Shown in pieces: positions 1 to 64,000 of a stretch of 64,000 nt of DNA; within the stretch, counting starts at the first letter, position 1, and every line of letters begins with the position of its first letter. The translations under genes and the position numbers were made by a program. The notes under the pieces were generated by a model. That model worked only from the letters and a program-made list of their open reading frames with translations, did no database searches and was not told the origin of the DNA. Source of the DNA: Sphingomonadales bacterium (GTDB lineage: Bacteria; Pseudomonadota; Alphaproteobacteria; Sphingomonadales; Sphingomonadaceae); assembly GCA_017309275.1 (NCBI GenBank), contig JAFKLT010000033.1, positions 48,325-112,324 of the forward strand, given 5' to 3'.

Positions 1-15
1 TGCCCAAAACGGAAA

Positions 16-44
16 TGGCCCGCCCGAGGGGATGGGGCGGGCCA
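16..44 (-). terminator. Hairpin terminator after the DUF2171 gene
   Basis: A perfect 10-bp inverted repeat (TGGCCCGCCC at 16-25 and its complement at 35-44) is followed, on the minus strand, by a T-rich stretch (TTTCCGTTTT). It lies about 50 bp past the stop of the minus-strand gene ending at 97, so an intrinsic terminator for that gene is likely. Confidence 0.6.
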
Positions 45-96
45 GTTTCAGTGCCGGGGCGCCGGATCGCGCCGTCGGCCATCTGATTGTCCGGGG

Positions 97-336
97 TTAT
101 TCGGCTTCTTCGAACAGGTCGACCGCGTTCGCGGCGTTCGCCGACAGGCGTACCGTGTCGCCTTCGACCGCGGCGACCAGGCCGGCGGGAAGAAAATGAT
201 GCTTGCCATCGCCGCTGTCGGCTTTGGTCAGCTTGATCCGTTCGCCGTCAAGATGATCGACGGTGCCGATATGGACGCCGTCGGCGCCGATGACATTCAT
301 ATGTTCCTTGATCGCGCTATGGTCATGCTCGGCCAT
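97..336 (-). CDS. DUF2171 family protein
   Basis: This 79-residue protein reads like the DUF2171 family, small PRC-barrel-like proteins common in sphingomonads. The diagnostic run is an N-terminal helix (AIKEHMNVIGADG) followed by HIGTVDHLDGERIKLT and a GKHHFLP segment. The molecular role of the family is not known. I chose the ATG at 336 because an AGGAG-type ribosome site lies just upstream (341-347); the open frame extends to 639, but the extension is arginine-rich, low-complexity and overlaps the opposite-strand gene. It is a single-gene unit with its own hairpin terminator. Confidence 0.85.
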   Translation of the reverse strand: MAEHDHSAIKEHMNVIGADGVHIGTVDHLDGERIKLTKADSGDGKHHFLPAGLVAAVEGDTVRLSANAANAVDLFEEAE

Positions 337-476
337 GATGGTCTCCTTTTCGCTTCGAGGGATGGAAGCGACGGACATCATACGCGCCGCACCCGAGTCG
401 GCTCCACTACGTTCGACAAAATGCCCCAAAGCCGCGCCCGCTTCCCAAGCAGGCGGCCCGCCGCTAGCGTGACGGG

Positions 477-1139
477 ATGCGCACACTCCTCTCCCTCGCC
501 GCGCTCGCGCTTCTTGCCGCACCGCTTCCCGCGGCCGCCTGCTCGGTCGCGAGCGGATATCGCGTTCCCACCAATCTGGAACTGGTCCAGCGGGCCGACC
601 TGATCCTGCTCGCCGACGTCGTCGATGGCGCGAGCGCACCGGGCAGCGAGGAGGAGATGCAGATACGCATCCGCCCGATCGCCGCGCTGAAGGGCACGAT
701 CCCGACCGGCCCGATCACGCTTCCGGGGGCGATGCTCGACGGCGCTACCGAGCTCAGCAATCCCTACGACCTCGAACAGCCCCATCCGCAAAGCCTGGCG
801 GGTGCGTGCATCCGCTATGCCTTTCCGCACGGCTCGCGCGTCCTCTTCTTCCTGAAAGCCGACGGCGATGGCTGGGCTCCCAGCGCGCCGCCGTTCAGCC
901 GCTGGGCCGAAGATGCGCTCGGCGACGATGCGCCGTGGCTGCAGGCCGTCCGCTTCTATGCCGAGGTCGGCGCGCTTCCCGAAGGCGAGCGCAAGGCCGC
1001 GATGACGGCGCGCCGCGACGCACTGAAGGCGCAGGACAGCGATCCCGTCGCTCAGATCGTCGCCGCCGACATCGACCGCCAGCTCGCCGGTCCCAACAAG
1101 CCGCTGCGGAAAGAGCTGCCGCCGCCGCCTGCAAACTAG
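477..1139 (+). CDS. Secreted hypothetical protein
   Basis: A 220-residue protein with a clear Sec signal peptide (MRTLLSLAALALLAAPLPAAA, then Cys). The hydrophobic leader ends in A-A-A-C, so either signal peptidase I cleavage or lipidation is possible. The mature part is acidic, rich in Pro and Ala, and shows no motif I recognise. It contains a QRADLILLADVVDG segment and ends in a Pro-rich tail (ELPPPPAN). It is probably periplasmic or outer-membrane associated. It is transcribed away from the DUF2171 gene, sharing the 337-476 gap as a divergent promoter region. Function unknown. Confidence 0.7.
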   Translation: MRTLLSLAALALLAAPLPAAACSVASGYRVPTNLELVQRADLILLADVVDGASAPGSEEEMQIRIRPIAALKGTIPTGPITLPGAMLDGATELSNPYDLEQPHPQSLAGACIRYAFPHGSRVLFFLKADGDGWAPSAPPFSRWAEDALGDDAPWLQAVRFYAEVGALPEGERKAAMTARRDALKAQDSDPVAQIVAADIDRQLAGPNKPLRKELPPPPAN

Positions 1140-1235
1140 CGCCGCGCACGCCAGCCGCGATCGCAATTTTGACCGAAATCAAGGAACGGGCGGCAGAGTC
1201 GCGCGAAAGCGGGTCATCACGAAAGGAGACCCGCC

Positions 1236-1349
1236 ATAACCAATCATCTGACCCAGGCACCCGTCCTGATCTTCGCCTTCATGATGGCCAGCTTCATGCT
1301 CATCCTCGGCCCGATCGCGGTCGCCGACATATTGCGCAAGCCGCGATAA
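1236..1349 (+). CDS. 37-residue membrane peptide, probable ATA start
   Basis: An open frame from ATA at 1236 to TAA at 1347 encodes a peptide of 37 residues: a polar N-terminus (TNHLTQAP), one hydrophobic helix of about 22 residues (VLIFAFMMASFMLILGPIAV) and a basic tail ending LRKPR. An AGGAG ribosome site at 1224-1228 has ideal 7-base spacing to the ATA. The first in-frame ATG lies inside the helix and has no ribosome site. So either ATA is a true rare start codon, or this copy carries an ATG-to-ATA change. It is likely a single-pass inner-membrane microprotein with a positive-inside C-terminus. Function unknown. Confidence 0.55.
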   Translation: MTNHLTQAPVLIFAFMMASFMLILGPIAVADILRKPR

Positions 1350-1352
1350 GGA

Positions 1353-1664
1353 TCAGGGCGCGCCGCGCGGCTCATCGTCGTCGATGCCGCCCGGCCCCAG
1401 CTCGCCATCCTCGTCATCGTCGCTGCGTTCGCCGCGATACGCGTCCATGTCGATCCGGCCCGACCGCTCCATCTGGCGCATATGGTCGACCAGATCCGGG
1501 GCATCGTCGCTCTCGTCGCGCGCCTTTGCCTTGCGGCTGTCGCCCAGCGGGCGCTCGCGGCGCGCGGCCTCGGCGACGGTCTGCGCCTGCGCCTCTTCGT
1601 CCTGCTGTTCGCGGTTAAGCGCCTCGGGCGCTTCGATTTCGGCTTTTCCGGGATTCTCGACCAT
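1353..1664 (-). CDS. Small acidic hypothetical protein
   Basis: 103 residues, highly charged and low in hydrophobics, so probably soluble and partly disordered. The C-terminus is very acidic (SDDDEDGELGPGGIDDD). There is a KAKARDESDDAPDLVDHMRQMERSGRIDMDAYRGE-type central region cut here to its main features: alternating acidic and basic clusters. An AGGAG site precedes the ATG at 1664. The gene converges on the 37-residue membrane peptide with only 3 bp between stops. No domain recognised; similar short orphan proteins are common in sphingomonads. Confidence 0.6.
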   Translation of the reverse strand: MVENPGKAEIEAPEALNREQQDEEAQAQTVAEAARRERPLGDSRKAKARDESDDAPDLVDHMRQMERSGRIDMDAYRGERSDDDEDGELGPGGIDDDEPRGAP

Positions 1665-1717
1665 GATCGGCTCCTATTGCGGTAGCCGAAAAACGCACGA
1701 TACCGCGCCGCCGTTCC

Positions 1718-2404
1718 TCAGGCCGCGGCGGCGAGCACCTTCGCCTCGATCACCCGAATGAAAACGTCGGGATCCTGCGCGCCGGGGATCAGCATTCGCC
1801 CGCCCAGGATGAAGGCCGGAACGCCGGTCACATTCTGGTCGGCCCAATAGGCCTCCTCCACGCGAACCATCTCGCCATAATCGTCGCCCGACAGGATCGC
1901 GGCGGCGCGTACCGGGTCGAGCCCGACCGACGCCGCTACATCGGCAAGCACCTGATGGTCGCTGACATCGCGATTGTCGGTGAAGTGCGCGGTAAACAGC
2001 GCGACCTTCAGCGCCGTCTGCACGCCCGTCGCGCCCGCCTGCTCGGGGTCTTCCAGCGCGCCTGCCCAGGTCAGCAACCGGTGCGCGTCAAAGCTGTTCC
2101 GCATGCGAAAGTCCGGTCCGCGATTGAAGGCGAAACCCAGATCGGCCGCGACCCCCGCCATCTTGCCGCTGTTCGCGCGGCTCTGTTCGGCGCTGATCCC
2201 ATATTTGCGCATCACATGCTCGGCGGCATCCTCGCCGCCGGGCGGCATATCCGGATTGAGTTCGAAGGGATGCCACTGCACGCGAAAGGCCAGACGTCCC
2301 TCGAAATGCGCCATCACCTTCTGGAACTTCAGCCAGCCGATGATGCACCAGGGGCACATCACGTCGGAAACGATATCGACCGACAAGCGTGGCACGTCCG
2401 TCAC
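1718..2404 (-). CDS. FrnE-type DsbA family oxidoreductase
   Basis: 228 residues of the DsbA/2-hydroxychromene-2-carboxylate isomerase superfamily, FrnE branch. The N-terminal thioredoxin strand is followed by the redox motif CPWC (in SDVMCPWCIIGW). The helical insertion and the C-terminal cis-Pro loop (QNVTGVPAFILGGRMLIPGAQ) are intact. FrnE proteins act as cytoplasmic thiol oxidoreductases or isomerases linked to oxidative stress; no signal peptide is seen here. The start is GTG at 2404, with AGGAG seven bases upstream; the longer open frame to 2638 overlaps another small gene and lacks a ribosome site. The exact substrate cannot be told. Confidence 0.85.
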   Translation of the reverse strand: MTDVPRLSVDIVSDVMCPWCIIGWLKFQKVMAHFEGRLAFRVQWHPFELNPDMPPGGEDAAEHVMRKYGISAEQSRANSGKMAGVAADLGFAFNRGPDFRMRNSFDAHRLLTWAGALEDPEQAGATGVQTALKVALFTAHFTDNRDVSDHQVLADVAASVGLDPVRAAAILSGDDYGEMVRVEEAYWADQNVTGVPAFILGGRMLIPGAQDPDVFIRVIEAKVLAAAA

Positions 2405-2465
2405 GGCAACTCTCCTGCCGGCACGGCGATCGCCCTGCCCTTGAAATCCGTTCCTGACCGCCGCT

Positions 2466-2606
2466 TCACTCCGATGGTGTACGGCGATCCTTGCCCGAGC
2501 GGCGATCGCTCTGCCGTCTTTCCGGGCCGGTATAGTCGGGATCGTCGGCAACCCGCCGTTCCCCTGCGCGCCGGTCAGCCGGTCTGCGCGTCTTGTCATT
2601 CGCCAT
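2466..2606 (-). CDS. 46-residue Arg/Asp-rich small protein
   Basis: An ATG at 2606 with a strong purine-rich ribosome site (GGAGGGGGGAG) opens a 46-residue frame. The product is extremely charged, with repeated RR/DRR units (DRRAGERR, TGPERRQSDRRSGKDRR). The TGPERR-x-x-DRR pattern recurs in short proteins of many proteobacteria, which supports a real gene. It probably binds an acidic partner, but no function can be assigned. It lies 61 bp upstream of the FrnE-type gene in the same direction and may be co-transcribed with it. Confidence 0.6.
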   Translation of the reverse strand: MANDKTRRPADRRAGERRVADDPDYTGPERRQSDRRSGKDRRTPSE

Positions 2607-2730
2607 CTGCTCCCCCCTCCACCAAAAGGAAAACTCAAGCGACCCGCGGTCAGTTACTCACATTATTGTCAGAAAGACAAGCCGAGGCGGCTTTGCGGCG
2701 AGAGCGGACATGAACGGACGGCACGCCCCC

Positions 2731-3156
2731 TCAATGCACCGTGTCGATCGGCGCCTCGGCCTGCGCGGCGCCTTGCGGGCGCGACAACACCCACCAGCTT
2801 CCGGCCATCAGCGCGACCGACAGCGCCTCGATGATCATCGCCTGCACGATGCCCGGATTGACGATATCGCCCATCCCCACGCCGATCAGGCGGCCGATCA
2901 ACGCCGTGCCATATAGCGCCGCCGGCACCAGCAGTGCGCGCGTCCAGCCGGGCGCCAGCGCGCCGACCGCCGCGCCGCCGGCCGCGACCAGGAAAAAGGC
3001 CGACAGGTCGGCCCGCACCGTATTCGCCGCCGCGCCCTCGATCCCGATGCCGAAGGTGTCGACGAAGGTCGTCGGGTCCAGAATGCCCTGTATGCCGAGG
3101 ATGGTGAAAAAGACGGCCCACAGCAGGACCGCGCCGCGCAAAACCAGATTGACCAT
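2731..3156 (-). CDS. DUF4345-like membrane protein
   Basis: 141 residues with four predicted transmembrane helices (about 5-25, 46-68, 72-92 and 102-124). The layout and the NPGIVQAMIIEALSV helix resemble DUF4345-type small membrane proteins. The segment DPTTFVDTFGI between helices 1 and 2 and conserved small residues in helix 2 are typical of that family. No catalytic residues are seen. It is followed downstream by a gap and the small Arg/Asp-rich gene. Function unknown; family placement is moderate. Confidence 0.65.
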   Translation of the reverse strand: MVNLVLRGAVLLWAVFFTILGIQGILDPTTFVDTFGIGIEGAAANTVRADLSAFFLVAAGGAAVGALAPGWTRALLVPAALYGTALIGRLIGVGMGDIVNPGIVQAMIIEALSVALMAGSWWVLSRPQGAAQAEAPIDTVH

Positions 3157-3211
3157 ATGCCTTCTCCCCAGGTTGCAGCGGAGGCTGCTGCATCAAGGGA
3201 GAAAGTGCAAT

Positions 3212-4360
3212 CTATTCCGCAGGAAAAGTCTCTTCGATCCAGCCGCCGCCAAGCACGCGGCTCTCGTCGGCCGCGTCATAGAGGACCGCCGCCTGCCCCG
3301 GCGCGACGCCATATTCGGGCGCCGCGAACAGCAAGCGGTCGCCCGCGACATGCGCGGGCACCGGCCTGGCCATGCTGCGCACCTTCGCCAGCACCGACCG
3401 CCCTTCGACCGCACCCAGCCAGTTTGCTTCGCCCAGGCGCGCGCCGGAAACCGCCAGCGCGCGTCGGGGGCCGACGACGACCTGCTTCTTGTCGGCATCC
3501 AGGCGGACGACATACAAAGGCTCGGCCTGACCGCCGATCTCGATCCCGCGCCGCTGGCCGACCGTGTAGTGGATCAGCCCCTTGTGGTTGCCGAGGACGT
3601 CGCCGTCGACATGGACGATCTCGCCCTGATCGTCGGCCTCGGGGCGCAGCTTCCGGACCAGCGTGGCATAATCGCCGTCGGGAACGAAGCAGATGTCCTG
3701 GCTGTCGGGTTTCCCCGCGACGCCAAGCCCCAGGTCGCGCGCGATCTCGCGCACCACGCTCTTCTCAAGTCCGCCAAGCGGAAAGCGCAGAAAGTCGAGT
3801 TGCTCCTGCGTCGTCGCGAACAGGAAATAGCTCTGATCACGGGCCGGATCGACAGCGCGGTGAAGCTCGGCACCCGCAGGCCCCATCACGCGGCGAACAT
3901 AGTGGCCGGTCGCCAGGCAGTCGGCGCCCAAATCCTTCGCAAGCTGAAACAGATCGGTGAACTTCACCCCCATGTTGCACCGGACGCACGGGATCGGGGT
4001 TCGGCCCGCCAGATATTCGTCGGCGAACTGGTCGATCACCGTATCGCGAAAGCGGCTCTCATGATCATGGACATAATGCGCGAAGCCCAGCCGGTCGGCG
4101 ACCGCACGCGCATCGCGAATGTCCTGGCCCGCACAGCAGGCCCCGACGCGCTTTGCCTTCGCGCCATGATCATAGAGCTGAAGCGTCACGCCGATCACTT
4201 CGGCGCCCGACCGCGCCGCGAGCGCGGCGACCACGCTCGAGTCGACTCCGCCCGACATCGCGACGACGATTCGGCGGTCCTTCAGCGGCATCGGAAGCTG
4301 AAAGTCGACCTGCGCTGCGGTCGAAAAAGGGGAAATCGTCTCGATCATCGTCGCCGCCAT
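3212..4360 (-). CDS. mnmA: tRNA-specific 2-thiouridylase MnmA
   Basis: MnmA uses ATP and persulfide sulfur to thiolate U34 of Lys, Glu and Gln tRNAs. The 382-residue protein shows the PP-loop ATP site SGGVDSS (36-42), the first catalytic Cys in [12 protein letters not shown], the second in [11 protein letters not shown], and the GHY and QSYFL motifs of the family. The C-terminal beta-barrel ([13 protein letters not shown]) is complete. Length is normal. The first 24 residues are not part of the core, so an ATG closer to the PP-loop (MPLKDRR) is a possible alternative start. It is apparently a single-gene unit, divergent from the gene pair upstream of sciP. Confidence 0.95.
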
Positions 4361-4422
4361 CTAGGGATCGATACGCCAAAATGCCAGCTTTTCCGCGCGA
4401 AGCGTCAAGATATTGACGCCGG

Positions 4423-4437
4423 TTAAGCTTCGCTAAC
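4423..4437 (+). promoter_or_regulatory. Possible CtrA-like box upstream of the sciP unit
   Basis: TTAA followed by CTAAC after six bases resembles a degenerate CtrA box (consensus TTAA-N7-TTAA(C)). It lies about 56 bp upstream of the first gene in the unit containing the CtrA inhibitor gene sciP. Spacing and one half-site are imperfect, so this is a weak call. Confidence 0.3.
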
Positions 4438-4492
4438 AGGTACTGAAACGGGCATTTACGGGACCTTAGGCCCTGTCGGCTAGACCGGCAGC

Positions 4493-4876
4493 ATGAACGC
4501 CAACCCGTCAAATATTCCGCAGCTTCCCGGCGCGGCCAGCCTGTCGAGCCCCGGCTTCGATATATTGCTGGCGGTATCGGCTGCACGCCAGGCAGCGCTG
4601 CCGACGGTGCGGATGCTGAAGGCGCGGGCGACTCGCGAGGTTCATGCGACGCGCGTTAACGCGCTCAGCCATTTCCTTGCCGCTGCTCCCGCCGCGACGG
4701 AACAAACCGCCGTGCGGCCCGTTCGCTTCTTCGATCTGTCCGATGAAGCCCACGACCTGCCCGAAACTATGAATAGCCTGTTTACCAGAGGGTTTCAGTC
4801 GATGTTGAGTCCCTCCGATATAGACCCCTGGTTGTCGGTCAATCCGATCCCCCACGACGAAGACAATATGGAATGA
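4493..4876 (+). CDS. Hypothetical protein upstream of sciP
   Basis: 127 residues with no recognised domain. The N-terminal half is Ala/Leu-rich and helical (FDILLAVSAARQAALPTVRMLKARATREVHATRVNALSHFL, summarised: one long amphipathic helix), and the C-terminal half is acidic. No signal peptide or membrane helix. Its stop overlaps the sciP start (ATGA), so the two are translationally coupled and may act in the same process, but function is unknown. Confidence 0.6.
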   Translation: MNANPSNIPQLPGAASLSSPGFDILLAVSAARQAALPTVRMLKARATREVHATRVNALSHFLAAAPAATEQTAVRPVRFFDLSDEAHDLPETMNSLFTRGFQSMLSPSDIDPWLSVNPIPHDEDNME

Positions 4877-5178
4877 ACATGATCGAGAATCAGAAAATCC
4901 GGCCCGCTCAGGTCATCGGTCCGCTCGGTGAACCGCTGACGCTCGACTCGCTGCCGCCTGCGAACACCACGCGCTGGGTCGTTCGCCGCAAGGCAGAGGT
5001 CGTCGCCGCGGTCAACGGTGGTCTCCTGACCGTCGACGAGGTCTGCGAACGCTATGGCCTGACGCTCGAGGAGTTCGCCGGCTGGCAGCGATCGATCGAT
5101 CGCAGCGGAATGCCGGGGCTGCGCGTCACGCGCATCCAGCACTACCGCGACCTCTACGAGCGTCAGCAGCGCTTCTGA
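4873..5178 (+). CDS. sciP: SciP-type CtrA inhibitor (DUF1153)
   Basis: SciP in Caulobacter binds the response regulator CtrA and blocks activation of its target promoters. The 101-residue protein has the DUF1153 signature: VIGPLGEPLTLDSLPP, RWVVRRKAEVVAAV, then a helix-turn-helix (LTVDEVCERYGLTLEEFAGW) and the closing GLRVTRIQHYRD. Such proteins are nearly restricted to alphaproteobacteria, which supports the taxonomic call. The start at 4873 overlaps the upstream stop; a second ATG at 4879 is also possible. A strong intrinsic terminator follows at 5206-5234. Confidence 0.93.
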   Translation: MNMIENQKIRPAQVIGPLGEPLTLDSLPPANTTRWVVRRKAEVVAAVNGGLLTVDEVCERYGLTLEEFAGWQRSIDRSGMPGLRVTRIQHYRDLYERQQRF

Positions 5179-5205
5179 TCAAGAGGACGCACCTTAGGGT
5201 CATGA

Positions 5206-5234
5206 AGAGGGCGCCTGCGGGCGCCCTCTTTTTT
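5206..5234 (+). terminator. Intrinsic terminator after sciP
   Basis: A perfect 10-bp stem (AGAGGGCGCC/GGCGCCCTCT, loop TGCG) is followed by a run of T. It lies 28 bp after the sciP stop. Confidence 0.92.
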
Positions 5235-5355
5235 GCCTGAAAGCCGCCGATTCACGCCAAAAATCCTCTTTCGTTTCAGGATTTTGACAGAAGGCGTGCA
5301 ACCCTCGCGTTCATCCGGCGTTAAGTCCTGCAGTCAACTTTGGAGAAAATTCGAC

Positions 5356-5640
5356 ATGCGCAAGACGATCATTGCCCTCGCCGCCGTTTCTGCCCTCTCG
5401 CTCGGCGCCTGCCAGAGCAAGCAAGCTGACAAGGTCGAGGACCAGGCCGAAGCACAGGCCGATGCGATCGATGCCCAGGCCGACGCGATGCCTGAAGGCC
5501 CCGCGAAGGAAGCCACCGAAGCCAAGGCCGACGCAGTCGAAGCTGCCGGCGAGGAAAAGGCGAACGCGATCGACGACAAGGGCGAGATCGCTCCGTCGGA
5601 AGTCGGCAAGGCGCCTGCAACGGACCCCGCCAAGAAATAA
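5356..5640 (+). CDS. Small Ala/Asp/Glu-rich lipoprotein
   Basis: 94 residues with a lipoprotein signal (MRKTIIALAAVSALSLGAC; lipobox LGA-C at residue 19). The mature part is a repetitive helix rich in Ala, Glu, Asp and Lys (QAEAQADAIDAQADAMPEG-type units with a period near 7), likely a coiled coil on the periplasmic face of a membrane. GGAGAA lies just upstream of the ATG. It is flanked by strong terminators on both sides, so it is a monocistronic, probably well expressed gene. Function unknown. Confidence 0.8.
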   Translation: MRKTIIALAAVSALSLGACQSKQADKVEDQAEAQADAIDAQADAMPEGPAKEATEAKADAVEAAGEEKANAIDDKGEIAPSEVGKAPATDPAKK

Positions 5641-5658
5641 CCCATTCCCGGGTCGCGG

Positions 5659-5691
5659 AAAGGGCGCCGGAGCCAGTCTCCGGCGCCCTTT
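5659..5691 (+). terminator. Intrinsic terminator after the lipoprotein gene
   Basis: A perfect 14-bp stem (AAAGGGCGCCGGAG/CTCCGGCGCCCTTT) with a 5-base loop ends in TTTCT, directly after the lipoprotein stop. Confidence 0.88.
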
Positions 5692-5886
5692 CTCATGTCC
5701 TCCCGTTTCGCGACAACACGGCGCGCCACGGGAATTTTCCATTTTTGTGATCCATGTCACCGCGACGTCATGACGCCGCGTCTAGAGAGAGGTCGTGGGG
5801 AAGCGCTATTTCGCAGCCTTGCACTCTCCCGCCGCGGTTAGCGACCCGCCGCGGCGGGGGAGACCAGGTCAAGCGCCCGGGCGCCC

Positions 5887-6501
5887 CTACGCTCCCAATT
5901 GATCGAGCACATCCTGTACGCCGCGCGCGTCCTGATCGGCACGTAGCGCCGCGATCGCGGTCTCCACATCCAGGCAATATTCGGCGACCCCGGCGCTCTC
6001 GCTCTTCCACGTCCCGCCGAGCGCATGCACCAGCCCCACCGCGGCGCGATTCTCCGACAAGGTATGTACGTCCAGCCCGGTGACCCCTTCGGCGCGGCAA
6101 TCGACCAGCAATGCGGCGGTCATCATCCGCGCCAGCCCCTTTCCATGGAAGGCATCGAGGACCGCAACCGAATATTCGCCGACGCGGCCATCGTGGACGT
6201 GCCGAACCGCGTGCACTGCGCCGATCGCCGGCCAGCCGGGGCATTCGGTGCAAATCGCGCCCCACGCAATGTGATCATGTCCGTCGACGTCGGCCAGCCG
6301 GTGCACCACCGCGTCGGGAAGCGCGGGCGCGGGGGAAAAGAAGCGCAGATAGCGCGCCTCGGCCGATAGCTTTGCGATCCCCTCTCGAATCCGCTCTTCG
6401 TCGTCGGGCGTAATCGTGCGCAGGCACACGCGCGTGCCGTCGGCGAGCGCGCTATGTATGATGATGCCGTCGAGCGGCCTGGCGCAGGCGCTGACCATCA
6501 T
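5887..6501 (-). CDS. GNAT family N-acetyltransferase
   Basis: 204 residues with the GNAT fold: RLR-like motif near the start (VCLRTITPDDEERIREGI), a central GAVHAVRHV strand, the acetyl-CoA loop (AVLDAFHGKGLARMMTAAL, the Q/RxxGxG/A variant) and a C-terminal ENRAAVGLVHALGGTW segment typical of the family. The R-x-L-R-F-F-S element matches GNAT domains fused or related to Pat-type protein acetyltransferases, but this is the lone catalytic domain. Substrate unknown. I chose the ATG at 6501 because of an AGGGG site upstream; the open frame extends to 6615. Confidence 0.8.
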   Translation of the reverse strand: MMVSACARPLDGIIIHSALADGTRVCLRTITPDDEERIREGIAKLSAEARYLRFFSPAPALPDAVVHRLADVDGHDHIAWGAICTECPGWPAIGAVHAVRHVHDGRVGEYSVAVLDAFHGKGLARMMTAALLVDCRAEGVTGLDVHTLSENRAAVGLVHALGGTWKSESAGVAEYCLDVETAIAALRADQDARGVQDVLDQLGA

Positions 6502-6700
6502 TGCATCCCCTATCCGGCGGTCGTTCGCGAAGCTAACCTGCCGCCGTACGACTCGCAACCGTGCCGAAACCACCAGCGCAGCCCGCCACTCCACCACCAA
6601 TGCCGGGATCATCATCGCGATGCGGGTGAGGCATCTTGATACGCCGCATATTTTTTTCCGATGCGACGGATTAAAGGGAGGCTCAGCGCGTAAATATCAT

Positions 6701-7219
6701 ATGAGCGCGAATCCATCCCGCGTCGTCGACCTGCTGCCTGCGCTCACGCGCTACGCACGCCGGCTGACGCGCGATGATGACGAGGCCGCCGACCTGGTCC
6801 AGGAAGCGCTGGTATCGGCCTATGCCAACGCCAACCAGTATCAGCCGGGGCGCTCGCTTCGCATCTGGATTTTCGCGATCCTTCACAATGCCTTCGTCAG
6901 CCGCGTTCGACATGATGCGGTGCGCAAACGCTATGGAGCGGAGGCCGAAACACCCGTCGCGCTGCCGTCGCCGCAGGAACAATCGGTCCGGCTGCGCGAG
7001 GTTGCCGAAGCGCTCGACCTGTTGCCCCCGGATCAGCAACAGGTGCTCCACCTCGTCGCCGTGGAGGGGCTTTCCTATCAGGAGGCGGCCGACGCGATCG
7101 GCGTTCCCATCGGGACTTTGGTGTCGCGCCTGTCGCGTGCGCGGGCCCGTCTGCGCGCGATCGAGAGTGGCGACGCCGACGATCACGCACATTTGCCGCT
7201 TCGCATCGTGGAGAATTGA
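6701..7219 (+). CDS. ECF RNA polymerase sigma factor
   Basis: 172 residues with sigma region 2 (LTRYARRLTRDDDEAADLVQEALVSAY, with SLRIWIFAILHN) and region 4 (LDLLPPDQQQVLHLVAVEGLSYQEAADAIGVPIGTLVSRLSRAR). These are the core-binding, -10-binding and -35-binding parts of a group 4 sigma factor. The next gene, 3 bp downstream, is a membrane anti-sigma factor, the usual partner. The ribosome site is not optimal: AAGGGAGG lies 19 bases before the ATG, and no better in-frame start exists. The stress signal and regulon are not visible from sequence. Confidence 0.9.
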   Translation: MSANPSRVVDLLPALTRYARRLTRDDDEAADLVQEALVSAYANANQYQPGRSLRIWIFAILHNAFVSRVRHDAVRKRYGAEAETPVALPSPQEQSVRLREVAEALDLLPPDQQQVLHLVAVEGLSYQEAADAIGVPIGTLVSRLSRARARLRAIESGDADDHAHLPLRIVEN

Positions 7220-7222
7220 GCC

Positions 7223-7993
7223 ATGCAACAGGTCACGATCACCGAATGCGATCTTCAGGCCTATGTCGACGACCAGCTCGACCCCGCCGGGCGGCTGGAG
7301 GTTGCCGACTATCTGGTTCGTCATCCCGACGTCGCGGCGCGTGTGCTGGAGGATCTGGGCTTTCGCGACGCGATGCGCACGCTTGCGGGGGAGAGCGAAA
7401 CCGCGATCCCGACCGCCGCGATCGACCAGGCACGGCGGCTCGATGCCGTATTGGGACGCAAGCGCGCGATCGAGCGGCTGGGACGCGCAACACCGCTCGC
7501 CGCGGCGCTCGCCGTTATGAGCATCACCGCTGCGACCTGGCAGTTTGCCGACTTTTCCTCACGCGCGCGCGCTGCGGTTCCGGCGCTGGTCAAGGAAGCG
7601 CTGATGTCGCAAAAGACCGCGCAGATTCGCGCCCATATGGCGTCGCAGCCCGAAACGACCCATTTCGACGCCAGGGCGGTACGCACCGCGACGCACATCG
7701 ACATCCCCGACCTGCCCGCCGACTGGCGCATCCTCGACGCACAGCTCTTTCCCTCGGACTATGGGCCCAGTCTCCAGATGGTGATCGACACCGGCGGCGA
7801 CGAGCCGGTGTCGCTGTTCGCCGCGCGCACCACCGCCGATTTTCCCGAAGACCCGCAGACGAAGGTCATCGGCGGGCAAGCGGTCGGATATTGGTCGCAC
7901 GAAGGCAATGTCTATGCACTGACGGGCGACCAATCGGCGGACCGCATCGCCGAACATGCCGAAGATCTCGCGAATGGTCAGGACGGCAGCTAG
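7223..7993 (+). CDS. Membrane anti-sigma factor
   Basis: 256 residues. The cytoplasmic N-terminus (ITECDLQAYVDDQLDPAGRLEVADYL) is the typical anti-sigma helical domain that holds an ECF sigma factor. One transmembrane helix spans about 91-109 (PLAAALAVMSITAATW), and about 145 residues follow on the periplasmic side. The domain lacks the His-Cys3 zinc motif, so it is not a ZAS type. It starts 3 bp after the sigma factor stop and its pairing with it is therefore very likely. The periplasmic part (DLPADWRILDAQLFPSDYGPS) probably senses the signal. Confidence 0.85.
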   Translation: MQQVTITECDLQAYVDDQLDPAGRLEVADYLVRHPDVAARVLEDLGFRDAMRTLAGESETAIPTAAIDQARRLDAVLGRKRAIERLGRATPLAAALAVMSITAATWQFADFSSRARAAVPALVKEALMSQKTAQIRAHMASQPETTHFDARAVRTATHIDIPDLPADWRILDAQLFPSDYGPSLQMVIDTGGDEPVSLFAARTTADFPEDPQTKVIGGQAVGYWSHEGNVYALTGDQSADRIAEHAEDLANGQDGS

Positions 7994-8039
7994 ATGATCC
8001 GCGCCATTCGACAGTCCGCCACGCCATTCCGGGGAACCG

Positions 8040-8723
8040 ATGGATAGACGCGAAACCCGGGTCGCGGCGTCCTGCAACGGCGTGGCGAAGGAGCTGCTCT
8101 GCGTCCGCGAGCTGCCGGGCGGAGACCTGTTGATCCTGCTCCGCAACACCGAATATCCGATCCAGATCGGCGGAAAGGCCCGCCAGGTCGTCGAACAGCG
8201 CTATTCGATCCACCGCGATGCCAAGGCGCAGCAGGTAGTGATCAAGCATTCGCTCCGCATCGCCGGCGGACGGATCGTCACCATCGCCAGCTTTGCCGAC
8301 GCAATGGGGGATGCACGGGCTTGGCCCGTCTTCTCGCGCCTTGCCCCGGACCTGCGGTCCGATCGCTTCGACCTCAAGGCCCCGGCGTCCCTCAACACGC
8401 TCGACATGGGCGATTACGACCCCCGCATGCAAAGCCTTTGCTATGCGGTCGTCGCCCATCGACGCCAGGCGCTGTCTCCCGCCGCGGACACCCTGCCGAT
8501 CGCGCTGGCGCGCCTGTCCTTTCGCGAGTTCGATATTTCGGTCGTCGCGCGCATCCTGCCCCAGCCGACGACCGACGGGGCGCTGATGCATCATCGCGCG
8601 CAAGCACCGATGGCGGGAGCGACGAACGAAGCCATGAGCGAAGCCGAGCTCGCCCAACATCTCGATGCCGCGCTCCGCCAGCTTATCGCCGTTCCCGCGC
8701 CGCGCGAGCAGGCGGCGGAATAG
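8040..8723 (+). CDS. Hypothetical protein downstream of the ECF pair
   Basis: 227 residues, soluble, no signal peptide, no recognised domain. The N-terminal half is beta-rich (LLCVRELPGGDLLILLRN), with a QRYSIHRDAKAQQVVIKHSL strand pair; the C-terminal half contains a long helix (MSEAELAQHLDAALRQLI). It lies 46 bp after the anti-sigma gene in the same direction and could be the last gene of that operon. It converges on lepA. Function unknown. Confidence 0.6.
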   Translation: MDRRETRVAASCNGVAKELLCVRELPGGDLLILLRNTEYPIQIGGKARQVVEQRYSIHRDAKAQQVVIKHSLRIAGGRIVTIASFADAMGDARAWPVFSRLAPDLRSDRFDLKAPASLNTLDMGDYDPRMQSLCYAVVAHRRQALSPAADTLPIALARLSFREFDISVVARILPQPTTDGALMHHRAQAPMAGATNEAMSEAELAQHLDAALRQLIAVPAPREQAAE

Positions 8724-8758
8724 GCCTCGCCCTCAAACCGCCTCGACAGCGACGCGTG

Positions 8759-10582
8759 TCAGGCATCGTCCCCCATCCGCAGCGCGGCGATGAACGCCTC
8801 CTGCGGAATATTGACGTTGCCATATTCGCGCATCCGCTTTTTGCCTTCCTTCTGCTTTTCCAGCAGCTTCTTCTTGCGGGTCGCGTCGCCGCCATAGCAT
8901 TTGGCGGTCACGTCCTTGCGCAGCGCGGCGATGGTTTCGCGGGCGATCACCTTGCCGCCGATCGCGGCCTGGATCGGAATCTTGAACATGTGGCGCGGGA
9001 TCAGGTCCTTCAGCCGCTCGCACATGCCGCGACCCCGGCTTTCGGCGCTGCCGCGGTGAACGATCATGCTCAGCGCGTCGACCGGCTCGTTGTTGACGAG
9101 GATGCTCATCTTGACCAGGTCGCCGGGCCGGTGGCCGATCTGGTGATAGTCGAACGAGGCATAACCGCGGCTGATGCTCTTCAGCCGGTCATAGAAATCG
9201 AACACCACCTCGTTGAGCGGCAGGTCATAGGTGATCTGCGCACGGCCGCCGACATAGGTCAGATTCTTCTGAATGCCGCGACGGTCCTGGCACAGCTTCA
9301 GGATCGGGCCCAGATAATCGTCGGGCACGTAAATGACCGCCTCGATCCACGGTTCCTCGATCTCGTCGATCCGGTTCGGGTCGGGCATGTCGGCGGGGTT
9401 GTGGAGTTCGATCTCCTTCGCCGCCTCATTCTTGGTGTGGCCCAGCTTCAGCTTGTAGACCACCGATGGCGCGGTCGTGATCAGGTCCAGGTCATATTCG
9501 CGCGTCAGCCGCTCCTGGATGATTTCCAGGTGCAACAGGCCAAGGAAGCCGCAGCGAAAGCCAAAGCCCAGCGCCGCCGAACTCTCCATCTCGAAGCTGA
9601 AGCTCGCGTCGTTCAGGCGCAGCTTCTGGATGCTCTCGCGCAATTTCTCGAAGTCGTTGGCGTCGGTCGGAAACAGGCCGCAGAACACGACCGGCTGGAC
9701 TTCCTTGAACCCCGGCAGCGGCGCGGCGGCGGGCTTTTTCGCGTCCGTCACCGTGTCGCCGACGCGCGCCTGCGCGACGTCCTTGATCTGCGCGGTGATG
9801 AAGCCGATCTCGCCCGGACCGATTTCGGTGAGTTCCTCGCGCTTCGGCGTGAAACAACCGACGCGATCGATCAGGTGGGTGGTGCCCGCCTGCATGAACT
9901 TGATCTGCTGCCCCTTCTTGAGCACGCCGTCGACGACGCGGACAAGGATGACGACGCCCAGATAGGGGTCGTACCAGCTATCGACCAGCATCGCGACCAG
10001 CGGCGCCGATGCATCGCCCTTCGGCGGCGGAATCTTGGTGACGATGGCTTCCAGCGCTTCCTCGATACCGATGCCGGCCTTCGCCGATGCAAGAACGGCA
10101 TCGTCCGCGGGCAGGCCGATGATATCCTCGATCTCGGCCTTCACCTTGTCGACATCGGCCGCCGGCAGGTCGATCTTGTTGATCACGGGCACGATCTCAT
10201 GGTCATGCTCGATCGACTGATAGACGTTGGCCAGCGTCTGCGCCTCCACGCCCTGCGCCGCGTCGACGACCAGCAGCGCGCCCTCGCAAGCCGCCAAGCT
10301 GCGCGACACTTCATAGGCGAAGTCGACGTGCCCGGGCGTGTCCATCAGGTTGAGTTCGTACGTCTCACCGTCCTTGGCGGTATATTTGAGGCGCACCGTC
10401 TGCGCCTTGATCGTGATCCCGCGCTCCTTCTCGATGTCCATATTATCAAGGACTTGTGCGGACATCTCGCGCGCGGTCAGTCCCCCGGTGAACTGGATCA
10501 GCCGGTCCGCCAGCGTCGACTTGCCATGGTCGATATGCGCGATGATCGAAAAGTTACGGATATGCGAGAGAGGAGTTGTCAT
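8759..10582 (-). CDS. lepA: Elongation factor 4 (LepA)
   Basis: LepA/EF4 is a ribosome-bound translational GTPase. The 607-residue protein contains G1 (AHIDHGKST, near residue 15), G2/G3 ([18 protein letters not shown]), G4 (NKIDLP), domain II, the EF-G-like domains III and V, and the LepA-specific C-terminal domain with [15 protein letters not shown]. Length matches the family. The ATG at 10582 directly opens [20 protein letters not shown]. It faces the YVTN propeller gene across a shared upstream gap of 168 bp. Confidence 0.98.
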
Positions 10583-10750
10583 GCCGCGCGCGTTAGCAGC
10601 GGAAATGCGCGCTGTCAGCAGCCGAAGCTAAACAGCGGTCTGGCGCGCGCGGTAACGCCTCACCGCGATCGCCGGCCCGCCGTTCGTCGAAGCGCGATTG
10701 CCGACGCCGCCGCGCACGCTAGCGTCATGCCGGCAACAGGGAGAGCCATC

Positions 10751-11704
10751 ATGCACCGCGCCTTTACCGCCCTTCTTCTGACCGCGCTGACATGCACGGC
10801 ACCCGCATCCGCGCAGACGCTGCTGGTCGGGAACAAGGGCGAGGATACGCTCAGCCTCATCGCGCTCGCCTCTGGACAGGAACTCGCGCGGCTTCCGACC
10901 GGCAAGATGCCGCACGAAATCGCGATTTCGCCGGACGGCAAACAGGCGGCGGTCGTCGCCTATGGCGCGACGACGATCGACATCGTCGACATCGCGAAGC
11001 GGACGAAGATCCGGACCATCGACCTCAGCCCGAACCAGCGTCCGCACGGGCTCCTGTGGCTTTCCGACGGACGGCTCGTCGCGACGACCGAGGCGAGCCA
11101 GTCGGTCGCGATCGTCGCCCCTGACGGAACGCTGACCTCGATCGCGACCGGACAACAGGGATCGCACATGGTGGTGGTCGCACCCGACAACCGCACCGCC
11201 TATGTCGCCAATATCGCGTCCGGAACGGTCAGCGTGCTCGACCTTCGGGACGCGAAAAAGCTTCGCGACCTTCCCGTCGGCGGCAAGCCCGAGGGGCTGT
11301 CGCTGACCCGCGGCGGACGCGAATTGTGGGTGGGCGACCTGTCGGCTCCGCGCGTGTCGATATGGGATACCGCAAAGGGTGAGAAGATCGCCGAACAGAC
11401 GGTCGATCCCGTCGCGATCCGCGTGCTGACAAGCCCCGACGGCAAATGGGTCGCGACCAGCAATATCGGCGCCGGATCGATCAGCCTGTTCGACGCCGAA
11501 ACGCGGGCACTGGTGAAGACGATCCAGGTGTCAGAAGGCGATGCGGCGCGGCAGGTGACGCTGCTGTGGGGCCTCGACGGCAAGCGTATCTATGCGGCCG
11601 AGACCGGCGTCGACAAGGTAGCGGAAATCGACGTCGCGAGCGGCAAAGTGCTGCGCCGGATCGCGGCGGGCAAAAATGGCGACGGGCTGGCGATCGCACC
11701 GTAG
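10751..11704 (+). CDS. Secreted YVTN-type beta-propeller protein
   Basis: 317 residues with a Sec signal (cleavage likely after TAPASA, residue 22). The rest is a series of about seven 40-residue blades with the YVTN/PQQ-like pattern: GNKGEDTLSLIALASG, ISPDGKQAAVV, VAPDNRTAYVANIASGTVSVLDL, LTSPDGKWVATSNIGAGSISLFD. Such proteins are periplasmic scaffolds, often next to cytochromes or PQQ enzymes, but no such neighbour is present here. It is a single gene, divergent from lepA. Partner and ligand unknown. Confidence 0.85.
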   Translation: MHRAFTALLLTALTCTAPASAQTLLVGNKGEDTLSLIALASGQELARLPTGKMPHEIAISPDGKQAAVVAYGATTIDIVDIAKRTKIRTIDLSPNQRPHGLLWLSDGRLVATTEASQSVAIVAPDGTLTSIATGQQGSHMVVVAPDNRTAYVANIASGTVSVLDLRDAKKLRDLPVGGKPEGLSLTRGGRELWVGDLSAPRVSIWDTAKGEKIAEQTVDPVAIRVLTSPDGKWVATSNIGAGSISLFDAETRALVKTIQVSEGDAARQVTLLWGLDGKRIYAAETGVDKVAEIDVASGKVLRRIAAGKNGDGLAIAP

Positions 11705-11730
11705 CGGGCTTTTGACTGCCCATCTTCCGC

Positions 11731-11755
11731 GTCACCCCGGACCTCATCCGGGGTC
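11731..11755. repeat. Short GTCACCCCGGAC palindrome
   Basis: CCCCGGA and TCCGGGG form an inverted repeat around CCTCA, preceded by GTCA. The same GTCACCCCGGACT-type core recurs at 37829-37900, so this is a dispersed REP-like intergenic element. It lies between the convergent propeller and siroheme-synthase-like genes and may help end transcription. Confidence 0.6.
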
Positions 11756-11766
11756 CGCCTTCCTCG

Positions 11767-12543
11767 TCAGCCGAAGTCCCCGACGAGCCACAGCGACAGC
11801 CCTGCCGGCGGCTCGCTCGGCGGCGCATCGACAACATGCCGCGCCGCATCGGCCCGCGCGCGGTCCAGGATCGTGGCGGGGACGCTCGCTGCATGAAATA
11901 TCCGGTCGGCCTCGCCCAACAGACGCGCCGCGCGAAGCGTCAGATCGTCGGGATCGGCGCTCGTCACGCGAATAATGTGGAGACCGCCGGGCGCAGCACG
12001 CTCGTCGCCCGCCAGCCACGCATCGACCTTGTCCGCCGCCTCGGCGTTGAGCGGATCGAGCGCTCCGCCGCTCGCCAGCGCGCCGTCGATCGCGCGGCGA
12101 CGGTCGGCGGCGGCGGGCCAGCGCGCCTTCATCGCCTCGCGCGCCGCATATAGTGCCGACGCCAGCGCACCCAATCGTGCCGGCAGCATAACCTCGACAC
12201 GCTGCCGCACCGCCTTGGCCAGTCCGGCTGACGCACCGCCGGTCCCGATCGCGATGGTGACCGGCGCGCGGTCGACGATGGCGGGCGTGGTGAAATCGCA
12301 AAGATCGGGCCGATCGACGACATTGACGAGCAGCCCGCGCGCACGAAGCGCCGTCGCCGCGGCCTGCGCCGCGTCCTCATCGTCCAGTGCGACGAAAGCG
12401 ATCGTAGCGCCCTCTTCCCAGGCCGGAACGATGCGCCCGCCCGCACGGACGATCAGCCGCGCCTTGGCATCGGCAGCCTCCCCCTCCCCGACCAGCACAA
12501 CCGTACGGCCGGACAGGTTCAGAAAGATGGGAAGCTGCTGCAT
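11767..12543 (-). CDS. Siroheme synthase-like precorrin-2 dehydrogenase with partial SUMT-like tail
   Basis: The N-terminal half (1-150) matches the CysG/Met8 bifunctional dehydrogenase/ferrochelatase domain: LPIFLNLSGRTVVLVGEGEAADAKA (NAD-binding), DFTTPAIVDRAPVTIAIGTGGASAGLAKAVR and a helical dimerisation part. It would oxidise precorrin-2 and insert iron to make siroheme. Residues 185-250 (HIIRVTSADPDDLTLRAARLLGEADRIF) look like the first 60 residues of a SUMT methylase domain (GxGPGDxxxLTLRAxxxLxxAD), but the G-x-G-P-G site is degraded and the rest is missing. Total 258 residues against about 460 for full CysG. So a separate uroporphyrinogen methylase is needed elsewhere. Confidence 0.85.
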   Translation of the reverse strand: MQQLPIFLNLSGRTVVLVGEGEAADAKARLIVRAGGRIVPAWEEGATIAFVALDDEDAAQAAATALRARGLLVNVVDRPDLCDFTTPAIVDRAPVTIAIGTGGASAGLAKAVRQRVEVMLPARLGALASALYAAREAMKARWPAAADRRRAIDGALASGGALDPLNAEAADKVDAWLAGDERAAPGGLHIIRVTSADPDDLTLRAARLLGEADRIFHAASVPATILDRARADAARHVVDAPPSEPPAGLSLWLVGDFG

Positions 12544-12560
12544 GGGCGATCCATAGCAAA

Positions 12561-12582
12561 CCCCTCCCCCATCGGGGAGGGG
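12561..12582. repeat. CCCCTCCCC hairpin
   Basis: A perfect 9-bp stem CCCCTCCCC/GGGGAGGGG with a CATC loop sits in the 45-bp gap between lysA and the siroheme-like gene. It is a common type of GC-rich intergenic hairpin and might reduce read-through from lysA. Confidence 0.5.
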
Positions 12583-12588
12583 GGTGGG

Positions 12589-13848
12589 TCAATCGATCCA
12601 GTCGGGCACGCGCTCAGCGGCCATGATCGTCGAAGCGGCGATACGGTCGGCCACCTTGATATAACGGTCGCCGTCGACCAGCACCTCGGGCACCAGGCTG
12701 CGGCTGTTATAGGTCGACGCCATCGTCGCGCCATAGGCGCCGGCGGTACGGAAGATCGCAAGATCGCCCGATTCCACCGTGTCGATCACGCGATCGCGGG
12801 CGAAGGTGTCGCCGGTCTCGCACACCGGGCCGACGATCGACGCGGTCATCTTTTCGCCCGTCGGCTTGACCGCGACGAAATCATGATAGGCGTCATAGAG
12901 CGCGGGGCGGGCCAGATCGTTCATCGCCGCGTCGACGATCACGAACGGATTGGTCGCGCCGGGCTTGACCCACAGCACCTCGGTCAGCAGCACGCCGGTA
13001 TTGCCCGCAATGACACGGCCGGGCTCGAACATCAGCGTGACGTCCCAATCCTTGGTCACGCGCGCGACCATCGCGCCATATTCGGCGGGGCTCGGCGGAT
13101 TGTCTTCCGGCCGATAGGGAACGCCCAGGCCGCCGCCCAGGTCCACGTGAGTAATGCTGTGTCCCGCCGCGCGCAGGTCGGCGACAAGACGACCGACGCG
13201 TTCGAACGCGGCCTCCAGCGGATCCAGGCTGGTAAGCTGGCTACCGATATGCAGCGCGACGCCGCGCATCTGCAGCCCCGGCAGCGCCGCGAGGCGGCCG
13301 AAGATTTCGGGCGCGGAGTCGATGCCGACGCCGAACTTGTTCTCGGCCTTGCCGGTCGAGATCTTCGCGTGCGTGCCGGCGTCGACGTCCGGGTTGACGC
13401 GCAGCACGGCAGGGGCGGTCATTTCCTTGGCGAGCGCGATCTCGGCGAGCGCGACGCCCTCCGGCTCATGCTCGATGTTGAACTGGCCGATACCGCGGTC
13501 CAGCCCTTGCGCCAGTTCGGCGCGGGTCTTTCCGACGCCGGAAAAGACGATGTCCTGCGGCGCCATGCCCGATGCCAGCGCGCGTTCCAGCTCGCCGCCC
13601 GAAACGACGTCGGCGCCATAACCCTGCCGCGCGAGGACGCGCAGCACGCCCAGGTTGGGATTGCACTTGATCGCAAAGGCGATGTGCTTCTTCGGAATGT
13701 CCTTCAGCGCGTCCGCGAACACCTGTGCATGGCGTTCGAGGGTCGCGCGCGAATAGACATAGACGGGCGTGCCGATTTCTTCGGCAATGCGCGGCAGCGG
13801 AATATCTTCGGCGTGCAGGACGCCGTTACGCAGTTCAAAATGGTCCAT
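12589..13848 (-). CDS. lysA: Diaminopimelate decarboxylase
   Basis: LysA is a PLP enzyme that decarboxylates meso-diaminopimelate to L-lysine, the last step of the pathway. The 419-residue protein shows the PLP lysine motif (IAFAIKCNPN, about 58-67), the glycine-rich phosphate loop (VDLGGGLGVPY), the FEPGR segment and the catalytic CETGDTFARDR. Length is normal. It follows argH and a small lipoprotein gene in one minus-strand unit, an arrangement widespread in proteobacteria. Confidence 0.97.
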   Translation of the reverse strand: MDHFELRNGVLHAEDIPLPRIAEEIGTPVYVYSRATLERHAQVFADALKDIPKKHIAFAIKCNPNLGVLRVLARQGYGADVVSGGELERALASGMAPQDIVFSGVGKTRAELAQGLDRGIGQFNIEHEPEGVALAEIALAKEMTAPAVLRVNPDVDAGTHAKISTGKAENKFGVGIDSAPEIFGRLAALPGLQMRGVALHIGSQLTSLDPLEAAFERVGRLVADLRAAGHSITHVDLGGGLGVPYRPEDNPPSPAEYGAMVARVTKDWDVTLMFEPGRVIAGNTGVLLTEVLWVKPGATNPFVIVDAAMNDLARPALYDAYHDFVAVKPTGEKMTASIVGPVCETGDTFARDRVIDTVESGDLAIFRTAGAYGATMASTYNSRSLVPEVLVDGDRYIKVADRIAASTIMAAERVPDWID

Positions 13849-13872
13849 CGAAGGAAGTCCTGAATTTTTGGC

Positions 13873-14127
13873 TCAGCCCGGAGGCGGCAAGTCGAAATCG
13901 TCTGGTTCGCGTTGCTCGGACCGTTTGAGAAGTTCGTCGCTGCGCGCGGGCCGGGCCTGCGCGTCAGGCGTCGTGAGTTCCTCCGTGGTTGGGGCGCGCT
14001 TGGCGCCGACGGGAATCGCCGGAGCCGGCTGGTTCGCCGGCGGCTTCAGATCTTCCTTCGCACCGCACGCGCCAAGAAGCGCGCCAGCGGCGAGGGTTGC
14101 AACGATCAGGCGGCTCTTCGCCATCAA
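13873..14127 (-). CDS. Small LptM-like lipoprotein
   Basis: 84 residues with a lipoprotein signal ([21 protein letters not shown]; lipobox LLGA-C). The short mature part is Pro-rich and charged ([16 protein letters not shown], ending DDFDLPPPG). The position between argH and lysA is that of the LptM/YifL lipoprotein in many proteobacteria; LptM in E. coli helps mature the LPS translocon LptD. I infer that role from position and type only. Its ATG overlaps the argH stop by 4 bp. Confidence 0.75.
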
Positions 14128-15527
14128 TCCTGTCCTTCCAGCGCGGCGCGCGCCGCGGTAATGGCTTGCCTTACCCGTTCGGGCGCCGTGCCGCCATAGC
14201 TGGTGCGGCTGGCGACCGATGCCTCGACGGTCAGCGCGGCCAGCGCCGCCGGCGTCACCGCCGAATGGATCGCCGACGCTTCGCCGATGGGAAGCTGCGA
14301 CAGTTCAACGCCCAATTGCTCCGCGCGTTTCACGCAGGAGCCGACGATATGGTGCGCCTCGCGGAACGGCACGCCGGCTTCGCGCACCAGCCAGTCGGCC
14401 AGGTCGGTCGCGGTCGAGAAGCCCGAGGCCGCGAGCGTACGCATCCGATCGGTACGAAAGCTGAGCGTCTCGACCATCCCGGTCATTGCCGCGAGCGACA
14501 GCGCAAGCGCGTCGAAGGCGCCGAACACCGTCTCCTTGTCGTCCTGCAGATCCTTCGAATAGGTGAGCGGCAAACCCTTTACGATGACGCTGAGGCGCTG
14601 AAAGGCGCCAAGCAGCAGGCCAGCGCGACCGCGCACCAGTTCGGCCGCGTCGGGGTTGCGCTTTTGCGGCATGATCGAGCTGCCGGTCGACCAGGCGTCG
14701 GGCAGACTCACGAAGCCGAAGGGCTGGCTCGCCCAGATCACGACCTCTTCGGCCAGGCGCGACAGGTGCAGCGCGGCGATCGATGCGGCGGCGCAGAATT
14801 CCAGCGCGAAGTCGCGGTCCGATACGGCGTCGATGCTGTTCGCCATCGGTCGGTCGAAACCGAGCGCGGCTGCGGTCGCGTCGCGGTCGAGCGGAAAGCT
14901 CGTGCCCGCCAGCGCCGCGGCGCCGAGCGGCGATTCGTTCAGACGCTTCCGCGCGTCGGCAAAGCGGCCGCGATCGCGTTCGAACATCGCGACATAGGCC
15001 AGCAGATGATGGCCCAGCGTCACTGGCTGTGCGACCTGCAGGTGCGTGAAGCCCGGCATGATGCTGTCCGCATGTTCCTCGGCGCGCGCGAGCAGTGCGG
15101 TCTGGATCGCCTTCAGCCCGGCGTCGATCCGTCCGCACGCGGTGCGTACCCACAAGCGAAAGTCGGTCGCGACCTGGTCGTTGCGCGAGCGTGCGGTGTG
15201 GAGACGCCCGGCGGCCTCGCCCACCAGCTCCTTCAGCCGCGACTCGACCGTCATGTGGATGTCTTCAAGGCTGAGGTCGACCGGCACGCCGCTTTCGGCG
15301 AACTCGTCGGCGATCGTCGCCAGGCCGCGGTCGATGACCACCGCATCCTCGGCCGCGATGATCCCGCTCGCGCCCAGCATCGCGGCATGCGCGCGGCTCG
15401 CGGCGATATCCTCTTCCCACAGACGCTTGTCGACCGGGATGGAGGCGTTAATCTCTTGCATGATCGCAGCGGGTCCGCCACCGAAGCGGCCGCCCCACAT
15501 GCTGTTGCTGTCCGGAGTATCCGCCAT
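14124..15527 (-). CDS. argH: Argininosuccinate lyase
   Basis: ArgH splits argininosuccinate to arginine and fumarate. The 467-residue protein begins [24 protein letters not shown], contains [36 protein letters not shown], and the fumarase/aspartase superfamily signature [12 protein letters not shown] with the catalytic Ser. Length is normal. It is the first gene of the argH-lipoprotein-lysA unit and is divergent from the TlpA-like gene with almost no gap. Confidence 0.97.
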
Positions 15528-15546
15528 TCGTCACGCCCTGAACAAA

Positions 15547-16140
15547 ATGCTGCTTATCCTGCCGCTCGCGCTGGCCGGATCGGTAATCGCGGGCTGCGAT
15601 AGGCAAAAGCCCGGTCAGGAGCAAGCGGCAGCGCCCCAAGCAAATATTTCGTCCGGTGAAGCGAAGGATGCGCGCGGCGTCGAGACGTTTCAGCACCAGG
15701 TCGATCGCGCCAACGCCGGCAAGCTTGCACCCGCCGCCGCCTTTCGCGGCCCCGACGACGCGCCGCTGACGCTGGCGGCGTTCCGGGGCAAGCCGGTGCT
15801 CGTCAATCTGTGGGCGACATGGTGCGCGCCCTGCGTCGCCGAAATGCCGACGCTCGACGCGCTCGCGGCGAAGGAGGGCAACCGCATGACCGTCGTCGCG
15901 GTCGCGCAGGACCTGCAGGGCGCGGCGGTCGTCGACCCCTGGTTCCAGAAGGCCGGGCTGAAAGCGCTCCAGCCCTATCTCGATCCGCAGAACGCCTTAC
16001 TCGATGCGGCGAACAGCGCGCTGCCGACCAGCATCTTCTATGACGCCCAGGGCCGCGAGCTCTGGCGCGTGATCGGCGCGATCGACTGGGAGGGCGAAGA
16101 AGCACAGGCCCTGCTCGCGGAGGGCCTTGCCGCCAAATAA
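15547..16140 (+). CDS. TlpA/ResA-like thiol-disulfide lipoprotein
   Basis: 197 residues. An N-terminal lipoprotein signal (MLLILPLALAGSVIAGC, Cys 17) anchors it, facing the periplasm. The thioredoxin fold carries the redox motif WCAPC at 92-96, followed by VAEMPTLDALA, and the cis-Pro region ALPTSIFYDAQG. TlpA/ResA proteins reduce periplasmic disulfides, often for cytochrome maturation. It diverges from argH. The ATG at 15547 gives the cleanest signal peptide; the open frame extends upstream into argH on the other strand. Confidence 0.88.
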   Translation: MLLILPLALAGSVIAGCDRQKPGQEQAAAPQANISSGEAKDARGVETFQHQVDRANAGKLAPAAAFRGPDDAPLTLAAFRGKPVLVNLWATWCAPCVAEMPTLDALAAKEGNRMTVVAVAQDLQGAAVVDPWFQKAGLKALQPYLDPQNALLDAANSALPTSIFYDAQGRELWRVIGAIDWEGEEAQALLAEGLAAK

Positions 16141-16143
16141 GAA

Positions 16144-16167
16144 TGCGCCGGCACGACGGCCGGCGCA
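16144..16167. terminator. Hairpin between convergent genes
   Basis: TGCGCCGGC and GCCGGCGCA form a perfect 9-bp stem with a 6-base loop, 3 bp past the TlpA-like stop. On the minus strand it is followed by ATTCTTATTT, so it may end transcription from both sides. Confidence 0.55.
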
Positions 16168-16191
16168 CTCCCCCTTTCGGGACCCCGATGC

Positions 16192-17139
16192 TTAGTCGGC
16201 GCGGGTATGGCCGCGTTCGGCGCGGTTGCCCGTTTGGCCGGCCTGCGCTGCCGGAGCCTTCTGCGGCGCGGGTTCGGCGCTCGCCGGCTGGCTCGCAGCG
16301 TCTTCCTGACGTTCGGCCGTGTCCTTGAGCTGGCCCTTCGTCATGCCGGTGACAAGGACGTCGCCCGACCCGGCAAAGCTCGCGGCGGGAAGCGTCGCGA
16401 CGCGGTTGCCGACCTCGACCGTCACCGCCTCGACCACGCCGCGACCGGTCTGGCGCAGTTCCTGCACATAGCCGATCACCTTTCCGCGCGGATCGGTGAC
16501 GGGCATGCCCGGTGCGACCGCGAACATGCCTTCGCCGCTCGCCGCGCCGCTGCCCGCGGCCGCCAACTGACCGAGGCTGCCCTGAAAAGCGCCCGCGGCC
16601 GAGCCCGCACCGCTCGCGGTGCCCGAAACGCCCGACACCGCGCCGCCGGCCTGATCGCGCACATTGCCGACCGCGCCGCGCGCCGTGCCGGTGACGGTCG
16701 AGGCCGTGCCCTGAACCGTACCGACGGCGCCGCGCGCGGTCTGGCCGACATAGTCGGTGCCGACCGCCTGCGCGTCGAGGCTGCCGTTACCCGAAGCACC
16801 GCCCGATCCTTTGGTGCTGCCACCGATCGGGTTGCCGAGCAGATTGCCGTTGCCGTTCGCCGAGCCCTTGCCGTTCGCGTCGGCTCCACCCTTGCCGTTC
16901 ACGCGGCCCGAACGACGATCGACATTGGCCTCGCCGCGGCCCGAACCCGTCAGGTCGCCGGTGCTGCCGATCGTGCCGCCGATCGGTCCGGTCGGATTGC
17001 CCAGCGTCCCGCCGAGGCTACCGCCCAGATTGCCGCCCAGCCCGCCGCTGCCGCCAAGCAGCTGCGCCGACGCCGGAGCCGAGAAAGCCATGGCCGACGC
17101 GGCAAGCGCGAAGGCCGAAATGAAGATACGATTTGCCAT
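16192..17139 (-). CDS. Secreted Gly-rich repeat protein with PRC-like C-terminus
   Basis: 315 residues with a Sec signal (cleavage after SAPASA, near residue 25). Residues 27-65 are Gly-Leu repeats (GGSGGLGGNLGGSLGG), then a charged Gly/Asn/Lys part, then Ala/Gly/Thr repeats (TARGAVGTVQGTASTVTGTARGAV, shortened). From about 208 a beta-rich segment (GMPVTDPRGKVIGYVQELRQT ... VATLPAASF) resembles a PRC barrel. The tail is Ala/Gln/Glu-rich. It is probably a surface or periplasmic structural protein. It has its own copy of the GGAAGAAA-N13-TCGTT element at 17191-17216, as do the neighbouring subtilase and sigma factor genes, and so is a likely member of that ECF regulon. Confidence 0.75.
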   Translation of the reverse strand: MANRIFISAFALAASAMAFSAPASAQLLGGSGGLGGNLGGSLGGTLGNPTGPIGGTIGSTGDLTGSGRGEANVDRRSGRVNGKGGADANGKGSANGNGNLLGNPIGGSTKGSGGASGNGSLDAQAVGTDYVGQTARGAVGTVQGTASTVTGTARGAVGNVRDQAGGAVSGVSGTASGAGSAAGAFQGSLGQLAAAGSGAASGEGMFAVAPGMPVTDPRGKVIGYVQELRQTGRGVVEAVTVEVGNRVATLPAASFAGSGDVLVTGMTKGQLKDTAERQEDAASQPASAEPAPQKAPAAQAGQTGNRAERGHTRAD

Positions 17140-17190
17140 TGTCCTACTCCTGAGTTTGCGGCCCGGAGGGGTTGGTGGGCCTGTGGAGAG

Positions 17191-17216
17191 AACGATGGCG
17201 CGTTCGATTTTCTTCC
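17191..17216 (-). promoter_or_regulatory. ECF-type promoter of the Gly-rich protein gene
   Basis: On the minus strand GGAAGAAA is followed after exactly 13 bases by TCGTTCTC, about 52 bp before the ATG at 17139. The same two boxes with the same spacing occur at 18557-18588 and 20239-20264. The GGAA and CGTT cores fit ECF -35 and -10 boxes. Confidence 0.75.
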
Positions 17217-17236
17217 GAAAAAATTTCTGAGGGTCG

Positions 17237-18508
17237 TCAGCGCCCCGCGCAATCGCCGCAAATCAGCCCGTGGCCATAGATTTTGTCGCGGCCCTTCTTG
17301 CCCAGGTCGCGCGCTTCCATCACCAGCGCAGCGACCGCCGGACCGATCGCGTCGATCGATGGCCTGGGATAGCGAAGCGCAAGCCGCCCCGCGACCAGCG
17401 GCGCCGCGAAAGAGGTGCCGCGCAGCCGGTCGCTGCTTCCCACCCCCGTCGCGGCGAGCACGGCGTCGCCCGGCGCCGCGAAATCGACGTGGAGTGCCCG
17501 GCCCGCCTCGGGCAGCGCGCGGCCCTTCGCATCGACGCCGGTCACCGCGAACACGCCGCGATAGGATGCGGGATAGGCGGGCGGCGCCGCCGGACCGTCG
17601 TTGCCGACCGCCGCGACGATCAGCATGCCGTGCTGCTGCGCCCGCGTGACCGCCACCGAAAACAGCTTGTTGTCGGGTCCGACCAGGCTGATCGTCGTGA
17701 CCGCGACCCCGCTTTGCACGAGCCAGCCGAGCGCGCGGGCGATGGCGCTCGCATTGCCCCCCGCGGGGTCGGTGCCATAGACATCGGCGGCGAGCAGCCT
17801 TTGTCCGGGCGCCGCGCCCTGAACGGGTCCCTTGCCGACGAGCAGCGACGCGACCGCGGTGCCGTGGCGACTGGCCGACGGCGCGCCCTTCGCGAACCCC
17901 ATTTGCTCGACGCGGCCCGCGACCGACGGATGCGCCGCGACGCCGCCGTCGATCAGCCCCAGGCTGGCCGGTGCGCTTCCGGCCGCCGTCGTGGCCAGCG
18001 CCGACTGGGGCAAGGCGACTCCCGGCCCGCTGGCGAAATAGATATTGTCGACATCGATCTCGGCGGCGGGGAGCAGCTTGGTGAGCTGTTTGCGCGCGCG
18101 GGCGATGCTGCGCCCCTCGGGCACGCGAAAGCGCGCCAGGTCGATATCGAGCCCCTCGACCCGCTCGCGATCGATCAGCGCGAAACCCTCCTTCGCCGCG
18201 CGCGCGATCATCGCATCGTCGATGCCGGTCGCGACCAGCACGCCGCGCACCGCCGGCTCGCCGCGTTCGTCGAGTTCGATGCTGCCGCGATTTCCCTCGA
18301 CCAGCGCCGCGATGCGATCGAGCCTGATCTGCGTCAGCCGGTCGCCCGCCGATATCAGCGGCTGGGCATTCACCTCGGGCAATTGGGGCAGCGTGCGGGC
18401 CGCGTCGGGCAATTGCACCTGTGGCAGCGCGACCTGCGCGCCAACGCGCGGGCCCGCCATCGCGGCCAACAGGCCGATCGCCACCAGCAAACTTGTCCAA
18501 AATCTCAT
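17237..18508 (-). CDS. Secreted subtilisin-like serine protease (S8)
   Basis: 423 residues with a Sec signal (about 1-24). A 150-residue pro-region includes a helical DRLTQIRLDRIAALVE part. The S8 catalytic domain has Asp187 (LGLIDGGVAAHP), His215 (SRHGTAVASLL), oxyanion Asn303 (AAVGNDG) and Ser366 (RGTSFAAPLVAG), so the triad is intact. The C-terminus holds a CxxC pair (ICGDC). It is likely periplasmic or secreted. It diverges from an ECF sigma/anti-sigma operon and shares a palindromic promoter with it. This layout suggests that the protease is made under the control of that sigma factor, and it may act on the anti-sigma factor or on misfolded envelope proteins. Confidence 0.88.
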   Translation of the reverse strand: MRFWTSLLVAIGLLAAMAGPRVGAQVALPQVQLPDAARTLPQLPEVNAQPLISAGDRLTQIRLDRIAALVEGNRGSIELDERGEPAVRGVLVATGIDDAMIARAAKEGFALIDRERVEGLDIDLARFRVPEGRSIARARKQLTKLLPAAEIDVDNIYFASGPGVALPQSALATTAAGSAPASLGLIDGGVAAHPSVAGRVEQMGFAKGAPSASRHGTAVASLLVGKGPVQGAAPGQRLLAADVYGTDPAGGNASAIARALGWLVQSGVAVTTISLVGPDNKLFSVAVTRAQQHGMLIVAAVGNDGPAAPPAYPASYRGVFAVTGVDAKGRALPEAGRALHVDFAAPGDAVLAATGVGSSDRLRGTSFAAPLVAGRLALRYPRPSIDAIGPAVAALVMEARDLGKKGRDKIYGHGLICGDCAGR

Positions 18509-18556
18509 CGCAAATCTCGCGCCTGTGGCTCTTTCCGTAAAAATTTAGCAGGATGC

Positions 18557-18588
18557 GGAAGAAACGATAGAAGGCTGTCGTTTCTTCC
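18557..18588. promoter_or_regulatory. Palindromic, bidirectional ECF promoter
   Basis: GGAAGAAACGA (18557-18567) and TCGTTTCTTCC (18578-18588) form a perfect 11-bp inverted repeat with a 10-bp spacer. Read on either strand it gives GGAAGAAA-N13-TCGTTTC, so it can serve both the sigma factor gene (start 18611) and the subtilase gene (start 18508). A single element on both strands would couple the two divergent units. Confidence 0.8.
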
Positions 18589-18610
18589 TCGGATAATCGA
18601 AAAGGCGACA

Positions 18611-19099
18611 ATGCGCTTCGAAGAGGAACTGGTCGAGCTGCTGCCCCGTCTGCGCCGTTTCGCGCGCGGGCTGACGCGCGACCCCAACGACGCCGACGAT
18701 CTGTGTCAGGCAGCGATCGAGCGTGCGCTGAAATCGCGCGAACAATGGCAACAAGGAACAAGACTGGACAGCTGGATGTATCGCATCACCCGAAATCTCT
18801 GGATCGACGACCGGCGCGCGGCCGGACGGCGCGGCGTCCACGCGCCGATCGACGATGCCGTCACCCAGATCGCGGGCGACGGCGCGGCTGAGGTCGAGGC
18901 GGGTACGCTGCGCGGCGACGTCGACGGCGCAATGGCGCGCCTGCCCGACGAACAGCGCGAGGTCGTGATGCTCGTCCTTGTCGAAGGCTATGCCTATCGC
19001 GAAGCCGCCGACATTCTCGAAGTCCCGATCGGCACCGTCACCTCGCGCCTCGCGCGGGGACGCGAGACGCTGATGCATCTGCTCGGAGAGGCCGCATGA
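18611..19099 (+). CDS. ECF RNA polymerase sigma factor
   Basis: 162 residues. Region 2 (ELLPRLRRFARGLTRDPNDADDLCQAAIERAL, RLDSWMYRITRNLWIDDRR) and region 4 (LPDEQREVVMLVLVEGYAYREAADILEVPIGTVTSRLARGR) are complete. Its stop overlaps the start of the anti-sigma gene by 4 bp. Its own promoter element, GGAAGAAA-N13-TCGTT, is shared by the divergent subtilase and by two nearby secreted-protein genes, so autoregulation with a local regulon is the simplest reading. The start at 18611 lies about 29 bp after the proposed -10 box. Confidence 0.92.
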   Translation: MRFEEELVELLPRLRRFARGLTRDPNDADDLCQAAIERALKSREQWQQGTRLDSWMYRITRNLWIDDRRAAGRRGVHAPIDDAVTQIAGDGAAEVEAGTLRGDVDGAMARLPDEQREVVMLVLVEGYAYREAADILEVPIGTVTSRLARGRETLMHLLGEAA

Positions 19100-19788
19100 G
19101 CTTCGATCCCGCCACCATCGCCGCCTTTGTCGACGGCGAACTCGACGACCTCACCGCCCGCCGGATCGAGCGCGAGGCCGAGAGTGATGCGGCGCTCGCC
19201 GCCGAGATCGCGCGGCATCGCACGCTGCGGACCCAGCTGATGGCGCATTTCGCGCCGGTCGTTGAAGAACCCGTGCCCGACCGGCTCCGCGCGCTGCTGG
19301 TCGACGACAGGGTCGATACCAGCCTTGCCGATCGCCGCGAGGCAAAGCGCACGCGTTTCGCACCGATCCATTGGGGTGCGATCGCCGCGTCGCTCGCGCT
19401 GGGACTGACGGTGGGTCTGCAGCCGTGGATGCCCGCCGCCGATGTTACCAGCGCCAACGGTACGCTGGTCGCGTCCGGCACGCTGGCAAAGGCACTCGAT
19501 ACCCAGCTTGCCTCGAACCAGCCCGCGAACGCGACGGTGCGGATCGGCCTCAGCTTTCGTGACCGCGACGGCAGCTATTGCCGCAGCTTCCAGGCGAAGG
19601 ATCTCGCCGGGATCGGGTGCCGGAATGGGGACCGCTGGACGCTGGAACGCACGATGGGCGCCGAAACGCACGGCGACTATCGCCAGGCATCGTCGGGCGC
19701 GCTGGCGGCCGACGCCGCAGCGATGATGGCGGGCGATCCGCTCGACGCCGCCGCCGAGCGCGCAGCCCGCGACAAGAGCTGGAAATAG
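19096..19788 (+). CDS. Membrane anti-sigma factor with periplasmic Cys pair
   Basis: 230 residues. The cytoplasmic domain (FDPATIAAFVDGELDDLTARRIEREAESD) is an anti-sigma helical bundle without zinc ligands. One transmembrane helix lies at about 91-108 (HWGAIAASLALGLTVGL). The periplasmic part contains two cysteines, C162 and C175 (SYCRSF ... GIGCRNG), in a motif like the C-x-x-F ... G-x-x-C ending of 17-kDa surface antigens; they could form a disulfide. It overlaps the sigma gene by 4 bp, so it is the cognate inhibitor. The Cys pair could give redox control, which is inference. Confidence 0.87.
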   Translation: MSFDPATIAAFVDGELDDLTARRIEREAESDAALAAEIARHRTLRTQLMAHFAPVVEEPVPDRLRALLVDDRVDTSLADRREAKRTRFAPIHWGAIAASLALGLTVGLQPWMPAADVTSANGTLVASGTLAKALDTQLASNQPANATVRIGLSFRDRDGSYCRSFQAKDLAGIGCRNGDRWTLERTMGAETHGDYRQASSGALAADAAAMMAGDPLDAAAERAARDKSWK

Positions 19789-19861
19789 AAACTACGGATA
19801 AGCGAAGGGAGCGGGCGCCATATGGCGTCCGCCCCCTTCTGCCCGGGCAAGGTCCGGGCGA

Positions 19862-20200
19862 TCAGCCGCCGACCGTCACGCGGCCGGTGCGATATCCCTT
19901 CTTGCGCATTTCCTTGACATAATCCTTGTCCGCATCGGCGATCTCGGTGGTCCATTCGTCCCACGCGTCCCAGCGATCTTCGCGGTCGGTCGCATGGCGA
20001 AGGTCGCTCACCAGCTCCTTCTCGGCCTCCAGAATGTCGGCTTTGTAATTGTACCAATATTGATTGTAGACGCCGGCGATCGGCACCGCGCGGATTTCGG
20101 GACGTTCAAAGCCCGGGGGCATCGAGCCATAGGGAACCGCGGCAATCGCGGCGCTGGCCGGAAGAACCGTAAGCACCGCCAAAGTCATCCATTTTTTCAT
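19862..20200 (-). CDS. Small secreted protein of the ECF regulon
   Basis: 112 residues with a Sec signal (MKKWMTLAVLTVLPASAAIA). The mature part is rich in Tyr, Trp, Asp and Lys (YNQYWYNYKADILEAEKELVSDL, shortened) and ends RTGRVTVGG. No known domain. Its upstream region carries GGAAGAAA-N13-TCGTT at 20239-20264, the same element as the nearby sigma factor, subtilase and Gly-rich protein. It converges on the anti-sigma gene, with a GC-rich hairpin in between (around 19811-19832). Probably an envelope-stress or surface protein; function unknown. Confidence 0.72.
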   Translation of the reverse strand: MKKWMTLAVLTVLPASAAIAAVPYGSMPPGFERPEIRAVPIAGVYNQYWYNYKADILEAEKELVSDLRHATDREDRWDAWDEWTTEIADADKDYVKEMRKKGYRTGRVTVGG

Positions 20201-20238
20201 CGTCTTTCTCCTGGCAGACCCTGATAGTCAGGAGAAAG

Positions 20239-20264
20239 AACGAAGCAGGCGGCCGATTTCTTCC
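20239..20264 (-). promoter_or_regulatory. ECF-type promoter of the small secreted protein gene
   Basis: GGAAGAAA, then exactly 13 bases, then TCGTTCTT on the minus strand, about 39 bp before the ATG at 20200. It matches the elements at 17191-17216 and 18557-18588. Confidence 0.75.
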
Positions 20265-20319
20265 CGCTTGGCCGATGATTCCGCACGGTCCGCGGTGGAA
20301 TCGCGTCCGCCGAGGCGAT

Positions 20320-21321
20320 TCAGCCCGGATGCGCTTCGTCGCCGACGCTGGAACGGAGCAGGCCGCGGAAGACGTCCTGCGCATCGCGCTTGCCCTGCGT
20401 CACGTCGAACACATCGCGCGCGATCGGCATCGCCAGCCCGTATTTGTCGGCCAGCGCCATCACCGTCGGCGCGCTCTTCACGCCTTCGGCAACCATGTTC
20501 ATGCCCGCGATGATCTCGTCGATATGTCGCCCCTTGCCCAGTTCGACCCCGACGTGGCGGTTGCGCGACAGCGGGCTGGTACAAGTTGCGATCAGGTCGC
20601 CCATGCCGGTCAGCCCGGCAAAGGTTTCGGGCCGCCCGCCCATCGCGACGCCCAGCCGCGTAATCTCGGCCAGCCCGCGCGTCATCAACCCCGCGCGCGT
20701 ATTGTCGCCGGCGCCCAGCCCGTCGCCCATGCCGACCGCGATCGCGATGATGTTCTTGAGCACGCCGCCCAGCTCGCAGCCAAGCAGGTCGGTGTTGGTG
20801 TAGACGCGGAACAGGCCGGAATGGAACACGGGCTGGAGCGCGCGCACCACGATCTCGTCCTCCATCGACAGGACGCTCGCCGCGGCCTGCCCCGTCATGA
20901 TTTCGCGCGCCAGGTTCGGCCCGGTCAGGACGCCGACCGGATGGCCCGGCAGCACTTCCTCGATCAATTCGGTCATCCGCTTGCCCGACGCCAGCTCCAG
21001 CCCCTTGGTCAGGCTGATCACCGGCACCCAGGGACGCAGGTGATTGCGCGCTTCCTCCAGCACGCCGCGAAAGCTGTGCGACGGCACGCCCATCACCAGC
21101 ACATCGGCGCCCGCAACGACTTCGGCCATGTCGTTCGTCGCGCGCAACGCGGCGGGCAATTTGATGCCGGGCAGATATTTGCGGTTCTCGCCGTCGGTGT
21201 TGATGCTCGCGACCGTCTCGACATCGCGTGCCCACAGCGTGATCGGCGCATTGCGCGACACGACCGACGCGACCGTCGTTCCCCAACTGCCCCCACCAAG
21301 CAGCCCGACCTTCAACCGCAT
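20320..21321 (-). CDS. gpsA: NAD(P)H glycerol-3-phosphate dehydrogenase
   Basis: GpsA reduces dihydroxyacetone phosphate to sn-glycerol-3-phosphate, the backbone for phospholipids and triacylglycerol. The 333-residue protein has the Rossmann motif VGLLGGGSWGTTVA at the start, the VSLTKGLE and LLGCELGGVLKNIIAIAVGM motifs with the catalytic Lys, and GDNTRAGLMTRGL. Length is normal. It is the last gene of a minus-strand unit of lipid genes (start 37 bp after the alpha/beta hydrolase), which fits a role in supplying the first substrate. Confidence 0.97.
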   Translation of the reverse strand: MRLKVGLLGGGSWGTTVASVVSRNAPITLWARDVETVASINTDGENRKYLPGIKLPAALRATNDMAEVVAGADVLVMGVPSHSFRGVLEEARNHLRPWVPVISLTKGLELASGKRMTELIEEVLPGHPVGVLTGPNLAREIMTGQAAASVLSMEDEIVVRALQPVFHSGLFRVYTNTDLLGCELGGVLKNIIAIAVGMGDGLGAGDNTRAGLMTRGLAEITRLGVAMGGRPETFAGLTGMGDLIATCTSPLSRNRHVGVELGKGRHIDEIIAGMNMVAEGVKSAPTVMALADKYGLAMPIARDVFDVTQGKRDAQDVFRGLLRSSVGDEAHPG

Positions 21322-21358
21322 GCCTCTCTCCCTGTTTCAGGCGAGACTGACGCGCAAA

Positions 21359-22291
21359 TCAAAGCTTGGCAAGAAAGCCCTTCATCACGTCGGCTGTGCC
21401 GCGCGGAACTTCGATCATCGGGACGTGCCCGACATCCTCGAAGATATGGCTGCGGCTGCCCGCGATCCCCGCTTCCAGCACCGGGACGCAGCTTACGTCC
21501 AGCAACTTGTCGTGACGGCCCCAGACGATCAGCGTCGGCACCTTCACCTCGCCCAGCCGGTCGTTGAGCGGGTGGTCGCGCCCCTCGTTCGCGATGACCC
21601 AGAATATATGGTCGAGTTGATCGCGATATTTCAGCGCGTCGGCATAAAAGACGGGTTTCAGGCGCGCCGGAACAAAGGTCGGCTTGTGTACGACCATCGC
21701 CACCAGCCGGTCGGCATCGTCCAGATTGGCGATGATCAGCGGATTGTAATCCTCGTTCGCCGCCAGCTTCTGCAGCTCGCTTTCGTTCGCGCCGTTGATC
21801 CCCGCATTGTTGAGCAGCGTCAGGCTGGCGAGCGCGTCGGGATAATCCAGCGCGTAACGCAGCGCGATCCAGCCGCCCATGCTGTTCCCGGCGACATGCG
21901 GGCGCTGAAGCCCCAGCGCGTCGGAAAAAGCCTTCAACCGCTCGGTCTGCGCCTGGATGTCATAGGCCAGGTTCGGATTGCGCTCATTCTCGCCGAACCC
22001 TGGCAGGTCGGGCGCGATCACATGATATTGGCGCGTCAGATAGGGCGCCAAAAACGACCAGTTATCCTTGTCGCCCGAAAAGCCGTGGACCAGCAGCAGC
22101 GTCGGCTTCGACGGATCGCCGCCCTCAAGATAGGGCCAGGTGCGGCCATCGACGACGACGCTCTTCTGTACCGTCTTGCCCCGCTTGCGGAGCAGCCAGC
22201 GCCCCAGAGCGACGAGGCGCCCGGGAAAGACGAAATACATCAGCGCAAAGGCGATCAGCGGCGCGAAGATCAGGACGAGCAGGACTCTCAT
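21359..22291 (-). CDS. Membrane-anchored alpha/beta hydrolase
   Basis: 310 residues. One N-terminal transmembrane helix (RVLLVLIFAPLIAFALMYFVF) anchors a hydrolase domain. The oxyanion HG motif (LLLVHGFSGDKDNW), nucleophile elbow (VAGNSMGGWIAL, Ser in GNSMGG), acid Asp (VWGRHDKLL) and His (EDVGHVPMIEVP) are all present. It resembles lipases of the LipA/haloalkane-dehalogenase-like group. It overlaps the upstream lipase gene by 4 bp, so both are likely translated together. A role in lipid breakdown at the membrane is inferred from neighbours. Confidence 0.85.
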   Translation of the reverse strand: MRVLLVLIFAPLIAFALMYFVFPGRLVALGRWLLRKRGKTVQKSVVVDGRTWPYLEGGDPSKPTLLLVHGFSGDKDNWSFLAPYLTRQYHVIAPDLPGFGENERNPNLAYDIQAQTERLKAFSDALGLQRPHVAGNSMGGWIALRYALDYPDALASLTLLNNAGINGANESELQKLAANEDYNPLIIANLDDADRLVAMVVHKPTFVPARLKPVFYADALKYRDQLDHIFWVIANEGRDHPLNDRLGEVKVPTLIVWGRHDKLLDVSCVPVLEAGIAGSRSHIFEDVGHVPMIEVPRGTADVMKGFLAKL

Positions 22292-23166
22292 GCCGTACCC
22301 GCCGGTTTCACGTCACCCGCCAGCTTCACATGGGCGTCGAACCACCCGACCAGATCGTCGAGCACCGCCGCCTGTTCGGGCTCGTTATAGATTTCGTGGA
22401 AAAGGCCCGGATAGATTTTGAGCGTCTTGTCGGCCGACGCCACATGTTCGAACAGATAGCGCGAGCCGTCGGGCGCGGTCAGGCTGTCCGCCTCGCCATG
22501 CTGAAGCAGGAGGGGCAGCGTGATGCCGGGCGCTCCCGCCTGCGCCGCCGCCATCGCGTCCATGAACTCCTTGCCCAGCCGCGCACCGATCTTGCCCGTA
22601 TAAACCAGCGGATCGGCCAGATAGGCGGCGACCACCGCGGGATCGCGGCTCACCCCGTTGGCGTCGAGCGACAGGACGCCCAGTCGCGGGAAGAAGCGCG
22701 ACAGGAAACGGCTGATCCAGACGGTAAAGCGCGACGGCGGGGCGGCGGGAAGGATCGCGGGGCCCGACAGGGCGGCAGCGACGAAGGCCCGCTGCCGCTC
22801 GATCAGGAACAGCGTCGCGATCAGGCCGCCCATGCTGTGCCCCAGCAACAGCCGCGGCGTGTCGCCGTGGTTGACCTCGACCAGCGTCAACAGCTCGGCC
22901 ATGCCGTCGGTAAAAGCGGAGAAGCGCGGCACGAAGCCGCCGTCGCCGTCCGATTGTCCGTGGCCCCAATGATCGATCGCATAAACGGCATAGCCGGCGT
23001 CGGTCAGCCGCTTCGCCACATGCGCATAACGCCCGGCATGTTCGGCATAGCCGTGCGCGAGCAGCACGACCGCTTTGGGCAGGCCGGCGGGCAGCCAGTG
23101 CGTGACGTGCAACCGCGCCCCCGCACCGGCCGAACCCGGCGGCAGGATCACGGCGGTTTCGCTCAA
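22288..23166 (-). CDS. Monoacylglycerol lipase-like hydrolase
   Basis: 292 residues. The Hydrolase_4/MGL signature is clear: VVLLAHGYAEHAGRYAHVAKRL, AIDHWGHGQSDG, nucleophile Ser in LLLGHSMGGLIA, acid Asp in LLQHGEADSLTAPDGS and His in GLFHEIYNEPEQ. These enzymes cleave monoacylglycerol or lysophospholipid. It overlaps the patatin gene upstream and the next hydrolase downstream by 4 bp each. In this cluster it could finish triacylglycerol breakdown. Confidence 0.88.
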   Translation of the reverse strand: MSETAVILPPGSAGAGARLHVTHWLPAGLPKAVVLLAHGYAEHAGRYAHVAKRLTDAGYAVYAIDHWGHGQSDGDGGFVPRFSAFTDGMAELLTLVEVNHGDTPRLLLGHSMGGLIATLFLIERQRAFVAAALSGPAILPAAPPSRFTVWISRFLSRFFPRLGVLSLDANGVSRDPAVVAAYLADPLVYTGKIGARLGKEFMDAMAAAQAGAPGITLPLLLQHGEADSLTAPDGSRYLFEHVASADKTLKIYPGLFHEIYNEPEQAAVLDDLVGWFDAHVKLAGDVKPAGTA

Positions 23167-24626
23167 CGGACCGCCTTCTTCAGCGCCGAGCTGCGGTGGC
23201 CGGGGCCGTCATCGCCGCCCTTGTCGATCTTTGCCAGGATGGCGTCGAGCGCGCGGCTGATCGCGGTCTGGGTACGCACCATCTCGATCTTCGGCCAGGC
23301 CGTGCGCTTGCCGGTTTCGATCAGCTCCTCGATATCCTCGCGCGACAGGTCGCTCAGAATCTTGGTCGGCGACCAGAATTTCGGCGGACGTATGATATTG
23401 ATGTCGCCGGTATATTCCTGGTTGATTACCGACCGCGCCATATTCGCCAGGCTGTTCAGCGGCGGCACCAACTCCAGCGGCTTCTGAAAGATCACCATAT
23501 TGGCGTTCAGCCAGGCCTTGAAGGTCGCCATCGACGCGTGCTGGATCGCTTCGATCGGCGCCATCTGCTTGCGCGTGTCGGTCGCGAAGGGCAGCGCCAG
23601 CGGGTTCGCCTGGCTGACGATATGGTGGTTGACGCCGTACAGGCGCTCCAGCCGCTTGGTCGGAATGTCGTGCGTCACCGATCCGTCGACCCAGCGCCGG
23701 TCGGGCTGATAGGGTACGCGCGCGCCATTCTCGTCGCGCGCCATCAGCATCACCGGCGGAAACACGCCCGGCACCGCGCAGGAGGCGAGCACCGCCTCGC
23801 GGATCAGGACGTTCGGCGCGGTGATCGCGTTGAGCAGGCGACCGTTCTGGTGCTTCTCGGCGGGTGCGACCGACACGTTCAGATGCCGTCCGCTGATCTC
23901 ATAGGCTTCCTGGAACGTCAGGTCGGGGATCAGCTCGGCCAGCCGGTTGCGCACCTCGTCGGGGGCAAGTCGGCGCAGCTCGACGTCGCGGTCGGGATTG
24001 GCCAGCTTGTCGCTTTCCAGAAAGGCGCCGACGTCGGATGTTTTGCGCGTGCAAACGACCGCCGCGACGATCGATCCGCCGCTCGAACCCGCCAGAATCG
24101 TGGGCAGCACACCCTCGTCCCACAGCGCCTTCACGACCCCGACATGGAAGAACAGGAAACTTCCGGACCCCGAAAGCAACAACGCGGACCGGCCATAACA
24201 ATGCTGCGCGCGGCGGAAAAAGTCGCGTTTCTCCTCCCGCGCGATGCTCCGCGACGCCGAAATCTTGTCGAGCGCCGCAACAACTTCGACAACATACGCC
24301 TCGATCAGCGTCTTCGTCCCGAACCGCGCCTTCTGATAGAGCCGCTCGTGCCCCATGCCGTCGATATTACCGTGGATCCCTTCGTTCAGGACGAAGAGCA
24401 GCCCCTTGGCGTCACCAGCCGCCGACAGCTTGCGAAGCTTTTCGAGGCGCGCGCGGATTGCCTTGTAATCGAAATGCCGGCTTTCATCGGCATCGCGCCA
24501 CGCCTGCATCCCCGATTTCGCATCATGCGCCTGCGCCGCTTTCGACCAGGCGGCATAATCGGGCGCGCGAACAAGCTCGGCGTCAGCGCTGAGCGTCGGT
24601 GCGAAAATCATTCGGTCGTCCTGCAA
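23163..24626 (-). CDS. Patatin-like phospholipase with DUF3336
   Basis: 487 residues. The N-terminal part (about 10-140) is DUF3336 (RAPDYAAWSKAAQAHD ... FDYKAIRARLEKLRKL). The patatin domain has the oxyanion-region GSGSFLFFHVGVVKAL, the nucleophile elbow AGSSGGSIVAAV and the catalytic Asp in RRWVDGSVTHD. This architecture is that of fungal Tgl3/4/5-type triacylglycerol lipases and related bacterial proteins. The ORF starts MQDDRMIF; the ATG five codons later is an alternative. It is 5 bp from the wax synthase gene, so a lipid-droplet lipase is plausible. Confidence 0.88.
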   Translation of the reverse strand: MQDDRMIFAPTLSADAELVRAPDYAAWSKAAQAHDAKSGMQAWRDADESRHFDYKAIRARLEKLRKLSAAGDAKGLLFVLNEGIHGNIDGMGHERLYQKARFGTKTLIEAYVVEVVAALDKISASRSIAREEKRDFFRRAQHCYGRSALLLSGSGSFLFFHVGVVKALWDEGVLPTILAGSSGGSIVAAVVCTRKTSDVGAFLESDKLANPDRDVELRRLAPDEVRNRLAELIPDLTFQEAYEISGRHLNVSVAPAEKHQNGRLLNAITAPNVLIREAVLASCAVPGVFPPVMLMARDENGARVPYQPDRRWVDGSVTHDIPTKRLERLYGVNHHIVSQANPLALPFATDTRKQMAPIEAIQHASMATFKAWLNANMVIFQKPLELVPPLNSLANMARSVINQEYTGDINIIRPPKFWSPTKILSDLSREDIEELIETGKRTAWPKIEMVRTQTAISRALDAILAKIDKGGDDGPGHRSSALKKAVR

Positions 24627-24631
24627 GATGG

Positions 24632-26209
24632 CTATTTCTTCCGATTCTTGCCGGTTACGTTGCCTTTGGCAACCGGTTTTGCCGGGTTCTTTGTGGCCGG
24701 TTTCGGGGCAGCCTTGGCTTTCGCCCTAACCTTGGGAGCCGTTTCGGGCGCCGCTTCCGGCTTTGCCGTAACGGTTTTCGGCTTCTCCGGCTTGGGCGTC
24801 GCGGCCATGAGGTCGGCAAAACTCTGGTCGATACATTCCCGGAAAAAGGCGATGTCGGGCATGATCGCGCGCTCGCCGATGATCGAGAAGGCGATGCGGC
24901 CGTTGTAGCTGGGCGTCGCGATAAACAGCCCCATGTTGTTCGCGAGAGGTGCCATGCCATATTGTTGAACGAGCTGCGCACCCGCCAGATACAGCGGCAC
25001 CTGCGCGCCCGGCACGTTCGATATGAAGAGGTTCGTACCGCGCACCGCGAAGCGCTCGCTCGTCAATATGCGCGCGACCGCGGCCATCGTCGCACCGGGA
25101 ATATGCTGCGACAGGTCGGTCATGATCCGCGCGCTGACGCCCGCCTTCGCCTCCTTCGCCTCGACCGTATAGTCGCGGACCGCCGCGAGCCGTTCGAGCG
25201 GATCGGCGATGTCGGTGCGGATCGGCACGCTCATCGCCGACACCTGATTGCCCGGCGTGCTCGCCTTGCCCGCACCCTTTTCCTTGCCGCGCAGATTGAT
25301 CGGAGCAACCGCGACGAGGCTCTCCTTCGGCAACTCCTTATGCTTGGCGAGATATTTGCGCAGCGCGCCGCCGACGGTGGTCAGCACGACGTCGTTGACG
25401 GTGGCGCCGGGCACCTTCTTGCGTATCTCCGCAACATCGGCGAGCGCGACCGTCGTGCCCTCGAACATCTTGTGCGGGCCGACCGGCGCGTTGAAGCGTG
25501 TCTCGGGCACTCCGGCGGTCATTCCGCCCTCCGCCATGGACTTGCGCGCCGAGGCGACGATCGCCGGCGACACTTTCATCAGCGCGTTCATGAATTTGAC
25601 GGGCGACTGCAGCGACGCCGACCAGGCGCGCGTCACCGTCTCGGCGCTCGACGGCGCACGGCCCAGCTCTTCGAGCGGCGGCGGCTCGGCGATCGCAGGC
25701 GCGCCCTTCGCATCGATGTCGCTCATTGCGATGAAGGCATGCGCGCCCGACGCGCCGTCGACCGCCGCATGATGCACGCGGTGAAGCATCGCGAAGCTGC
25801 CCTTGGGAATGCCGGGAATCCGGTCCAGTCCCTCGATGATATAGATGTCCCAGAGCGGCCGGTTCATATCCATCGGCTTCGAGAAATAACGCGCCACCGC
25901 GATGCAGAACTGCCGCCAGTCGCCCGGCTCGGGCAGGCGCGCATGGCTCATATGCGCCTCGATGTCGAAATGTTCGTCCTCGACCCAATAGGGATGGTCG
26001 AGGTCAAACGGCAGCCGGTGGAGGCGGCGCTTGAACAACGGCGAGGTATCGACGCGCCCCGCAACATGGCGGATGATATCCTTGAACCGCACGAAGCCGC
26101 CGGGCGCGGTCGAGGGATCATAGATATAGACACCCATGATGTGCGTCAGATTGTTCGCCGTCTGCGTATAGAGAAATTGGGCATCCTGCGCGCTGAGTTG
26201 CTTAAGCAT
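24632..26209 (-). CDS. Wax ester synthase/diacylglycerol acyltransferase
   Basis: WS/DGAT enzymes join acyl-CoA to diacylglycerol or to fatty alcohols, giving triacylglycerol or wax ester. The 525-residue protein has the active-site HHAAVDG (146-152), preceded by LWDIYIIEGL and followed by the NDVVLTTVGGALRKYL and SNVPGAQVPLYLAGA motifs. The C-terminus (about 460-525) is a Lys/Ala/Pro tail (KPKTVTAKPEAAPETAPK, AKGNVTGKNRKK), not part of the enzyme fold and like histone H1 tails. It overlaps the PlsB-like gene by 8 bp. This is the committed storage-lipid step of the cluster. Confidence 0.93.
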   Translation of the reverse strand: MLKQLSAQDAQFLYTQTANNLTHIMGVYIYDPSTAPGGFVRFKDIIRHVAGRVDTSPLFKRRLHRLPFDLDHPYWVEDEHFDIEAHMSHARLPEPGDWRQFCIAVARYFSKPMDMNRPLWDIYIIEGLDRIPGIPKGSFAMLHRVHHAAVDGASGAHAFIAMSDIDAKGAPAIAEPPPLEELGRAPSSAETVTRAWSASLQSPVKFMNALMKVSPAIVASARKSMAEGGMTAGVPETRFNAPVGPHKMFEGTTVALADVAEIRKKVPGATVNDVVLTTVGGALRKYLAKHKELPKESLVAVAPINLRGKEKGAGKASTPGNQVSAMSVPIRTDIADPLERLAAVRDYTVEAKEAKAGVSARIMTDLSQHIPGATMAAVARILTSERFAVRGTNLFISNVPGAQVPLYLAGAQLVQQYGMAPLANNMGLFIATPSYNGRIAFSIIGERAIMPDIAFFRECIDQSFADLMAATPKPEKPKTVTAKPEAAPETAPKVRAKAKAAPKPATKNPAKPVAKGNVTGKNRKK

Positions 26210-28544
26210 CGGGTCCTCCCGGTAATTTGTCGGCGAGCGCCGTCGTCGACAGACGCATCGATTCCATGACGTTGGCCAGCCCGCGGAGTTCCGCGAGCAA
26301 GGCGCGACGCGCAGCCAGACCGTCAGGCGTCGCGATCTCTGCCAGCCCCATATGCCGCATCAATGACAGACCGTTTTCGAACAACAGCTTGCCGATCGCG
26401 GCTTCGCTGCTGATGCGGCGGAGCAGATAGGCCTGCCGACCCTCGACCAGCGCCGCGTCCAGCAACGCCTTGGCATCGACCTCATCGCCGGGCTTTGCGC
26501 GCGTCAGCAGTTCGGCGACGACCGAATAGGCCTCGGCAAAGGGCAACAGGATCGCATGTCCGACGACGGGCTGACAGCGGCGGATGAGCTGCGCGATCCC
26601 ACGGTCGCCGCTTGCAAGGCGGCGATCCCACACCGGATCGATGCGCGCGAGTTCGGCTTCGATCGCGGCGCGATGCTCGTCGCGCGGGGGATAGAAGAAT
26701 TCGAATTTGAAGAGATCGCGAAGGCGGTCGATCCGCGTCCAGAAGGTGGCGGTCGCATCGCCCTCCCCACCGTCGCGGAGCTGAAAAAGCGCAAGTTCGA
26801 TCATCGCGCGGTCGAGGAAATGATGCGCGATGATGTTGCGGTAATAGCTTGCCATCGGATGCTTGGCGGGATCGATCGAATAGACATTCTCGCTCCCCGC
26901 CTCGTAGCGGGTGAGGAGCCCGCTCTCGACGAGCGTATCCACCGTGGCCGACAGCGCGCCATCGTCGCTGCTTTCCAGTTCCTTGCTGAGCCGGATACCG
27001 CGCGTCCGCGCCCAGTCGGTGACGGCCGCGATTGCCGCGATCAGTTCCGCCGCGGTCGCGCCGCGTGGGGCGAGGCCGAGCAGGATCAGGCACATCACCG
27101 ACGTGACGGTCAGCGGCGTCACCCGGTTCGCTTCCACCGCGACGGCAAATGCAATCTTTTCGAGCGCGCGCTTGTCGTCGGGTCCCGGCGCTTCGGCGAT
27201 CACCACAGGCTCGCCGATGTCGAGGCGGATGCGGCCCGACGGCTCCTTCAGGCTTTTCATATAGCCCAGGAACCAGCTCAGACTCTCGGGCTTCTTGTTT
27301 CGTCCGGTCTGTTCGGCGGCATATTCCTCGACGTCGCGGATCAGGTCGAAACTGGTCACGAAAGGGACGAAATGGACATCGCGCGTGCCGGTCGCGTGCG
27401 CGGCATCGAGGACATATTTCATCAGACCATATTTCGGCGGCATCAGCTTGCCGAGGCGCGAGCGCGTCCCCTCGAACGCCCAGCTCAGCGGAAAGCGCTT
27501 GGCGAGCAGCCAGGCGATATAGTGGCGCAGGACGATCTTGTAGACCGGCTGGTCCTGAAAGCTCCGCCGGATGAAGATCATCCCCGACCGCCGAAAGAAT
27601 TCGCCCATGATCGCGAAGTCGAGGTTTGCGCCGCCGAAGCTGTGCAGCACCGGCATATCATTTTCATACAGCAGGCGGCTGGGCGTCGCGCCGTCGATAT
27701 AGGTCTTGTGCGTGAAGAGGATCGAGGTCGGATGCTCGCGAAGGATGTCGCGGAGCTTCGCCAGTTCGGCGGCATCGACCTCCATCTCGGGCGCGTAGCC
27801 GCCGAACATCATCCGGTCGAGGCGCGCGCGAAGATCCAGGAACAACGCCGACGGACGCGCGATGACCTCCTTCATCAGCGGGCGTGCCTCGCGATAGAGA
27901 TCGCCGACCGGACGACCGAGTTGCTCCGACAGTTCGGCGAGTGCCGCGCGGAACTTGGGGCTGGTGCGGAGGCCGTCGGCGACGAAGCGCGGAACCTTGT
28001 AGCGGCTGCCGCGAATGCCGCGCTCGGCGACATCGAGCGCCAGCGCCGCCTGCCGTGCGACGAAGCCCGCGAATTCGGGGCTGCCGGCACCCTCGCCATC
28101 GCCGCCGCCTGTCTGCGCGCAGAAACGGTCGCGCAGCGTATCGAGCGTCGCCGCCTCGCCGACCAATATATGCGCGCGACGCCGATCGCGAAGCAGGATC
28201 AACCGGGCGCGGAGCGGTCCCGGGTGCCGCGGATCGCCAAAGATCAGGTGGCGGAATTTGATCGCTCGATCACGGTCGAAACCGGGGATACGCCAAGCGA
28301 CGCGCAGCGGCACGACCTGCCGCGACGGTGTACCGCCAAGCCGCGCCTGAAGCACATCGACAGGCAGCGCATGGTCGCCATCCTCGATGTCGAGGCTCGC
28401 CCATTGCGGTTCCTCGTCACCGCTGGTCGAGTGGATCCAGTCGAGCAGGATGCGCCGTTCGACGCCATGCCTTGCATCGATGATATAGAGCCGGTCGGCC
28501 GCTTCCTCCGCCACGATCGCAGTGCGGGGCGTTCCGTCCGCCAC
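26202..28544 (-). CDS. PlsB-like glycerol-3-phosphate acyltransferase
   Basis: 780 residues. The LPLAT domain sits centrally: a variant HxxxxD box (FTHKTYIDGATPSRL), FGGANLDFAIMGEFFRRSGMIFIRRSF, the substrate-binding FEGTRSR and a downstream VPFVTSFDLIRD. This order and the long flanking regions fit PlsB, which acylates glycerol-3-phosphate at sn-1. Start is GTG at 28544, with GGAGGG about 10 bases upstream. E. coli PlsB has 807 residues, so the length is normal. It lies between HAD-PlsC and WS/DGAT, matching the pathway order. Confidence 0.87.
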   Translation of the reverse strand: MADGTPRTAIVAEEAADRLYIIDARHGVERRILLDWIHSTSGDEEPQWASLDIEDGDHALPVDVLQARLGGTPSRQVVPLRVAWRIPGFDRDRAIKFRHLIFGDPRHPGPLRARLILLRDRRRAHILVGEAATLDTLRDRFCAQTGGGDGEGAGSPEFAGFVARQAALALDVAERGIRGSRYKVPRFVADGLRTSPKFRAALAELSEQLGRPVGDLYREARPLMKEVIARPSALFLDLRARLDRMMFGGYAPEMEVDAAELAKLRDILREHPTSILFTHKTYIDGATPSRLLYENDMPVLHSFGGANLDFAIMGEFFRRSGMIFIRRSFQDQPVYKIVLRHYIAWLLAKRFPLSWAFEGTRSRLGKLMPPKYGLMKYVLDAAHATGTRDVHFVPFVTSFDLIRDVEEYAAEQTGRNKKPESLSWFLGYMKSLKEPSGRIRLDIGEPVVIAEAPGPDDKRALEKIAFAVAVEANRVTPLTVTSVMCLILLGLAPRGATAAELIAAIAAVTDWARTRGIRLSKELESSDDGALSATVDTLVESGLLTRYEAGSENVYSIDPAKHPMASYYRNIIAHHFLDRAMIELALFQLRDGGEGDATATFWTRIDRLRDLFKFEFFYPPRDEHRAAIEAELARIDPVWDRRLASGDRGIAQLIRRCQPVVGHAILLPFAEAYSVVAELLTRAKPGDEVDAKALLDAALVEGRQAYLLRRISSEAAIGKLLFENGLSLMRHMGLAEIATPDGLAARRALLAELRGLANVMESMRLSTTALADKLPGGPDA

Positions 28545-28559
28545 AGCCTACACTCCCTC

Positions 28560-28635
28560 CGTCATCGCGAGCGTAGCGAAGCAATCCAGCGTTGAGCAGA
28601 CCGCTCTGGATTGCTTCGCTACGCTCGCAATGACG
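28560..28635. repeat. Long imperfect inverted repeat inside the lipid unit
   Basis: Two 30-base arms (28560-28589 and 28606-28635) are complementary with one mismatch around a 16-base loop; the arm core is GCGAGCGTAGCGAAGCAATC. It fills the 105-bp gap between the HAD-PlsC stop and the PlsB-like start. Similar repeats are widespread REP-like units in alphaproteobacteria. As RNA it would form a strong hairpin and could lower expression of the downstream genes. Confidence 0.8.
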
Positions 28636-28649
28636 ATGTGGGACATGCG

Positions 28650-30272
28650 CTAGGCTTTCCTTCCCTTTCGGGGAGGAGCCTTTTTCTCGACCGCCTTTTT
28701 CTTGGGCGCTGCTTTCTTCGCCGGCGCCTTTTTGGCCGACGCTTCCTTCACCGCGGCCTTCTTCGGTGCAGGTTTCTTGGCCGGGGCCACCTCAACCGGC
28801 GCCCCGTCTTCCTTCGCCACCGCCTCGGCTGCGCTTTCCTCCGGCTGGCCAAGCGTGCGCAGGAACATGTTCCGCACGTCGCGGACATGACCATTCAGCG
28901 TCTTCACGCTCCACTTCGACGTGTCGACGGGCGGCAGCACGGTGACGCGGACCGTCGCCGGACGCATCACGAATTCATTCTTCGGCGCGACGTCGGTCGC
29001 GTTGTGGATCACGATCGGAACGATCGGGACGCCCGCCTGCATTGCCAGATGAAAAGCCCCCTTCTTGAAAGGTGCCAGCTTCGGCGTCAGCGTTCGCGTG
29101 CCTTCGGGCGAGATACAGATCGACTTGCCTTCGTGCCGGATCGCGTCGACCAGCGGTTCCATCGCCTTGATCGCGCTCTTTCCGTCGGCGCGGTCGACGA
29201 ACACGGTGCCACCCCATTCCATCAGCTTGCCGAGGATCGGGATATCGCGGATTTCCTTCTTGCCCACCCCGCCCATGTCGCGGCGGATGAGCTTGGCGAG
29301 GATCATCACGTCCGCCTTGCTCTGATGATTGAAGATGAAAATGCACGGACGCGACGACCAGAGATATTTCTCGTCCTCGACCTCCAGTTCGACGCCGGTG
29401 ATCGCCGTCGCGAAGTCGCCGAACAACCCGATCGAGAAGTTCGCGGCCTCACGCTGCGAGCGGGTCAGCGCCCAGATCGGCAGGCCGGCCGCGAACGCAC
29501 CGACCAGCGAGCCGGTGGCATAGATGGTACGGGTATAATCGACCCACGACGGCGTGCCCCGGCTGCCGAAACGCTGGACGGGCCAGTTCCGCTCGTCGGC
29601 GATGCCCTTCAGCTTCATATTCGGATTGAGCGGTCGCGGCTTGCCGACCCGTTCGAGCAATTCGATATCGTCGTCGCTGTCCGAATAGAAAAAGCTCTGA
29701 TCCAGATCGAGGCCGTATTCCGCAGCAAGCTCTTCGGCCGCGAGCACCTTGCCTTCGCCGAAGCAGAGCGGCCGGATGATCTCCCCGGTAAAAACGCCAT
29801 CCTCGATCTCATAGGCCGAGCATTTGATGTCGGCGATGCCAAGATCGCGCGCCGTGGGCTCGATCTGATAGATCGTCGCGGACGAAATGATCGCGACGCG
29901 ATGTCCCTTTGCCTGGTGCGCCTCGATGATCGCGCGCGCCTCGGGATAGATTTTGCGCGCGATATGCTTTTTGTAGAGCTCCTCGCCAAACTCGATGAAG
30001 CTCTCCTCGTCGACGCCCTTCATGAATTTGGCGGCGGCGGTCATCAGTCCCGAAAAGCCGATCTGTCCCAGGCTGTGCTGCGCGACCACCTGTGCGGTCT
30101 CGGCAATCTCTTCCACCGACATTTCGCGACGCTGGAATTTCTCGCGCAGCATCGCGGTCGCGGAATAGCCCGAGATGATCGTCCCGTCGAAATCGAAGAG
30201 CGCGGCAATGTGCGGTCCGGGTTCGGACGCCAGAACTTCTTCTAAATGTGGCTGCGGCCTCGGCACGCGCAT
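28650..30272 (-). CDS. HAD phosphatase-PlsC acyltransferase fusion with basic tail
   Basis: 540 residues, two enzymes in one chain. Residues 20-215 are a HAD-IB phosphatase (DFDGT at 27-31, SSATIYQIEP, FYSDSDDDIELL). Residues 290-460 are an LPLAT/PlsC domain (NHQSKAD at 315-321, FVDR at 358-361, PEGTRT at 389-394) that acylates lysophosphatidate. The phosphatase could remove the phosphate to give diacylglycerol. The last 65 residues are Lys/Ala/Pro-rich (PAKKPAPKKAAVKEASAKKA), H1-like. GGGGAG abuts the ATG; a GTG two codons on (30266) has better spacing. It is the first gene of the lipid cluster. Confidence 0.92.
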   Translation of the reverse strand: MRVPRPQPHLEEVLASEPGPHIAALFDFDGTIISGYSATAMLREKFQRREMSVEEIAETAQVVAQHSLGQIGFSGLMTAAAKFMKGVDEESFIEFGEELYKKHIARKIYPEARAIIEAHQAKGHRVAIISSATIYQIEPTARDLGIADIKCSAYEIEDGVFTGEIIRPLCFGEGKVLAAEELAAEYGLDLDQSFFYSDSDDDIELLERVGKPRPLNPNMKLKGIADERNWPVQRFGSRGTPSWVDYTRTIYATGSLVGAFAAGLPIWALTRSQREAANFSIGLFGDFATAITGVELEVEDEKYLWSSRPCIFIFNHQSKADVMILAKLIRRDMGGVGKKEIRDIPILGKLMEWGGTVFVDRADGKSAIKAMEPLVDAIRHEGKSICISPEGTRTLTPKLAPFKKGAFHLAMQAGVPIVPIVIHNATDVAPKNEFVMRPATVRVTVLPPVDTSKWSVKTLNGHVRDVRNMFLRTLGQPEESAAEAVAKEDGAPVEVAPAKKPAPKKAAVKEASAKKAPAKKAAPKKKAVEKKAPPRKGRKA

Positions 30273-30333
30273 CTCCCCACCAGCGACTATCTTGCCGCTT
30301 TCTCCTGCACGATGGCAGTAAAGATGGCGTTTA

Positions 30334-30957
30334 TCAATGGCGCGAAAGTGCAGATGCCTCGCGTGCCAGTGTCTCGATTCTGGCCGGGTCGAGCGGCCCC
30401 GACGGAACCACCCAGCTACCGCCGACGCACAGCACCGGATCGAGCGCGAGCCATTCGGGCGCGGTCGCGGCGCTGATCCCGCCCGTCGGACAGAAATTGA
30501 CCCCGCCGAAGGGGCCGGAGAGCGCCTTCAACGCCGCGACACCGCCGCTCGTCGCTGCCGGAAAGAATTTGAAGCTGTCGAGCCCGATATCGAGCCCCAT
30601 CATGATGTTCGACGCGTTGGCGACACCGGGCAGAAAGGGAATGCCGGCGGAAACCGCGGCCTCGCCCAGACTGTCGGTCAGCCCCGGCGACACGATGAAT
30701 TCGGCGCCGGCATCGATTGCGGCGTTGAGCATGCCAACGTTCAGCACAGTGCCCGCGCCGACCACGGCGCCCGGTACCTTCTTCATCGCCGAAAGCGCAT
30801 CGAGCGCGGCGGGCGTACGCAAGGTGACCTCGAGCACCCGCAGGCCGCCCGCAACGAGCGCTTCGGCCATCGGCACCGCATCCTCGACCCGGTCGATCAC
30901 GATGACCGGGATGACCGGGGCAATACGCATGATCTGTTCGATGCCGCTATCAGACAT
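30334..30957 (-). CDS. eda: KDPG aldolase
   Basis: Eda splits 2-keto-3-deoxy-6-phosphogluconate to pyruvate and glyceraldehyde-3-phosphate. The 207-residue protein shows VIPVIVIDRVEDAVPMAEAL, the LEVTLRTPAAL motif, VGAGTVLN, the Schiff-base Lys in FKFFPA, and CPTGGIS. Length is normal. It is the last gene of zwf-edd-eda, all on the minus strand with 48 bp between edd and eda. The Entner-Doudoroff pathway is the main sugar route in sphingomonads. Confidence 0.97.
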   Translation of the reverse strand: MSDSGIEQIMRIAPVIPVIVIDRVEDAVPMAEALVAGGLRVLEVTLRTPAALDALSAMKKVPGAVVGAGTVLNVGMLNAAIDAGAEFIVSPGLTDSLGEAAVSAGIPFLPGVANASNIMMGLDIGLDSFKFFPAATSGGVAALKALSGPFGGVNFCPTGGISAATAPEWLALDPVLCVGGSWVVPSGPLDPARIETLAREASALSRH

Positions 30958-31005
30958 TCATTTTCTCCATCCTCGATGCGTTGCCGCGCGAAAGCCCGTC
31001 GCAGG

Positions 31006-32847
31006 CTAAATGACTTGTTCCATTGCCGCCAGGATCGCCGAACCGCCCTTTTCGGCTTCGTCGGCATGATGGCGAAAGAGGGCGAACAATTCGCGGCCCA
31101 CGCCGACGGCCGGCGGCGGCGCCTTGGCGGGAAGACGCGTTGCCCATTCGGCACCGTCAACCAGCGCAACGACTTCGCCCTTGCGCGCGCAGACCCGAAC
31201 GACATCGCCGTCCTGAAGATAGGCGAGCGGGCCGCTGGCTCCGTCGGCACCGGGCAGCGCCTCGGGCGACAGATGGATCACGGCGGGCACCTTGCCGCTC
31301 GCGCCCGACATGCGCCCGTCGGTGAGCAGCGCGACGCGATACCCCTTGTCCTGCAGCACGCCCAGCGGCGGGGTCAGCTTGTGCAGTTCGGGCATGCCGT
31401 TCGCGCGCGGTCCCTGGAAGCGCACCACGACGACGACGTCGCGATCGAGTTCGCCGGCCTTGAACGCGGTCAGCACCTGGTTCTGATCGTCGAAGATCCG
31501 GCACGGCGCCTCGATCGTCCAGCGATCCTCGGCAACCGCACTGGTCTTGATGATCGCGCGGCCGAGATTGCCCGCGAGCAAACGCATTCCCCCGTCGGGC
31601 GAAAAAGGCGCTGCGACGGGGCGAAGCATCACATCGTCGCGGCTCTCGGCCGGAGCAGCCTGCCAGTGCAACTCGTCGTCCACCAGTACCGGCTCCGAGG
31701 CATAATCGGCCATGGTTCCACCAACGGTCAGCACGTCATCATGGAGCAGCCCGGCGCCCAGCAACTCGCGCACGACGAAACCGATGCCTCCGGCGGCGTG
31801 GAAATTGTTCACGTCGCCCGCGCCGTTCGGATAGACGCGCGCGAGCAGCGGCACCGCATGGCTCAATTCGTCGAAATCCTGCCAATCGATGATGATCCCG
31901 GCCGCGCGCGCGATTGCCGGCAGGTGGATGGCATGGTTGGTCGATCCCCCGGTGGCGAGCAGGCCGATCGCCGCGTTGACGATCGCCTTTTCATCGACGC
32001 AGCGGGCCAGCGGGCGATAGTCGTCGCCGCTCCAGCCGATCGCGGCGATCCTGTGCGTCGCCGCGCGCGTCAGTTCCTGCCGCAGCTTGGTCCCCGGGTT
32101 GGTGAAAGCGCTGCCGGGAACATGAAGCCCCATCAGTTCCATCATCATCTGGTTGCTGTTCGCGGTGCCGTAAAAGGTACAGGTGCCCGCGCCGTGATAA
32201 GAGGCGGCTTCGGCCTCGAGCAGTTCGTCGCGCGTCGCCTTGCCCTCGGCATAGAGCTGACGGATGCGCTGCTTTTCCTTGTTCGCGAGGCCCGACGGCA
32301 TCGGACCCGCGGGGACGAGGATTTGCGGCAGGTGGCCAAAGCGCAGCGCGCCGATCAGCAGGCCGGGAACGATCTTGTCGCAGATGCCGAGCAGCAACGC
32401 GCCCTCGAACATCGCGTGGCTCAGCGCGATCACCGTGCCCTGCGCGATATTGTCGCGGCTGAACAGCGACAGGTCCATGCCCGCCTGTCCCTGCGTCACC
32501 CCGTCGCACATCGCCGGTACGCCGCCCGCGACCTGCGCGGTGACGCCGACCTCGCGCGCGAAGATTTTGATTTGCTCGGGGTAGCGGCCATAGGGCTGAT
32601 GCGCCGAAAGCATGTCGTTGTAGCTGGTGACGATGCCGATGTTCATCGCCGCATTGGTCCGGATCGCCGCCTTGTCGTCGCCCGCCGCGGCAAAGCCGTG
32701 AGCCAGGTTGCCGCAGGACAAATTCCCGCGGTTCGTCCCCGCCTCGCGCTGGCGTTCCATCAGGTCTAGATAGGCAGCGCGGCCCTTGCGGCTGCGCTGG
32801 ACGATCCGGTCGGTGACCTTTGCTATGGCGGGGTGAAGATCAGTCAT
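31006..32847 (-). CDS. edd: Phosphogluconate dehydratase
   Basis: Edd dehydrates 6-phosphogluconate to KDPG with an iron-sulfur cluster. The 613-residue protein has Cys ligands in [34 protein letters not shown] and [22 protein letters not shown], and the [17 protein letters not shown] loop. I chose ATG 32847, which overlaps the zwf stop by 8 bp and has GGAGCGAG upstream; the frame opens further to 32871, but inside zwf. It fits family length and operon position. Confidence 0.96.
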
Positions 32848-34303
32848 GCCAACTCGCTCCGTCGCGCTCAATCAGCGCGATTGCACTCGACGGCCCCCAG
32901 CTTCCCGCCGTGTAGTTCTGCGGCGCCATGTCGACCGCCGCCCAGGCGTCGCGGATCGAATCGATCCACTGCCACTGCGCCTCCACCTCGTCGCGGCGCA
33001 CGAACAGCGTCTGGTCGCCCTCGATGAAGTCGAGCAGCAGCCGTTCATAGGCGATGCGCCGCCGCTCGCCCTCGAAGCTGTGCGACAGCGACACGTCGAG
33101 CGTCACTTCCTTCAGCTTCACGCCATCGCGGTCGAGGCCCGGCTGCTTCGCCATCACCTTGACCCGGATATTCTCCTCCGGCTGCAGGTTGATGATCATC
33201 ATGTTCGCATCGAGCTTGCCCGACCCCGCGCGCGCGAAGATGTTGTGCGGCACCGGCTTGAACTGGATCAGCACTTCGGACTTGCGTTCGGGCATGCGCT
33301 TGCCCGTCCGCAGGTAGAAGGGCACGCCCTTCCAGCGCCAATTGTCAATGAACGCCTTGATCGCGACAAAGGTCTCCGTATTCGACGGATGGCCCAGTTC
33401 GTCGGCATAGCCCGCAACCGCCGCGCCGCCGACGGCGCCGCTGGTATATTGGCCCTTCACGCTGTGCGCCTTCACGTCGTCGGTCTGCATCTTGCGCAGC
33501 GACCGGAGCAGCTTGACCTTTTCGTCGCGCACGGCGGTCGACGACACGCTGGCGGGCGGCTCCATCGCGATGATCGCGAGCAGCTGGAGCATATGGTTCT
33601 GCACCATGTCCTTCAGCGCGCCGACCCCGTCATAGTAGGAGACGCGCCCCTCCAGCCCCACGGTCTCGGCGACGGTGATCTGGACATGGTCGATCGCCTG
33701 CGCATTCCACAGCGGTTCGAACAGCATGTTGGCGAAACGCAGCGCCAGCAGGTTCTGGACCGTTTCCTTGCCCAGATAATGGTCGATGCGGAAAACATGG
33801 TCCTCGGCAAAGGCATCGCCGACCTGCGCATTGACCTCTCGCGAGGAAGCAAGGTCGTGGCCGATCGGCTTTTCCATCGCGATCCGGCATTCGGCGCAGG
33901 CGATGCCCGCGGCCTTCAGCCCCTGCGCGATCGGCCCGAACATCGACGGCGGGGTCGACAGATAGGCGCCGATCGGACGACCCATCCGGTCGCCGAGCAG
34001 GGCCGCAAGGTCGTCATAACCGGTGCCCGCGCCCGCATCGACCGGACAATAGTCGACGCGATCGAGAAAGCCGGCGATCTGTTCCTCGTCCAGCCGATCG
34101 GCGGGCAGATGGTCGTCCAGCGCCTTGCGCACCATGTCGTGACACGCCGCGCGGTCCATCCGGGAGCGCCCCGACGCGATGATCGTCAGGACGTCGGCGA
34201 GCAGCCCGTCGACATGCAGATTGTAGAGCGAGGGAAACAGCATGCGCTGCGCGAGGTCGCCCGTCGCGCCGAAAAGGATCAGGGTTTCGACTTTCACGCT
34301 CAC
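32840..34303 (-). CDS. zwf: Glucose-6-phosphate 1-dehydrogenase
   Basis: Zwf oxidises glucose-6-phosphate to 6-phosphogluconolactone. The 487-residue protein has the coenzyme site [20 protein letters not shown], the active-site [21 protein letters not shown], and the C-terminal FKPVPHNIF and [24 protein letters not shown] blocks. The start is GTG at 34303, with AAGGGGAC upstream. It is the first gene of the zwf-edd-eda unit and diverges from glpD. A 6-phosphogluconolactonase or glucokinase, often present between these genes, is missing here. Confidence 0.97.
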
Positions 34304-34360
34304 TTCAGTCCCCTTGGTATAGTTTCAACGAATTGGAGAATGCCCGGCACGAATGCAACG

Positions 34361-34381
34361 CGCATACGTAGGCCGCATACG
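34361..34381. promoter_or_regulatory. CGCATACG direct repeat between zwf and glpD
   Basis: CGCATACG occurs at 34361-34368 and 34374-34381, 13 bp apart, in the 124-bp gap between the divergent zwf and glpD starts. A shared operator for a carbon-source regulator is possible; no regulator gene is adjacent. Confidence 0.3.
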
Positions 34382-34427
34382 ATGTCGCCCCTTGGCAAAA
34401 GCGCCAGCGCTGCCGTAGGGCAGCGTC

Positions 34428-35945
34428 ATGCCCGACAGCGTACAACCCTATGATGTCATCGTCGTCGGCGGCGGTGTCAATGGTGCGGGCATTGCGCGCG
34501 ATGCCGCCGGGCGCGGCGCGCGCGTGCTGCTGCTGGAGGCAGGCGACCTGGCGCGCGGCACTTCTTCGGCGTCGACAAAGCTGATTCACGGCGGGCTGCG
34601 CTATCTGGAGCATTATGAGTTCGCCCTGGTCCGCGAGGCGCTGAAAGAGCGCGAAACACTGTGGAGCATTGCGCCGCACATCATCTGGCCGCTGCGTTTC
34701 GTCCTGCCGTATCGCGACGGCCTGCGCCCGCGCTGGCTGCTGCGGCTGGGACTGTTCCTCTATGACCATATCGGCGGACGGAAGAAGCTGCCCGCCACGC
34801 GCTCGATCGATTTGCGGCAGCACGAGGCCGGCGAACCGCTTCAGCCCCGATATACAAAGGCGTTCGAATATTCGGACGGCTGGGTCGACGATGCGCGACT
34901 CGTCCTGCTCAACGCGCGCGATGCCGCCGACAGGGGCGCGCGGGTCAGAACGCACACGCGCGCCGAGTTGATGCGCGTCGAGGATGGCCTGTGGGTCGTC
35001 GAGGCAAGCGACGATCGCGGCTACAGCTATCGCTTCACCGGAAAGAGCCTGGTCAACGCCGCGGGCCCCGCGGTGCTCGACCTGCTCGCGCGCGCGTCAG
35101 CACCGCCCGATTACAAGATGCGGCTCGTTCGCGGTTCGCACATCGTCGTGCGCAAACAGTTCAGGCACGATTATGCCTATTTCTTCCAACTCCCCGACGG
35201 CCGCATCTTTTTCGCCATTCCCTATGAGCGCGACTTCACCCTGATCGGAACGACCGATCAGGATCATGAGGGGCCGCTCGAAGGCGTCCATGCGAGCGCC
35301 GAGGAAATCGAATATCTGTGCGAGGGCGCGAGCCAATATTTCCGCGAAGCGGTGACCCCGCGCGACGTCGTCTGGACCTATTCGGGCGTGCGGCCGCTGA
35401 TCGAGGATGGTTCGGGCCGGCCGGAGGCGGCCACGCGCGGCTATCGCATCGACCTGGACCTGGAGGAAGGCGCGCCGCTGCTCACCATCTATGGCGGCAA
35501 GATCACCAGCTATCGCCACGTCGCCGAACATGCCGTCGACGAGCTGGCGGCCCACATCCCCGCGGTGTCGGGGAAGCACTGGACCGCCAAGGCGCCGCTG
35601 CCGGGCGGGGATTTCCCGACCGACGGCGCCGCGGCGCTCAAGGCCGATTACAAGCTCGCCTATCCCTTTCTGACCGCGGCGACGGTCGATCGCATCGTCA
35701 AGGCCTATGGCACCGACGCGCGCCAGTGGCTGGGCGACGCCGACGGATGGGATGCACTGGGCGGTGAGATCGGGCACGGGCTGTCCGCCGCCGAGGTCGA
35801 GTGGATGACGACCCGCGAATGGGCGCGCGACATCGAGGATATCCTGTGGCGGCGCAGCAAGCTGGGCCTTTTGTTCGACGACGGGGATGTCGCGAAGCTG
35901 GCCGCCTGGCTGGACACCAAGCGGCCGCTGTCGCAACCGGCCTAG
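34428..35945 (+). CDS. glpD: FAD-dependent glycerol-3-phosphate dehydrogenase
   Basis: GlpD oxidises glycerol-3-phosphate to dihydroxyacetone phosphate and passes electrons to quinone at the inner membrane. The 505-residue protein starts with the FAD motif DVIVVGGGVNGAGIARDAAGRG, then the GlpD signature STKLIHGGLRYLEHYEFALVREAL, RGSHIVVRKQF and FAIPYERDFTLIGTTDQDHEG. The C-terminal domain is present (EVEWMTTREWARDIEDILWRRSKLGL, shortened). It opposes gpsA in direction of flux, so glycerol-P could be made for lipid or burned for energy. No glpK or glpF lies nearby. Its stop overlaps the convergent SDR stop by 4 bp. Confidence 0.96.
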   Translation: MPDSVQPYDVIVVGGGVNGAGIARDAAGRGARVLLLEAGDLARGTSSASTKLIHGGLRYLEHYEFALVREALKERETLWSIAPHIIWPLRFVLPYRDGLRPRWLLRLGLFLYDHIGGRKKLPATRSIDLRQHEAGEPLQPRYTKAFEYSDGWVDDARLVLLNARDAADRGARVRTHTRAELMRVEDGLWVVEASDDRGYSYRFTGKSLVNAAGPAVLDLLARASAPPDYKMRLVRGSHIVVRKQFRHDYAYFFQLPDGRIFFAIPYERDFTLIGTTDQDHEGPLEGVHASAEEIEYLCEGASQYFREAVTPRDVVWTYSGVRPLIEDGSGRPEAATRGYRIDLDLEEGAPLLTIYGGKITSYRHVAEHAVDELAAHIPAVSGKHWTAKAPLPGGDFPTDGAAALKADYKLAYPFLTAATVDRIVKAYGTDARQWLGDADGWDALGGEIGHGLSAAEVEWMTTREWARDIEDILWRRSKLGLLFDDGDVAKLAAWLDTKRPLSQPA

Positions 35946-36682
35946 GCGACCAGCGCCAGCGCGTCGGCGCCGGCGGGGAAATGCGGACGGCCGCTCCGGT
36001 CGTGCACCGCCGCCCAGACGGCTTCGGCGACATCGCGTTCGGTCGTGAACAGCGCAGGGGCGGCCATGCCCGCGAGGATTGGCGCGGCGTGGCTGGCATA
36101 GGGTTCGGGCAGCACATCCTCCATCCGGACGTCGGTGTTTGCGGTAAAGGCAGTCGTCGGTCCATAGCCGGGCTCGACGAGCTTCACCGCGATACCGAGC
36201 GGTTCGAGTTCATGGGCGAGCGCACTGGTGAAGCCCTGGATCGCGGTCTTGCTGCCCGTATAGGCGGCGGCATAGGGGAAGGAGGCCAGCGTTGCCGACG
36301 AGGTGACGTTGACGATCGTCCCCGCCCCGCGGTCGCGCATCTGCGGAATGACCGCCTGCGTCATCGCGATCGTGCCGAGCGTGTTGGTCGCATAGACGTC
36401 GGCGATGCGGCGCATGGGGGAATGTTCGAGCGCGCCGAACAGGCCGATGCCGGCGTTGTTGACGAGCACGTCGATCGGGCCGGCGCGTTCGAGGGCCAGG
36501 GCGATGCTGTCGGAATCGGTTACGTCGAGAGGGAGGATGGTGGGAGGATTGGAAGTTGCAAAAGGTGCCGCGGAGGGCGTTCGCATCGTTGCGACAACTT
36601 TCCAGCCGTTTTCTTGAAAATATTTAGCAGTTTCAAGGCCATAACCCGAAGAGCAGCCGGTGATCAGGATCGTTTTCATCAT
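35942..36682 (-). CDS. Short-chain dehydrogenase/reductase
   Basis: 246 residues, classical SDR. NAD(P) site ILITGCSSGYGLETAKYF, NNAGIGLFGAL, catalytic Ser in VNVTSSATLASFPY, and Tyr/Lys in YTGSKTAIQGF are all present. The basic residue pattern after strand 2 (ATMRTPS) suggests NADP. A GGAAAG ribosome site precedes ATG 36682. It diverges from an AraC regulator and shares a 94-bp gap, a common regulator-target layout. Substrate unknown. Confidence 0.88.
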   Translation of the reverse strand: MMKTILITGCSSGYGLETAKYFQENGWKVVATMRTPSAAPFATSNPPTILPLDVTDSDSIALALERAGPIDVLVNNAGIGLFGALEHSPMRRIADVYATNTLGTIAMTQAVIPQMRDRGAGTIVNVTSSATLASFPYAAAYTGSKTAIQGFTSALAHELEPLGIAVKLVEPGYGPTTAFTANTDVRMEDVLPEPYASHAAPILAGMAAPALFTTERDVAEAVWAAVHDRSGRPHFPAGADALALVA

Positions 36683-36727
36683 CTTTCCTTTCAGAGTGCG
36701 ATGAAAGAGAGCTAGCGCGCGGGTTCC

Positions 36728-36771
36728 GGACGATCTATAATCAGGAATCCTCAAAATATTCGATATCGTCC
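36728..36771. promoter_or_regulatory. Possible operator between SDR and AraC genes
   Basis: GGACGAT (36728-36734) and ATCGTCC (36765-36771) are perfect 7-bp inverted arms spanning the divergent gap. This could be the binding region of the AraC-type regulator, which sits beside it. Confidence 0.3.
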
Positions 36772-36776
36772 AAGAA

Positions 36777-37685
36777 ATGCTCGACCCCCTGTCCGATATC
36801 ATCGCCCTGCTCCGCCCCACGACAGTCTTTGCGAAAGCTATCAGCGGCGCCGGAAGTTGGGGCGTGCGCTATTCCTCGTTCGGCGATCCGAGCTTTTGCA
36901 CGGTCCTGGACGGGTCGTGCCGCCTGACCATCGACGGCGCGGCGCCGATCGTGCTGGAGGCGGGCGATTTCGTGCTGCTGCCCGCGACGCCCGCCTTTAC
37001 CATGACGGGGCTGACCGACGCGAGGGCCGACGAGCCGGTCGCGATCGATCCGCATGCGACAACGGGCTTTTCGGGCGAAATGCGCCATGGCGACCCCGAT
37101 GGCGCGCCCGACGTGCGGATGCTGGGCGGCTATTTCGCCTTTGCCTCGCCCGACGCGGCGCTGCTGGTGTCGCAGCTTCCGGCACTGATCCACCTGCGCG
37201 GCGCCGAGCGGCTGGCGACGCTGGTCCGCATGGTGCGCGACGAAGCGAGCCACGACCGGCCGGGACGCGACCTGGTGCTGGCGCGGCTGGTCGAGGTGCT
37301 GCTGATCGACGCGATCCGATCGGTCGGAAGCGACGAAGCGCCGCCGGGCCTGCTGCGCGGGCTGGCCGACCCGCAACTGGCAAAGGCGATCCGCCGCATC
37401 CACGACGCCCCGGCACAGGGCTGGACGGTCGCCGCGCTCGCAAAGGAGGCCGCGCTGTCACGCTCGGCCTTCTTCGATCGCTTCGCGCGCATCGTGGGCG
37501 TGCCGCCGATGGAATATGTGCAGGGCTGGCGCATGAGCCTGGCCAAGGACATGCTGCGTCGCGGCGCAGGAAAGCTGGACGAGATCGCCGCGCGCGTCGG
37601 CTATGGGTCGGCAAGCGCGTTCAGCACCGCCTTTGCGCGGCAGGTCGGGGTGCCGCCGAAGCGATACGCGCTGATGGCGGGTTAA
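36777..37685 (+). CDS. AraC family transcriptional regulator
   Basis: 302 residues. The N-terminal cupin-type domain (SFCTVLDGSCRLTIDGAAPIVLEAGDFVLLPATPAF, shortened) binds a ligand. The C-terminal double HTH has the AraC pattern: WTVAALAKEAALSRSAFFDRFARIVGVPPMEYVQGWRMSLA, then LDEIAARVGYGSASAFSTAFARQVGVPPKRY. This AraC_N arrangement is common in regulators of divergent SDR genes. It probably activates the adjacent SDR. It ends overlapping a small convergent gene. Confidence 0.92.
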   Translation: MLDPLSDIIALLRPTTVFAKAISGAGSWGVRYSSFGDPSFCTVLDGSCRLTIDGAAPIVLEAGDFVLLPATPAFTMTGLTDARADEPVAIDPHATTGFSGEMRHGDPDGAPDVRMLGGYFAFASPDAALLVSQLPALIHLRGAERLATLVRMVRDEASHDRPGRDLVLARLVEVLLIDAIRSVGSDEAPPGLLRGLADPQLAKAIRRIHDAPAQGWTVAALAKEAALSRSAFFDRFARIVGVPPMEYVQGWRMSLAKDMLRRGAGKLDEIAARVGYGSASAFSTAFARQVGVPPKRYALMAG

Positions 37686-37819
37686 CGGGGCTTGCGGGGC
37701 GGCGGCGGCGGAGAGGGCGGCTTGCGCAAGGCCTCCTCGCGCAGCCGGTTTTCGCGCGCGGCGAGTTCCTCGAACCGGCAGAGCGGGATCGGTGCGGGCG
37801 GGCTCTTCTTTTCGGTCAT
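37682..37819 (-). CDS. 45-residue Pro-rich small protein
   Basis: The ATG at 37819 with an upstream GAGG opens a 45-residue frame: a short helix (RFEELAARENRLREEALRK) followed by a proline run and a basic end (PPPPPRKPR). The helix plus polyproline layout looks like a coding sequence rather than chance, and similar short orphans occur in sphingomonads. Its stop overlaps the AraC gene stop by 4 bp. Function unknown. Confidence 0.5.
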   Translation of the reverse strand: MTEKKSPPAPIPLCRFEELAARENRLREEALRKPPSPPPPPRKPR

Positions 37820-37828
37820 CGCGGCCTC

Positions 37829-37900
37829 GTCACCCCGGACTCGATCCGGGACCCCGCCAATCTGAACGAAAGCGGGATGCCGGATCAAGTCCGGCGTGAC
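37829..37900. repeat. GTCACCCCGGACT inverted repeat
   Basis: Arms at 37829-37849 and 37880-37900 are complementary over 21 bases with two mismatches. The core GTCACCCCGGAC also occurs at 11731. It is a dispersed REP-like element, just past the ahpF stop at 37914 (minus strand), where it could act as a terminator or mRNA 3' end stabiliser. Confidence 0.75.
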
Positions 37901-37913
37901 GAAAATGCCAAAA

Positions 37914-39497
37914 TCAGGCCGCTTCGGCTTCGATGTCGGCCGGCAGGCGGATCATATAGTCGAACGCCGACAGCGCCGCCTTCGACCCCTCGCCCATCGC
38001 GATGACGATCTGCTTGTAGGGGACGGTGGTGCAGTCGCCCGCCGCGAAGATGCCGGCGTGGCTGGTCTCACCGCGATGGTCGACCTCGATCTCCCCATGC
38101 CGCGACAGGGTGACCGTGTCCTTCAGCCATTCGGTGTTCGGGACGAGGCCGATCTGGACGAAGACGCCCTCCAGCTCGATCTGGTGATCGGCGTCCTTGT
38201 TGCGGTCCTTGTACGCCAGGCCGGTCACCTTTTCGCCGTCGCCCAGCACCTCGGTCGTCAGCGCCGAGGTGATGATGCGGACGTTGGGCAGGCTGGCGAG
38301 CTTCCGCTGCAGCACCGCGTCGGCACGCAGTTCGCCGTCGAATTCGATCAGCGTCACATGCGCCACCAGCCCGGCCAGGTCGATCGCCGCCTCGACCCCG
38401 CTGTTGCCGCCGCCGATCACCGCGACACGCTTGCCCTTGTACAGCGGGCCGTCGCAGTGCGGGCAATAGGCCACGCCCTTGTTGCGATATTGCTCCTCGC
38501 CCGGCACGCCGAGCTGGCGCCAGCGCGCACCGGTCGACAGGATCACGGTGCGCGCCTTCAGCGACGCGCCGCTGGCCAGCCGCACCTCGTGCAGGCCGCC
38601 CTCGGTCTTTGCCGGGATCAGCTTTTCCGCTCGCTGCAGGTTCATGATGTCGACGTCATAATCCTTCACATGCTGTTCGAGCTGCGCGACGAGCTTTGGC
38701 CCCTCGGTATGCTGGACCGAGATGAAATTTTCGATCGACAGCGTGTCGAGCACCTGTCCGCCGAAGCGTTCGGCGGCGATGCCGGTGCGGATGCCCTTGC
38801 GCGCCGCATAGATGGCGGCCGCGGCGCCCGCAGGACCGCCGCCGACGACGAGCACGTCGAACGCGTCCTTCGCGGCGATCTTTTCCGCTGCCTTCGCCTC
38901 TGCGCCGCTGTCGAGCCTCGCGAGAATCTGTTCCAGTTCCATGCGGCCCTGGCCGAAATTTTCGCCGTTCAGAAAGATCGTCGGCACCGCCATGATCTTG
39001 CGATCCTCGACCTCCGCCTGGAACAGGCCGCCGTCGATCGCGGTGTGGGTGATGCGCGGATTGATCACGCTCATCAGGTTGAGCGCCTGCACGATGTCGG
39101 GGCAATTCTGGCACGACAGCGAGAAATAGGTTTCGAAATGATAGTCGCCGTCCAGCGCGGCGATCTGTTCGATCACCTCGGGCGCGGTCTTGGGCGGATG
39201 GCCCCCGACCTGCAGCAGCGCGAGGACGAGCGAGGTGAATTCATGGCCGAGCGGAATACCCGCAAAGCGCACCGCGACATCGGGATTGCCGACGCGGCGG
39301 ATCAGGAAGCTGGGACGGCGCGCATCGTCGTCGGTCTGCGACACGCTGACCTGATCCGACAAGGCGGCGATTTCATCGAGAAGCGTCGCCAGCTCGGCCG
39401 ACTTCGGCCCATCGTCGAGCGACGAGAGGAGTTCGATCGGTTCACGAAGATTCGTGAGAAGACCTTGAAGCTGTTGCTTCAGATTGGCGTCGAGCAT
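37914..39497 (-). CDS. ahpF: Alkyl hydroperoxide reductase subunit F
   Basis: AhpF is the flavoprotein that passes electrons from NADH to AhpC. From the ATG at 39497 (AGGAG upstream) it has 527 residues: an N-terminal double thioredoxin-like domain with CQNC ([17 protein letters not shown]), then the thioredoxin-reductase part with FAD motif [21 protein letters not shown], redox CPHC ([14 protein letters not shown]), NADH site [17 protein letters not shown] and the closing [14 protein letters not shown]. Length is normal. It is downstream of ahpC in the same direction, with a strong inverted repeat between them. Confidence 0.97.
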
Positions 39498-39530
39498 GGG
39501 GAGAGCTCCTGCGAGAGGGGAAAAGCATCC

Positions 39531-39619
39531 GTGTGCTCCCGCGAAGGCGGGAGCCCAGAGCAGCAGAGCGCGAGCGCTGCGGCTTTTCGCTCTGGGCCCC
39601 CGCCTCCGCGGGAACACAC
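39531..39619. repeat. Inverted repeat between ahpC and ahpF
   Basis: Arms at 39531-39561 and 39589-39619 (31 bases each) pair with three mismatches; the core is CCCGCGAAGGCGGGAGCCCAGAGC shortened to TCCCGCGAAGGCGGGAGC. It fills most of the ahpC-ahpF gap. As RNA it would be a strong hairpin and may set a high ahpC to ahpF ratio. Confidence 0.75.
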
Positions 39620-39631
39620 GGCAATTTTTAT

Positions 39632-40195
39632 TTAGATCTTGCCGACGAGGTCAAGCGAGGGAGCAAGCGTTTCGGCGCCTTCTTCCCACTTCGCGGGGCA
39701 AACTTCGCCCGGGTGGCTGACCCAATACTGCAGCGCCTTGATCTTGCGCAGCAGCTCGGCGGCGTTGCGGCCCACACCCTCGGGCGTGATTTCCAGGAGC
39801 TGGATTTCACCCTGCGGGTCGAGGACGAAGGTGCCACGGTCGGCCAGGCCGACGCCCTGGCGCAGAACCTCGAAATTGTTCGAGATCGTGTGGTTCTGGT
39901 CGCCGACCATATAATAGTTGATCTTGCCGATCGCCGGCGACGTGTCGTGCCAGGCCTTGTGGCTGAAATGCGTGTCGGTCGACACGGCATAAACCTCGAC
40001 GTCCATCTTCTGCAGCGTCGGGTAGATGTCGGCCAGATCTTCGAGTTCGGTCGGGCAGACGAAAGTGAAGTCGGCCGGGTAGAAGAAGAAGACCGCCCAC
40101 TTGCCCTTGACGCTCTCGTCGCTGACGTCGACGAACTTGCCGTCCTTGTAGGCGGTGGCGTTGAAGGGTTTGATGGTCGTGTTCAGAACAGACAT
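39632..40195 (-). CDS. ahpC: Alkyl hydroperoxide reductase subunit C
   Basis: AhpC is a 2-Cys peroxiredoxin that reduces H2O2 and organic peroxides. The 187-residue protein has the peroxidatic Cys in [22 protein letters not shown], the [19 protein letters not shown]-like stretch, and the resolving Cys in [13 protein letters not shown]. It is the E. coli-like AhpC1 type, of the same length. An AGGAG-type site precedes ATG 40195. It leads the ahpC-ahpF unit. No oxyR gene is adjacent. Confidence 0.97.
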
Positions 40196-40398
40196 TCGGG
40201 AGAGCTCCTTTGTTGTTGGAGGCTCCCCCTAGCCACATATGTTGCAGCGCGAAAAGTGAAAATCTTCCGAGCTTTGATCGAAAATTTCGATCAGAGAGCC
40301 GAGGCCGCGACGACCGGCCCCCTGTGCCTGCCCCGAATCGGGAAAAGCCCGGAAACGCGTTAGGCCTTTTGTGACACCGGCGTGATAATCGTCCCCGA

Positions 40399-40566
40399 AT
40401 GGACCAGATTCGCGATTCTATTTATTATGAACAGCTCGCGCGCGTCGCGCGGCTGAAGGCGAATGCGACGGAGGACCCGTTCCTCGCGCGGCGCCTGCGC
40501 GAGGCCGCGGTCAAGCATGAGCAAAAGGCGCGGAAGATGAAACGCGCCGAGCAGGCGCCGGACTGA
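40399..40566 (+). CDS. 55-residue basic helical small protein
   Basis: ATG 40399 opens a 55-residue frame with DSIYYEQLARVARLKANATED at the start and a long basic helix after it (RRLREAAVKHEQKARKMKRAE). The hydrophobic/charged spacing is that of an amphipathic helix pair. No canonical ribosome site is obvious. Similar short, basic orphan proteins are common in sphingomonads. It is divergent from ahpC and converges on the sterol-desaturase-like gene. Function unknown. Confidence 0.55.
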   Translation: MDQIRDSIYYEQLARVARLKANATEDPFLARRLREAAVKHEQKARKMKRAEQAPD

Positions 40567-40597
40567 CCGCCGCCCAACGCTTCGGCGATGGTCCGGC

Positions 40598-41320
40598 TCA
40601 GGCGATCTCCTTCCCCACCAGCATCTTGCCGACCTGCCGCGACGACCCGTCGAAGAAGCCCGCCTCGCCATGCCATTCCTGCGGGTTGCGGAAGGTGCCG
40701 AGCAGGATGTCGAAGATCGGAATGTCGCCGTAATTATAGGCGTGCAGGCCGCGTTCGTGATGGACGGCGTGGCTTTCGGGCCGCGTGATGAAATAGCCGA
40801 GCCAGCGCGGCGTGCGTAGGTTGCTGTGCTGGAAGATCGCGCAAAAGGTCGCCACGACCGAGACGATCAGCGCCGCCTCCGCCGTCAACCCGATGCCGAG
40901 CACGAGCGCGCAACTGCCGAGCAGCGCCCAGCCGATCATGTCGAACGGATGGAAATAGAAGGCGCCCCAGATGTCGACGCGTTCGGCGCTGTGGTGCATC
41001 TGATGAAACCAGCGCCAGATCGGCTGCACATTGTGCATCGTGCGATGCCAGGCATAGATCAGGAATTCATAGAAGAAGAAGCCGGTGACGAGCTGGACCC
41101 AGAAGGGCCAAGCTGACCCGTCGACGAGCTGATATTGCCCCAGCAAGCCGTCCCACAGCAAAGGCGAATAGGTCGTCACCGCGAAATAAAGCAGCATGAA
41201 GAACAGACCCTTGGCCTTCCACAACGGAACGTCCGGAAAGCTGCGCGCGCGGATCAGAAGATCCATCCCCGCGAAGAAGACAAACATCGAAATCGCAATC
41301 AGATGATATGTGCCGAACAT
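40598..41320 (-). CDS. Sterol desaturase/fatty acid hydroxylase family protein
   Basis: 240 residues, membrane di-iron hydroxylase. The eight-histidine pattern is present: HRTMH (AWHRTMHN), HQMHHS, and HAVHH (SHAVHHERG), with FQHSNLR between. Four to five transmembrane helices surround them. Family members hydroxylate or desaturate sterols, carotenoids, sphingolipids or fatty acids; the short length and the QPIWRWFHQMHHSAERVDIW region fit bacterial lipid hydroxylases. It diverges from a TetR regulator, the likely controller. Confidence 0.87.
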   Translation of the reverse strand: MFGTYHLIAISMFVFFAGMDLLIRARSFPDVPLWKAKGLFFMLLYFAVTTYSPLLWDGLLGQYQLVDGSAWPFWVQLVTGFFFYEFLIYAWHRTMHNVQPIWRWFHQMHHSAERVDIWGAFYFHPFDMIGWALLGSCALVLGIGLTAEAALIVSVVATFCAIFQHSNLRTPRWLGYFITRPESHAVHHERGLHAYNYGDIPIFDILLGTFRNPQEWHGEAGFFDGSSRQVGKMLVGKEIA

Positions 41321-41411
41321 CGTGACTTCCCCTGTCGTCGAACGATGGGCCGAATCCTATCGGATGGCCTGCGGCGCCGATAGAAGACTTGCGGTCGGTT
41401 TTGCTTTACAG

Positions 41412-41430
41412 CGGAATTTCAGCGATTCCG
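41412..41430. promoter_or_regulatory. Candidate TetR operator
   Basis: CGGAAT and ATTCCG form a perfect 6-bp inverted repeat with a 7-bp spacer, 24 bp before the TetR gene start and within the gap shared with the divergent hydroxylase gene. Confidence 0.4.
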
Positions 41431-41453
41431 TCGGTCATGCAGGGGGGTGGACC

Positions 41454-42119
41454 ATGGAGCAACGGCATTCGACACCGGAAACTGTACCGGAGGTACAGCC
41501 CGAACCGCAGGGCAAGGGCAAGCGGACGCGCGAACGATTGCTCGATGCGGCCAACGACGCCATCCTGACCAAGGGCTTTGCCGGCACCTCGATCGAGGAA
41601 CTGGTCGAGACGACGGGCATCACCAAGAGCGGCTTCTTTTATCATTTCCGCGACAAGGGCGACCTGGCGCGCCAGTTGCTGGCGCGGTTCATCGAAGAAG
41701 ACGATATGGTGATGGACGAGCTGACCGCGCGCGCCTTTGCGCTGGCCGACGATCCGATGCAGCGCTTTCTGCTGTTCCTGAACCTGTATGCCGACGAGAT
41801 GGACGACATGGAGGGGGTGCATCCCGGCTGCCTGGTCGCCGCGATCATCTATCAGGAGCAGGCGTTCGACCGGCAGGTGCGCGAACTGCTGTTCGAGGCC
41901 GCGATGCGCTGGCGCGAGCGCTTTCGCATATGGTTCCAGGCGATCGACGCCAAATATACGCCCGTCGCGCCGGTCGACCTCGACACGATCGCCGACGCAT
42001 TCAGCGCGGTCGTCGAGGGGTCGATCGTGCTGACGCGCGCGCTGAACGATCGCCAGCTTCTGGGCCGCCAGCTTCGCCTGTTCCGGACGATGGTGAAGAC
42101 GACCTACGGCATCGCCTGA
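41454..42119 (+). CDS. TetR family transcriptional regulator
   Basis: 221 residues. The HTH part is KRTRERLLDAANDAILTKGFAGTSIEELVETTGITKSGFFYHFRDKGDLARQLL (shortened), with typical TetR_N spacing. The ligand-binding half has the GVHPGCLVAAIIYQEQAFD motif of the TetR_C group. AGGGGGGTGG precedes ATG 41454. It likely represses the divergent hydroxylase gene and itself; a CGGAAT-N7-ATTCCG palindrome lies in between. Confidence 0.92.
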   Translation: MEQRHSTPETVPEVQPEPQGKGKRTRERLLDAANDAILTKGFAGTSIEELVETTGITKSGFFYHFRDKGDLARQLLARFIEEDDMVMDELTARAFALADDPMQRFLLFLNLYADEMDDMEGVHPGCLVAAIIYQEQAFDRQVRELLFEAAMRWRERFRIWFQAIDAKYTPVAPVDLDTIADAFSAVVEGSIVLTRALNDRQLLGRQLRLFRTMVKTTYGIA

Positions 42120-42136
42120 CCAAGGCGCGCGCGGCG

Positions 42137-42164
42137 TTACCCGAAATTGAACGCCGCTTACCTG
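42137..42164 (+). promoter_or_regulatory. Paired TTACCC boxes upstream of the FAD oxidase gene
   Basis: TTACCCGA at 42137 and TTACCTG at 42158 are direct repeats 21 bp apart (two helix turns), 80-100 bp before the ATG at 42238. They match the TTACCCGT boxes found before other units of the island. Confidence 0.5.
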
Positions 42165-42237
42165 CCGAAATTCTGGCCGCGCACCCCCTTCGGATGTTTC
42201 TGCTTGTCGCCACCCCGAAGCGACAAGGAAGCCGCGA

Positions 42238-43509
42238 ATGCCCGAAGAGAAGACAGCGGATCAGCGCCCGCCCTCGCCCCTTTCGCTGCGCCGCCGCGAC
42301 CTGCTGGGATCGTTGGCGGCGGTTGGCGCGATCGGCAGCGTCGCGAGGGCCGCGTCGGCGAAGGCGTCGACATCGGCGGCATGGGATTTCATCGTCGTCG
42401 GCGCGGGCGTGTTCGGCGCCTGGACGGCGTGGAACCTGCAGCGGCGCGGGAACCGGGTGCTGCTGCTCGATGCATGGGGACCCGCGCATAATCGCGCGTC
42501 GTCGGGCGGCGAGACGCGGCTGATCCGGACCGAATATGCCGGCAACGAACTCTATACACGCTGGGCATGGTCCTCGCTGGCCGAATGGCAGGACCTGTCG
42601 CGGCGGCACGAGCTGCCGATATTTCACCCGACGGGCGCGCTGTACATCTATCCCGCCGATGGCGCGAAGATCGACGAGAGCGTCGCGCTGCAACGAAGCC
42701 TCGGCATTCCCATAGAAAAGCTGACGCGCGCCCAAATGGCCACGCGCTGGCCGCAAATCGATTTCGACGGCATTGCGGTGGGCGTGCTGCAGCCGACGAT
42801 GGGGGCGCTGATGGCGCGCCGCAGCGTGCAGAATCTGGTTTCGGATTTCGTCGCGGCGGGCGGAACCTATCACGAGCTGGCGGTCGATCCGCCGCGATCG
42901 GACGGCGGGTCGCTGCGCACGATCAGCGGCGGCGGCGAGACGCTGAACGCCGGGCGCTTCGTCTTTGCGTGCGGCCCCTGGCTTCCCAAGCTGTTTCCCG
43001 AGGTCGTTGGCGGCCGGATCGTGCCGACGCGGCAGGACGTGTTCTTCTTTGCCCCCGACGCGGGCGACACACGCTTTCAGGCGCCGGCGATGCCCGCGTG
43101 GGTCGACGTCAGCAGCAAGGACCTGCACTACGGCTTTCCCGATATCGAGGCGCGCGGGTTCAAGATCGCGCTGGACGCGCATGGGCCGAAATATGATCCC
43201 GACGTCGCCGACCGGCGCGTGTCCGACCAGTCGCTGGCCGATGTGCGCGCCTATCTGGCGCGGCGCTTTCCGGCGCTGGCCAAACGGCCGCTCGCCGAGG
43301 GGCGGGTTTGTCAGTATGAGAATAGCGACAACGGCCATCTGCTGATCGACCGCCACCCGCAATGGAGCAATTGCTGGGTCGTCGGCGGCGGCAGCGGGCA
43401 CGGGTTCAAGCATGGACCGGCGGTGGGCCGCTATGTCGCCGATCTGGTGCTGGGCAGCGGCAGGGCCGAGCCCGACTTCACGCTGGCGGCGCACAAGGTG
43501 CATGGCTGA
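42238..43509 (+). CDS. Exported FAD-dependent amine/amino-acid oxidase
   Basis: 423 residues. A twin-arginine-like leader (SLRRRDLLGSLAAVGAIGSVARA) suggests export of a folded flavoprotein. The FAD site is DFIVVGAGVFGAWTAWNLQRRG, followed by SSGGETRLIRTEYAGNELYT, as in sarcosine oxidase and N-methyltryptophan oxidase (DAO family). The C-terminus closes with WVVGGGSGHGFKHGPAVGRYVADLV, shortened, which includes the site used in covalent or tight FAD binding. It would oxidise a secondary or primary amine of an amino acid. It heads a two-gene unit with an esterase and has TTACCC boxes upstream. Confidence 0.85.
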   Translation: MPEEKTADQRPPSPLSLRRRDLLGSLAAVGAIGSVARAASAKASTSAAWDFIVVGAGVFGAWTAWNLQRRGNRVLLLDAWGPAHNRASSGGETRLIRTEYAGNELYTRWAWSSLAEWQDLSRRHELPIFHPTGALYIYPADGAKIDESVALQRSLGIPIEKLTRAQMATRWPQIDFDGIAVGVLQPTMGALMARRSVQNLVSDFVAAGGTYHELAVDPPRSDGGSLRTISGGGETLNAGRFVFACGPWLPKLFPEVVGGRIVPTRQDVFFFAPDAGDTRFQAPAMPAWVDVSSKDLHYGFPDIEARGFKIALDAHGPKYDPDVADRRVSDQSLADVRAYLARRFPALAKRPLAEGRVCQYENSDNGHLLIDRHPQWSNCWVVGGGSGHGFKHGPAVGRYVADLVLGSGRAEPDFTLAAHKVHG

Positions 43510-43550
43510 AACTGATGGCCGAAACAGAGAGCTGAGACAGGGGGAATGGC

Positions 43551-44429
43551 ATGATCGGAATGGGCAGGACCGGCGCAGCGATCGCCGCCGCGGCGATGCT
43601 ATTCAGCGGACCGGCCGCGTCGCAGCAGGCCGACGTTCCCGCGGCGGCAGGCTATACGATGCCCGCGACGCAGGTGTGGGACATGACGTCCGATGTCGGC
43701 CGCAAGTATCGCATCTTCGTCTCCTACCCCAGCCAGGGCGAGCCGCCGGCGAACGGTTATCCGGTGCTGTACGTGCTCGACGGCAACGCCAGCTTCGCCA
43801 CTTTTGCCGAGGCGCGGCGGATCCAGGAATATTACGACATCGGCAAGGCGATCGTCGTCGGCGTCGGATATCAGACCGACATGCCTTATGCCGAAGAGCG
43901 GAACGAGGATTTCATCGTCATGGACAATCCGCCGCCGGGCAAGCGGCTGGGGCGGACCAAGGGCGGCAAGAGCGGGCGCGACGAGTTCCTGGATTTCCTG
44001 ACCGGCAAGCTGCGCACCGAACTGGGCAGCCGGTTCAAGATCAATCCCGATCGCCAAGCGCTGTTCGGCCATTCGTTCGGCGGGCTGTTCGCGCTCCACG
44101 CGCTCTACAACAAGCCGCAGGCGTTTCACTCGATCGTCGTCGCCAGCCCCTCGCTGGAACTCGATCAGGGCGTGCTGCGCGACGAGCGCGACTTCGTCTC
44201 GCGGCTGGAGGCGGGCAAGGTCGGCAAGACCAGTCGGGTGATGATCGTCGTCGGCGGACGCGACATCGACGACGATCCCGAACCCGCGCGCGCGCTGGCC
44301 GACCGTTTCGACCGGCTGTCGGGATATGGGCTGCGCGTCCGCTTCAAACGGTATGAGGAAGAGGGGCACATGACCGTGCCCGCGCGCGCGGTGACCGACG
44401 TGCTGCGCTTCGCCTTCGAGATACACTGA
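43551..44429 (+). CDS. Secreted alpha/beta esterase (Fes/IroE-like), copy 1
   Basis: 292 residues with a Sec signal (cleaved after PAASQ). The fold is that of the Esterase_D/IroE group: GYPVLYVLDGNASFATFAEA, nucleophile Ser in ALFGHSFGGLFALHALY, acid Asp near GGRDIDDDPE and His in EEGHMTVPARAV. Family members hydrolyse siderophores, S-formylglutathione or other esters. It is clearly paralogous to the gene at 60770-61636 (shared WDMTS, YRIFVS, YPVLYVLDGNA). It starts 41 bp after the FAD oxidase, probably in the same operon. Substrate unknown; since no siderophore genes are near, an ester or amide linked to the island's substrate is more likely. Confidence 0.83.
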   Translation: MIGMGRTGAAIAAAAMLFSGPAASQQADVPAAAGYTMPATQVWDMTSDVGRKYRIFVSYPSQGEPPANGYPVLYVLDGNASFATFAEARRIQEYYDIGKAIVVGVGYQTDMPYAEERNEDFIVMDNPPPGKRLGRTKGGKSGRDEFLDFLTGKLRTELGSRFKINPDRQALFGHSFGGLFALHALYNKPQAFHSIVVASPSLELDQGVLRDERDFVSRLEAGKVGKTSRVMIVVGGRDIDDDPEPARALADRFDRLSGYGLRVRFKRYEEEGHMTVPARAVTDVLRFAFEIH

Positions 44430-44441
44430 GCCGCCGCCGGG

Positions 44442-45782
44442 TCAGGCGGGCATCAGATTCTTGTGGATGACGCCGTCCTTGACGATCAGCAGCAGGTTGC
44501 GCTCATAATCCTCGAGCAGGCGCAGGTCGTCGAGCGGATTGCCGCGGATGAGCAGCATGTCCGCCCACGCCCCTTCGCGGATCACGCCCAGCGGCGCCTG
44601 GCGATAGGGGTTGCGGCGGCCGCTGCGCGCGAAAAGCTCGCAATTGCCCGACGTCGCGATGCGCAGCACCTCGGCATTCGAATAGATCGCGCCGAAGCGG
44701 GGCAGCATCGCATTTTCGGTGCGCGACGTGCGGGTTCGCGAGAAGAGGTCGGTGCCGAACGCGACCTTGACGCCATGCTTCTTCGCCAGCCGCACGCCTC
44801 CCTGCCACCCCCCGCCGCCAAGCGATTCCGCCGCCTTCGACTGCTGCTCCGCGGTCAGGATATTGTCGCCGTCCTCGAACGGCTGGATCGACAGCCACGC
44901 GCCCTTTTGCGCGATCAGCGCCGCCGTCCGGTCGTCGATCGCATGGCCATGCTCGATCGAGAGCACCCCCGCGTCGAGGCAGCGGCGAACCCCCGCCGGC
45001 GTATAGGCATGCGCACAGGCGTAGGTGTCCCAGTCGGTCGCCGCCTGGACGATCGCGCGCATTTCCTCGAGCGTATATTGCACCGTATCGATCGGATCAT
45101 GGTCCGACGTCACGCCGCCCCCGGCCATGATCTTGATCTGCGAGGCGCCGCGCTTGAGCTGTTCGCGGGTCGCGGCCAGCACCTCCGGCACGCCGTTCGC
45201 GACCGCGGTCATCCCCTTTTGCTGACGCAGCGACGGCAAGCCGCCGAGCGCGGTCGGCAATTCGCCCACGGGTTCGGGGTCGCCATGCCCCGAGGTCTGC
45301 GAGATGGCGGCGCCGCTGGGATAGCAGCGCGGCCCCGGCATGATGCCGCGATCGATCGCATTCTTGATCCCGAATATCGCGCCCGCCGTATCGCGCACGG
45401 TGGTGAAGCCGCGCATGAGCTGGAATTCGGCATCCTTGAAGATCATCGCGATATGCGTCGCGTCGTCGGAGCCCATCCAGGGAACCCCGCGCACCGCCGC
45501 CATGTGCCAGTGCGCGTCGGTAAGCCCCGGCATCAGCGTCTGGCCCGCACCGTCGATGACCGTCGCGTTCGGCGGCACCGGAATGTCGCCCGCCGAGACG
45601 GCGTCGATCCGGTTCCCGGTCACGCGCACGTTGCGCGGCTGGCGGCCGCTGCCCGTGCCGTCGAAAAGCTGCACGTTGCGGATCAGGATCGTCGGGAGCG
45701 GCTCGTCGGCAGCCGCCGCCGCGAGCGGTGCCAGTCCCAGACCGGCCAGCACGGCGCGGCGCGTCGGATGAAAACCCATCAT
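44442..45782 (-). CDS. Exported amidohydrolase, imidazolonepropionase/prolidase-like
   Basis: 446 residues with a twin-arginine-like leader (TRRAVLAGLGLAPLAAAAA). The metal-binding TIM-barrel motifs of the amidohydrolase family are seen: DAHWH (GLTDAHWHMAAV), the carboxylated-Lys strand QIKIMAGGG, His in CAHAYTP and IEHGHAI, and Asp in VAFGTDLFS. It resembles Xaa-Pro/Xaa-Arg dipeptidases and imidazolonepropionase-like proteins of this family. A GGGAAG site precedes ATG 45782. It follows a small secreted-protein gene in the same direction. It would hydrolyse a cyclic amide or a dipeptide in the periplasm. Confidence 0.85.
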   Translation of the reverse strand: MMGFHPTRRAVLAGLGLAPLAAAAADEPLPTILIRNVQLFDGTGSGRQPRNVRVTGNRIDAVSAGDIPVPPNATVIDGAGQTLMPGLTDAHWHMAAVRGVPWMGSDDATHIAMIFKDAEFQLMRGFTTVRDTAGAIFGIKNAIDRGIMPGPRCYPSGAAISQTSGHGDPEPVGELPTALGGLPSLRQQKGMTAVANGVPEVLAATREQLKRGASQIKIMAGGGVTSDHDPIDTVQYTLEEMRAIVQAATDWDTYACAHAYTPAGVRRCLDAGVLSIEHGHAIDDRTAALIAQKGAWLSIQPFEDGDNILTAEQQSKAAESLGGGGWQGGVRLAKKHGVKVAFGTDLFSRTRTSRTENAMLPRFGAIYSNAEVLRIATSGNCELFARSGRRNPYRQAPLGVIREGAWADMLLIRGNPLDDLRLLEDYERNLLLIVKDGVIHKNLMPA

Positions 45783-45892
45783 ATCTTCCCCATCGATCGT
45801 CCGCGCATCGCGTGCGGCCACTGCCCCGCGGACGATGCGTCCGCATGGAGCAAGGGCTCAACAGCCAGCTTCGCCAGCGCGAGGGGACCAGC

Positions 45893-46360
45893 TTATTTGC
45901 CGCGCTTGTTTTCCGCGCGCTGCCGGTCGATCTCGGCCACCCACTGGTCGGCGGTCAGCGGACCCGTGCCCTCGAAATGGACGTGGTCGGCCATTTTTTC
46001 GCGCACGTCGACGAAATAGAGCGCGCCGGTCGGCAGACCCATTTCCTTTGCCTTCGCCGCCATCGCCGCTTCCTGTTCGGCGGTCGGCTTGGGACGCGCA
46101 GGCTTGTAGAGGAGGACATCCCACCCCTCGCCCCCCGCATGCAGGAAAAGCTGCGTCGGCGGCTGTCCGCCCGCGATGCTGACCTGGTCCCATTTCGCCA
46201 TGTCGCGGATGAAATCCTCGGTCTTGCCGGGGACGAGGCGGAACATTTCGAACACCGGCGCAGTCATTTCGACCGCGGCCGGATCGGCCGCCTTGTCCTT
46301 GGCCGCGACCGGCGCGGAAAGGCTGAGAGCGAACAAGGCAAAACTTAGGCTGCGCAGCAT
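45893..46360 (-). CDS. Small secreted hypothetical protein
   Basis: 155 residues with a Sec signal (MLRSLSFALFALSLSAPVAA). The mature part (VEMTAPVFEMFRLVPGKTEDFIRDMAKW) has a ferredoxin-like ABM or NIPSNAP-type feel: a strand, then a helix with KTEDFIRDM, then LFLHAGGEGWDVLLYKP. No catalytic residues are seen. It is first of the two minus-strand genes here and has a TTACCCGT box about 84 bp upstream. Function unknown. Confidence 0.7.
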   Translation of the reverse strand: MLRSLSFALFALSLSAPVAAKDKAADPAAVEMTAPVFEMFRLVPGKTEDFIRDMAKWDQVSIAGGQPPTQLFLHAGGEGWDVLLYKPARPKPTAEQEAAMAAKAKEMGLPTGALYFVDVREKMADHVHFEGTGPLTADQWVAEIDRQRAENKRGK

Positions 46361-46443
46361 CGGGACCCTCCATCCTGTGATGACGCAGCCTGCCCCGCGC
46401 GCCCGGACGCGACAAGATGCGATGCGGGTCAGTAATCCACGAA

Positions 46444-46451
46444 ACGGGTAA
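46444..46451 (-). promoter_or_regulatory. TTACCCGT box before the secreted protein/amidohydrolase unit
   Basis: ACGGGTAA on the plus strand is TTACCCGT on the minus strand, 84 bp upstream of the ATG at 46360. It points toward that unit, as the other boxes point to their genes. Confidence 0.5.
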
Positions 46452-46489
46452 GTTCCGCCGCCGCCGCGGACGACGCAAGACGGTGCCCA

Positions 46490-46516
46490 TTACCCCTATC
46501 GCGCCCGATTACCCGT
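46490..46516 (+). promoter_or_regulatory. Paired TTACCC boxes before the cupin gene
   Basis: TTACCCCT at 46490 and TTACCCGT at 46509 are direct repeats 19 bp apart, about 90-110 bp before the ATG at 46602 and pointing to it. Confidence 0.55.
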
Positions 46517-46601
46517 TTGCGGCGGTTCCGGACGCTGGCGGTCTTTCGTAGCTTTGCGCCTTGGCGCCCGATGCGCCGCCCCTGGCAGGGAGGCCCCTTC
46601 G

Positions 46602-47090
46602 ATGGACGATATCAGCCGCCGCGCACTGCTGGCCGCCGCCGCGATCGGCACGATCGCAACCCCCGCGCTCGCCGCCACGGCGACCGCCGCGCGGCCGTCG
46701 CGCTTCAAGCTGGAACCGGGTTCGGAAGGGTTTCACAAATTCCAGGCCGTGCACGAGGGACTCGGGTCGATCGACGTGCGGCTGTTCGATTTCGGCGGCG
46801 CCCCGGCCCCCGCGAATTTCCTGATCTATGACATTCCCGTCGGCGCGAGCGAAGGCGTGCACCTGCACAATCTGTCCGACCCCGCGCTCGGCCCCTATGA
46901 CGAATATTATTATATCATCGAGGGGCGCGGAAAGATGACGATCGACGGCGAGGACATCCTCGTGTCCGCCGGCGACCATGTCTATGCCCCGCTCGATAGC
47001 TGGCGCGGTATCGCGAACATCGACGAGAAGGAGCATCTGAAGGTCTTTCTGACCTATATCGACCGCTCGCCCGGGTCGAAGCGCTCCTAG
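46602..47090 (+). CDS. Exported cupin protein
   Basis: 162 residues with a twin-arginine-like signal (ISRRALLAAAAIGTIATPALA). The cupin barrel shows motif 1 (EGVHLHNLSD, with two His) and motif 2 (GDHVYAPLDSWRG), with a Tyr-rich DEYYYIIEGRGKMTIDGED strand between. Metal-bound cupins act as isomerases, dioxygenases or sugar binders. GGGAGG lies 8 bases before ATG 46602; the longer frame from 46554 would put the signal inside. It has paired TTACCC boxes upstream, so it belongs to the island regulon. Substrate unknown. Confidence 0.83.
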   Translation: MDDISRRALLAAAAIGTIATPALAATATAARPSRFKLEPGSEGFHKFQAVHEGLGSIDVRLFDFGGAPAPANFLIYDIPVGASEGVHLHNLSDPALGPYDEYYYIIEGRGKMTIDGEDILVSAGDHVYAPLDSWRGIANIDEKEHLKVFLTYIDRSPGSKRS

Positions 47091-47111
47091 CCGCCGCCCT
47101 CTAGCCCGCCG

Positions 47112-49310
47112 CTAGCCTGGCGTTGCCGGCAGGCGCAGCGGGCGAATCCATATCTGCCGGTCGCCGACATGGACGGGCTGCGCGGTCGCCGGGCGCTTTG
47201 CCACCAACCGCTGCCCCGCCTCGCCCGCGCCATAGCGGGTCCGCCGCCAGCCGATCTCGGGAAGCTTGCCGCCGACGGAAAGCTGCAGTTCGACCTCCAG
47301 CCGCCGACAGGTGCGTCCGGTGCAACCGATATAGATGGGCGCGCCCTTGATCGTCGGGCGCGCGCCGTTGACCACGACGCCCCGGATCGCCTCGCCATTC
47401 TTGATCAACAATTCCTGGCGGTCGGCCGATGGCGACACCGCGGCAAGCCGAATGGTGCGGCGGTCGCCGGTCACGCTGTCGGACAGGATCTCGATCCGCC
47501 CGTCATCGGCCAGCCCGGGCGCAGGGGCGCGCCAATTGCCCTTGTCATCGGGCTTTGCGTCGAACGCCGCCTGCGCGCGCATGGTGGGCGGCAGCGGCCC
47601 ATTGTCCTCGATCAGGAAAGCCGCCTTGCCATTATCGTCCTCGTGCACGACGGTCAGGTGGCGCGGCGCATCGCGGGTGTAGGCTGGGACCATCACGGCG
47701 GCGACGAACGCCCCGACCGTGATGAGGGCAAAGAGTGCGGCCGCCGACCGCGCCGGCCGCCCCGCGCCGGGCAGGAAAAAGAGGAACATCAGGACGAGCA
47801 GCGCGCTGGCCGGCGCGGCCTGTTCGATGAACAGCCCCTCCTCCAGCCCGCCCGCGAGTGGCAGCACGACAAGGAAATAGGCGACCGCCGCGCCGAGCAG
47901 GAGGAACGGCACCGCGCGGCGCGCCGCCGGGATCAGCGCGGCGCAGGCCGCCGCGATCACGAAGGGCATCGACCATGCGGCGAGGATCGCAAGGCCGGGG
48001 ACGAAGGCGAAGGCCGCGAGGATCAGGATCGCCAGCCAGCTCCACGCCGCCGCCGCACCGCGCACCGGATTTTCATCGCGCGACAGTGCAAGGATCGCCG
48101 ACGCGCCCGTCAGCGCCGCCGCGGCGTACAGCAGGCGGAGCGCGATCGGATAGGCGGTGCCGAAGGCGGCTTCGGGCCGTAGCGCGGCGACGAGCATCGC
48201 CGCGCCGATTGCCAGGCCGGTACCCGCCACCAGCGCCGCCAGGGGGGTGAAAGCGCTGCGGATGCGGCGCGTTTCCCCGGCGCGCCAATAGAGAAATAGC
48301 GCGGCGATCAGGCCGCATCCCAGCAGCACCGCCGCCACGACCTGCGGCAGGATCAGCAGAAATTGCCGGCCGACGTCGGTATAGACGCGCTGTCCCTCCG
48401 CGCCCTGCGGGCGCTCGGCCGCGAAGCCGGTCACCGCCGCCAGCGTCGTCGCGCCCATGTGCCGCACCGAATTGCGGTCGAGATGCGCCAGATTGTCGAG
48501 CGGCGTATGATAGCGCTTGCCGCCGCCGATGATCGAATAATTGCCCGCATCGACCCCCAGCGGCAGCAACATGGTCAGGTCGGTGTCATTCGGCAGCAGT
48601 TCGTAGAAATCGGTCGCCAGCGAATTGGCGGACGGCAGCGGGCGGCCGCCGATCGCGGCGGCATCGCGCGCATTGGGGCTGCTCGTCTGGAACATGTTGA
48701 CCCCGCCGGTCGTCCCGCGCGCCTCCATATTCACCACCGCGCCGACGCGCTTCGCAAGCGGGTCGTGCGCCGCAAAGGCGGCCGCGCCGACCAGCCCCGC
48801 CTCCTCCGCATCGGTCAGCACGACCAGCACCGGTCGGGCGAGACGCCGCCCCTTGAGCTGCGCCGCGATCTCGAGCGCGACGGCGACGCCGATGCCGTCA
48901 TCGGCCGCCCCCGGACCGGCGGGCACCGAGTCATAATGGGCCGCGATCATCACCGCATCGTCGCCGGGCGGCGTCACCCAGAAGGCGATGTTGCGCGGGC
49001 GCGCGCAGATCGCGGCCCCTTCGCGAAGGTCGTTGCAGTGAAAGCGCTCGTCGATCTGCGGCGTGAAGCCCGCCTTTCGGATTTCGGCCAGCAGCCGCGA
49101 CTCGACCGCGTCATTGGCGTCGCTGTCGGTCGGATGCGCGCGCTCGTCGCCGAGGATCGTCTGAAGCCGCGTCAGCGCGCGGTCGGCATCGAACGCGGTC
49201 TCGACGCTGGCCGGCGCATCGACGCCGAACGGCCGCGCGACCCACAGCGCGAGCAGCACCAGTCCGACGATAATCGCGCGCCACGATCCGAAAGCGATGC
49301 GCCCTGCCAT
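47112..49310 (-). CDS. Membrane-bound M28 family peptidase
   Basis: 732 residues. After an N-terminal membrane anchor (AIIVGLVLLALWVARPFG), the zinc peptidase domain shows HYDSVPAGPGAADDGIG (metal His and Asp, bridging Asp), DAEEAGLVG (catalytic Glu pair) and KRYHTPLDNL (metal His). The C-terminal half has about eight transmembrane helices, then a beta-rich extracytoplasmic part, as in the endoplasmic FXNA-type M28 group. It probably cleaves aminoacyl or peptide substrates on the periplasmic side. It is the last gene of the ALDH-SDR-IclR-MFS-M28 unit, 23 bp after the transporter. Confidence 0.9.
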   Translation of the reverse strand: MAGRIAFGSWRAIIVGLVLLALWVARPFGVDAPASVETAFDADRALTRLQTILGDERAHPTDSDANDAVESRLLAEIRKAGFTPQIDERFHCNDLREGAAICARPRNIAFWVTPPGDDAVMIAAHYDSVPAGPGAADDGIGVAVALEIAAQLKGRRLARPVLVVLTDAEEAGLVGAAAFAAHDPLAKRVGAVVNMEARGTTGGVNMFQTSSPNARDAAAIGGRPLPSANSLATDFYELLPNDTDLTMLLPLGVDAGNYSIIGGGKRYHTPLDNLAHLDRNSVRHMGATTLAAVTGFAAERPQGAEGQRVYTDVGRQFLLILPQVVAAVLLGCGLIAALFLYWRAGETRRIRSAFTPLAALVAGTGLAIGAAMLVAALRPEAAFGTAYPIALRLLYAAAALTGASAILALSRDENPVRGAAAAWSWLAILILAAFAFVPGLAILAAWSMPFVIAAACAALIPAARRAVPFLLLGAAVAYFLVVLPLAGGLEEGLFIEQAAPASALLVLMFLFFLPGAGRPARSAAALFALITVGAFVAAVMVPAYTRDAPRHLTVVHEDDNGKAAFLIEDNGPLPPTMRAQAAFDAKPDDKGNWRAPAPGLADDGRIEILSDSVTGDRRTIRLAAVSPSADRQELLIKNGEAIRGVVVNGARPTIKGAPIYIGCTGRTCRRLEVELQLSVGGKLPEIGWRRTRYGAGEAGQRLVAKRPATAQPVHVGDRQIWIRPLRLPATPG

Positions 49311-49333
49311 ATCCAACGTCCCCCTGGTTCCTC

Positions 49334-50647
49334 TCAGGTCATGTTCGCCGAACTCTCGCGCGGCAGCAACAGGATCATCGCCGCCGCGAGCAATCCGCCC
49401 AGTCCCATCACCAGCGATACCAGCAGCAGGCTGCCGCCGCTGGCGAAGAGCGCACCGGCGACCACGGGACCCAGCGCCGATCCGCCGCGGCCGATGCCGA
49501 TGACGAAGCCGGTGCCGCTTGCCCGCAACGCGGCGGGATAGGCCTGCGCCAGCAGCGGATACATGCCGACGACCCCGGCGTTGATGAAGAAGGCGGCGAC
49601 GGCCGCGGTGATCGAAAGCCGCGTCAGGTCGGCGCCCGCCATGCCGAATAGGCCGATCGCCGCAAAGCCCGCGAGCATCGCGCCGGCGACGAGCGGACGC
49701 AGGTTGAAGCGCTGGCTTGCCAGGCCGATCGTCACCGCCCCGACCAGGTTGCCGACATTGGCGGCGACGAGCACGCCGCCCGCCTGCGACGCATCGAACC
49801 CCAGATCGACCACGATCTTCGGAATCCATTTCTGGATGTAATAAAAGAACAGGATCTGCGCGAAATAGGCGACGGTCAGCAGGATGGTGACCCGCGCGAA
49901 ACCCGGTCCGAACAGCGACGCGATCGACGGCTTCAGCGCCTCTGCGGGCGGCGGCGGCAGCGCCTCGACCGGCGCATGCCCGATCCGGACGAGCGTATGG
50001 TTCACGCGATCGAGCGCGTCGGCGGGGCGCCGCGCGATCAGCGATTCGATCGATTCGGGAAGGAAGAAATAGGCGAGCGGAATCATCGCGGCGGAGGCGA
50101 TGGCGCCCAGCATGAAGACCGACCGCCAGTCGCCCGTTTCCGCAAGCAGGCGCGAGGCGAGCAGCCCGCCCAGGATCGCCCCGGTCGAATAGCCCGCGAT
50201 GTTGAGCGCGACGTTCAGGCCGCGCCGCCGGTCGTTCGAAAACTCCGCGACCATCGCGCTGGTCGACGACAGCATCCCGCCGATTCCGATGCCGGTCATG
50301 AAGCGGATGACCGATAGCGCGGTCACGCCCGCCGCGTGCGTCGCCGCGGCCATGCCGAGCGCCATCACGACCAGGCACGCCAAAATGGTCGGCCGCCGCC
50401 CGATCCGGTCGGCGACGTTGCCGATCAGCACCGAACCCGCGGCCATGCCCAGCAATTCCATCGACAGCACGATGCCCAGCGTCGCCTTGTCGACCCCCCA
50501 TTCGTCCGCGATGCCCGGCGCGGCGAAGCTGATCGCCAGCACGTCGAAGCCGTCGAGCGCGTTCAGCGCGATGCAAAGCGCGACCACCACGATTTGAAGC
50601 GTGCGCATCGGGGATGCGGCGATCACCGTCCTTGGATCATCGTTCAT
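49334..50647 (-). CDS. MFS transporter, aromatic acid:H+ symporter (AAHS)-like
   Basis: 437 residues, 12 transmembrane helices. The MFS signatures are clear: NVADRIGRRPTILACLVVM between helices 2 and 3, RFMTGIGIGGMLSSTSAMVAE in helix 4, and RASGTGFVIGIGRGGSALGP in the second half. The DGFDVLAISFAAP in helix 1 is typical of AAHS carriers for aromatic or carboxylate substrates. It lies between the IclR regulator and the peptidase. It may import the island's substrate or an intermediate. Confidence 0.9.
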   Translation of the reverse strand: MNDDPRTVIAASPMRTLQIVVVALCIALNALDGFDVLAISFAAPGIADEWGVDKATLGIVLSMELLGMAAGSVLIGNVADRIGRRPTILACLVVMALGMAAATHAAGVTALSVIRFMTGIGIGGMLSSTSAMVAEFSNDRRRGLNVALNIAGYSTGAILGGLLASRLLAETGDWRSVFMLGAIASAAMIPLAYFFLPESIESLIARRPADALDRVNHTLVRIGHAPVEALPPPPAEALKPSIASLFGPGFARVTILLTVAYFAQILFFYYIQKWIPKIVVDLGFDASQAGGVLVAANVGNLVGAVTIGLASQRFNLRPLVAGAMLAGFAAIGLFGMAGADLTRLSITAAVAAFFINAGVVGMYPLLAQAYPAALRASGTGFVIGIGRGGSALGPVVAGALFASGGSLLLVSLVMGLGGLLAAAMILLLPRESSANMT

Positions 50648-50714
50648 GTCATGACTCTCCCGCCGGCGGCGTGCCCTGTGGCCGCCCCGGTCCGTTTTCG
50701 TTTCTGATGATGTC

Positions 50715-51476
50715 TTATTTCAGCCTGGCGAGGTGCTTGATCGTAATCGCCGCCATTTCCGGGCGCCGTTCCAGGCAGCGCGACACCGGCCCGACCACGA
50801 CCACCGAAAGCAGGCGCTCGCCGCCCGGCAGCGGCAACGCGACGCCCGCGAGGTCGGGCGTGAACTCCGTATTGCTCTGATGCCAGCCCAGCTCGGCCGC
50901 CTCGTCCAGCCGCGCCTCGACCGCCGCGGCATTGGCGGGCGTGGTCGGCGAATAGCGGACGAAATCGATCTTGCGATACAGGCGCTCGCGCTCTTCGCGC
51001 GGCATCTGCGACAGGAGCGCGCGCCCCGCCGAGGTCGCGTGGATCGGCACCCGATCGCCGACCTTTGCGAAATAGCGCACCGGCTGCGGCGATTCGACGA
51101 CGTCGACGAAGGTCGCGTGGATTCCGGCGGGCGCCGAAATCGCAACCGTCTCGCCGGTCGCCTGCATCAGGTCGCGCGCCAGCCGCTGGAATTTTTCGGG
51201 CAGCGGCTCGGCCTGCGTCACCGCCTCCGCCAACACCAGCCAGCGCGGGCTGGGATAATAGCCGCCGCGTCCGCGCGGTTCGTAAAGATAACCCTTCGAC
51301 GCGAGCGTCGCGACGATCTTGAATGTGCTCGACCGCGGCCAGCCCAGATCCTCGGCCATCTCGGCCGCGGTGGCGGGGCGCAGCCGCTTCGCGAAATATT
51401 CCAGGATTTCCAGCACATTCGCGGCCTGCCGCACGATCATGATCTTGTTCGCCTGAAAAGGGTCGTGACGTCTCAT
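50715..51476 (-). CDS. IclR family transcriptional regulator
   Basis: 253 residues. The winged HTH (NVLEILEYFAKRLRPATAAEMAEDLGWPRSSTFKIVATLASKGYLYE, shortened) is followed by the IclR ligand domain: DLMQATGETVAISAPAGIHATFVD, HATSAGRALLSQM, SPTTPANAAAVEARLDE and VALPLPGGERLLSVVVVGP. IclR proteins usually control catabolic operons and respond to a pathway intermediate. It is inside the ALDH-SDR-MFS-M28 unit and probably controls it; a GGACA-TATT-TGTCC palindrome lies at its promoter. Confidence 0.92.
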   Translation of the reverse strand: MRRHDPFQANKIMIVRQAANVLEILEYFAKRLRPATAAEMAEDLGWPRSSTFKIVATLASKGYLYEPRGRGGYYPSPRWLVLAEAVTQAEPLPEKFQRLARDLMQATGETVAISAPAGIHATFVDVVESPQPVRYFAKVGDRVPIHATSAGRALLSQMPREERERLYRKIDFVRYSPTTPANAAAVEARLDEAAELGWHQSNTEFTPDLAGVALPLPGGERLLSVVVVGPVSRCLERRPEMAAITIKHLARLK

Positions 51477-51533
51477 ATGGCCGAAGTGAAGCGCCCGGAA
51501 AAGCCGTCAGCATTTCCCGGGTGCGCGCCATGC

Positions 51534-52298
51534 TCAGCGCGCCGTGAAACCGCCATCGACCGGCAGCGCGACGCCGGTGACGAAAGCGGCCTCGTCGGAC
51601 ACGAGCCACAGCGCGGCATCGGCGACCTCGCCCGCCTGTACCAGCCGGCCCATCGGGACGTTCGCCATCAGCTTCGCCTCGTTCGCCGCCGCTTCCGCCG
51701 GGTCGCCGCTGCGCCCCGTGAAGCCGATCTTCATCGGCGTGTCGGCGAGGCCGGGGCAGACGACGTTGACGCGGATCTTGTCGGCGGCGAGCGCGAGCGC
51801 CAGGCTTTTGGTCAGTCCGACGACGCCCCATTTCGCGGCCGAATAAATCGGGCTCATCATCGATCCGACCAGCCCGGAGACCGAGGCGGTGAACAGGATC
51901 GCCCCGCCGCCCCGCAGGCGCATATGCGGCGCCGCCTTCCCCGCGCCGAGTGCCGCCGAGGTGACGTTGAGCGCGATCGCCCGATCATAGGCGGCCAGGT
52001 CCAGATCCTCGACCGAAGCGGGGCCGGGCATGCCGGCGTGCGCCCACAATATGTCGAGCCCGCCGAGCGCCGCCGCCGCCTGGTCGATGCTATCGCGCGC
52101 ACCGTCGGGATCGATCAGATCGGCGGTGATCGGCACGACATTGTCCGCGCCGAAATCGGCCACCAGCCTGTCCAGCGCGTCGGCGCTGACGTCGATCGCC
52201 GCGACGCGCGCGCCTTCGCGCACGAAACGCTCGACACCCGCGCGGCCCATGCCCGACGCGGCGGCGGTAACGGCGGCCAATTTGCCCTTCAGACGCAT
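51534..52298 (-). CDS. Short-chain dehydrogenase with unusual NAD loop
   Basis: 254 residues, classical SDR length. Catalytic Tyr and Lys are in SPIYSAAKWGVVGLTKSL, Ser in ILFTASVSGLVGS, and the C-terminus ends with the usual VTGVALPVDGG. The NAD loop reads VTAAASGMGRAGV: the first Gly of TGxxxGxG is Ala, and NNAG is replaced by AHAGMPG. So coenzyme binding may be altered. AGGAGAG precedes ATG 52298. It overlaps nothing but lies 11 bp after the ALDH gene. It likely oxidises or reduces an alcohol in the same pathway. Confidence 0.88.
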   Translation of the reverse strand: MRLKGKLAAVTAAASGMGRAGVERFVREGARVAAIDVSADALDRLVADFGADNVVPITADLIDPDGARDSIDQAAAALGGLDILWAHAGMPGPASVEDLDLAAYDRAIALNVTSAALGAGKAAPHMRLRGGGAILFTASVSGLVGSMMSPIYSAAKWGVVGLTKSLALALAADKIRVNVVCPGLADTPMKIGFTGRSGDPAEAAANEAKLMANVPMGRLVQAGEVADAALWLVSDEAAFVTGVALPVDGGFTAR

Positions 52299-52309
52299 AT
52301 AATCTCTCC

Positions 52310-53791
52310 TCAAGCCGCGAAGGGGTCGGGGAACCGCCCCGTCGTCGATACGATGGTGGTCTTGGTTTCGAGGAAGGGGTCGAGCCCTTCGATGCCGTTC
52401 TCGCGGCCCCAGCCGCTGGCCTTCACGCCGCCATAGGGGGTCGACCAGCGGATGTAGCGGTAGGTGTTGACCCACACCATGCCCGCCTCGATCCGCGCCG
52501 CGACGCGGTGCGCTCGGCCGGTGTCGCCCGACCACAGCCCGGCGGCGAGGCCATAGGGCGTCGAATTGGCGATCGCGATCGCCTCCTCCTCGTCGTCGAA
52601 GGGGATCAGCGCCGCGACGGGGCCGAAAATTTCCTCCTGCGCGATCCGCATGTCCGCCGACACGCCGGCAAACACCGTCGGCTCGACGAAATAGCCGCCC
52701 GCCATCCCGTCGCGGTCGATGCGGTGGCCGCCGGTGACGAGCTCGGCACCCTCACCCTGCCCGATCGCGACATAGGACAGCGTCTTGTCGAGCTGCTCGC
52801 GGTGCGCCTGCGGCCCCATGTGCGTCGCGGGGTCGAGCGGCATGCCGACCCGCACGCGCCCCGCACGCTCGCGAAACGCCTCGACGACGCGGTCATAGAT
52901 CGACCGTTCGACCAGCACGCGGCTGCCGAGCGCGCAGCTCTGCCCGCACAGCGCCCAGGCCGATCCCGTCGCCGCGTTGAGCGCATTGTCCAGGTCGGCG
53001 TCGGCGAACAGGATGTGCGGCGCCTTGCCGCCCAGTTCGAAGGTGCAGCGGGTCAGCGTGTCGGCGCCCGCCTTCAGGATCGTCTTCGCGGTCGTCCCTT
53101 CGCCGGTGAAGCTGATCTTCGCGACGTCCGGATGCTCGACCAGCGCCGCGCCGGCGACCGGGCCATCGCCCGGCACGACGTTGACGACGCCCGGCGGAAA
53201 GCCCGCCTCTTCGAACAGATGCGCCAGCGCGAGCGACGAGGCGGGGGTCTGCTCGGCCGGTTTCAGCACGACGGTACAGCCCGCCGCCAGCGCGGGCCCC
53301 AGCTTCCACGCCGCCGCCATCATCGGGACGTTCCACGGCGTGATCGCGCCGACGACGCCGACCGGGTGGCGCGTCGTGAAGGCGTGGACGCTGTCGTCCA
53401 TCGGGATCGTCCGCCCGCCCAGCTTGTCGGCGAGCGAAGCGAACCAGTGATAATATTGCGCGTGAAGGCTGATATCGCCGCGCGATTCGCGCACCGCGCG
53501 ACCGTTGTCGCGTGTCTCGACCTCTGCCAGCGCGTCGACGCGCGTCGCATAGAGGTCGGCGAACTTGCGCATCAGCGCCGCGCGCTCCCACGGCGGCATG
53601 CGGCGCCAGGGGCCCTCGAACGCCGCCTTCGCCGCCGCGACGGCCCGGTCGATGTCGGCGCGCCCGCCAAAGGCCACGTCGCCCCATGGCTGTCCCGTCG
53701 ACGGATCGATGCTGGGACGCACCCCGCCATCGATCGGGGCGACCCATTCGCCACCGATGAACAAGCGGTCAAATCGGAATTCGCCCATCAC
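52310..53791 (-). CDS. Aldehyde dehydrogenase
   Basis: 493 residues. The family motifs are all present: ITPWNVPMMAAAWKLGPALAAGCTVVLKPAEQTPAS (shortened), SFTGEGTTAKTIL, the general base Glu in FELGGKAPHILF, catalytic Cys in CGQSCALGSRVLVE, and EEIFGPVAALIPFDDEEEAI. It oxidises an aldehyde to an acid with NAD(P). The gene leads the five-gene minus-strand unit. A TTACCCAT box lies about 70 bp upstream, and a 14-bp palindrome lies at the core promoter. Confidence 0.95.
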   Translation of the reverse strand: MMGEFRFDRLFIGGEWVAPIDGGVRPSIDPSTGQPWGDVAFGGRADIDRAVAAAKAAFEGPWRRMPPWERAALMRKFADLYATRVDALAEVETRDNGRAVRESRGDISLHAQYYHWFASLADKLGGRTIPMDDSVHAFTTRHPVGVVGAITPWNVPMMAAAWKLGPALAAGCTVVLKPAEQTPASSLALAHLFEEAGFPPGVVNVVPGDGPVAGAALVEHPDVAKISFTGEGTTAKTILKAGADTLTRCTFELGGKAPHILFADADLDNALNAATGSAWALCGQSCALGSRVLVERSIYDRVVEAFRERAGRVRVGMPLDPATHMGPQAHREQLDKTLSYVAIGQGEGAELVTGGHRIDRDGMAGGYFVEPTVFAGVSADMRIAQEEIFGPVAALIPFDDEEEAIAIANSTPYGLAAGLWSGDTGRAHRVAARIEAGMVWVNTYRYIRWSTPYGGVKASGWGRENGIEGLDPFLETKTTIVSTTGRFPDPFAA

Positions 53792-53816
53792 CCTCGCCTT
53801 CCAAGTTTCTTATACT

Positions 53817-53830
53817 GGACATATTTGTCC
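53817..53830. promoter_or_regulatory. Candidate IclR operator before the ALDH unit
   Basis: GGACA-TATT-TGTCC is a perfect 5+5 bp inverted repeat 26-39 bp before the ATG at 53791, in an AT-rich stretch. Its place over the core promoter fits repression, and an IclR gene sits in the operon. Confidence 0.45.
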
Positions 53831-53860
53831 CTATATAGAAATGAAAGTCAATCGAACGAA

Positions 53861-53868
53861 ATGGGTAA
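53861..53868 (-). promoter_or_regulatory. TTACCCAT box before the ALDH unit
   Basis: ATGGGTAA on the plus strand is TTACCCAT on the minus strand, 70 bp before the ALDH start and pointing to it. A single copy is seen; no second box 20 bp upstream. Confidence 0.4.
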
Positions 53869-53918
53869 TGGCCGGCGGAGACGGTGCGGCGCATCGGTTT
53901 TCAGCGGATGAGGGGCGG

Positions 53919-56603
53919 CTATTGCATCCCGGCCGGGATCAGGCCTCGCTCGGCGGAAATACGCACGGCATCGCGCCGCTTGCTGACCCCGATCTTTCGG
54001 AAAACCGACTTCAGCCGATATTTCACCGTATCGGGCGACATGCCGATCAGCCGGGCGATTTCCTTGTTCGAATGGCCCTGCGAGAGATAGAGCAGAACCT
54101 CCGCCTCGGCCTCGCTGAACACGCCGAGCACGGTGACGTTGTTGCGATAGACGGCGAGCGACTTGGCGAGCGATTTCATGAACTGCGCGCGGAACCGGTC
54201 GATCTGACCCTCGGCCTGCAGCGCATCGTCGAGGCAGGGCTGGACGAACTGCCGCGCCTCAACGAACGGACGCACGATGTTCTGGAACATCGCGATCCCC
54301 ACCGCCTCGTCGAAGCAGACGCGCGCCTGGTCCCTCTCGCCCGTCATGCGCAGGCCTGCCGCGGCGAGGATGTTGACGTCGATCAGCAGGCGGCCCGCGC
54401 CATGCTGTTCCGCCCAGTCGCGCAGCTTCTGCAATTCCTCCAGCGCCAGCTCGACGTCGCCGACCAACAGGCGCAGCCGCGTGCGGCAAAGGCTCGCCGC
54501 GATCGCGACCGGGCGATAGGCGGGCGATTCCTCGTGCATCATGTCCGCGAGCGGATCGAGTCCGACGACCGCCGCAGCAGCCAACACCGCATGCGCCGGC
54601 GCGCCCTGCGATATCTGCAGTTCGATGCTGCAGATGTCGGCCAGCATTTCCAGCTGGCGCAGCCGCCGCCGCGCCGCAACCCGCCGCGCGCGCGCGATGA
54701 CGTCGCACGCCTCCTCGAATGCCCCCTCGCCCGCCAGCGCCCGCGCCTCGGTGAAATAGGCGGCGGCATAGACGTCGACCCAGCCGTCCGACTGTTCCAT
54801 GTGCGGCAGGGCCCAGGCCAGAAGTTCGCGCGCCTCGGTGACCATATCCTGTTCGAACAACAGCTCGGCCTTGAACGCCGCGCAATTCGCCGCGAGGTCG
54901 GAGCGGGCACCGTAATTTTCGGTGATGTTCGCGCAGGCCGCCAGCAGGATCTTTTCGGCCTCCCTCGACCGCCCCTGCGCCCGCTTGATCCGCGCTTCGA
55001 GAAAGCGGGTGAAGAGGTCGCTGTAAAGCGATCCGATCGCCAGATAATGATCGCGCGCCGCCAGCGTGGGCTGCAACGCGCGTTCGAGCCAGCCGCCCTC
55101 GAAATATTTGGCGCCCAGCGTCTCGCTGATGTTCGCGAGCACCAGATGATCGTTCGCCGGAAGCTTGCGCAGCAGCGCCTCGCGCGCGAGCAGATCGTCG
55201 AACGTCACCGGCTGGTTTTCGTAATCGGACAGCGTGTCGCCGACGACGCGAACCTCGGTCTTCAGGTCGACCGAAAGATCGGCGTCGCCGACCTGCGCCA
55301 GGAAAAGGTCGAATTCGGCGCGCGCGGACCCGAGTTCGCCCAGCTTGATCTGCAGATAGACCTGCGCAAGGGCGAGCTGTGGCCGCGTGCGGATCAACGG
55401 CACGGGCAGTTTCGCGAGCCCGCGCACGACGACGCCCTGCAGCCCCTGCGGGATCAGCCGCCAGCCGCCCGCCTCCTCCAATATTCCGGCGACGAGCAGG
55501 TCGTCGCCCGACAGGATCGCATGGTCGATCGCCTCGGCAACCTGTCCGCGTTCGGCGAACCAGCCCGCGATCCGGCGCTGGAGCGCGGCGAATTGCGCGC
55601 GATCGGACCGCTCGAACCGGTCGCGCAGATATTCGGCGAACAACTGGTGATAGCGATATTCGCGCCGTTCCCAGCTGACGGGCGACAGGAACACCCCCTG
55701 CTGTTCCAGCCGTTCCAGCACCATCCAGCCGTCCTGGCGATCGCACAACAGGTCGACCATTTCGCCGGTCAGCCGGTCGACGAGCGCGGTGCGCGCGACG
55801 ATATCGCGCGTTTCCTGCGGCAGCGTCATCAGCACCTGTTCCGACAGATAGCGCGCCAGATCGCTGCTGGTGCCGCAATATTCGTCGATGACGCGCTCGG
55901 CCTCCATGCCGCGCTTGATCGACAATGACGCGAGCTGAACCGCGATCGGCCACCCCTCGGTCCGGTCGAGCAAGGTGTCGATGTCGAGCGTTTCGAGCGG
56001 CCGGTCGGTGCGCGTCAGCAGGCATTCGGTCTCCTGCGCCGAAAAGCGCAGCTCGGCCGGGCCGATTTCCAGCAATTGCTCCTCGGCCGCGAGGATCGAC
56101 TGCCCGACCCACGGATAGTCGCGCGACGCGAAGAGGAAATGACAGCCCGGCGGCGCAAGCCGGACCAGCGATTCCAGAAACTGGCCGACGGGCTCGCTGA
56201 AGGCGTGATGCAGATCGTCGAGGATCAGCACGACCGGCGTGTCGGCATCGCCAAGTTCGTTGATGATTGCCGACAGGGCCGCGCGGGGCGGCAGGTCGCT
56301 CGGCGCGCCCTTGCCGTCGTCGCCGTCGTGATTGCGCTGAAGCGACAGCAGCAGATATTTGACGAAGCGCTTGAGATCGCGGTCATCGCGCTCGAGCGTG
56401 AGCCACGCGACCCGCGCCGCGCCGGGGTCCAGGCTGTCGCGCCACTGTGCGAGAAGGCTGGTCTTGCCATATCCGGCCGGTGCATGGACCAGCGTCAGGC
56501 GATGGTTCAGCACGCCCCCGAGCCGACCGAGAAGCAGGTCCCGGCGGATCTGGTCGCCCATCCACATGGGCGGAACGAACTTGGCGGCAATCAAGTCCTG
56601 CAT
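53919..56603 (-). CDS. Large LuxR/MalT-type STAND ATPase regulator
   Basis: 894 residues from ATG 56603. The NTPase part has Walker A in APAGYGKTSL (about 41-50) and Walker B in VVLILDDLHHAF. A long TPR-like helical part (about 380-800) follows, and the C-terminal LuxR HTH is EAEVLLYLSQGHSNKEIARLIGMSPDTVKYRLKSVFRKIGV (shortened). MalT-type proteins bind ATP and an inducer, multimerise and activate promoters through direct repeats. It diverges from the HyuA operon, with paired TTACCC boxes in the gap, so it is the best candidate regulator of the island. An upstream start in the same frame would add 24 residues, Arg-rich and unlikely. Confidence 0.92.
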   Translation of the reverse strand: MQDLIAAKFVPPMWMGDQIRRDLLLGRLGGVLNHRLTLVHAPAGYGKTSLLAQWRDSLDPGAARVAWLTLERDDRDLKRFVKYLLLSLQRNHDGDDGKGAPSDLPPRAALSAIINELGDADTPVVLILDDLHHAFSEPVGQFLESLVRLAPPGCHFLFASRDYPWVGQSILAAEEQLLEIGPAELRFSAQETECLLTRTDRPLETLDIDTLLDRTEGWPIAVQLASLSIKRGMEAERVIDEYCGTSSDLARYLSEQVLMTLPQETRDIVARTALVDRLTGEMVDLLCDRQDGWMVLERLEQQGVFLSPVSWERREYRYHQLFAEYLRDRFERSDRAQFAALQRRIAGWFAERGQVAEAIDHAILSGDDLLVAGILEEAGGWRLIPQGLQGVVVRGLAKLPVPLIRTRPQLALAQVYLQIKLGELGSARAEFDLFLAQVGDADLSVDLKTEVRVVGDTLSDYENQPVTFDDLLAREALLRKLPANDHLVLANISETLGAKYFEGGWLERALQPTLAARDHYLAIGSLYSDLFTRFLEARIKRAQGRSREAEKILLAACANITENYGARSDLAANCAAFKAELLFEQDMVTEARELLAWALPHMEQSDGWVDVYAAAYFTEARALAGEGAFEEACDVIARARRVAARRRLRQLEMLADICSIELQISQGAPAHAVLAAAAVVGLDPLADMMHEESPAYRPVAIAASLCRTRLRLLVGDVELALEELQKLRDWAEQHGAGRLLIDVNILAAAGLRMTGERDQARVCFDEAVGIAMFQNIVRPFVEARQFVQPCLDDALQAEGQIDRFRAQFMKSLAKSLAVYRNNVTVLGVFSEAEAEVLLYLSQGHSNKEIARLIGMSPDTVKYRLKSVFRKIGVSKRRDAVRISAERGLIPAGMQ

Positions 56604-56689
56604 GCGGCCTAACCTCTTACGCGTGGCAGTCGGTTTCCGGTCACGAAGGTTACGGATCGATGACAGGTCTGGCAACCGCCTGCAAAACC

Positions 56690-56719
56690 TTACCCATCTT
56701 CGCCGGGAGCATTACCCGT
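56690..56719 (+). promoter_or_regulatory. Paired TTACCC boxes before the HyuA operon
   Basis: TTACCCAT at 56690 and TTACCCGT at 56712 are direct repeats 22 bp apart, 90-120 bp before the GTG at 56809 and pointing to it, in the gap shared with the MalT-like regulator. Confidence 0.55.
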
Positions 56720-56808
56720 CCGCGGTCCGATGCACCCGTTTTACGCGTTGCGCGCCCCCATCCCCACCAGTGTAATCGATCGCGAAGAAGCTGCGGGAGG
56801 AAGTGCTG

Positions 56809-58407
56809 GTGCGCATTGGTGTCGACGTCGGGGGAACCAACACCGATGCGGTCCTGATTGCGGAGCGCCGTGTGGTTGCATCGACGAAGCAGCCGACCAG
56901 CCCCGACGTCAGCACCGGCGTAACGGCCGCAATCGGCGCCATATTGGCCGATGCCGGCGTCTCGGCCGGGCAGGTGAGCGCCGTGATGATCGGCACGACC
57001 CATTTCACCAACGCGCTGGTCGAACGCGAGCGCCTCGACCGTGTCGGCATCATCCGCCTGGCAAGTCCGTCGGGCGAGGCGCTGCCGCCGCTGACGGGTT
57101 GGCCCGACGCGCTGGCCCGGCAGCTCGAGGGCGCGACGTTTCTTCTCCCGGGCGGTTACGAGGTCGACGGGCGCGAGATTTCGGCGCTGGACGAAGGCGC
57201 GGTACGCGCCGCCGCACTCGATTGCCGCGCCCAGGGGATTCGGAGCATCGCGGTCAGCTGCGCCTTCGCCCCGATCAACGCGGCGATGGAGGATCGCGCG
57301 GCGCAAATCATCGCCGACGCGCACCCCGACGCGAGCATCAGCCTGTCGCACAGCGTCGGGCGGCTCGGCCTGATCGAACGCGAGAACGGGACGATCCTGA
57401 ACGCCGCGCTGGCCACCCTCGCGCGCCATGTCGTGACCTCGCTCGAACGCGCGCTCGCGCAGCTCGGCATCACGGCGCCGCTGTACATCTCGCAGAATGA
57501 CGGGACGCTGATCTCTGCCGCCGACGCCGCGCGCTACCCGGTCCTCACCATCGGGTCGGGGCCGACCAACAGCATGCGCGGCGCGGCCTTTCTGACGGGC
57601 GTCGACGACGGCATCGTCATGGACGTCGGGGGAACGACCTGCGACATCGGGGTGCTGGCCAACGGCTATCCGCGCGAATCCTCGATCGCGGTCGACATCG
57701 GCGGGGTCCGCACCAATTTCCGCATGCCCGACATTCTGGCGATCGGGCTGGGCGGCGGGACGCGGATCCATGTCGGGGCGAGCGGCGACGAGGTGACGAT
57801 CGGGCCCGATTCGGTGGGCTTTCGCCTGACGCAGGATGCCTATCTGTTCGGCGGATCGACGCTGACCGCCAGCGATGTTGCGGTGGCGGCGGGCAAGGCG
57901 GACTTCGGCGACGCGGGCAGGATACCTTCGCTGACCCCGTCGCTGAAGAGCGCCATCCTTGACCGGATCGCGACGATGCTGGCCGACGGGATCGACCGGA
58001 TGAAGACCCAGCCCGGCGACGCGACGATCATCGCGGTCGGCGGCGGCCATTTCCTGATCGACGATGATCTGAAGGGCGCGGCGCGCGTCGTCCGCCCCGA
58101 CCATGCGTCGGTCGCCAACGCCGTGGGCGCAGCGATCGCACAGATCGGCGCGCAGGCCGAGCGCATCGTCGATTATGACGCCGAACCGCGCGCGACCGCG
58201 CTGGAACAGATGCGCGAGATGCTGCTGGCGCGCGTCGCCGCCGCGGGCGCGACGCCCGAAAGCGTCGAGATCGTCGACATGGACGAGGTGTTTCTTTCCT
58301 ATCTGCCGGGCCGGTCGGCCCAACTCCGCATGAAGGCCGTCGGCAGCCTGGCCGATGACATGAAGCGGGCCGACGCGCCGCTTTCGGAGACCCCCCATGT
58401 ATATTGA
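56809..58407 (+). CDS. Hydantoinase/oxoprolinase family protein (HyuA-like)
   Basis: 532 residues. The ASKHA-type ATPase fold opens IGVDVGGTNTDAVLIAERRVVA, followed by IGTTHFTNALVERERLDRVGIIR, IENGTILNAALATL-like ERENGTILNAA, and the second metal/ATP part VMDVGGTTCDIGVLANGYPRES and GGVRTNFRMPDILAIGLGGGT. These proteins use ATP to open cyclic amides such as hydantoins or 5-oxoproline. It is the short form (full HyuA about 690) that pairs with DUF917. Start GTG 56809 has GGAGG eight bases upstream; the GTG at 56803 is too near. It overlaps the DUF917 gene by 11 bp. Confidence 0.9.
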   Translation: MRIGVDVGGTNTDAVLIAERRVVASTKQPTSPDVSTGVTAAIGAILADAGVSAGQVSAVMIGTTHFTNALVERERLDRVGIIRLASPSGEALPPLTGWPDALARQLEGATFLLPGGYEVDGREISALDEGAVRAAALDCRAQGIRSIAVSCAFAPINAAMEDRAAQIIADAHPDASISLSHSVGRLGLIERENGTILNAALATLARHVVTSLERALAQLGITAPLYISQNDGTLISAADAARYPVLTIGSGPTNSMRGAAFLTGVDDGIVMDVGGTTCDIGVLANGYPRESSIAVDIGGVRTNFRMPDILAIGLGGGTRIHVGASGDEVTIGPDSVGFRLTQDAYLFGGSTLTASDVAVAAGKADFGDAGRIPSLTPSLKSAILDRIATMLADGIDRMKTQPGDATIIAVGGGHFLIDDDLKGAARVVRPDHASVANAVGAAIAQIGAQAERIVDYDAEPRATALEQMREMLLARVAAAGATPESVEIVDMDEVFLSYLPGRSAQLRMKAVGSLADDMKRADAPLSETPHVY

Positions 58408-59503
58408 CCATGCGACCGAGCTTCAGGATCTGGCGCGCGGCGCGGCCTTTCTGGGGTCGGGCGGCGGCGGCGATCCCTATTACAGCCTTCTGCTGGCCGA
58501 GGCGGCGCTCGCGCGGCGCGGGCGGTTCGAACTGATCCCGCTGTCCGAGGTCGCCGACGACGCGCTGCTGGCCCCCTGCGGCTGGATCGGCGCACCGACC
58601 GTGTCGGTCGAAAAGCTGCCCAACGGCGGCGAGGCGGTGACCGGGCTGCGGCGGCTGGAAGAGATCATGGGCAAGCGGATCGACGCGGTGCTGCCGATCG
58701 AGATCGGCGGCGGCAATGGCCTGGCCCCATTCATCGCGGCGGCCGAGCTCGGCATTCCGGTGGTCGATTGCGACGGCATGGGCCGCGCCTTCCCCGAATC
58801 GCAGATGGCGATCTTCAACATTCGCGGGCTGTCCGCCTGTCCGTCGGTGCTGACCGCCGCCGACGGATCGCTGAGCGTCATCGAGACCGGGGACAATCTG
58901 ACGCACGAACGCATCGCGCGTGCGCTGGCCGTCTCGCTGGGCGGGATCGCGCACATGGTCGAATATCCGCTGAGCGGCGCCGAGGCCAAGGCGCACGCCG
59001 TGCCCGGCAGCGTCAGCGCCGCGATCGCCGTCGGTCGCGCGATCCGCGAGGCGCGCGGCGCGGGCGGCGATCCGTTCGACGCGCTGGCACAGGCGCTGGA
59101 GGCGACCGGCCTCTATCCCCATTGCCTGTCGCTGTTCGACGGAAAGATCGTCGACCTGGAGCGCGAAACACGCGGCGGCTTTTCGGTCGGCAAGGTGACG
59201 ATCGACGGCTTCGGCGGCGGCGGCCGGATGGAGATCGAGTTTCAGAACGAGAATCTTGTTGCCGAAAGCGACGGAAAAATCCTGGCGATGGTCCCGGACA
59301 TCATTACGGTGATGGACCGCGACACGGCCGACACGATCACGACAGAAAAGCTGAAATATGGTCAGCGCGTGAAAGTGATCGCCGCCGCGTCGCCCGCGAT
59401 ATTGCGCGACCCCCACGCGCTGTCGTTCGTCGGCCCCCGCGCCTTTGGCATGGAGTTCGACTTTGCGGCCGTTGAAACATTGAACCTGACGGAGAAGGCA
59501 TGA
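58397..59503 (+). CDS. DUF917 family protein
   Basis: 368 residues. DUF917 features are clear: ELQDLARGAAFLGSGGGGDPYYS, IEIGGGNGLAPFIAAAELGIPVVDCDGMGRAFPE, ERIARALAVSLGG and the C-terminal HALSFVGPRAFGMEFDF. DUF917 proteins are linked to HyuA-like enzymes, sometimes fused, and are thought to form the second half of the ring-opening system. The 11-bp overlap with the HyuA gene and the 4-bp overlap with the permease gene mark a tight operon. The exact reaction is not known. Confidence 0.9.
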   Translation: MYIDHATELQDLARGAAFLGSGGGGDPYYSLLLAEAALARRGRFELIPLSEVADDALLAPCGWIGAPTVSVEKLPNGGEAVTGLRRLEEIMGKRIDAVLPIEIGGGNGLAPFIAAAELGIPVVDCDGMGRAFPESQMAIFNIRGLSACPSVLTAADGSLSVIETGDNLTHERIARALAVSLGGIAHMVEYPLSGAEAKAHAVPGSVSAAIAVGRAIREARGAGGDPFDALAQALEATGLYPHCLSLFDGKIVDLERETRGGFSVGKVTIDGFGGGGRMEIEFQNENLVAESDGKILAMVPDIITVMDRDTADTITTEKLKYGQRVKVIAAASPAILRDPHALSFVGPRAFGMEFDFAAVETLNLTEKA

Positions 59504-60753
59504 GCGCAGCTGGCGGGGGTAATTATGCAAGCGGGCCGCTGCCCGAAGAGCTGACCATCCCCGGCTGGCGGGTCGCGCTGATCATCGCGAGCTTTACATT
59601 CTCGCTGCCCGGCTTTCTCAACAATGCGCAGGCGGGGCTCGCGCTCGGACTGGGGCCCGCCGTCCTCGCCTCGCTCCTCGCCGGTCTGATCCTGTGTGCC
59701 GGCGCGTGCCTGACCGCGGTGGTCAGCGTGCGCACGCGCCTGACCACCTATCTGCTCGTCCAGCGCTCGTTCGGCATATGGGGCGCCGCGCTCGTCAACA
59801 TCGTGATCGCCATCATCCATTTCTGCTGGTTCGGGGTGAACGTGTCCTTCTTCGGCGACGCGATGGTCGCCGCGGCGCAGCAGGGGTACGGCATTCCCGG
59901 CAATTTCCACTCCTTCGTCGTCATCGGAAGCATCATCATCACGCTGTCGACGATCTGGGGCTTTCGAACGCTGGACCGGCTCGCGATGATCGCGGTGCCC
60001 TTTGTCGGGGTCATCCTGATCGCAGTCTGCGTGCAGGCTCTCGGCGCGAATCCGTCGCCCGACCTCGGCGCGGTCGCGCGGCCGCCGGCTCCCATGAGTT
60101 TCGGCATCGCGCTCTCTTCGCTGGTCGGCGGCAATCTGCTGACCGTCGCGGCTATGCCGGATCTTTCGCGCTTCATCCGGACCGAGCGCGGGGCGGTGTC
60201 GGGCATGCTCCTGTCCTTTCCGATCTGCGCGCCGATCATCATGCTCGTCTCGGCGCTGATCGCGCTCGCGACGGGACAGACCGACATCATGAAGCTGGTC
60301 GTCGCGATGGGTTTCGGGCTTCCCGCACTCGCGATGCTGGTCCTGTCGGTGTGGACGATCAACGCGCTGAACCTCTATTCCGCCGGCCTCTCGATGGCGG
60401 CGACCTTTCCGCGGCTCAAGCAAACGGCGATCATCGTCATCGGCGGCGCGATCGGGTGCCTTTTCGCGCTGCTCGGCATCATCAACGGTTTCATCCCCTT
60501 CCTGATCGCGCTTGGCCTGATCATTCCGCCGATCGCCGCGATCTACGTGATCGATGCCTTCCTGACCTTTCGCGGGCGGGACGAGGTGCCGACCGTCCCG
60601 GTTCGCTGGGAGGCGATCGGGGTGTGGCTGGGCAGCCTGCTCGTCACCTTTCCCGCGATGCATTTCGGCTGGACGCTGACGACGGTCCCCGCGCTCGATG
60701 CGACGATCCTCGCGGCGGGCGCCTATATCGCCGTGCTGCGCCTGCGCCGCTGA
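59500..60753 (+). CDS. NCS1 cytosine/hydantoin-type permease
   Basis: 417 residues, 12 transmembrane helices, CodB/purine-cytosine permease group. PGFLNNAQAGLALGLG in helix 1-2, LLVQRSFGIWGAALVN, WFGVNVSFFGDAM and GGNLLTVAAMPDLSRFIRTERGAV (shortened) follow the NCS1 pattern. These carriers bring in nucleobases, hydantoins or allantoin with Na+ or H+. It overlaps the DUF917 gene by 4 bp, so it very likely imports the substrate of the HyuA-DUF917 system. Confidence 0.9.
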   Translation: MSAAGGGNYASGPLPEELTIPGWRVALIIASFTFSLPGFLNNAQAGLALGLGPAVLASLLAGLILCAGACLTAVVSVRTRLTTYLLVQRSFGIWGAALVNIVIAIIHFCWFGVNVSFFGDAMVAAAQQGYGIPGNFHSFVVIGSIIITLSTIWGFRTLDRLAMIAVPFVGVILIAVCVQALGANPSPDLGAVARPPAPMSFGIALSSLVGGNLLTVAAMPDLSRFIRTERGAVSGMLLSFPICAPIIMLVSALIALATGQTDIMKLVVAMGFGLPALAMLVLSVWTINALNLYSAGLSMAATFPRLKQTAIIVIGGAIGCLFALLGIINGFIPFLIALGLIIPPIAAIYVIDAFLTFRGRDEVPTVPVRWEAIGVWLGSLLVTFPAMHFGWTLTTVPALDATILAAGAYIAVLRLRR

Positions 60754-60769
60754 CGAAGGGCCGCGCGCC

Positions 60770-61636
60770 ATGAGATCGATCGCCGTGGCTCTCGCCCTCG
60801 CCATCATCGCGCAAACGCCCGTTGCCGCGGCTGTGGCCGATGCGGCGCCATACACGCTGCCCGAAACCGAGAGCTGGGACATGACGTCGGCGGCGGGCGA
60901 GACCTATCGCATCTTCGTCTCGCGCCCCGCCGGGCCCGCGCCAGAGGGCGGCTATCCCGTCCTCTATGTGCTCGACGGCAATGCGATGTTCGCGGGCTTT
61001 GCCGAAACGCGGCGCGTGCGGGGGTTCGGCGGACGCGATCCGGGCGGGCTGATCGTCGTCGGCATCGGCTATCCCGGCGACCAGGTCTATGACCCGCGTC
61101 GGATGCGCGATTTCACCGCGCCCATCGCGACGCCCACGCTGAAACAGCTCTACGCCGCCTATCCTTCGGGCGGCCGCGACGCCTTTCGCGCCTTCCTGCT
61201 CGGCGAGCTGAAGCCCGCGATCGCCGCGCGCTATCCCGTGCATCCCGGGCGCCAGGCGCTGTACGGCCATTCGCTGGGCGGCCTGTTCGCGCTCCATCTC
61301 TTTTATTCGCAGCCCGGCGCTTTCGACACGATCATCGCCGCCAGCCCGTCGATCTGGTGGGACGATCAGGCGATCCTGGGCGAAGAGGCCGCGTGGCGCG
61401 CACGGGTGGGCAAGGACGGCGCCTCGGCGCACGGCACCCGCCTGCTGCTGATCGCGGGCGCGCTCGAAACCGATGCTTCCATCGCACAGGACAGCGCCGC
61501 GCTGGCGCAGCGCCTCGCCCCGCTGTCCGCCGCCGGGCTGCGCAGCGAGCTACTGCTGCTCGACGGCGAGACGCATATCACGGTGCCGCACCGGTCGATC
61601 ACCGCCGCGCTCCGCGCCGCGACGCGCTGGCCCTGA
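60770..61636 (+). CDS. Secreted alpha/beta esterase (Fes/IroE-like), copy 2
   Basis: 288 residues with a Sec signal (cleavage after PVAAAVA). The Esterase_D/IroE-type fold carries GYPVLYVLDGNAMFAGFAETR, nucleophile Ser in ALYGHSLGGLFALHLFY, acid Asp in the AGALETD region and His in DGETHITVPHRS. It is a paralogue of the gene at 43551-44429 (same WDMTS, YRIFVS, YPVLYVLDGNA, GHS-x-GGLFALH). It starts 16 bp after the permease stop and so ends the HyuA operon. It may free the substrate from an ester outside the cytoplasm. Confidence 0.84.
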   Translation: MRSIAVALALAIIAQTPVAAAVADAAPYTLPETESWDMTSAAGETYRIFVSRPAGPAPEGGYPVLYVLDGNAMFAGFAETRRVRGFGGRDPGGLIVVGIGYPGDQVYDPRRMRDFTAPIATPTLKQLYAAYPSGGRDAFRAFLLGELKPAIAARYPVHPGRQALYGHSLGGLFALHLFYSQPGAFDTIIAASPSIWWDDQAILGEEAAWRARVGKDGASAHGTRLLLIAGALETDASIAQDSAALAQRLAPLSAAGLRSELLLLDGETHITVPHRSITAALRAATRWP

Positions 61637-61640
61637 CGGC

Positions 61641-63380
61641 TCAGCGCGCGGGCGCCTGCACCGTCGCCAAGTCGCCGAACACCGGCTTGCCCTCGAACAG
61701 CGTGACCAGCACCTTCGTCTTCGAAATCTCGTAGACCGGCAGGTTGAAGATGTCCTTGTCCAGCACCACCAGGTCGGCGCTCTTTCCGGTCTTGATCGAC
61801 CCCGTGACCGCGTCGAAGCCGTTCACATAGGCGACGTTGATCGTGTGGCTTGCGATCGCTTCCTTCAGCGAGACGCCCTCCGCGGGCAGCAGCGGCTTGG
61901 CGTTCGGGTCGCCCGCCGTCCGCCGCGTTATCGCCACCTCGATCCCCTCCAGCGGGTTCGCGCCGCCGACGGGCCAGTCGGCGCCATAGGCCAGCTTGCC
62001 GCCAGCGCGGACGATGCTGCCCGCCGGATAGATATATTCGGCGCGCTTCGGCCCGATCGCGGCGACGGTCAGGTCCATATAATCGTACCACGACGCCCAG
62101 GTCGGCTGGAATTGGGCAAAGGTCGACAGCTTGCCGAAACGGGGCTGATCGGCGGGGTCCACGACGTTCATGTGCGTGATCATGTGATGCGTCGGCTTCG
62201 CGCCGTTCGCCTTGCGCGCCGCCTCGATCGCGTCGAGCGAGATGCGCACGCCTCCGTCGCCGATCGCGTGCAGAAAGGCGTGCATGCCGTGGCCGTCGAC
62301 CGCGGTGACGGCCTGCTTCAGCACCTCGGGCGCGATCTGCGGCGTGCCGCGCTCGTCGCCGCTGTTTTCATAGGGCGCGAGCATATAGGCGGTCTTCTGC
62401 GGGATCACCCCGTCGACATAGAATTTGACCGTGTGGGTCGAAATGCCCAGGCTGTTCGCGCGCTCGGCGGCGCGGAGCAGGCCCGGAAGCTGGTCCATGC
62501 CGCGCTCGTTCTTCCACTTCAGCGATACCGCGACGTGGCTGGTCAGCTTTCCTGCGTCGAGAACGGCCTTGTAGGCGTCGACCATCGGGCTGCCGCCATT
62601 GTCGTCATATTCGACGCCGGCATCGTTCCAGCTTACGATCCCCAGGCTGTTGAAATGGTCGGCGACATAGAGGATCGAGTTCTGGATTTCGGTCGCCGAC
62701 GGCGGCGGGATCATGGGCTTGACCAAATCCATCGCGGCTTCCTGAAGGCTGCCCACGGGTTCGCCGGTCGCGGGGTCGCGGTCGATCGTCCCGTTCGGCG
62801 GATCCTTGGTATCGCGGGTGATCTTTGCGACCTCCAGCGCCTTGGAATTGAGCCAATAGGTGTGGCCGCCGGTGGATTCAAAGATCAGCGGGCGCGTCGT
62901 CGACACCTTGTCGAGCAACTCCTTGCGCGGAATGCCGTTCGGCGGGAACAGCGCATCGCTCCAGCCGATGCCATATACCGCGCCGTCGCCGGGTACCGCC
63001 GCGACGCATTTGGCGATCAGCGCCTGATAATCCTCGATCGTCTTGCCGTCCTGCAGCGGGCAGCGCGAGCGGCTGAGCGCCCCGAACAGCGGGTGGACAT
63101 GCGCATCGCCAAAGGCGGGAAGCACCAGCCGGCCGCCCAGGTCGACGGTCCGCGTCGACGCACCGCGCAGCTTGCCGACCGAGGCGCTGCTGCCCACCGC
63201 GACGATCTTGCCGTCCTTGATCGCCACCGCTTCAGCCCAAGGCTGCTTGTCCTCGACGGTATAGACGCGCGCGTTGGTCAGGATCAGGTCGGCCGAAACC
63301 TTGCCCTTGGCCTGCGCGACCGCGCTCGCCGAAAGAGCCAGGGCCGCGACCAGAGCGGCGGAGACGACAGGTTTCGACAT
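61641..63380 (-). CDS. Exported amidohydrolase family 3 (YtcJ-like)
   Basis: 579 residues with a Sec signal (cleavage after ASAVAQA). The amidohydrolase barrel is of the long YtcJ/D-aminoacylase-like type: FGDAHVHP (metal His pair), the ESTGGHTYWLNSKAL motif, the HTVKFYVDGVI strand with metal Lys, HAIGDGGVRISLDAI, ITHMNVV and YGADWPVGGANPLEG (metal Asp). The tail GKSADLVVLDKDIF is typical. GGGAG precedes ATG 63380. It opposes the esterase gene and shares the 305-bp promoter gap with the HTH gene. Likely hydrolyses an N-acyl or cyclic amide compound in the periplasm. Confidence 0.9.
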   Translation of the reverse strand: MSKPVVSAALVAALALSASAVAQAKGKVSADLILTNARVYTVEDKQPWAEAVAIKDGKIVAVGSSASVGKLRGASTRTVDLGGRLVLPAFGDAHVHPLFGALSRSRCPLQDGKTIEDYQALIAKCVAAVPGDGAVYGIGWSDALFPPNGIPRKELLDKVSTTRPLIFESTGGHTYWLNSKALEVAKITRDTKDPPNGTIDRDPATGEPVGSLQEAAMDLVKPMIPPPSATEIQNSILYVADHFNSLGIVSWNDAGVEYDDNGGSPMVDAYKAVLDAGKLTSHVAVSLKWKNERGMDQLPGLLRAAERANSLGISTHTVKFYVDGVIPQKTAYMLAPYENSGDERGTPQIAPEVLKQAVTAVDGHGMHAFLHAIGDGGVRISLDAIEAARKANGAKPTHHMITHMNVVDPADQPRFGKLSTFAQFQPTWASWYDYMDLTVAAIGPKRAEYIYPAGSIVRAGGKLAYGADWPVGGANPLEGIEVAITRRTAGDPNAKPLLPAEGVSLKEAIASHTINVAYVNGFDAVTGSIKTGKSADLVVLDKDIFNLPVYEISKTKVLVTLFEGKPVFGDLATVQAPAR

Positions 63381-63537
63381 AGTCACTCCCGATAGGGCTG
63401 GAGCGGACCTTGTTGCAGGTCGCGCCTTGGATGGACACAAAATAGCGCGCGTCGGCGCCCTCCCCGGCACCGCCCGGACGGGCCGGTGCACGCCTGCTAT
63501 AGAACCGCAAGCGGGCCGCGGATCGAAGCCGGATTTG

Positions 63538-63564
63538 GGGGTAAGCCGGCCGAAAGACGGGTAA
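63538..63564 (-). promoter_or_regulatory. Paired TTACCC boxes toward the amidohydrolase
   Basis: Minus-strand TTACCCC (63538-63544) and TTACCCGT (63557-63564) are direct repeats 20 bp apart, 158-184 bp before the ATG at 63380. Confidence 0.5.
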
Positions 63565-63608
63565 GCGCAGCGGGCCACCCGATGCCGCTTCCCCAATATT
63601 GCCCGATC

Positions 63609-63616
63609 TTACCCGT
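63609..63616 (+). promoter_or_regulatory. TTACCCGT box toward the HTH gene
   Basis: Exact TTACCCGT on the plus strand, 77 bp before the ATG at 63686. Confidence 0.5.
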
Positions 63617-63685
63617 CAGGTCGCTTTCGCAGCCCGATCGACAACCGGATAGTGACCCTCTCAGCGATACCGAGCGGGGGAAGCA

Positions 63686-63952
63686 ATGCTGCAAAACTGG
63701 CACGTGGGCCTCCGCGACCGCATCGACCGAAGTCGGCGCGAACCGCTCCATTTCCAGATCGTCAACGCGATCGTTCAGGACATCGAGAGCGGGCGGTTGC
63801 CGTCGGGCGCCTATCTGCCGAGCAGCCGCGGCCTCGCCGCAATGCTCGATCTCAATCGCAAGACGGTGGTGCTGGTCTATCAGCATCTGATCGCGCAGGG
63901 TTGGCTCACCAGCCTGGGCACGCGGTTCCAACGCATCTACCGGGACGAGTAA
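63686..63952 (+). CDS. Lone GntR/MocR-type HTH protein
   Basis: 88 residues that are almost only a GntR winged helix: REPLHFQIVNAIVQDIESGRLPSGAYLPSSRGLAAMLDLNRKTVVLVYQHLIAQGWL (shortened). The LPSSRxLAxxLxxxRxTVVxxYxxL pattern is that of MocR/PdxR regulators, which normally carry a 350-residue aminotransferase-like domain after it; here the frame stops after TRFQRIYRDE. So it is a stand-alone HTH or a cut-down MocR. The frame closes cleanly and a new gene with its own ribosome site follows at 63985. It may bind DNA alone or with a partner encoded further on. Confidence 0.8.
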   Translation: MLQNWHVGLRDRIDRSRREPLHFQIVNAIVQDIESGRLPSGAYLPSSRGLAAMLDLNRKTVVLVYQHLIAQGWLTSLGTRFQRIYRDE

Positions 63953-63984
63953 GGGGTACGCCGCGAGCGGCGAGGGGTGTCGAC

Positions 63985-64000
63985 ATGAGAGTACTGGTGC
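63985..64000 (+). CDS. Start of a gene cut by the window end
   Basis: ATG 63985 with GAGGGG upstream opens MRVLV and runs off the end. It lies 32 bp after the HTH gene, so both may form an operon. Five residues are too few for a call. Confidence 0.4.

Follow-up and report, generated by a model that had tools for sequence, protein, structure and literature searches.

The island in this DNA is best read as a regulon not described before, controlled by a MalT-like activator that would act through NarL-like heptamers in tandem. Judged by comparison among genomes, the TTACCC boxes in its promoters very likely serve as operators for the LAL regulator that the island itself encodes (53919-56603, minus strand), an 894-aa protein. 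The box-bearing promoters belong to a HyuA-DUF917-permease operon, TonB receptors, amidohydrolases, an oxidase, and an ALDH run, together a gene set for uptake and breakdown. No description of a TTACCC operator or regulon was found in the open-licence PMC literature, nor did a literature search for the substrate find a gene cluster matching the island.

The clustering first noticed is confirmed and is more pronounced than originally stated. The window, meaning the whole 64-kb stretch of DNA analyzed, contains six copies of TTACCCGT against 0.35 expected. Five lie in island promoters (46444 and 63557 on the minus strand; 46509, 56712, and 63609 on the plus strand) and the extra one, at 14171, is outside the island. 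All five exact octamers that the original prediction had placed in the island gaps are therefore present, while its estimate of one to two per window by chance was too high. The form TTACCC(G/A/C)(T/A) occurs 11 times versus 1.63 expected, with nine copies within the gaps originally named. Allowing one mismatch in the octamer gives 20 copies in the window against 15.5 expected, a count equaled or exceeded by 18 of 100 shuffles, so the signal resides in the exact core. Genome-wide, TTACCCGT is rarer than its reversed control (29 versus 104 copies), indicating that the genome overall is not rich in it and that it is concentrated at the island. By gene calls made in this analysis, the five island octamers are all intergenic, as are 8 of the 24 in the remaining genome. 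Likewise, all five TTACCC-N13-16-TTACC pairs of the 5.1-Mb genome are inside the island; the reversed control of this strict pair has seven matches. A search with a 28-bp pattern of one fixed spacing had no matches, and in an unbiased hexamer scan of the window's island by itself GGCGCG ranked slightly ahead of TTACCC.

Most of the boxes originally listed were found, with pairs as direct repeats at spacings (21, 19, 22, and 20 bp for FAD oxidase, cupin, HyuA, and amidohydrolase 3) within the 19-22 bp foreseen, about two helical turns, and at 77-184 bp from predicted gene starts, close to the anticipated 70-180 bp. The FAD (DAO) oxidase gene (42238) is preceded by a TTACCC/TTACCT pair (42137-42163, plus strand), the second member of which, at 42158, does not fit the pattern first proposed; among relatives, G201 has a box upstream of this gene and G085 has a pair there. 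Upstream of the gene for a 155-aa secreted protein (45893-46360) is TTACCCGT (46444-46451, minus strand), followed at roughly 20 bp by a degenerate TGACCC, and this layout recurs before the related gene in G201. A box pair precedes the cupin gene at 46602 (46490-46516, plus strand), as it does the cupin gene of G201. The ALDH gene (52310-53791) has a single box, TTACCCAT (53861-53868, minus strand), also found in G201, G085, and G150, though in the latter two the start of a divergent gene, as placed by our home-made gene caller, overlaps it. Amidohydrolase 3 (PF07969; 61641-63380, minus strand) follows a pair at 63537-63564 (minus strand) composed of TTACCCGT (63557-63564) and a TTACCC (63539-63544) that had been reported at 63538 but continues with CC, again outside the proposed pattern. 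Finally, a single TTACCCGT (63609-63616, plus strand) lies 77 bp before position 63686, where a MocR/GntR-type gene, originally called an HTH gene, begins before the contig end truncates it. Contig C83 carries a further part of it together with about 9.5 kb of additional island and further boxes. The regulon extends beyond the 22 kb first delimited.

The core target appears to be the operon that Pfam identifies as coding for a HyuA-type hydantoinase, a DUF917/S-Me-THD protein, and an NCS1-type permease (56803-60753, plus strand). One paper suggests that DUF917 proteins are hydantoinases (PMC11055893). HyuA-type promoters carry three boxes: here the pair at 56690-56719 (plus strand) is followed by what reads as a third, degenerate box, GCACCCGT (56732-56739, plus strand), placing it in promoter class A (21 promoters). 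Downstream is a predicted promoter (56748-56776, plus strand) with TTGCGC at 56748-56753 and TGTAAT at 56771-56776. In two promoter classes, a general -10 matrix has its maximum 39-40 bp downstream of the last box, which at the HyuA promoter is box 3; such a fixed distance is the pattern for an activator. The same matrix predicts TTCTAT (63499-63504, minus strand) as the -10 of amidohydrolase 3.

By its predicted domains the 894-aa protein is a LAL, or MalT-like, regulator, with an ATPase containing a Walker motif, a TPR sensor, and a LuxR/GerE HTH. Its N-terminal part matches AAA_16 and AAA_22 (STAND/AAA ATPase) in Pfam, and residues 4-416 match the MalT structure 8bob (E 4.8e-49). The Walker motif A41-P-A-G-Y-G-K-T-S49 is invariant across eight orthologs. 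The MalT-type TPR sensor (PF17874) passes narrowly, at 46.6 bits versus a cut-off of 45, and the C-terminal LuxR/GerE HTH (PF00196) has an E value of 2.1e-12, with ComA, VraR, and NarL as its solved-structure matches.

The boxes follow this regulator across genomes, which points to the shared control by the MalT-like protein put forward originally. Based on first-order Markov shuffles, 41 loci with a LAL regulator at least 47% identical have 72 TTACC tandem pairs against 0.5 expected, whereas 38 loci of 25-35% relatives have 6 against 1.4, and TTACCCGT beside those relatives is at chance level (7 versus 7.5 expected). Eight of the 41 ortholog loci lack a strict TTACC pair. Most compared loci were retrieved via the regulator itself, related loci are not independent of one another, and the locus sets overlap (L146, L147, L154, and L162 apparently coincide with G085, G150, G221, and G011). 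When all 4096 hexamers were scanned at 19-22 bp spacing in 35 ortholog loci, TTACCC came first, with 70 versus 0.2 expected. Where TTACCC partners lie on opposite strands, they mostly stand back to back (49 of the 61 found within 120 bp). All 79 scored pairs are intergenic, with overlap of up to 60 bp of a called gene's end tolerated. Their commonest target is HyuA (28/79), and 12 lack a called start within 450 bp; as genes of the relatives were called with a home-made codon-score ORF caller, their starts are approximate. For a looser T(T/C)ACC pair, the 38 paralog loci taken together do exceed expectation (52 versus 17.1).

Within the family, boxes are conserved despite rearranged gene order in six other genomes. 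Counting pairs genome-wide does not by itself distinguish regulator-positive from negative genomes, with the regulator-less G109 reaching 10, so clustering and a three-box pattern were used in their place. Among 298 family genomes the three-box pattern matches in six, each regulator-positive, and in none of the 291 without an ortholog; since the pattern was built from HyuA promoters of positive genomes, only its absence elsewhere is informative. Taken with paralog loci and intergenic position, this search showed that the motif is not equally common in unrelated intergenic regions. Regulator orthologs with boxes span alpha- and gammaproteobacteria. Outside the TTACCC clade, (C/T)TACCC pairs were counted in 44 loci against first-order Markov shuffles; of the 19 with a HyuA neighbor 14 had them, versus 1 of the 25 without, while 12 actinobacterial LAL loci gave no (C/T)TACCC pair signal. 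The box variant, with T or C as first base, tracks the LAL regulator tree, which was made by a quick method, has long branches and box labels assigned by hand (L183 is labeled as having none despite TTACCC pairs away from HyuA), and leaves out loci lacking a C-terminal match, among them L152 and L184.

Linkage cannot prove which regulator reads a box, and strict pairs do occur away from the regulator, 5 of the 28 found in the seven family genomes and 8 of the 41 from 15 named genomes. The boxes could thus belong to a global regulator encoded elsewhere, or to an alternative sigma factor, with the LAL gene merely carried along in the island. We regard this as quite improbable, as neither the absence of the three-box pattern from ortholog-less genomes nor the agreement of box variant and LAL tree would fit, and tandem boxes 19-22 bp apart far upstream of the -10 are unlike a sigma-factor promoter. 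Moreover, the TetR gene at the island edge is found in none of the 41 ortholog loci.

Two regulators coded within the island were also considered. MocR proteins, GabR among them, recognize direct repeats, the MocR/GntR-type gene starting at 63686 has its own box, and relatives are encoded in five of seven regulator-positive family genomes. However, box-bearing G085 and G150 have no MocR-type relative at E 1e-40 and such a gene is near just 5 of 41 ortholog loci; given this mismatch in distribution it was rejected as the box reader, a role we consider highly improbable for it. Just as improbable is the IclR regulator (50715-51476), even though each of the seven regulator-positive family genomes has an ortholog (59-100%) and a strict pair adjoins its gene in G306. 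Its distribution is likewise mismatched: among 15 named genomes with TTACCC pairs, four have no match at E 1e-15 and three have only 27-29% relatives, and it is near 17 of 41 ortholog loci. A better candidate site for IclR is the palindrome GGGACAAATATGTCC (53817-53831, minus strand) between the ALDH box and gene, with one match versus 0.13 expected (reached by 13 of 100 shuffles) and imperfect resemblances in G201, G085, and G150. The unenriched one-mismatch octamer and the failure of genome-wide counts to separate genomes would fit a chance cluster, but this explanation, practically inconceivable given the shuffles, paralog loci, intergenic position, and three-box search, was rejected on ortholog versus paralog pair counts, hexamer ranking, and intergenic placement.

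If the LAL protein is the reader, a small molecule, probably substrate or intermediate, would bind its TPR sensor, and the ATP-bound protein would oligomerize. The LuxR-type HTHs would then lie side by side on head-to-tail boxes upstream of the -35 and, in a manner similar to MalT, bring in RNA polymerase. An additional IclR layer may act on the ALDH run via the separate palindrome. More tentatively, HyuA-linked LAL proteins may form an ancient family of Proteobacteria with one shared grammar, in which (C/T)TACCC boxes, two or three in number, are set 19-22 bp apart; in one branch the first base would have changed from C to T together with N to D at residue 859, just before the recognition helix, and the family possibly senses a class of cyclic amides taken up via TonB receptors. 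A group of MalT-like ATPases, from Sphingopyxis to Caulobacter, Pseudoxanthomonas, and Steroidobacter, would gain a candidate operator together with a promoter geometry and a set of targets, all testable as one, and HyuA-DUF917 enzymes would become tied to TonB-dependent uptake. The natural variants TTACCC and CTACCC offer material for studying DNA choice by LuxR-type HTHs.

The closest likeness in protein layout is to E. coli MalT, which shares the STAND ATPase, TPR sensor, and LuxR-type HTH and is modeled as an ATP-dependent multimer (PMC6389857). As in the maltose regulon, where MalT sites are described as direct repeats ahead of several operons of one program (PMC6099782, PMC7567727), direct repeats here precede several operons, although the targets are amidohydrolases, HyuA, and permeases rather than maltose genes. 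The MalT box GGGGA(T/G)GAGG is reported to overlap the -35 (PMC7567727), whereas here the box is TTACCC and the last one starts 39-40 bp before the -10. MalT boxes were rejected as operators because the window has no exact match; one-mismatch versions number 16 versus 10.4 expected, as high in 4 of 100 shuffles. One of these is inside the HyuA promoter region (56756-56765). In Actinoplanes sp. SE50/110 one MalT-like activator is likewise described with one shared motif, before 17 start sites of a large non-maltose region (PMC7567727), but the motif given is a palindromic TCATCC-5-GGATGA over the -35, in another organism with other gene content. TpdR of Rhodococcus jostii TMP1, likewise a LAL protein, activates a catabolic operon whose promoter depends on direct repeats for its activity (PMC6099782); it differs in having two 15-bp repeats at one, methylpyrazine-induced promoter, and the available excerpts of that paper describe no multi-operon box set. 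In its letters the box resembles not the MalT box but the NarL/NarP heptamer, given as TACYYMT (PMC4886647), which TACCCAT fits and TACCCGT, of the commonest octamer here, misses at one position. NarL heptamers can form an inverted repeat (PMC6099782), while those of the island run head to tail on the same strand at 19-22 bp, and NarL is a response regulator, whereas the island regulator is predicted to be a STAND ATPase.

In the window, the exact octamer of the box, TTACCCGT, is found six times versus 0.35 expected, a count reached in none of 100 shuffles, and the looser TTACCC(G/A/C)(T/A) 11 times versus 1.63 expected. The original prediction placed these boxes in the promoters of a 22-kb catabolic island, and the promoters it named do hold five of the six octamers, the sixth (14171) lying outside the island, and nine of the 11 looser matches. 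With one mismatch allowed, TTACCCGT is not in excess in the window (20 versus 15.5 expected). The 5.1-Mb draft genome (G000) carries 29 copies versus 104 of the reversed control; by our own gene calls, all five in the island are intergenic, as are eight of the 24 elsewhere. Tandem boxes of the form TTACC-N12-18-TTACC occur 12 times in the genome versus 38 for the reversed control, four being in the window's island and one at position 2366 of a second contig, C83. The strict TTACCC-N13-16-TTACC pair occurs five times (reversed control, seven), at those same five sites.

The window (C30:48325-112324) ends with its contig, C30, cutting a MocR/GntR-type gene whose start is at 63686-63952. Searching with the full-length MocR-type regulator of a related genome revealed the matching later part at G000:C83:1-1236. 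Because the cut gene continues at the very start of C83, C83 likely adjoins C30, and therefore all five strict pairs would fall within one island. After the MocR part, C83 encodes a PepSY_TM-like protein, a 209-aa protein whose gene is preceded by a box pair, an FAD protein relative and a TonB-receptor-like product, reaching about 9.5 kb; further boxes are at 8067 (-) and 8114 (+). While the sharing of boxes among island promoters held, the predicted 22-kb extent was too short; it would be roughly 32 kb once C83 is added. A second MocR relative (84% to the MocR of family genome G201) is encoded at G000:C39:20037-21497. Its neighbours are TonB-receptor- and PepSY-like genes, and the site has a single intergenic TTACCC but no box pair.

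Among 298 family genomes, the 894-residue MalT-like LAL protein encoded at 53919-56603 (-) has orthologues of 54-100% identity in seven, G000 included, with the next matches at 26-34%; a search at E 1e-60 finds none in six other members of the genus. HyuA of at least 63% identity is found in exactly the same seven genomes (next HyuA, 46-55%). In the 40-80 kb fetched around the regulator in the six other positive genomes, the boxes keep to their genes despite differing gene order. They lie upstream of HyuA in all six (as a single TTACCC in G221), and before ALDH (G201, G085, G150), amidohydrolase 3 (G201, G221, G011), the oxidase (G201, G085), the cupin and secreted protein (G201) and Pfam-checked TonB receptors (G085, G221, G011, G225). 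Inside the fetched island regions are 23 of the 28 strict pairs of the seven genomes. G201 encodes two regulator orthologues (82% and 75%) about 41 kb apart (C1:4344068-4388005, loci L081-L084); genes with boxes lie between the two and next to them.

In named genomes, one scan yielded 79 loci, of which 41 have 47-91% identity and 38 have 25-35%. The former come from Sphingopyxis, Sphingomonas, Novosphingobium, Sphingosinicella, Caulobacter, Phenylobacterium, Henriciella, Niveispirillum, Pseudoxanthomonas, Luteimonas, Steroidobacter and others, and overlap the family set, as L146, L147, L154 and L162 are the G085, G150, G221 and G011 loci. TTACC pairs number 72 versus 0.5 expected in the 41 loci (present in 33) and six versus 1.4 in the 38 (present in five); TTACCCGT numbers 80 versus 5.2 and seven versus 7.5, respectively. 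In a motif-free scan of all 4096 hexamers for same-word pairs 19-22 bp apart, with expectation taken from other spacings, TTACCC and its complement head the list for the 35 loci of at least 55% identity (70 versus 0.2); in the window's island alone, GGCGCG is slightly above TTACCC (6 versus 0.9; 3 versus 0.0). In these 35 loci, TTACC boxes on the same strand are spaced by 19 (6), 20 (16), 21 (36) and 22 bp (13), no other distance between 6 and 80 bp being seen more than twice, and 49 of 61 opposite-strand partners within 120 bp are back to back. At a coding density of 0.829, all 79 pairs scored in the 41 loci are intergenic, with overlap of a gene end by up to 60 bp permitted. Reading on from a pair, the first gene in its direction is HyuA (28), a TonB receptor (22), amidohydrolase 3 (5), the 209-aa gene (4), cupin (3), secreted protein (2), esterase (2) or oxidase (1); 12 pairs have none within 450 bp.

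The 66 thinned promoters were sorted into two classes. In class A (n=21, mostly HyuA), the second box is followed 20-23 bp on by a third, degenerate one, xCACCCGTTT, and then in most promoters by TTGC(G/A)C; class B (n=45) has two boxes. Scores from a -10 matrix, averaged over sequences, are highest at +39 and +40, counted from box 3 in class A and box 2 in class B. Such a fixed distance would be expected if an activator contacted RNA polymerase from boxes upstream of the -35. In the window, the boxes of the HyuA promoter at 56690, 56712 and 56732 are followed by the predicted elements TTGCGC at 56748 and TGTAAT at 56771 and by the start at 56803. The pattern TTACCC-N14-16-TTACCC-N13-16-CACCC matches seven times in the 298 genomes, at six HyuA promoters and once on C83, in six of the seven regulator-positive genomes, G221 lacking the first box. 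Since positive genomes supplied the pattern, only its absence from the 291 negative ones is informative; its reversed control has no match in the 298.

Four regulators are encoded in the island or next to it: the LAL protein, an IclR, a MocR-type regulator and a TetR. IclR has orthologues in all seven regulator-positive family genomes; however, in a set of 15 named genomes that carry TTACCC pairs, four have no match (E 1e-15) and three only 27-29% relatives. It possibly has a site of its own in the ALDH promoter, the GGGACA-TGTCC palindrome GGGACAAATATGTCC (53817-53831), with imperfect counterparts in three relatives. MocR has no relatives (E 1e-40) in box-bearing G085 and G150, and TetR is absent from all 41 neighbourhoods. 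In the 15 genomes, judged by coordinates, 33 of 41 TTACCC-N13-16-TTACCC pairs lie inside the LAL locus or no more than 10 kb from it (reversed control, 18 in all). Judged by these distributions, the LAL protein is the island regulator that tracks the boxes.

At six orthologue loci of 47-49% identity (Steroidobacter type), CTACCC pairs replace TTACCC. The 44 loci outside the TTACCC clade hold 18 (C/T)TACCC pairs versus 0.5 expected. HyuA is a neighbour in 19 of these loci, 14 of which have such pairs, versus one of the 25 loci lacking it. Ten of the pairs are 46-123 bp upstream of HyuA on the same strand; the other eight, including those of four Steroidobacter-type loci, are not so placed. In a quick tree, 32 TTACCC-labelled rows and one cut contig (L161) form one clade, which CTACCC rows surround, apart from two that stand at a greater distance. 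At residue 859, every one of the 33 clade rows has D and 13 of 14 CTACCC rows have N; L207, whose pair is mixed (CTACCC/TTACCC), has D. This pattern may reflect shared descent alone. Different repeats at 20-22 bp occur at some HyuA relatives that are linked to other LALs. Before HyuA at L109, L111 and L113 (G279, G140, G220), direct repeats at that spacing read AACCTACT, AACCTCCT and CCACCC, each present twice; they may be additional operator variants for LALs linked to HyuA. Tandem pairs of the looser form T(T/C)ACC (3-7 versus <1 expected each) are in excess near some distant LAL genes of Caulobacter sp. S45, Rhodococcus, Mycolicibacterium and Mycobacterium (L201, L214, L215, L216, L219).

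Regulator aside, the commonest families in the 41 loci are DUF917/S-Me-THD (38), HyuA (37), amidohydrolase 3 (35), an NCS1-type permease (35) and TonB receptor (31). The island programme would probably take up a cyclic amide and open its ring, the putative substrate being, for example, a hydantoin, thiohydantoin or diketopiperazine. We found no description of the TTACCC operator and its regulon in the open-licence PMC literature. LAL activators with repeated boxes are already known, among them MalT, TpdR (PMC6099782) and Actinoplanes MalT (PMC7567727). The N-terminal half of the LAL protein matches MalT (8bob, E 4.8e-49). NarL members of its HTH family read TACYYMT (PMC4886647); TACCCAT fits this heptamer, and TACCCGT misses one position.
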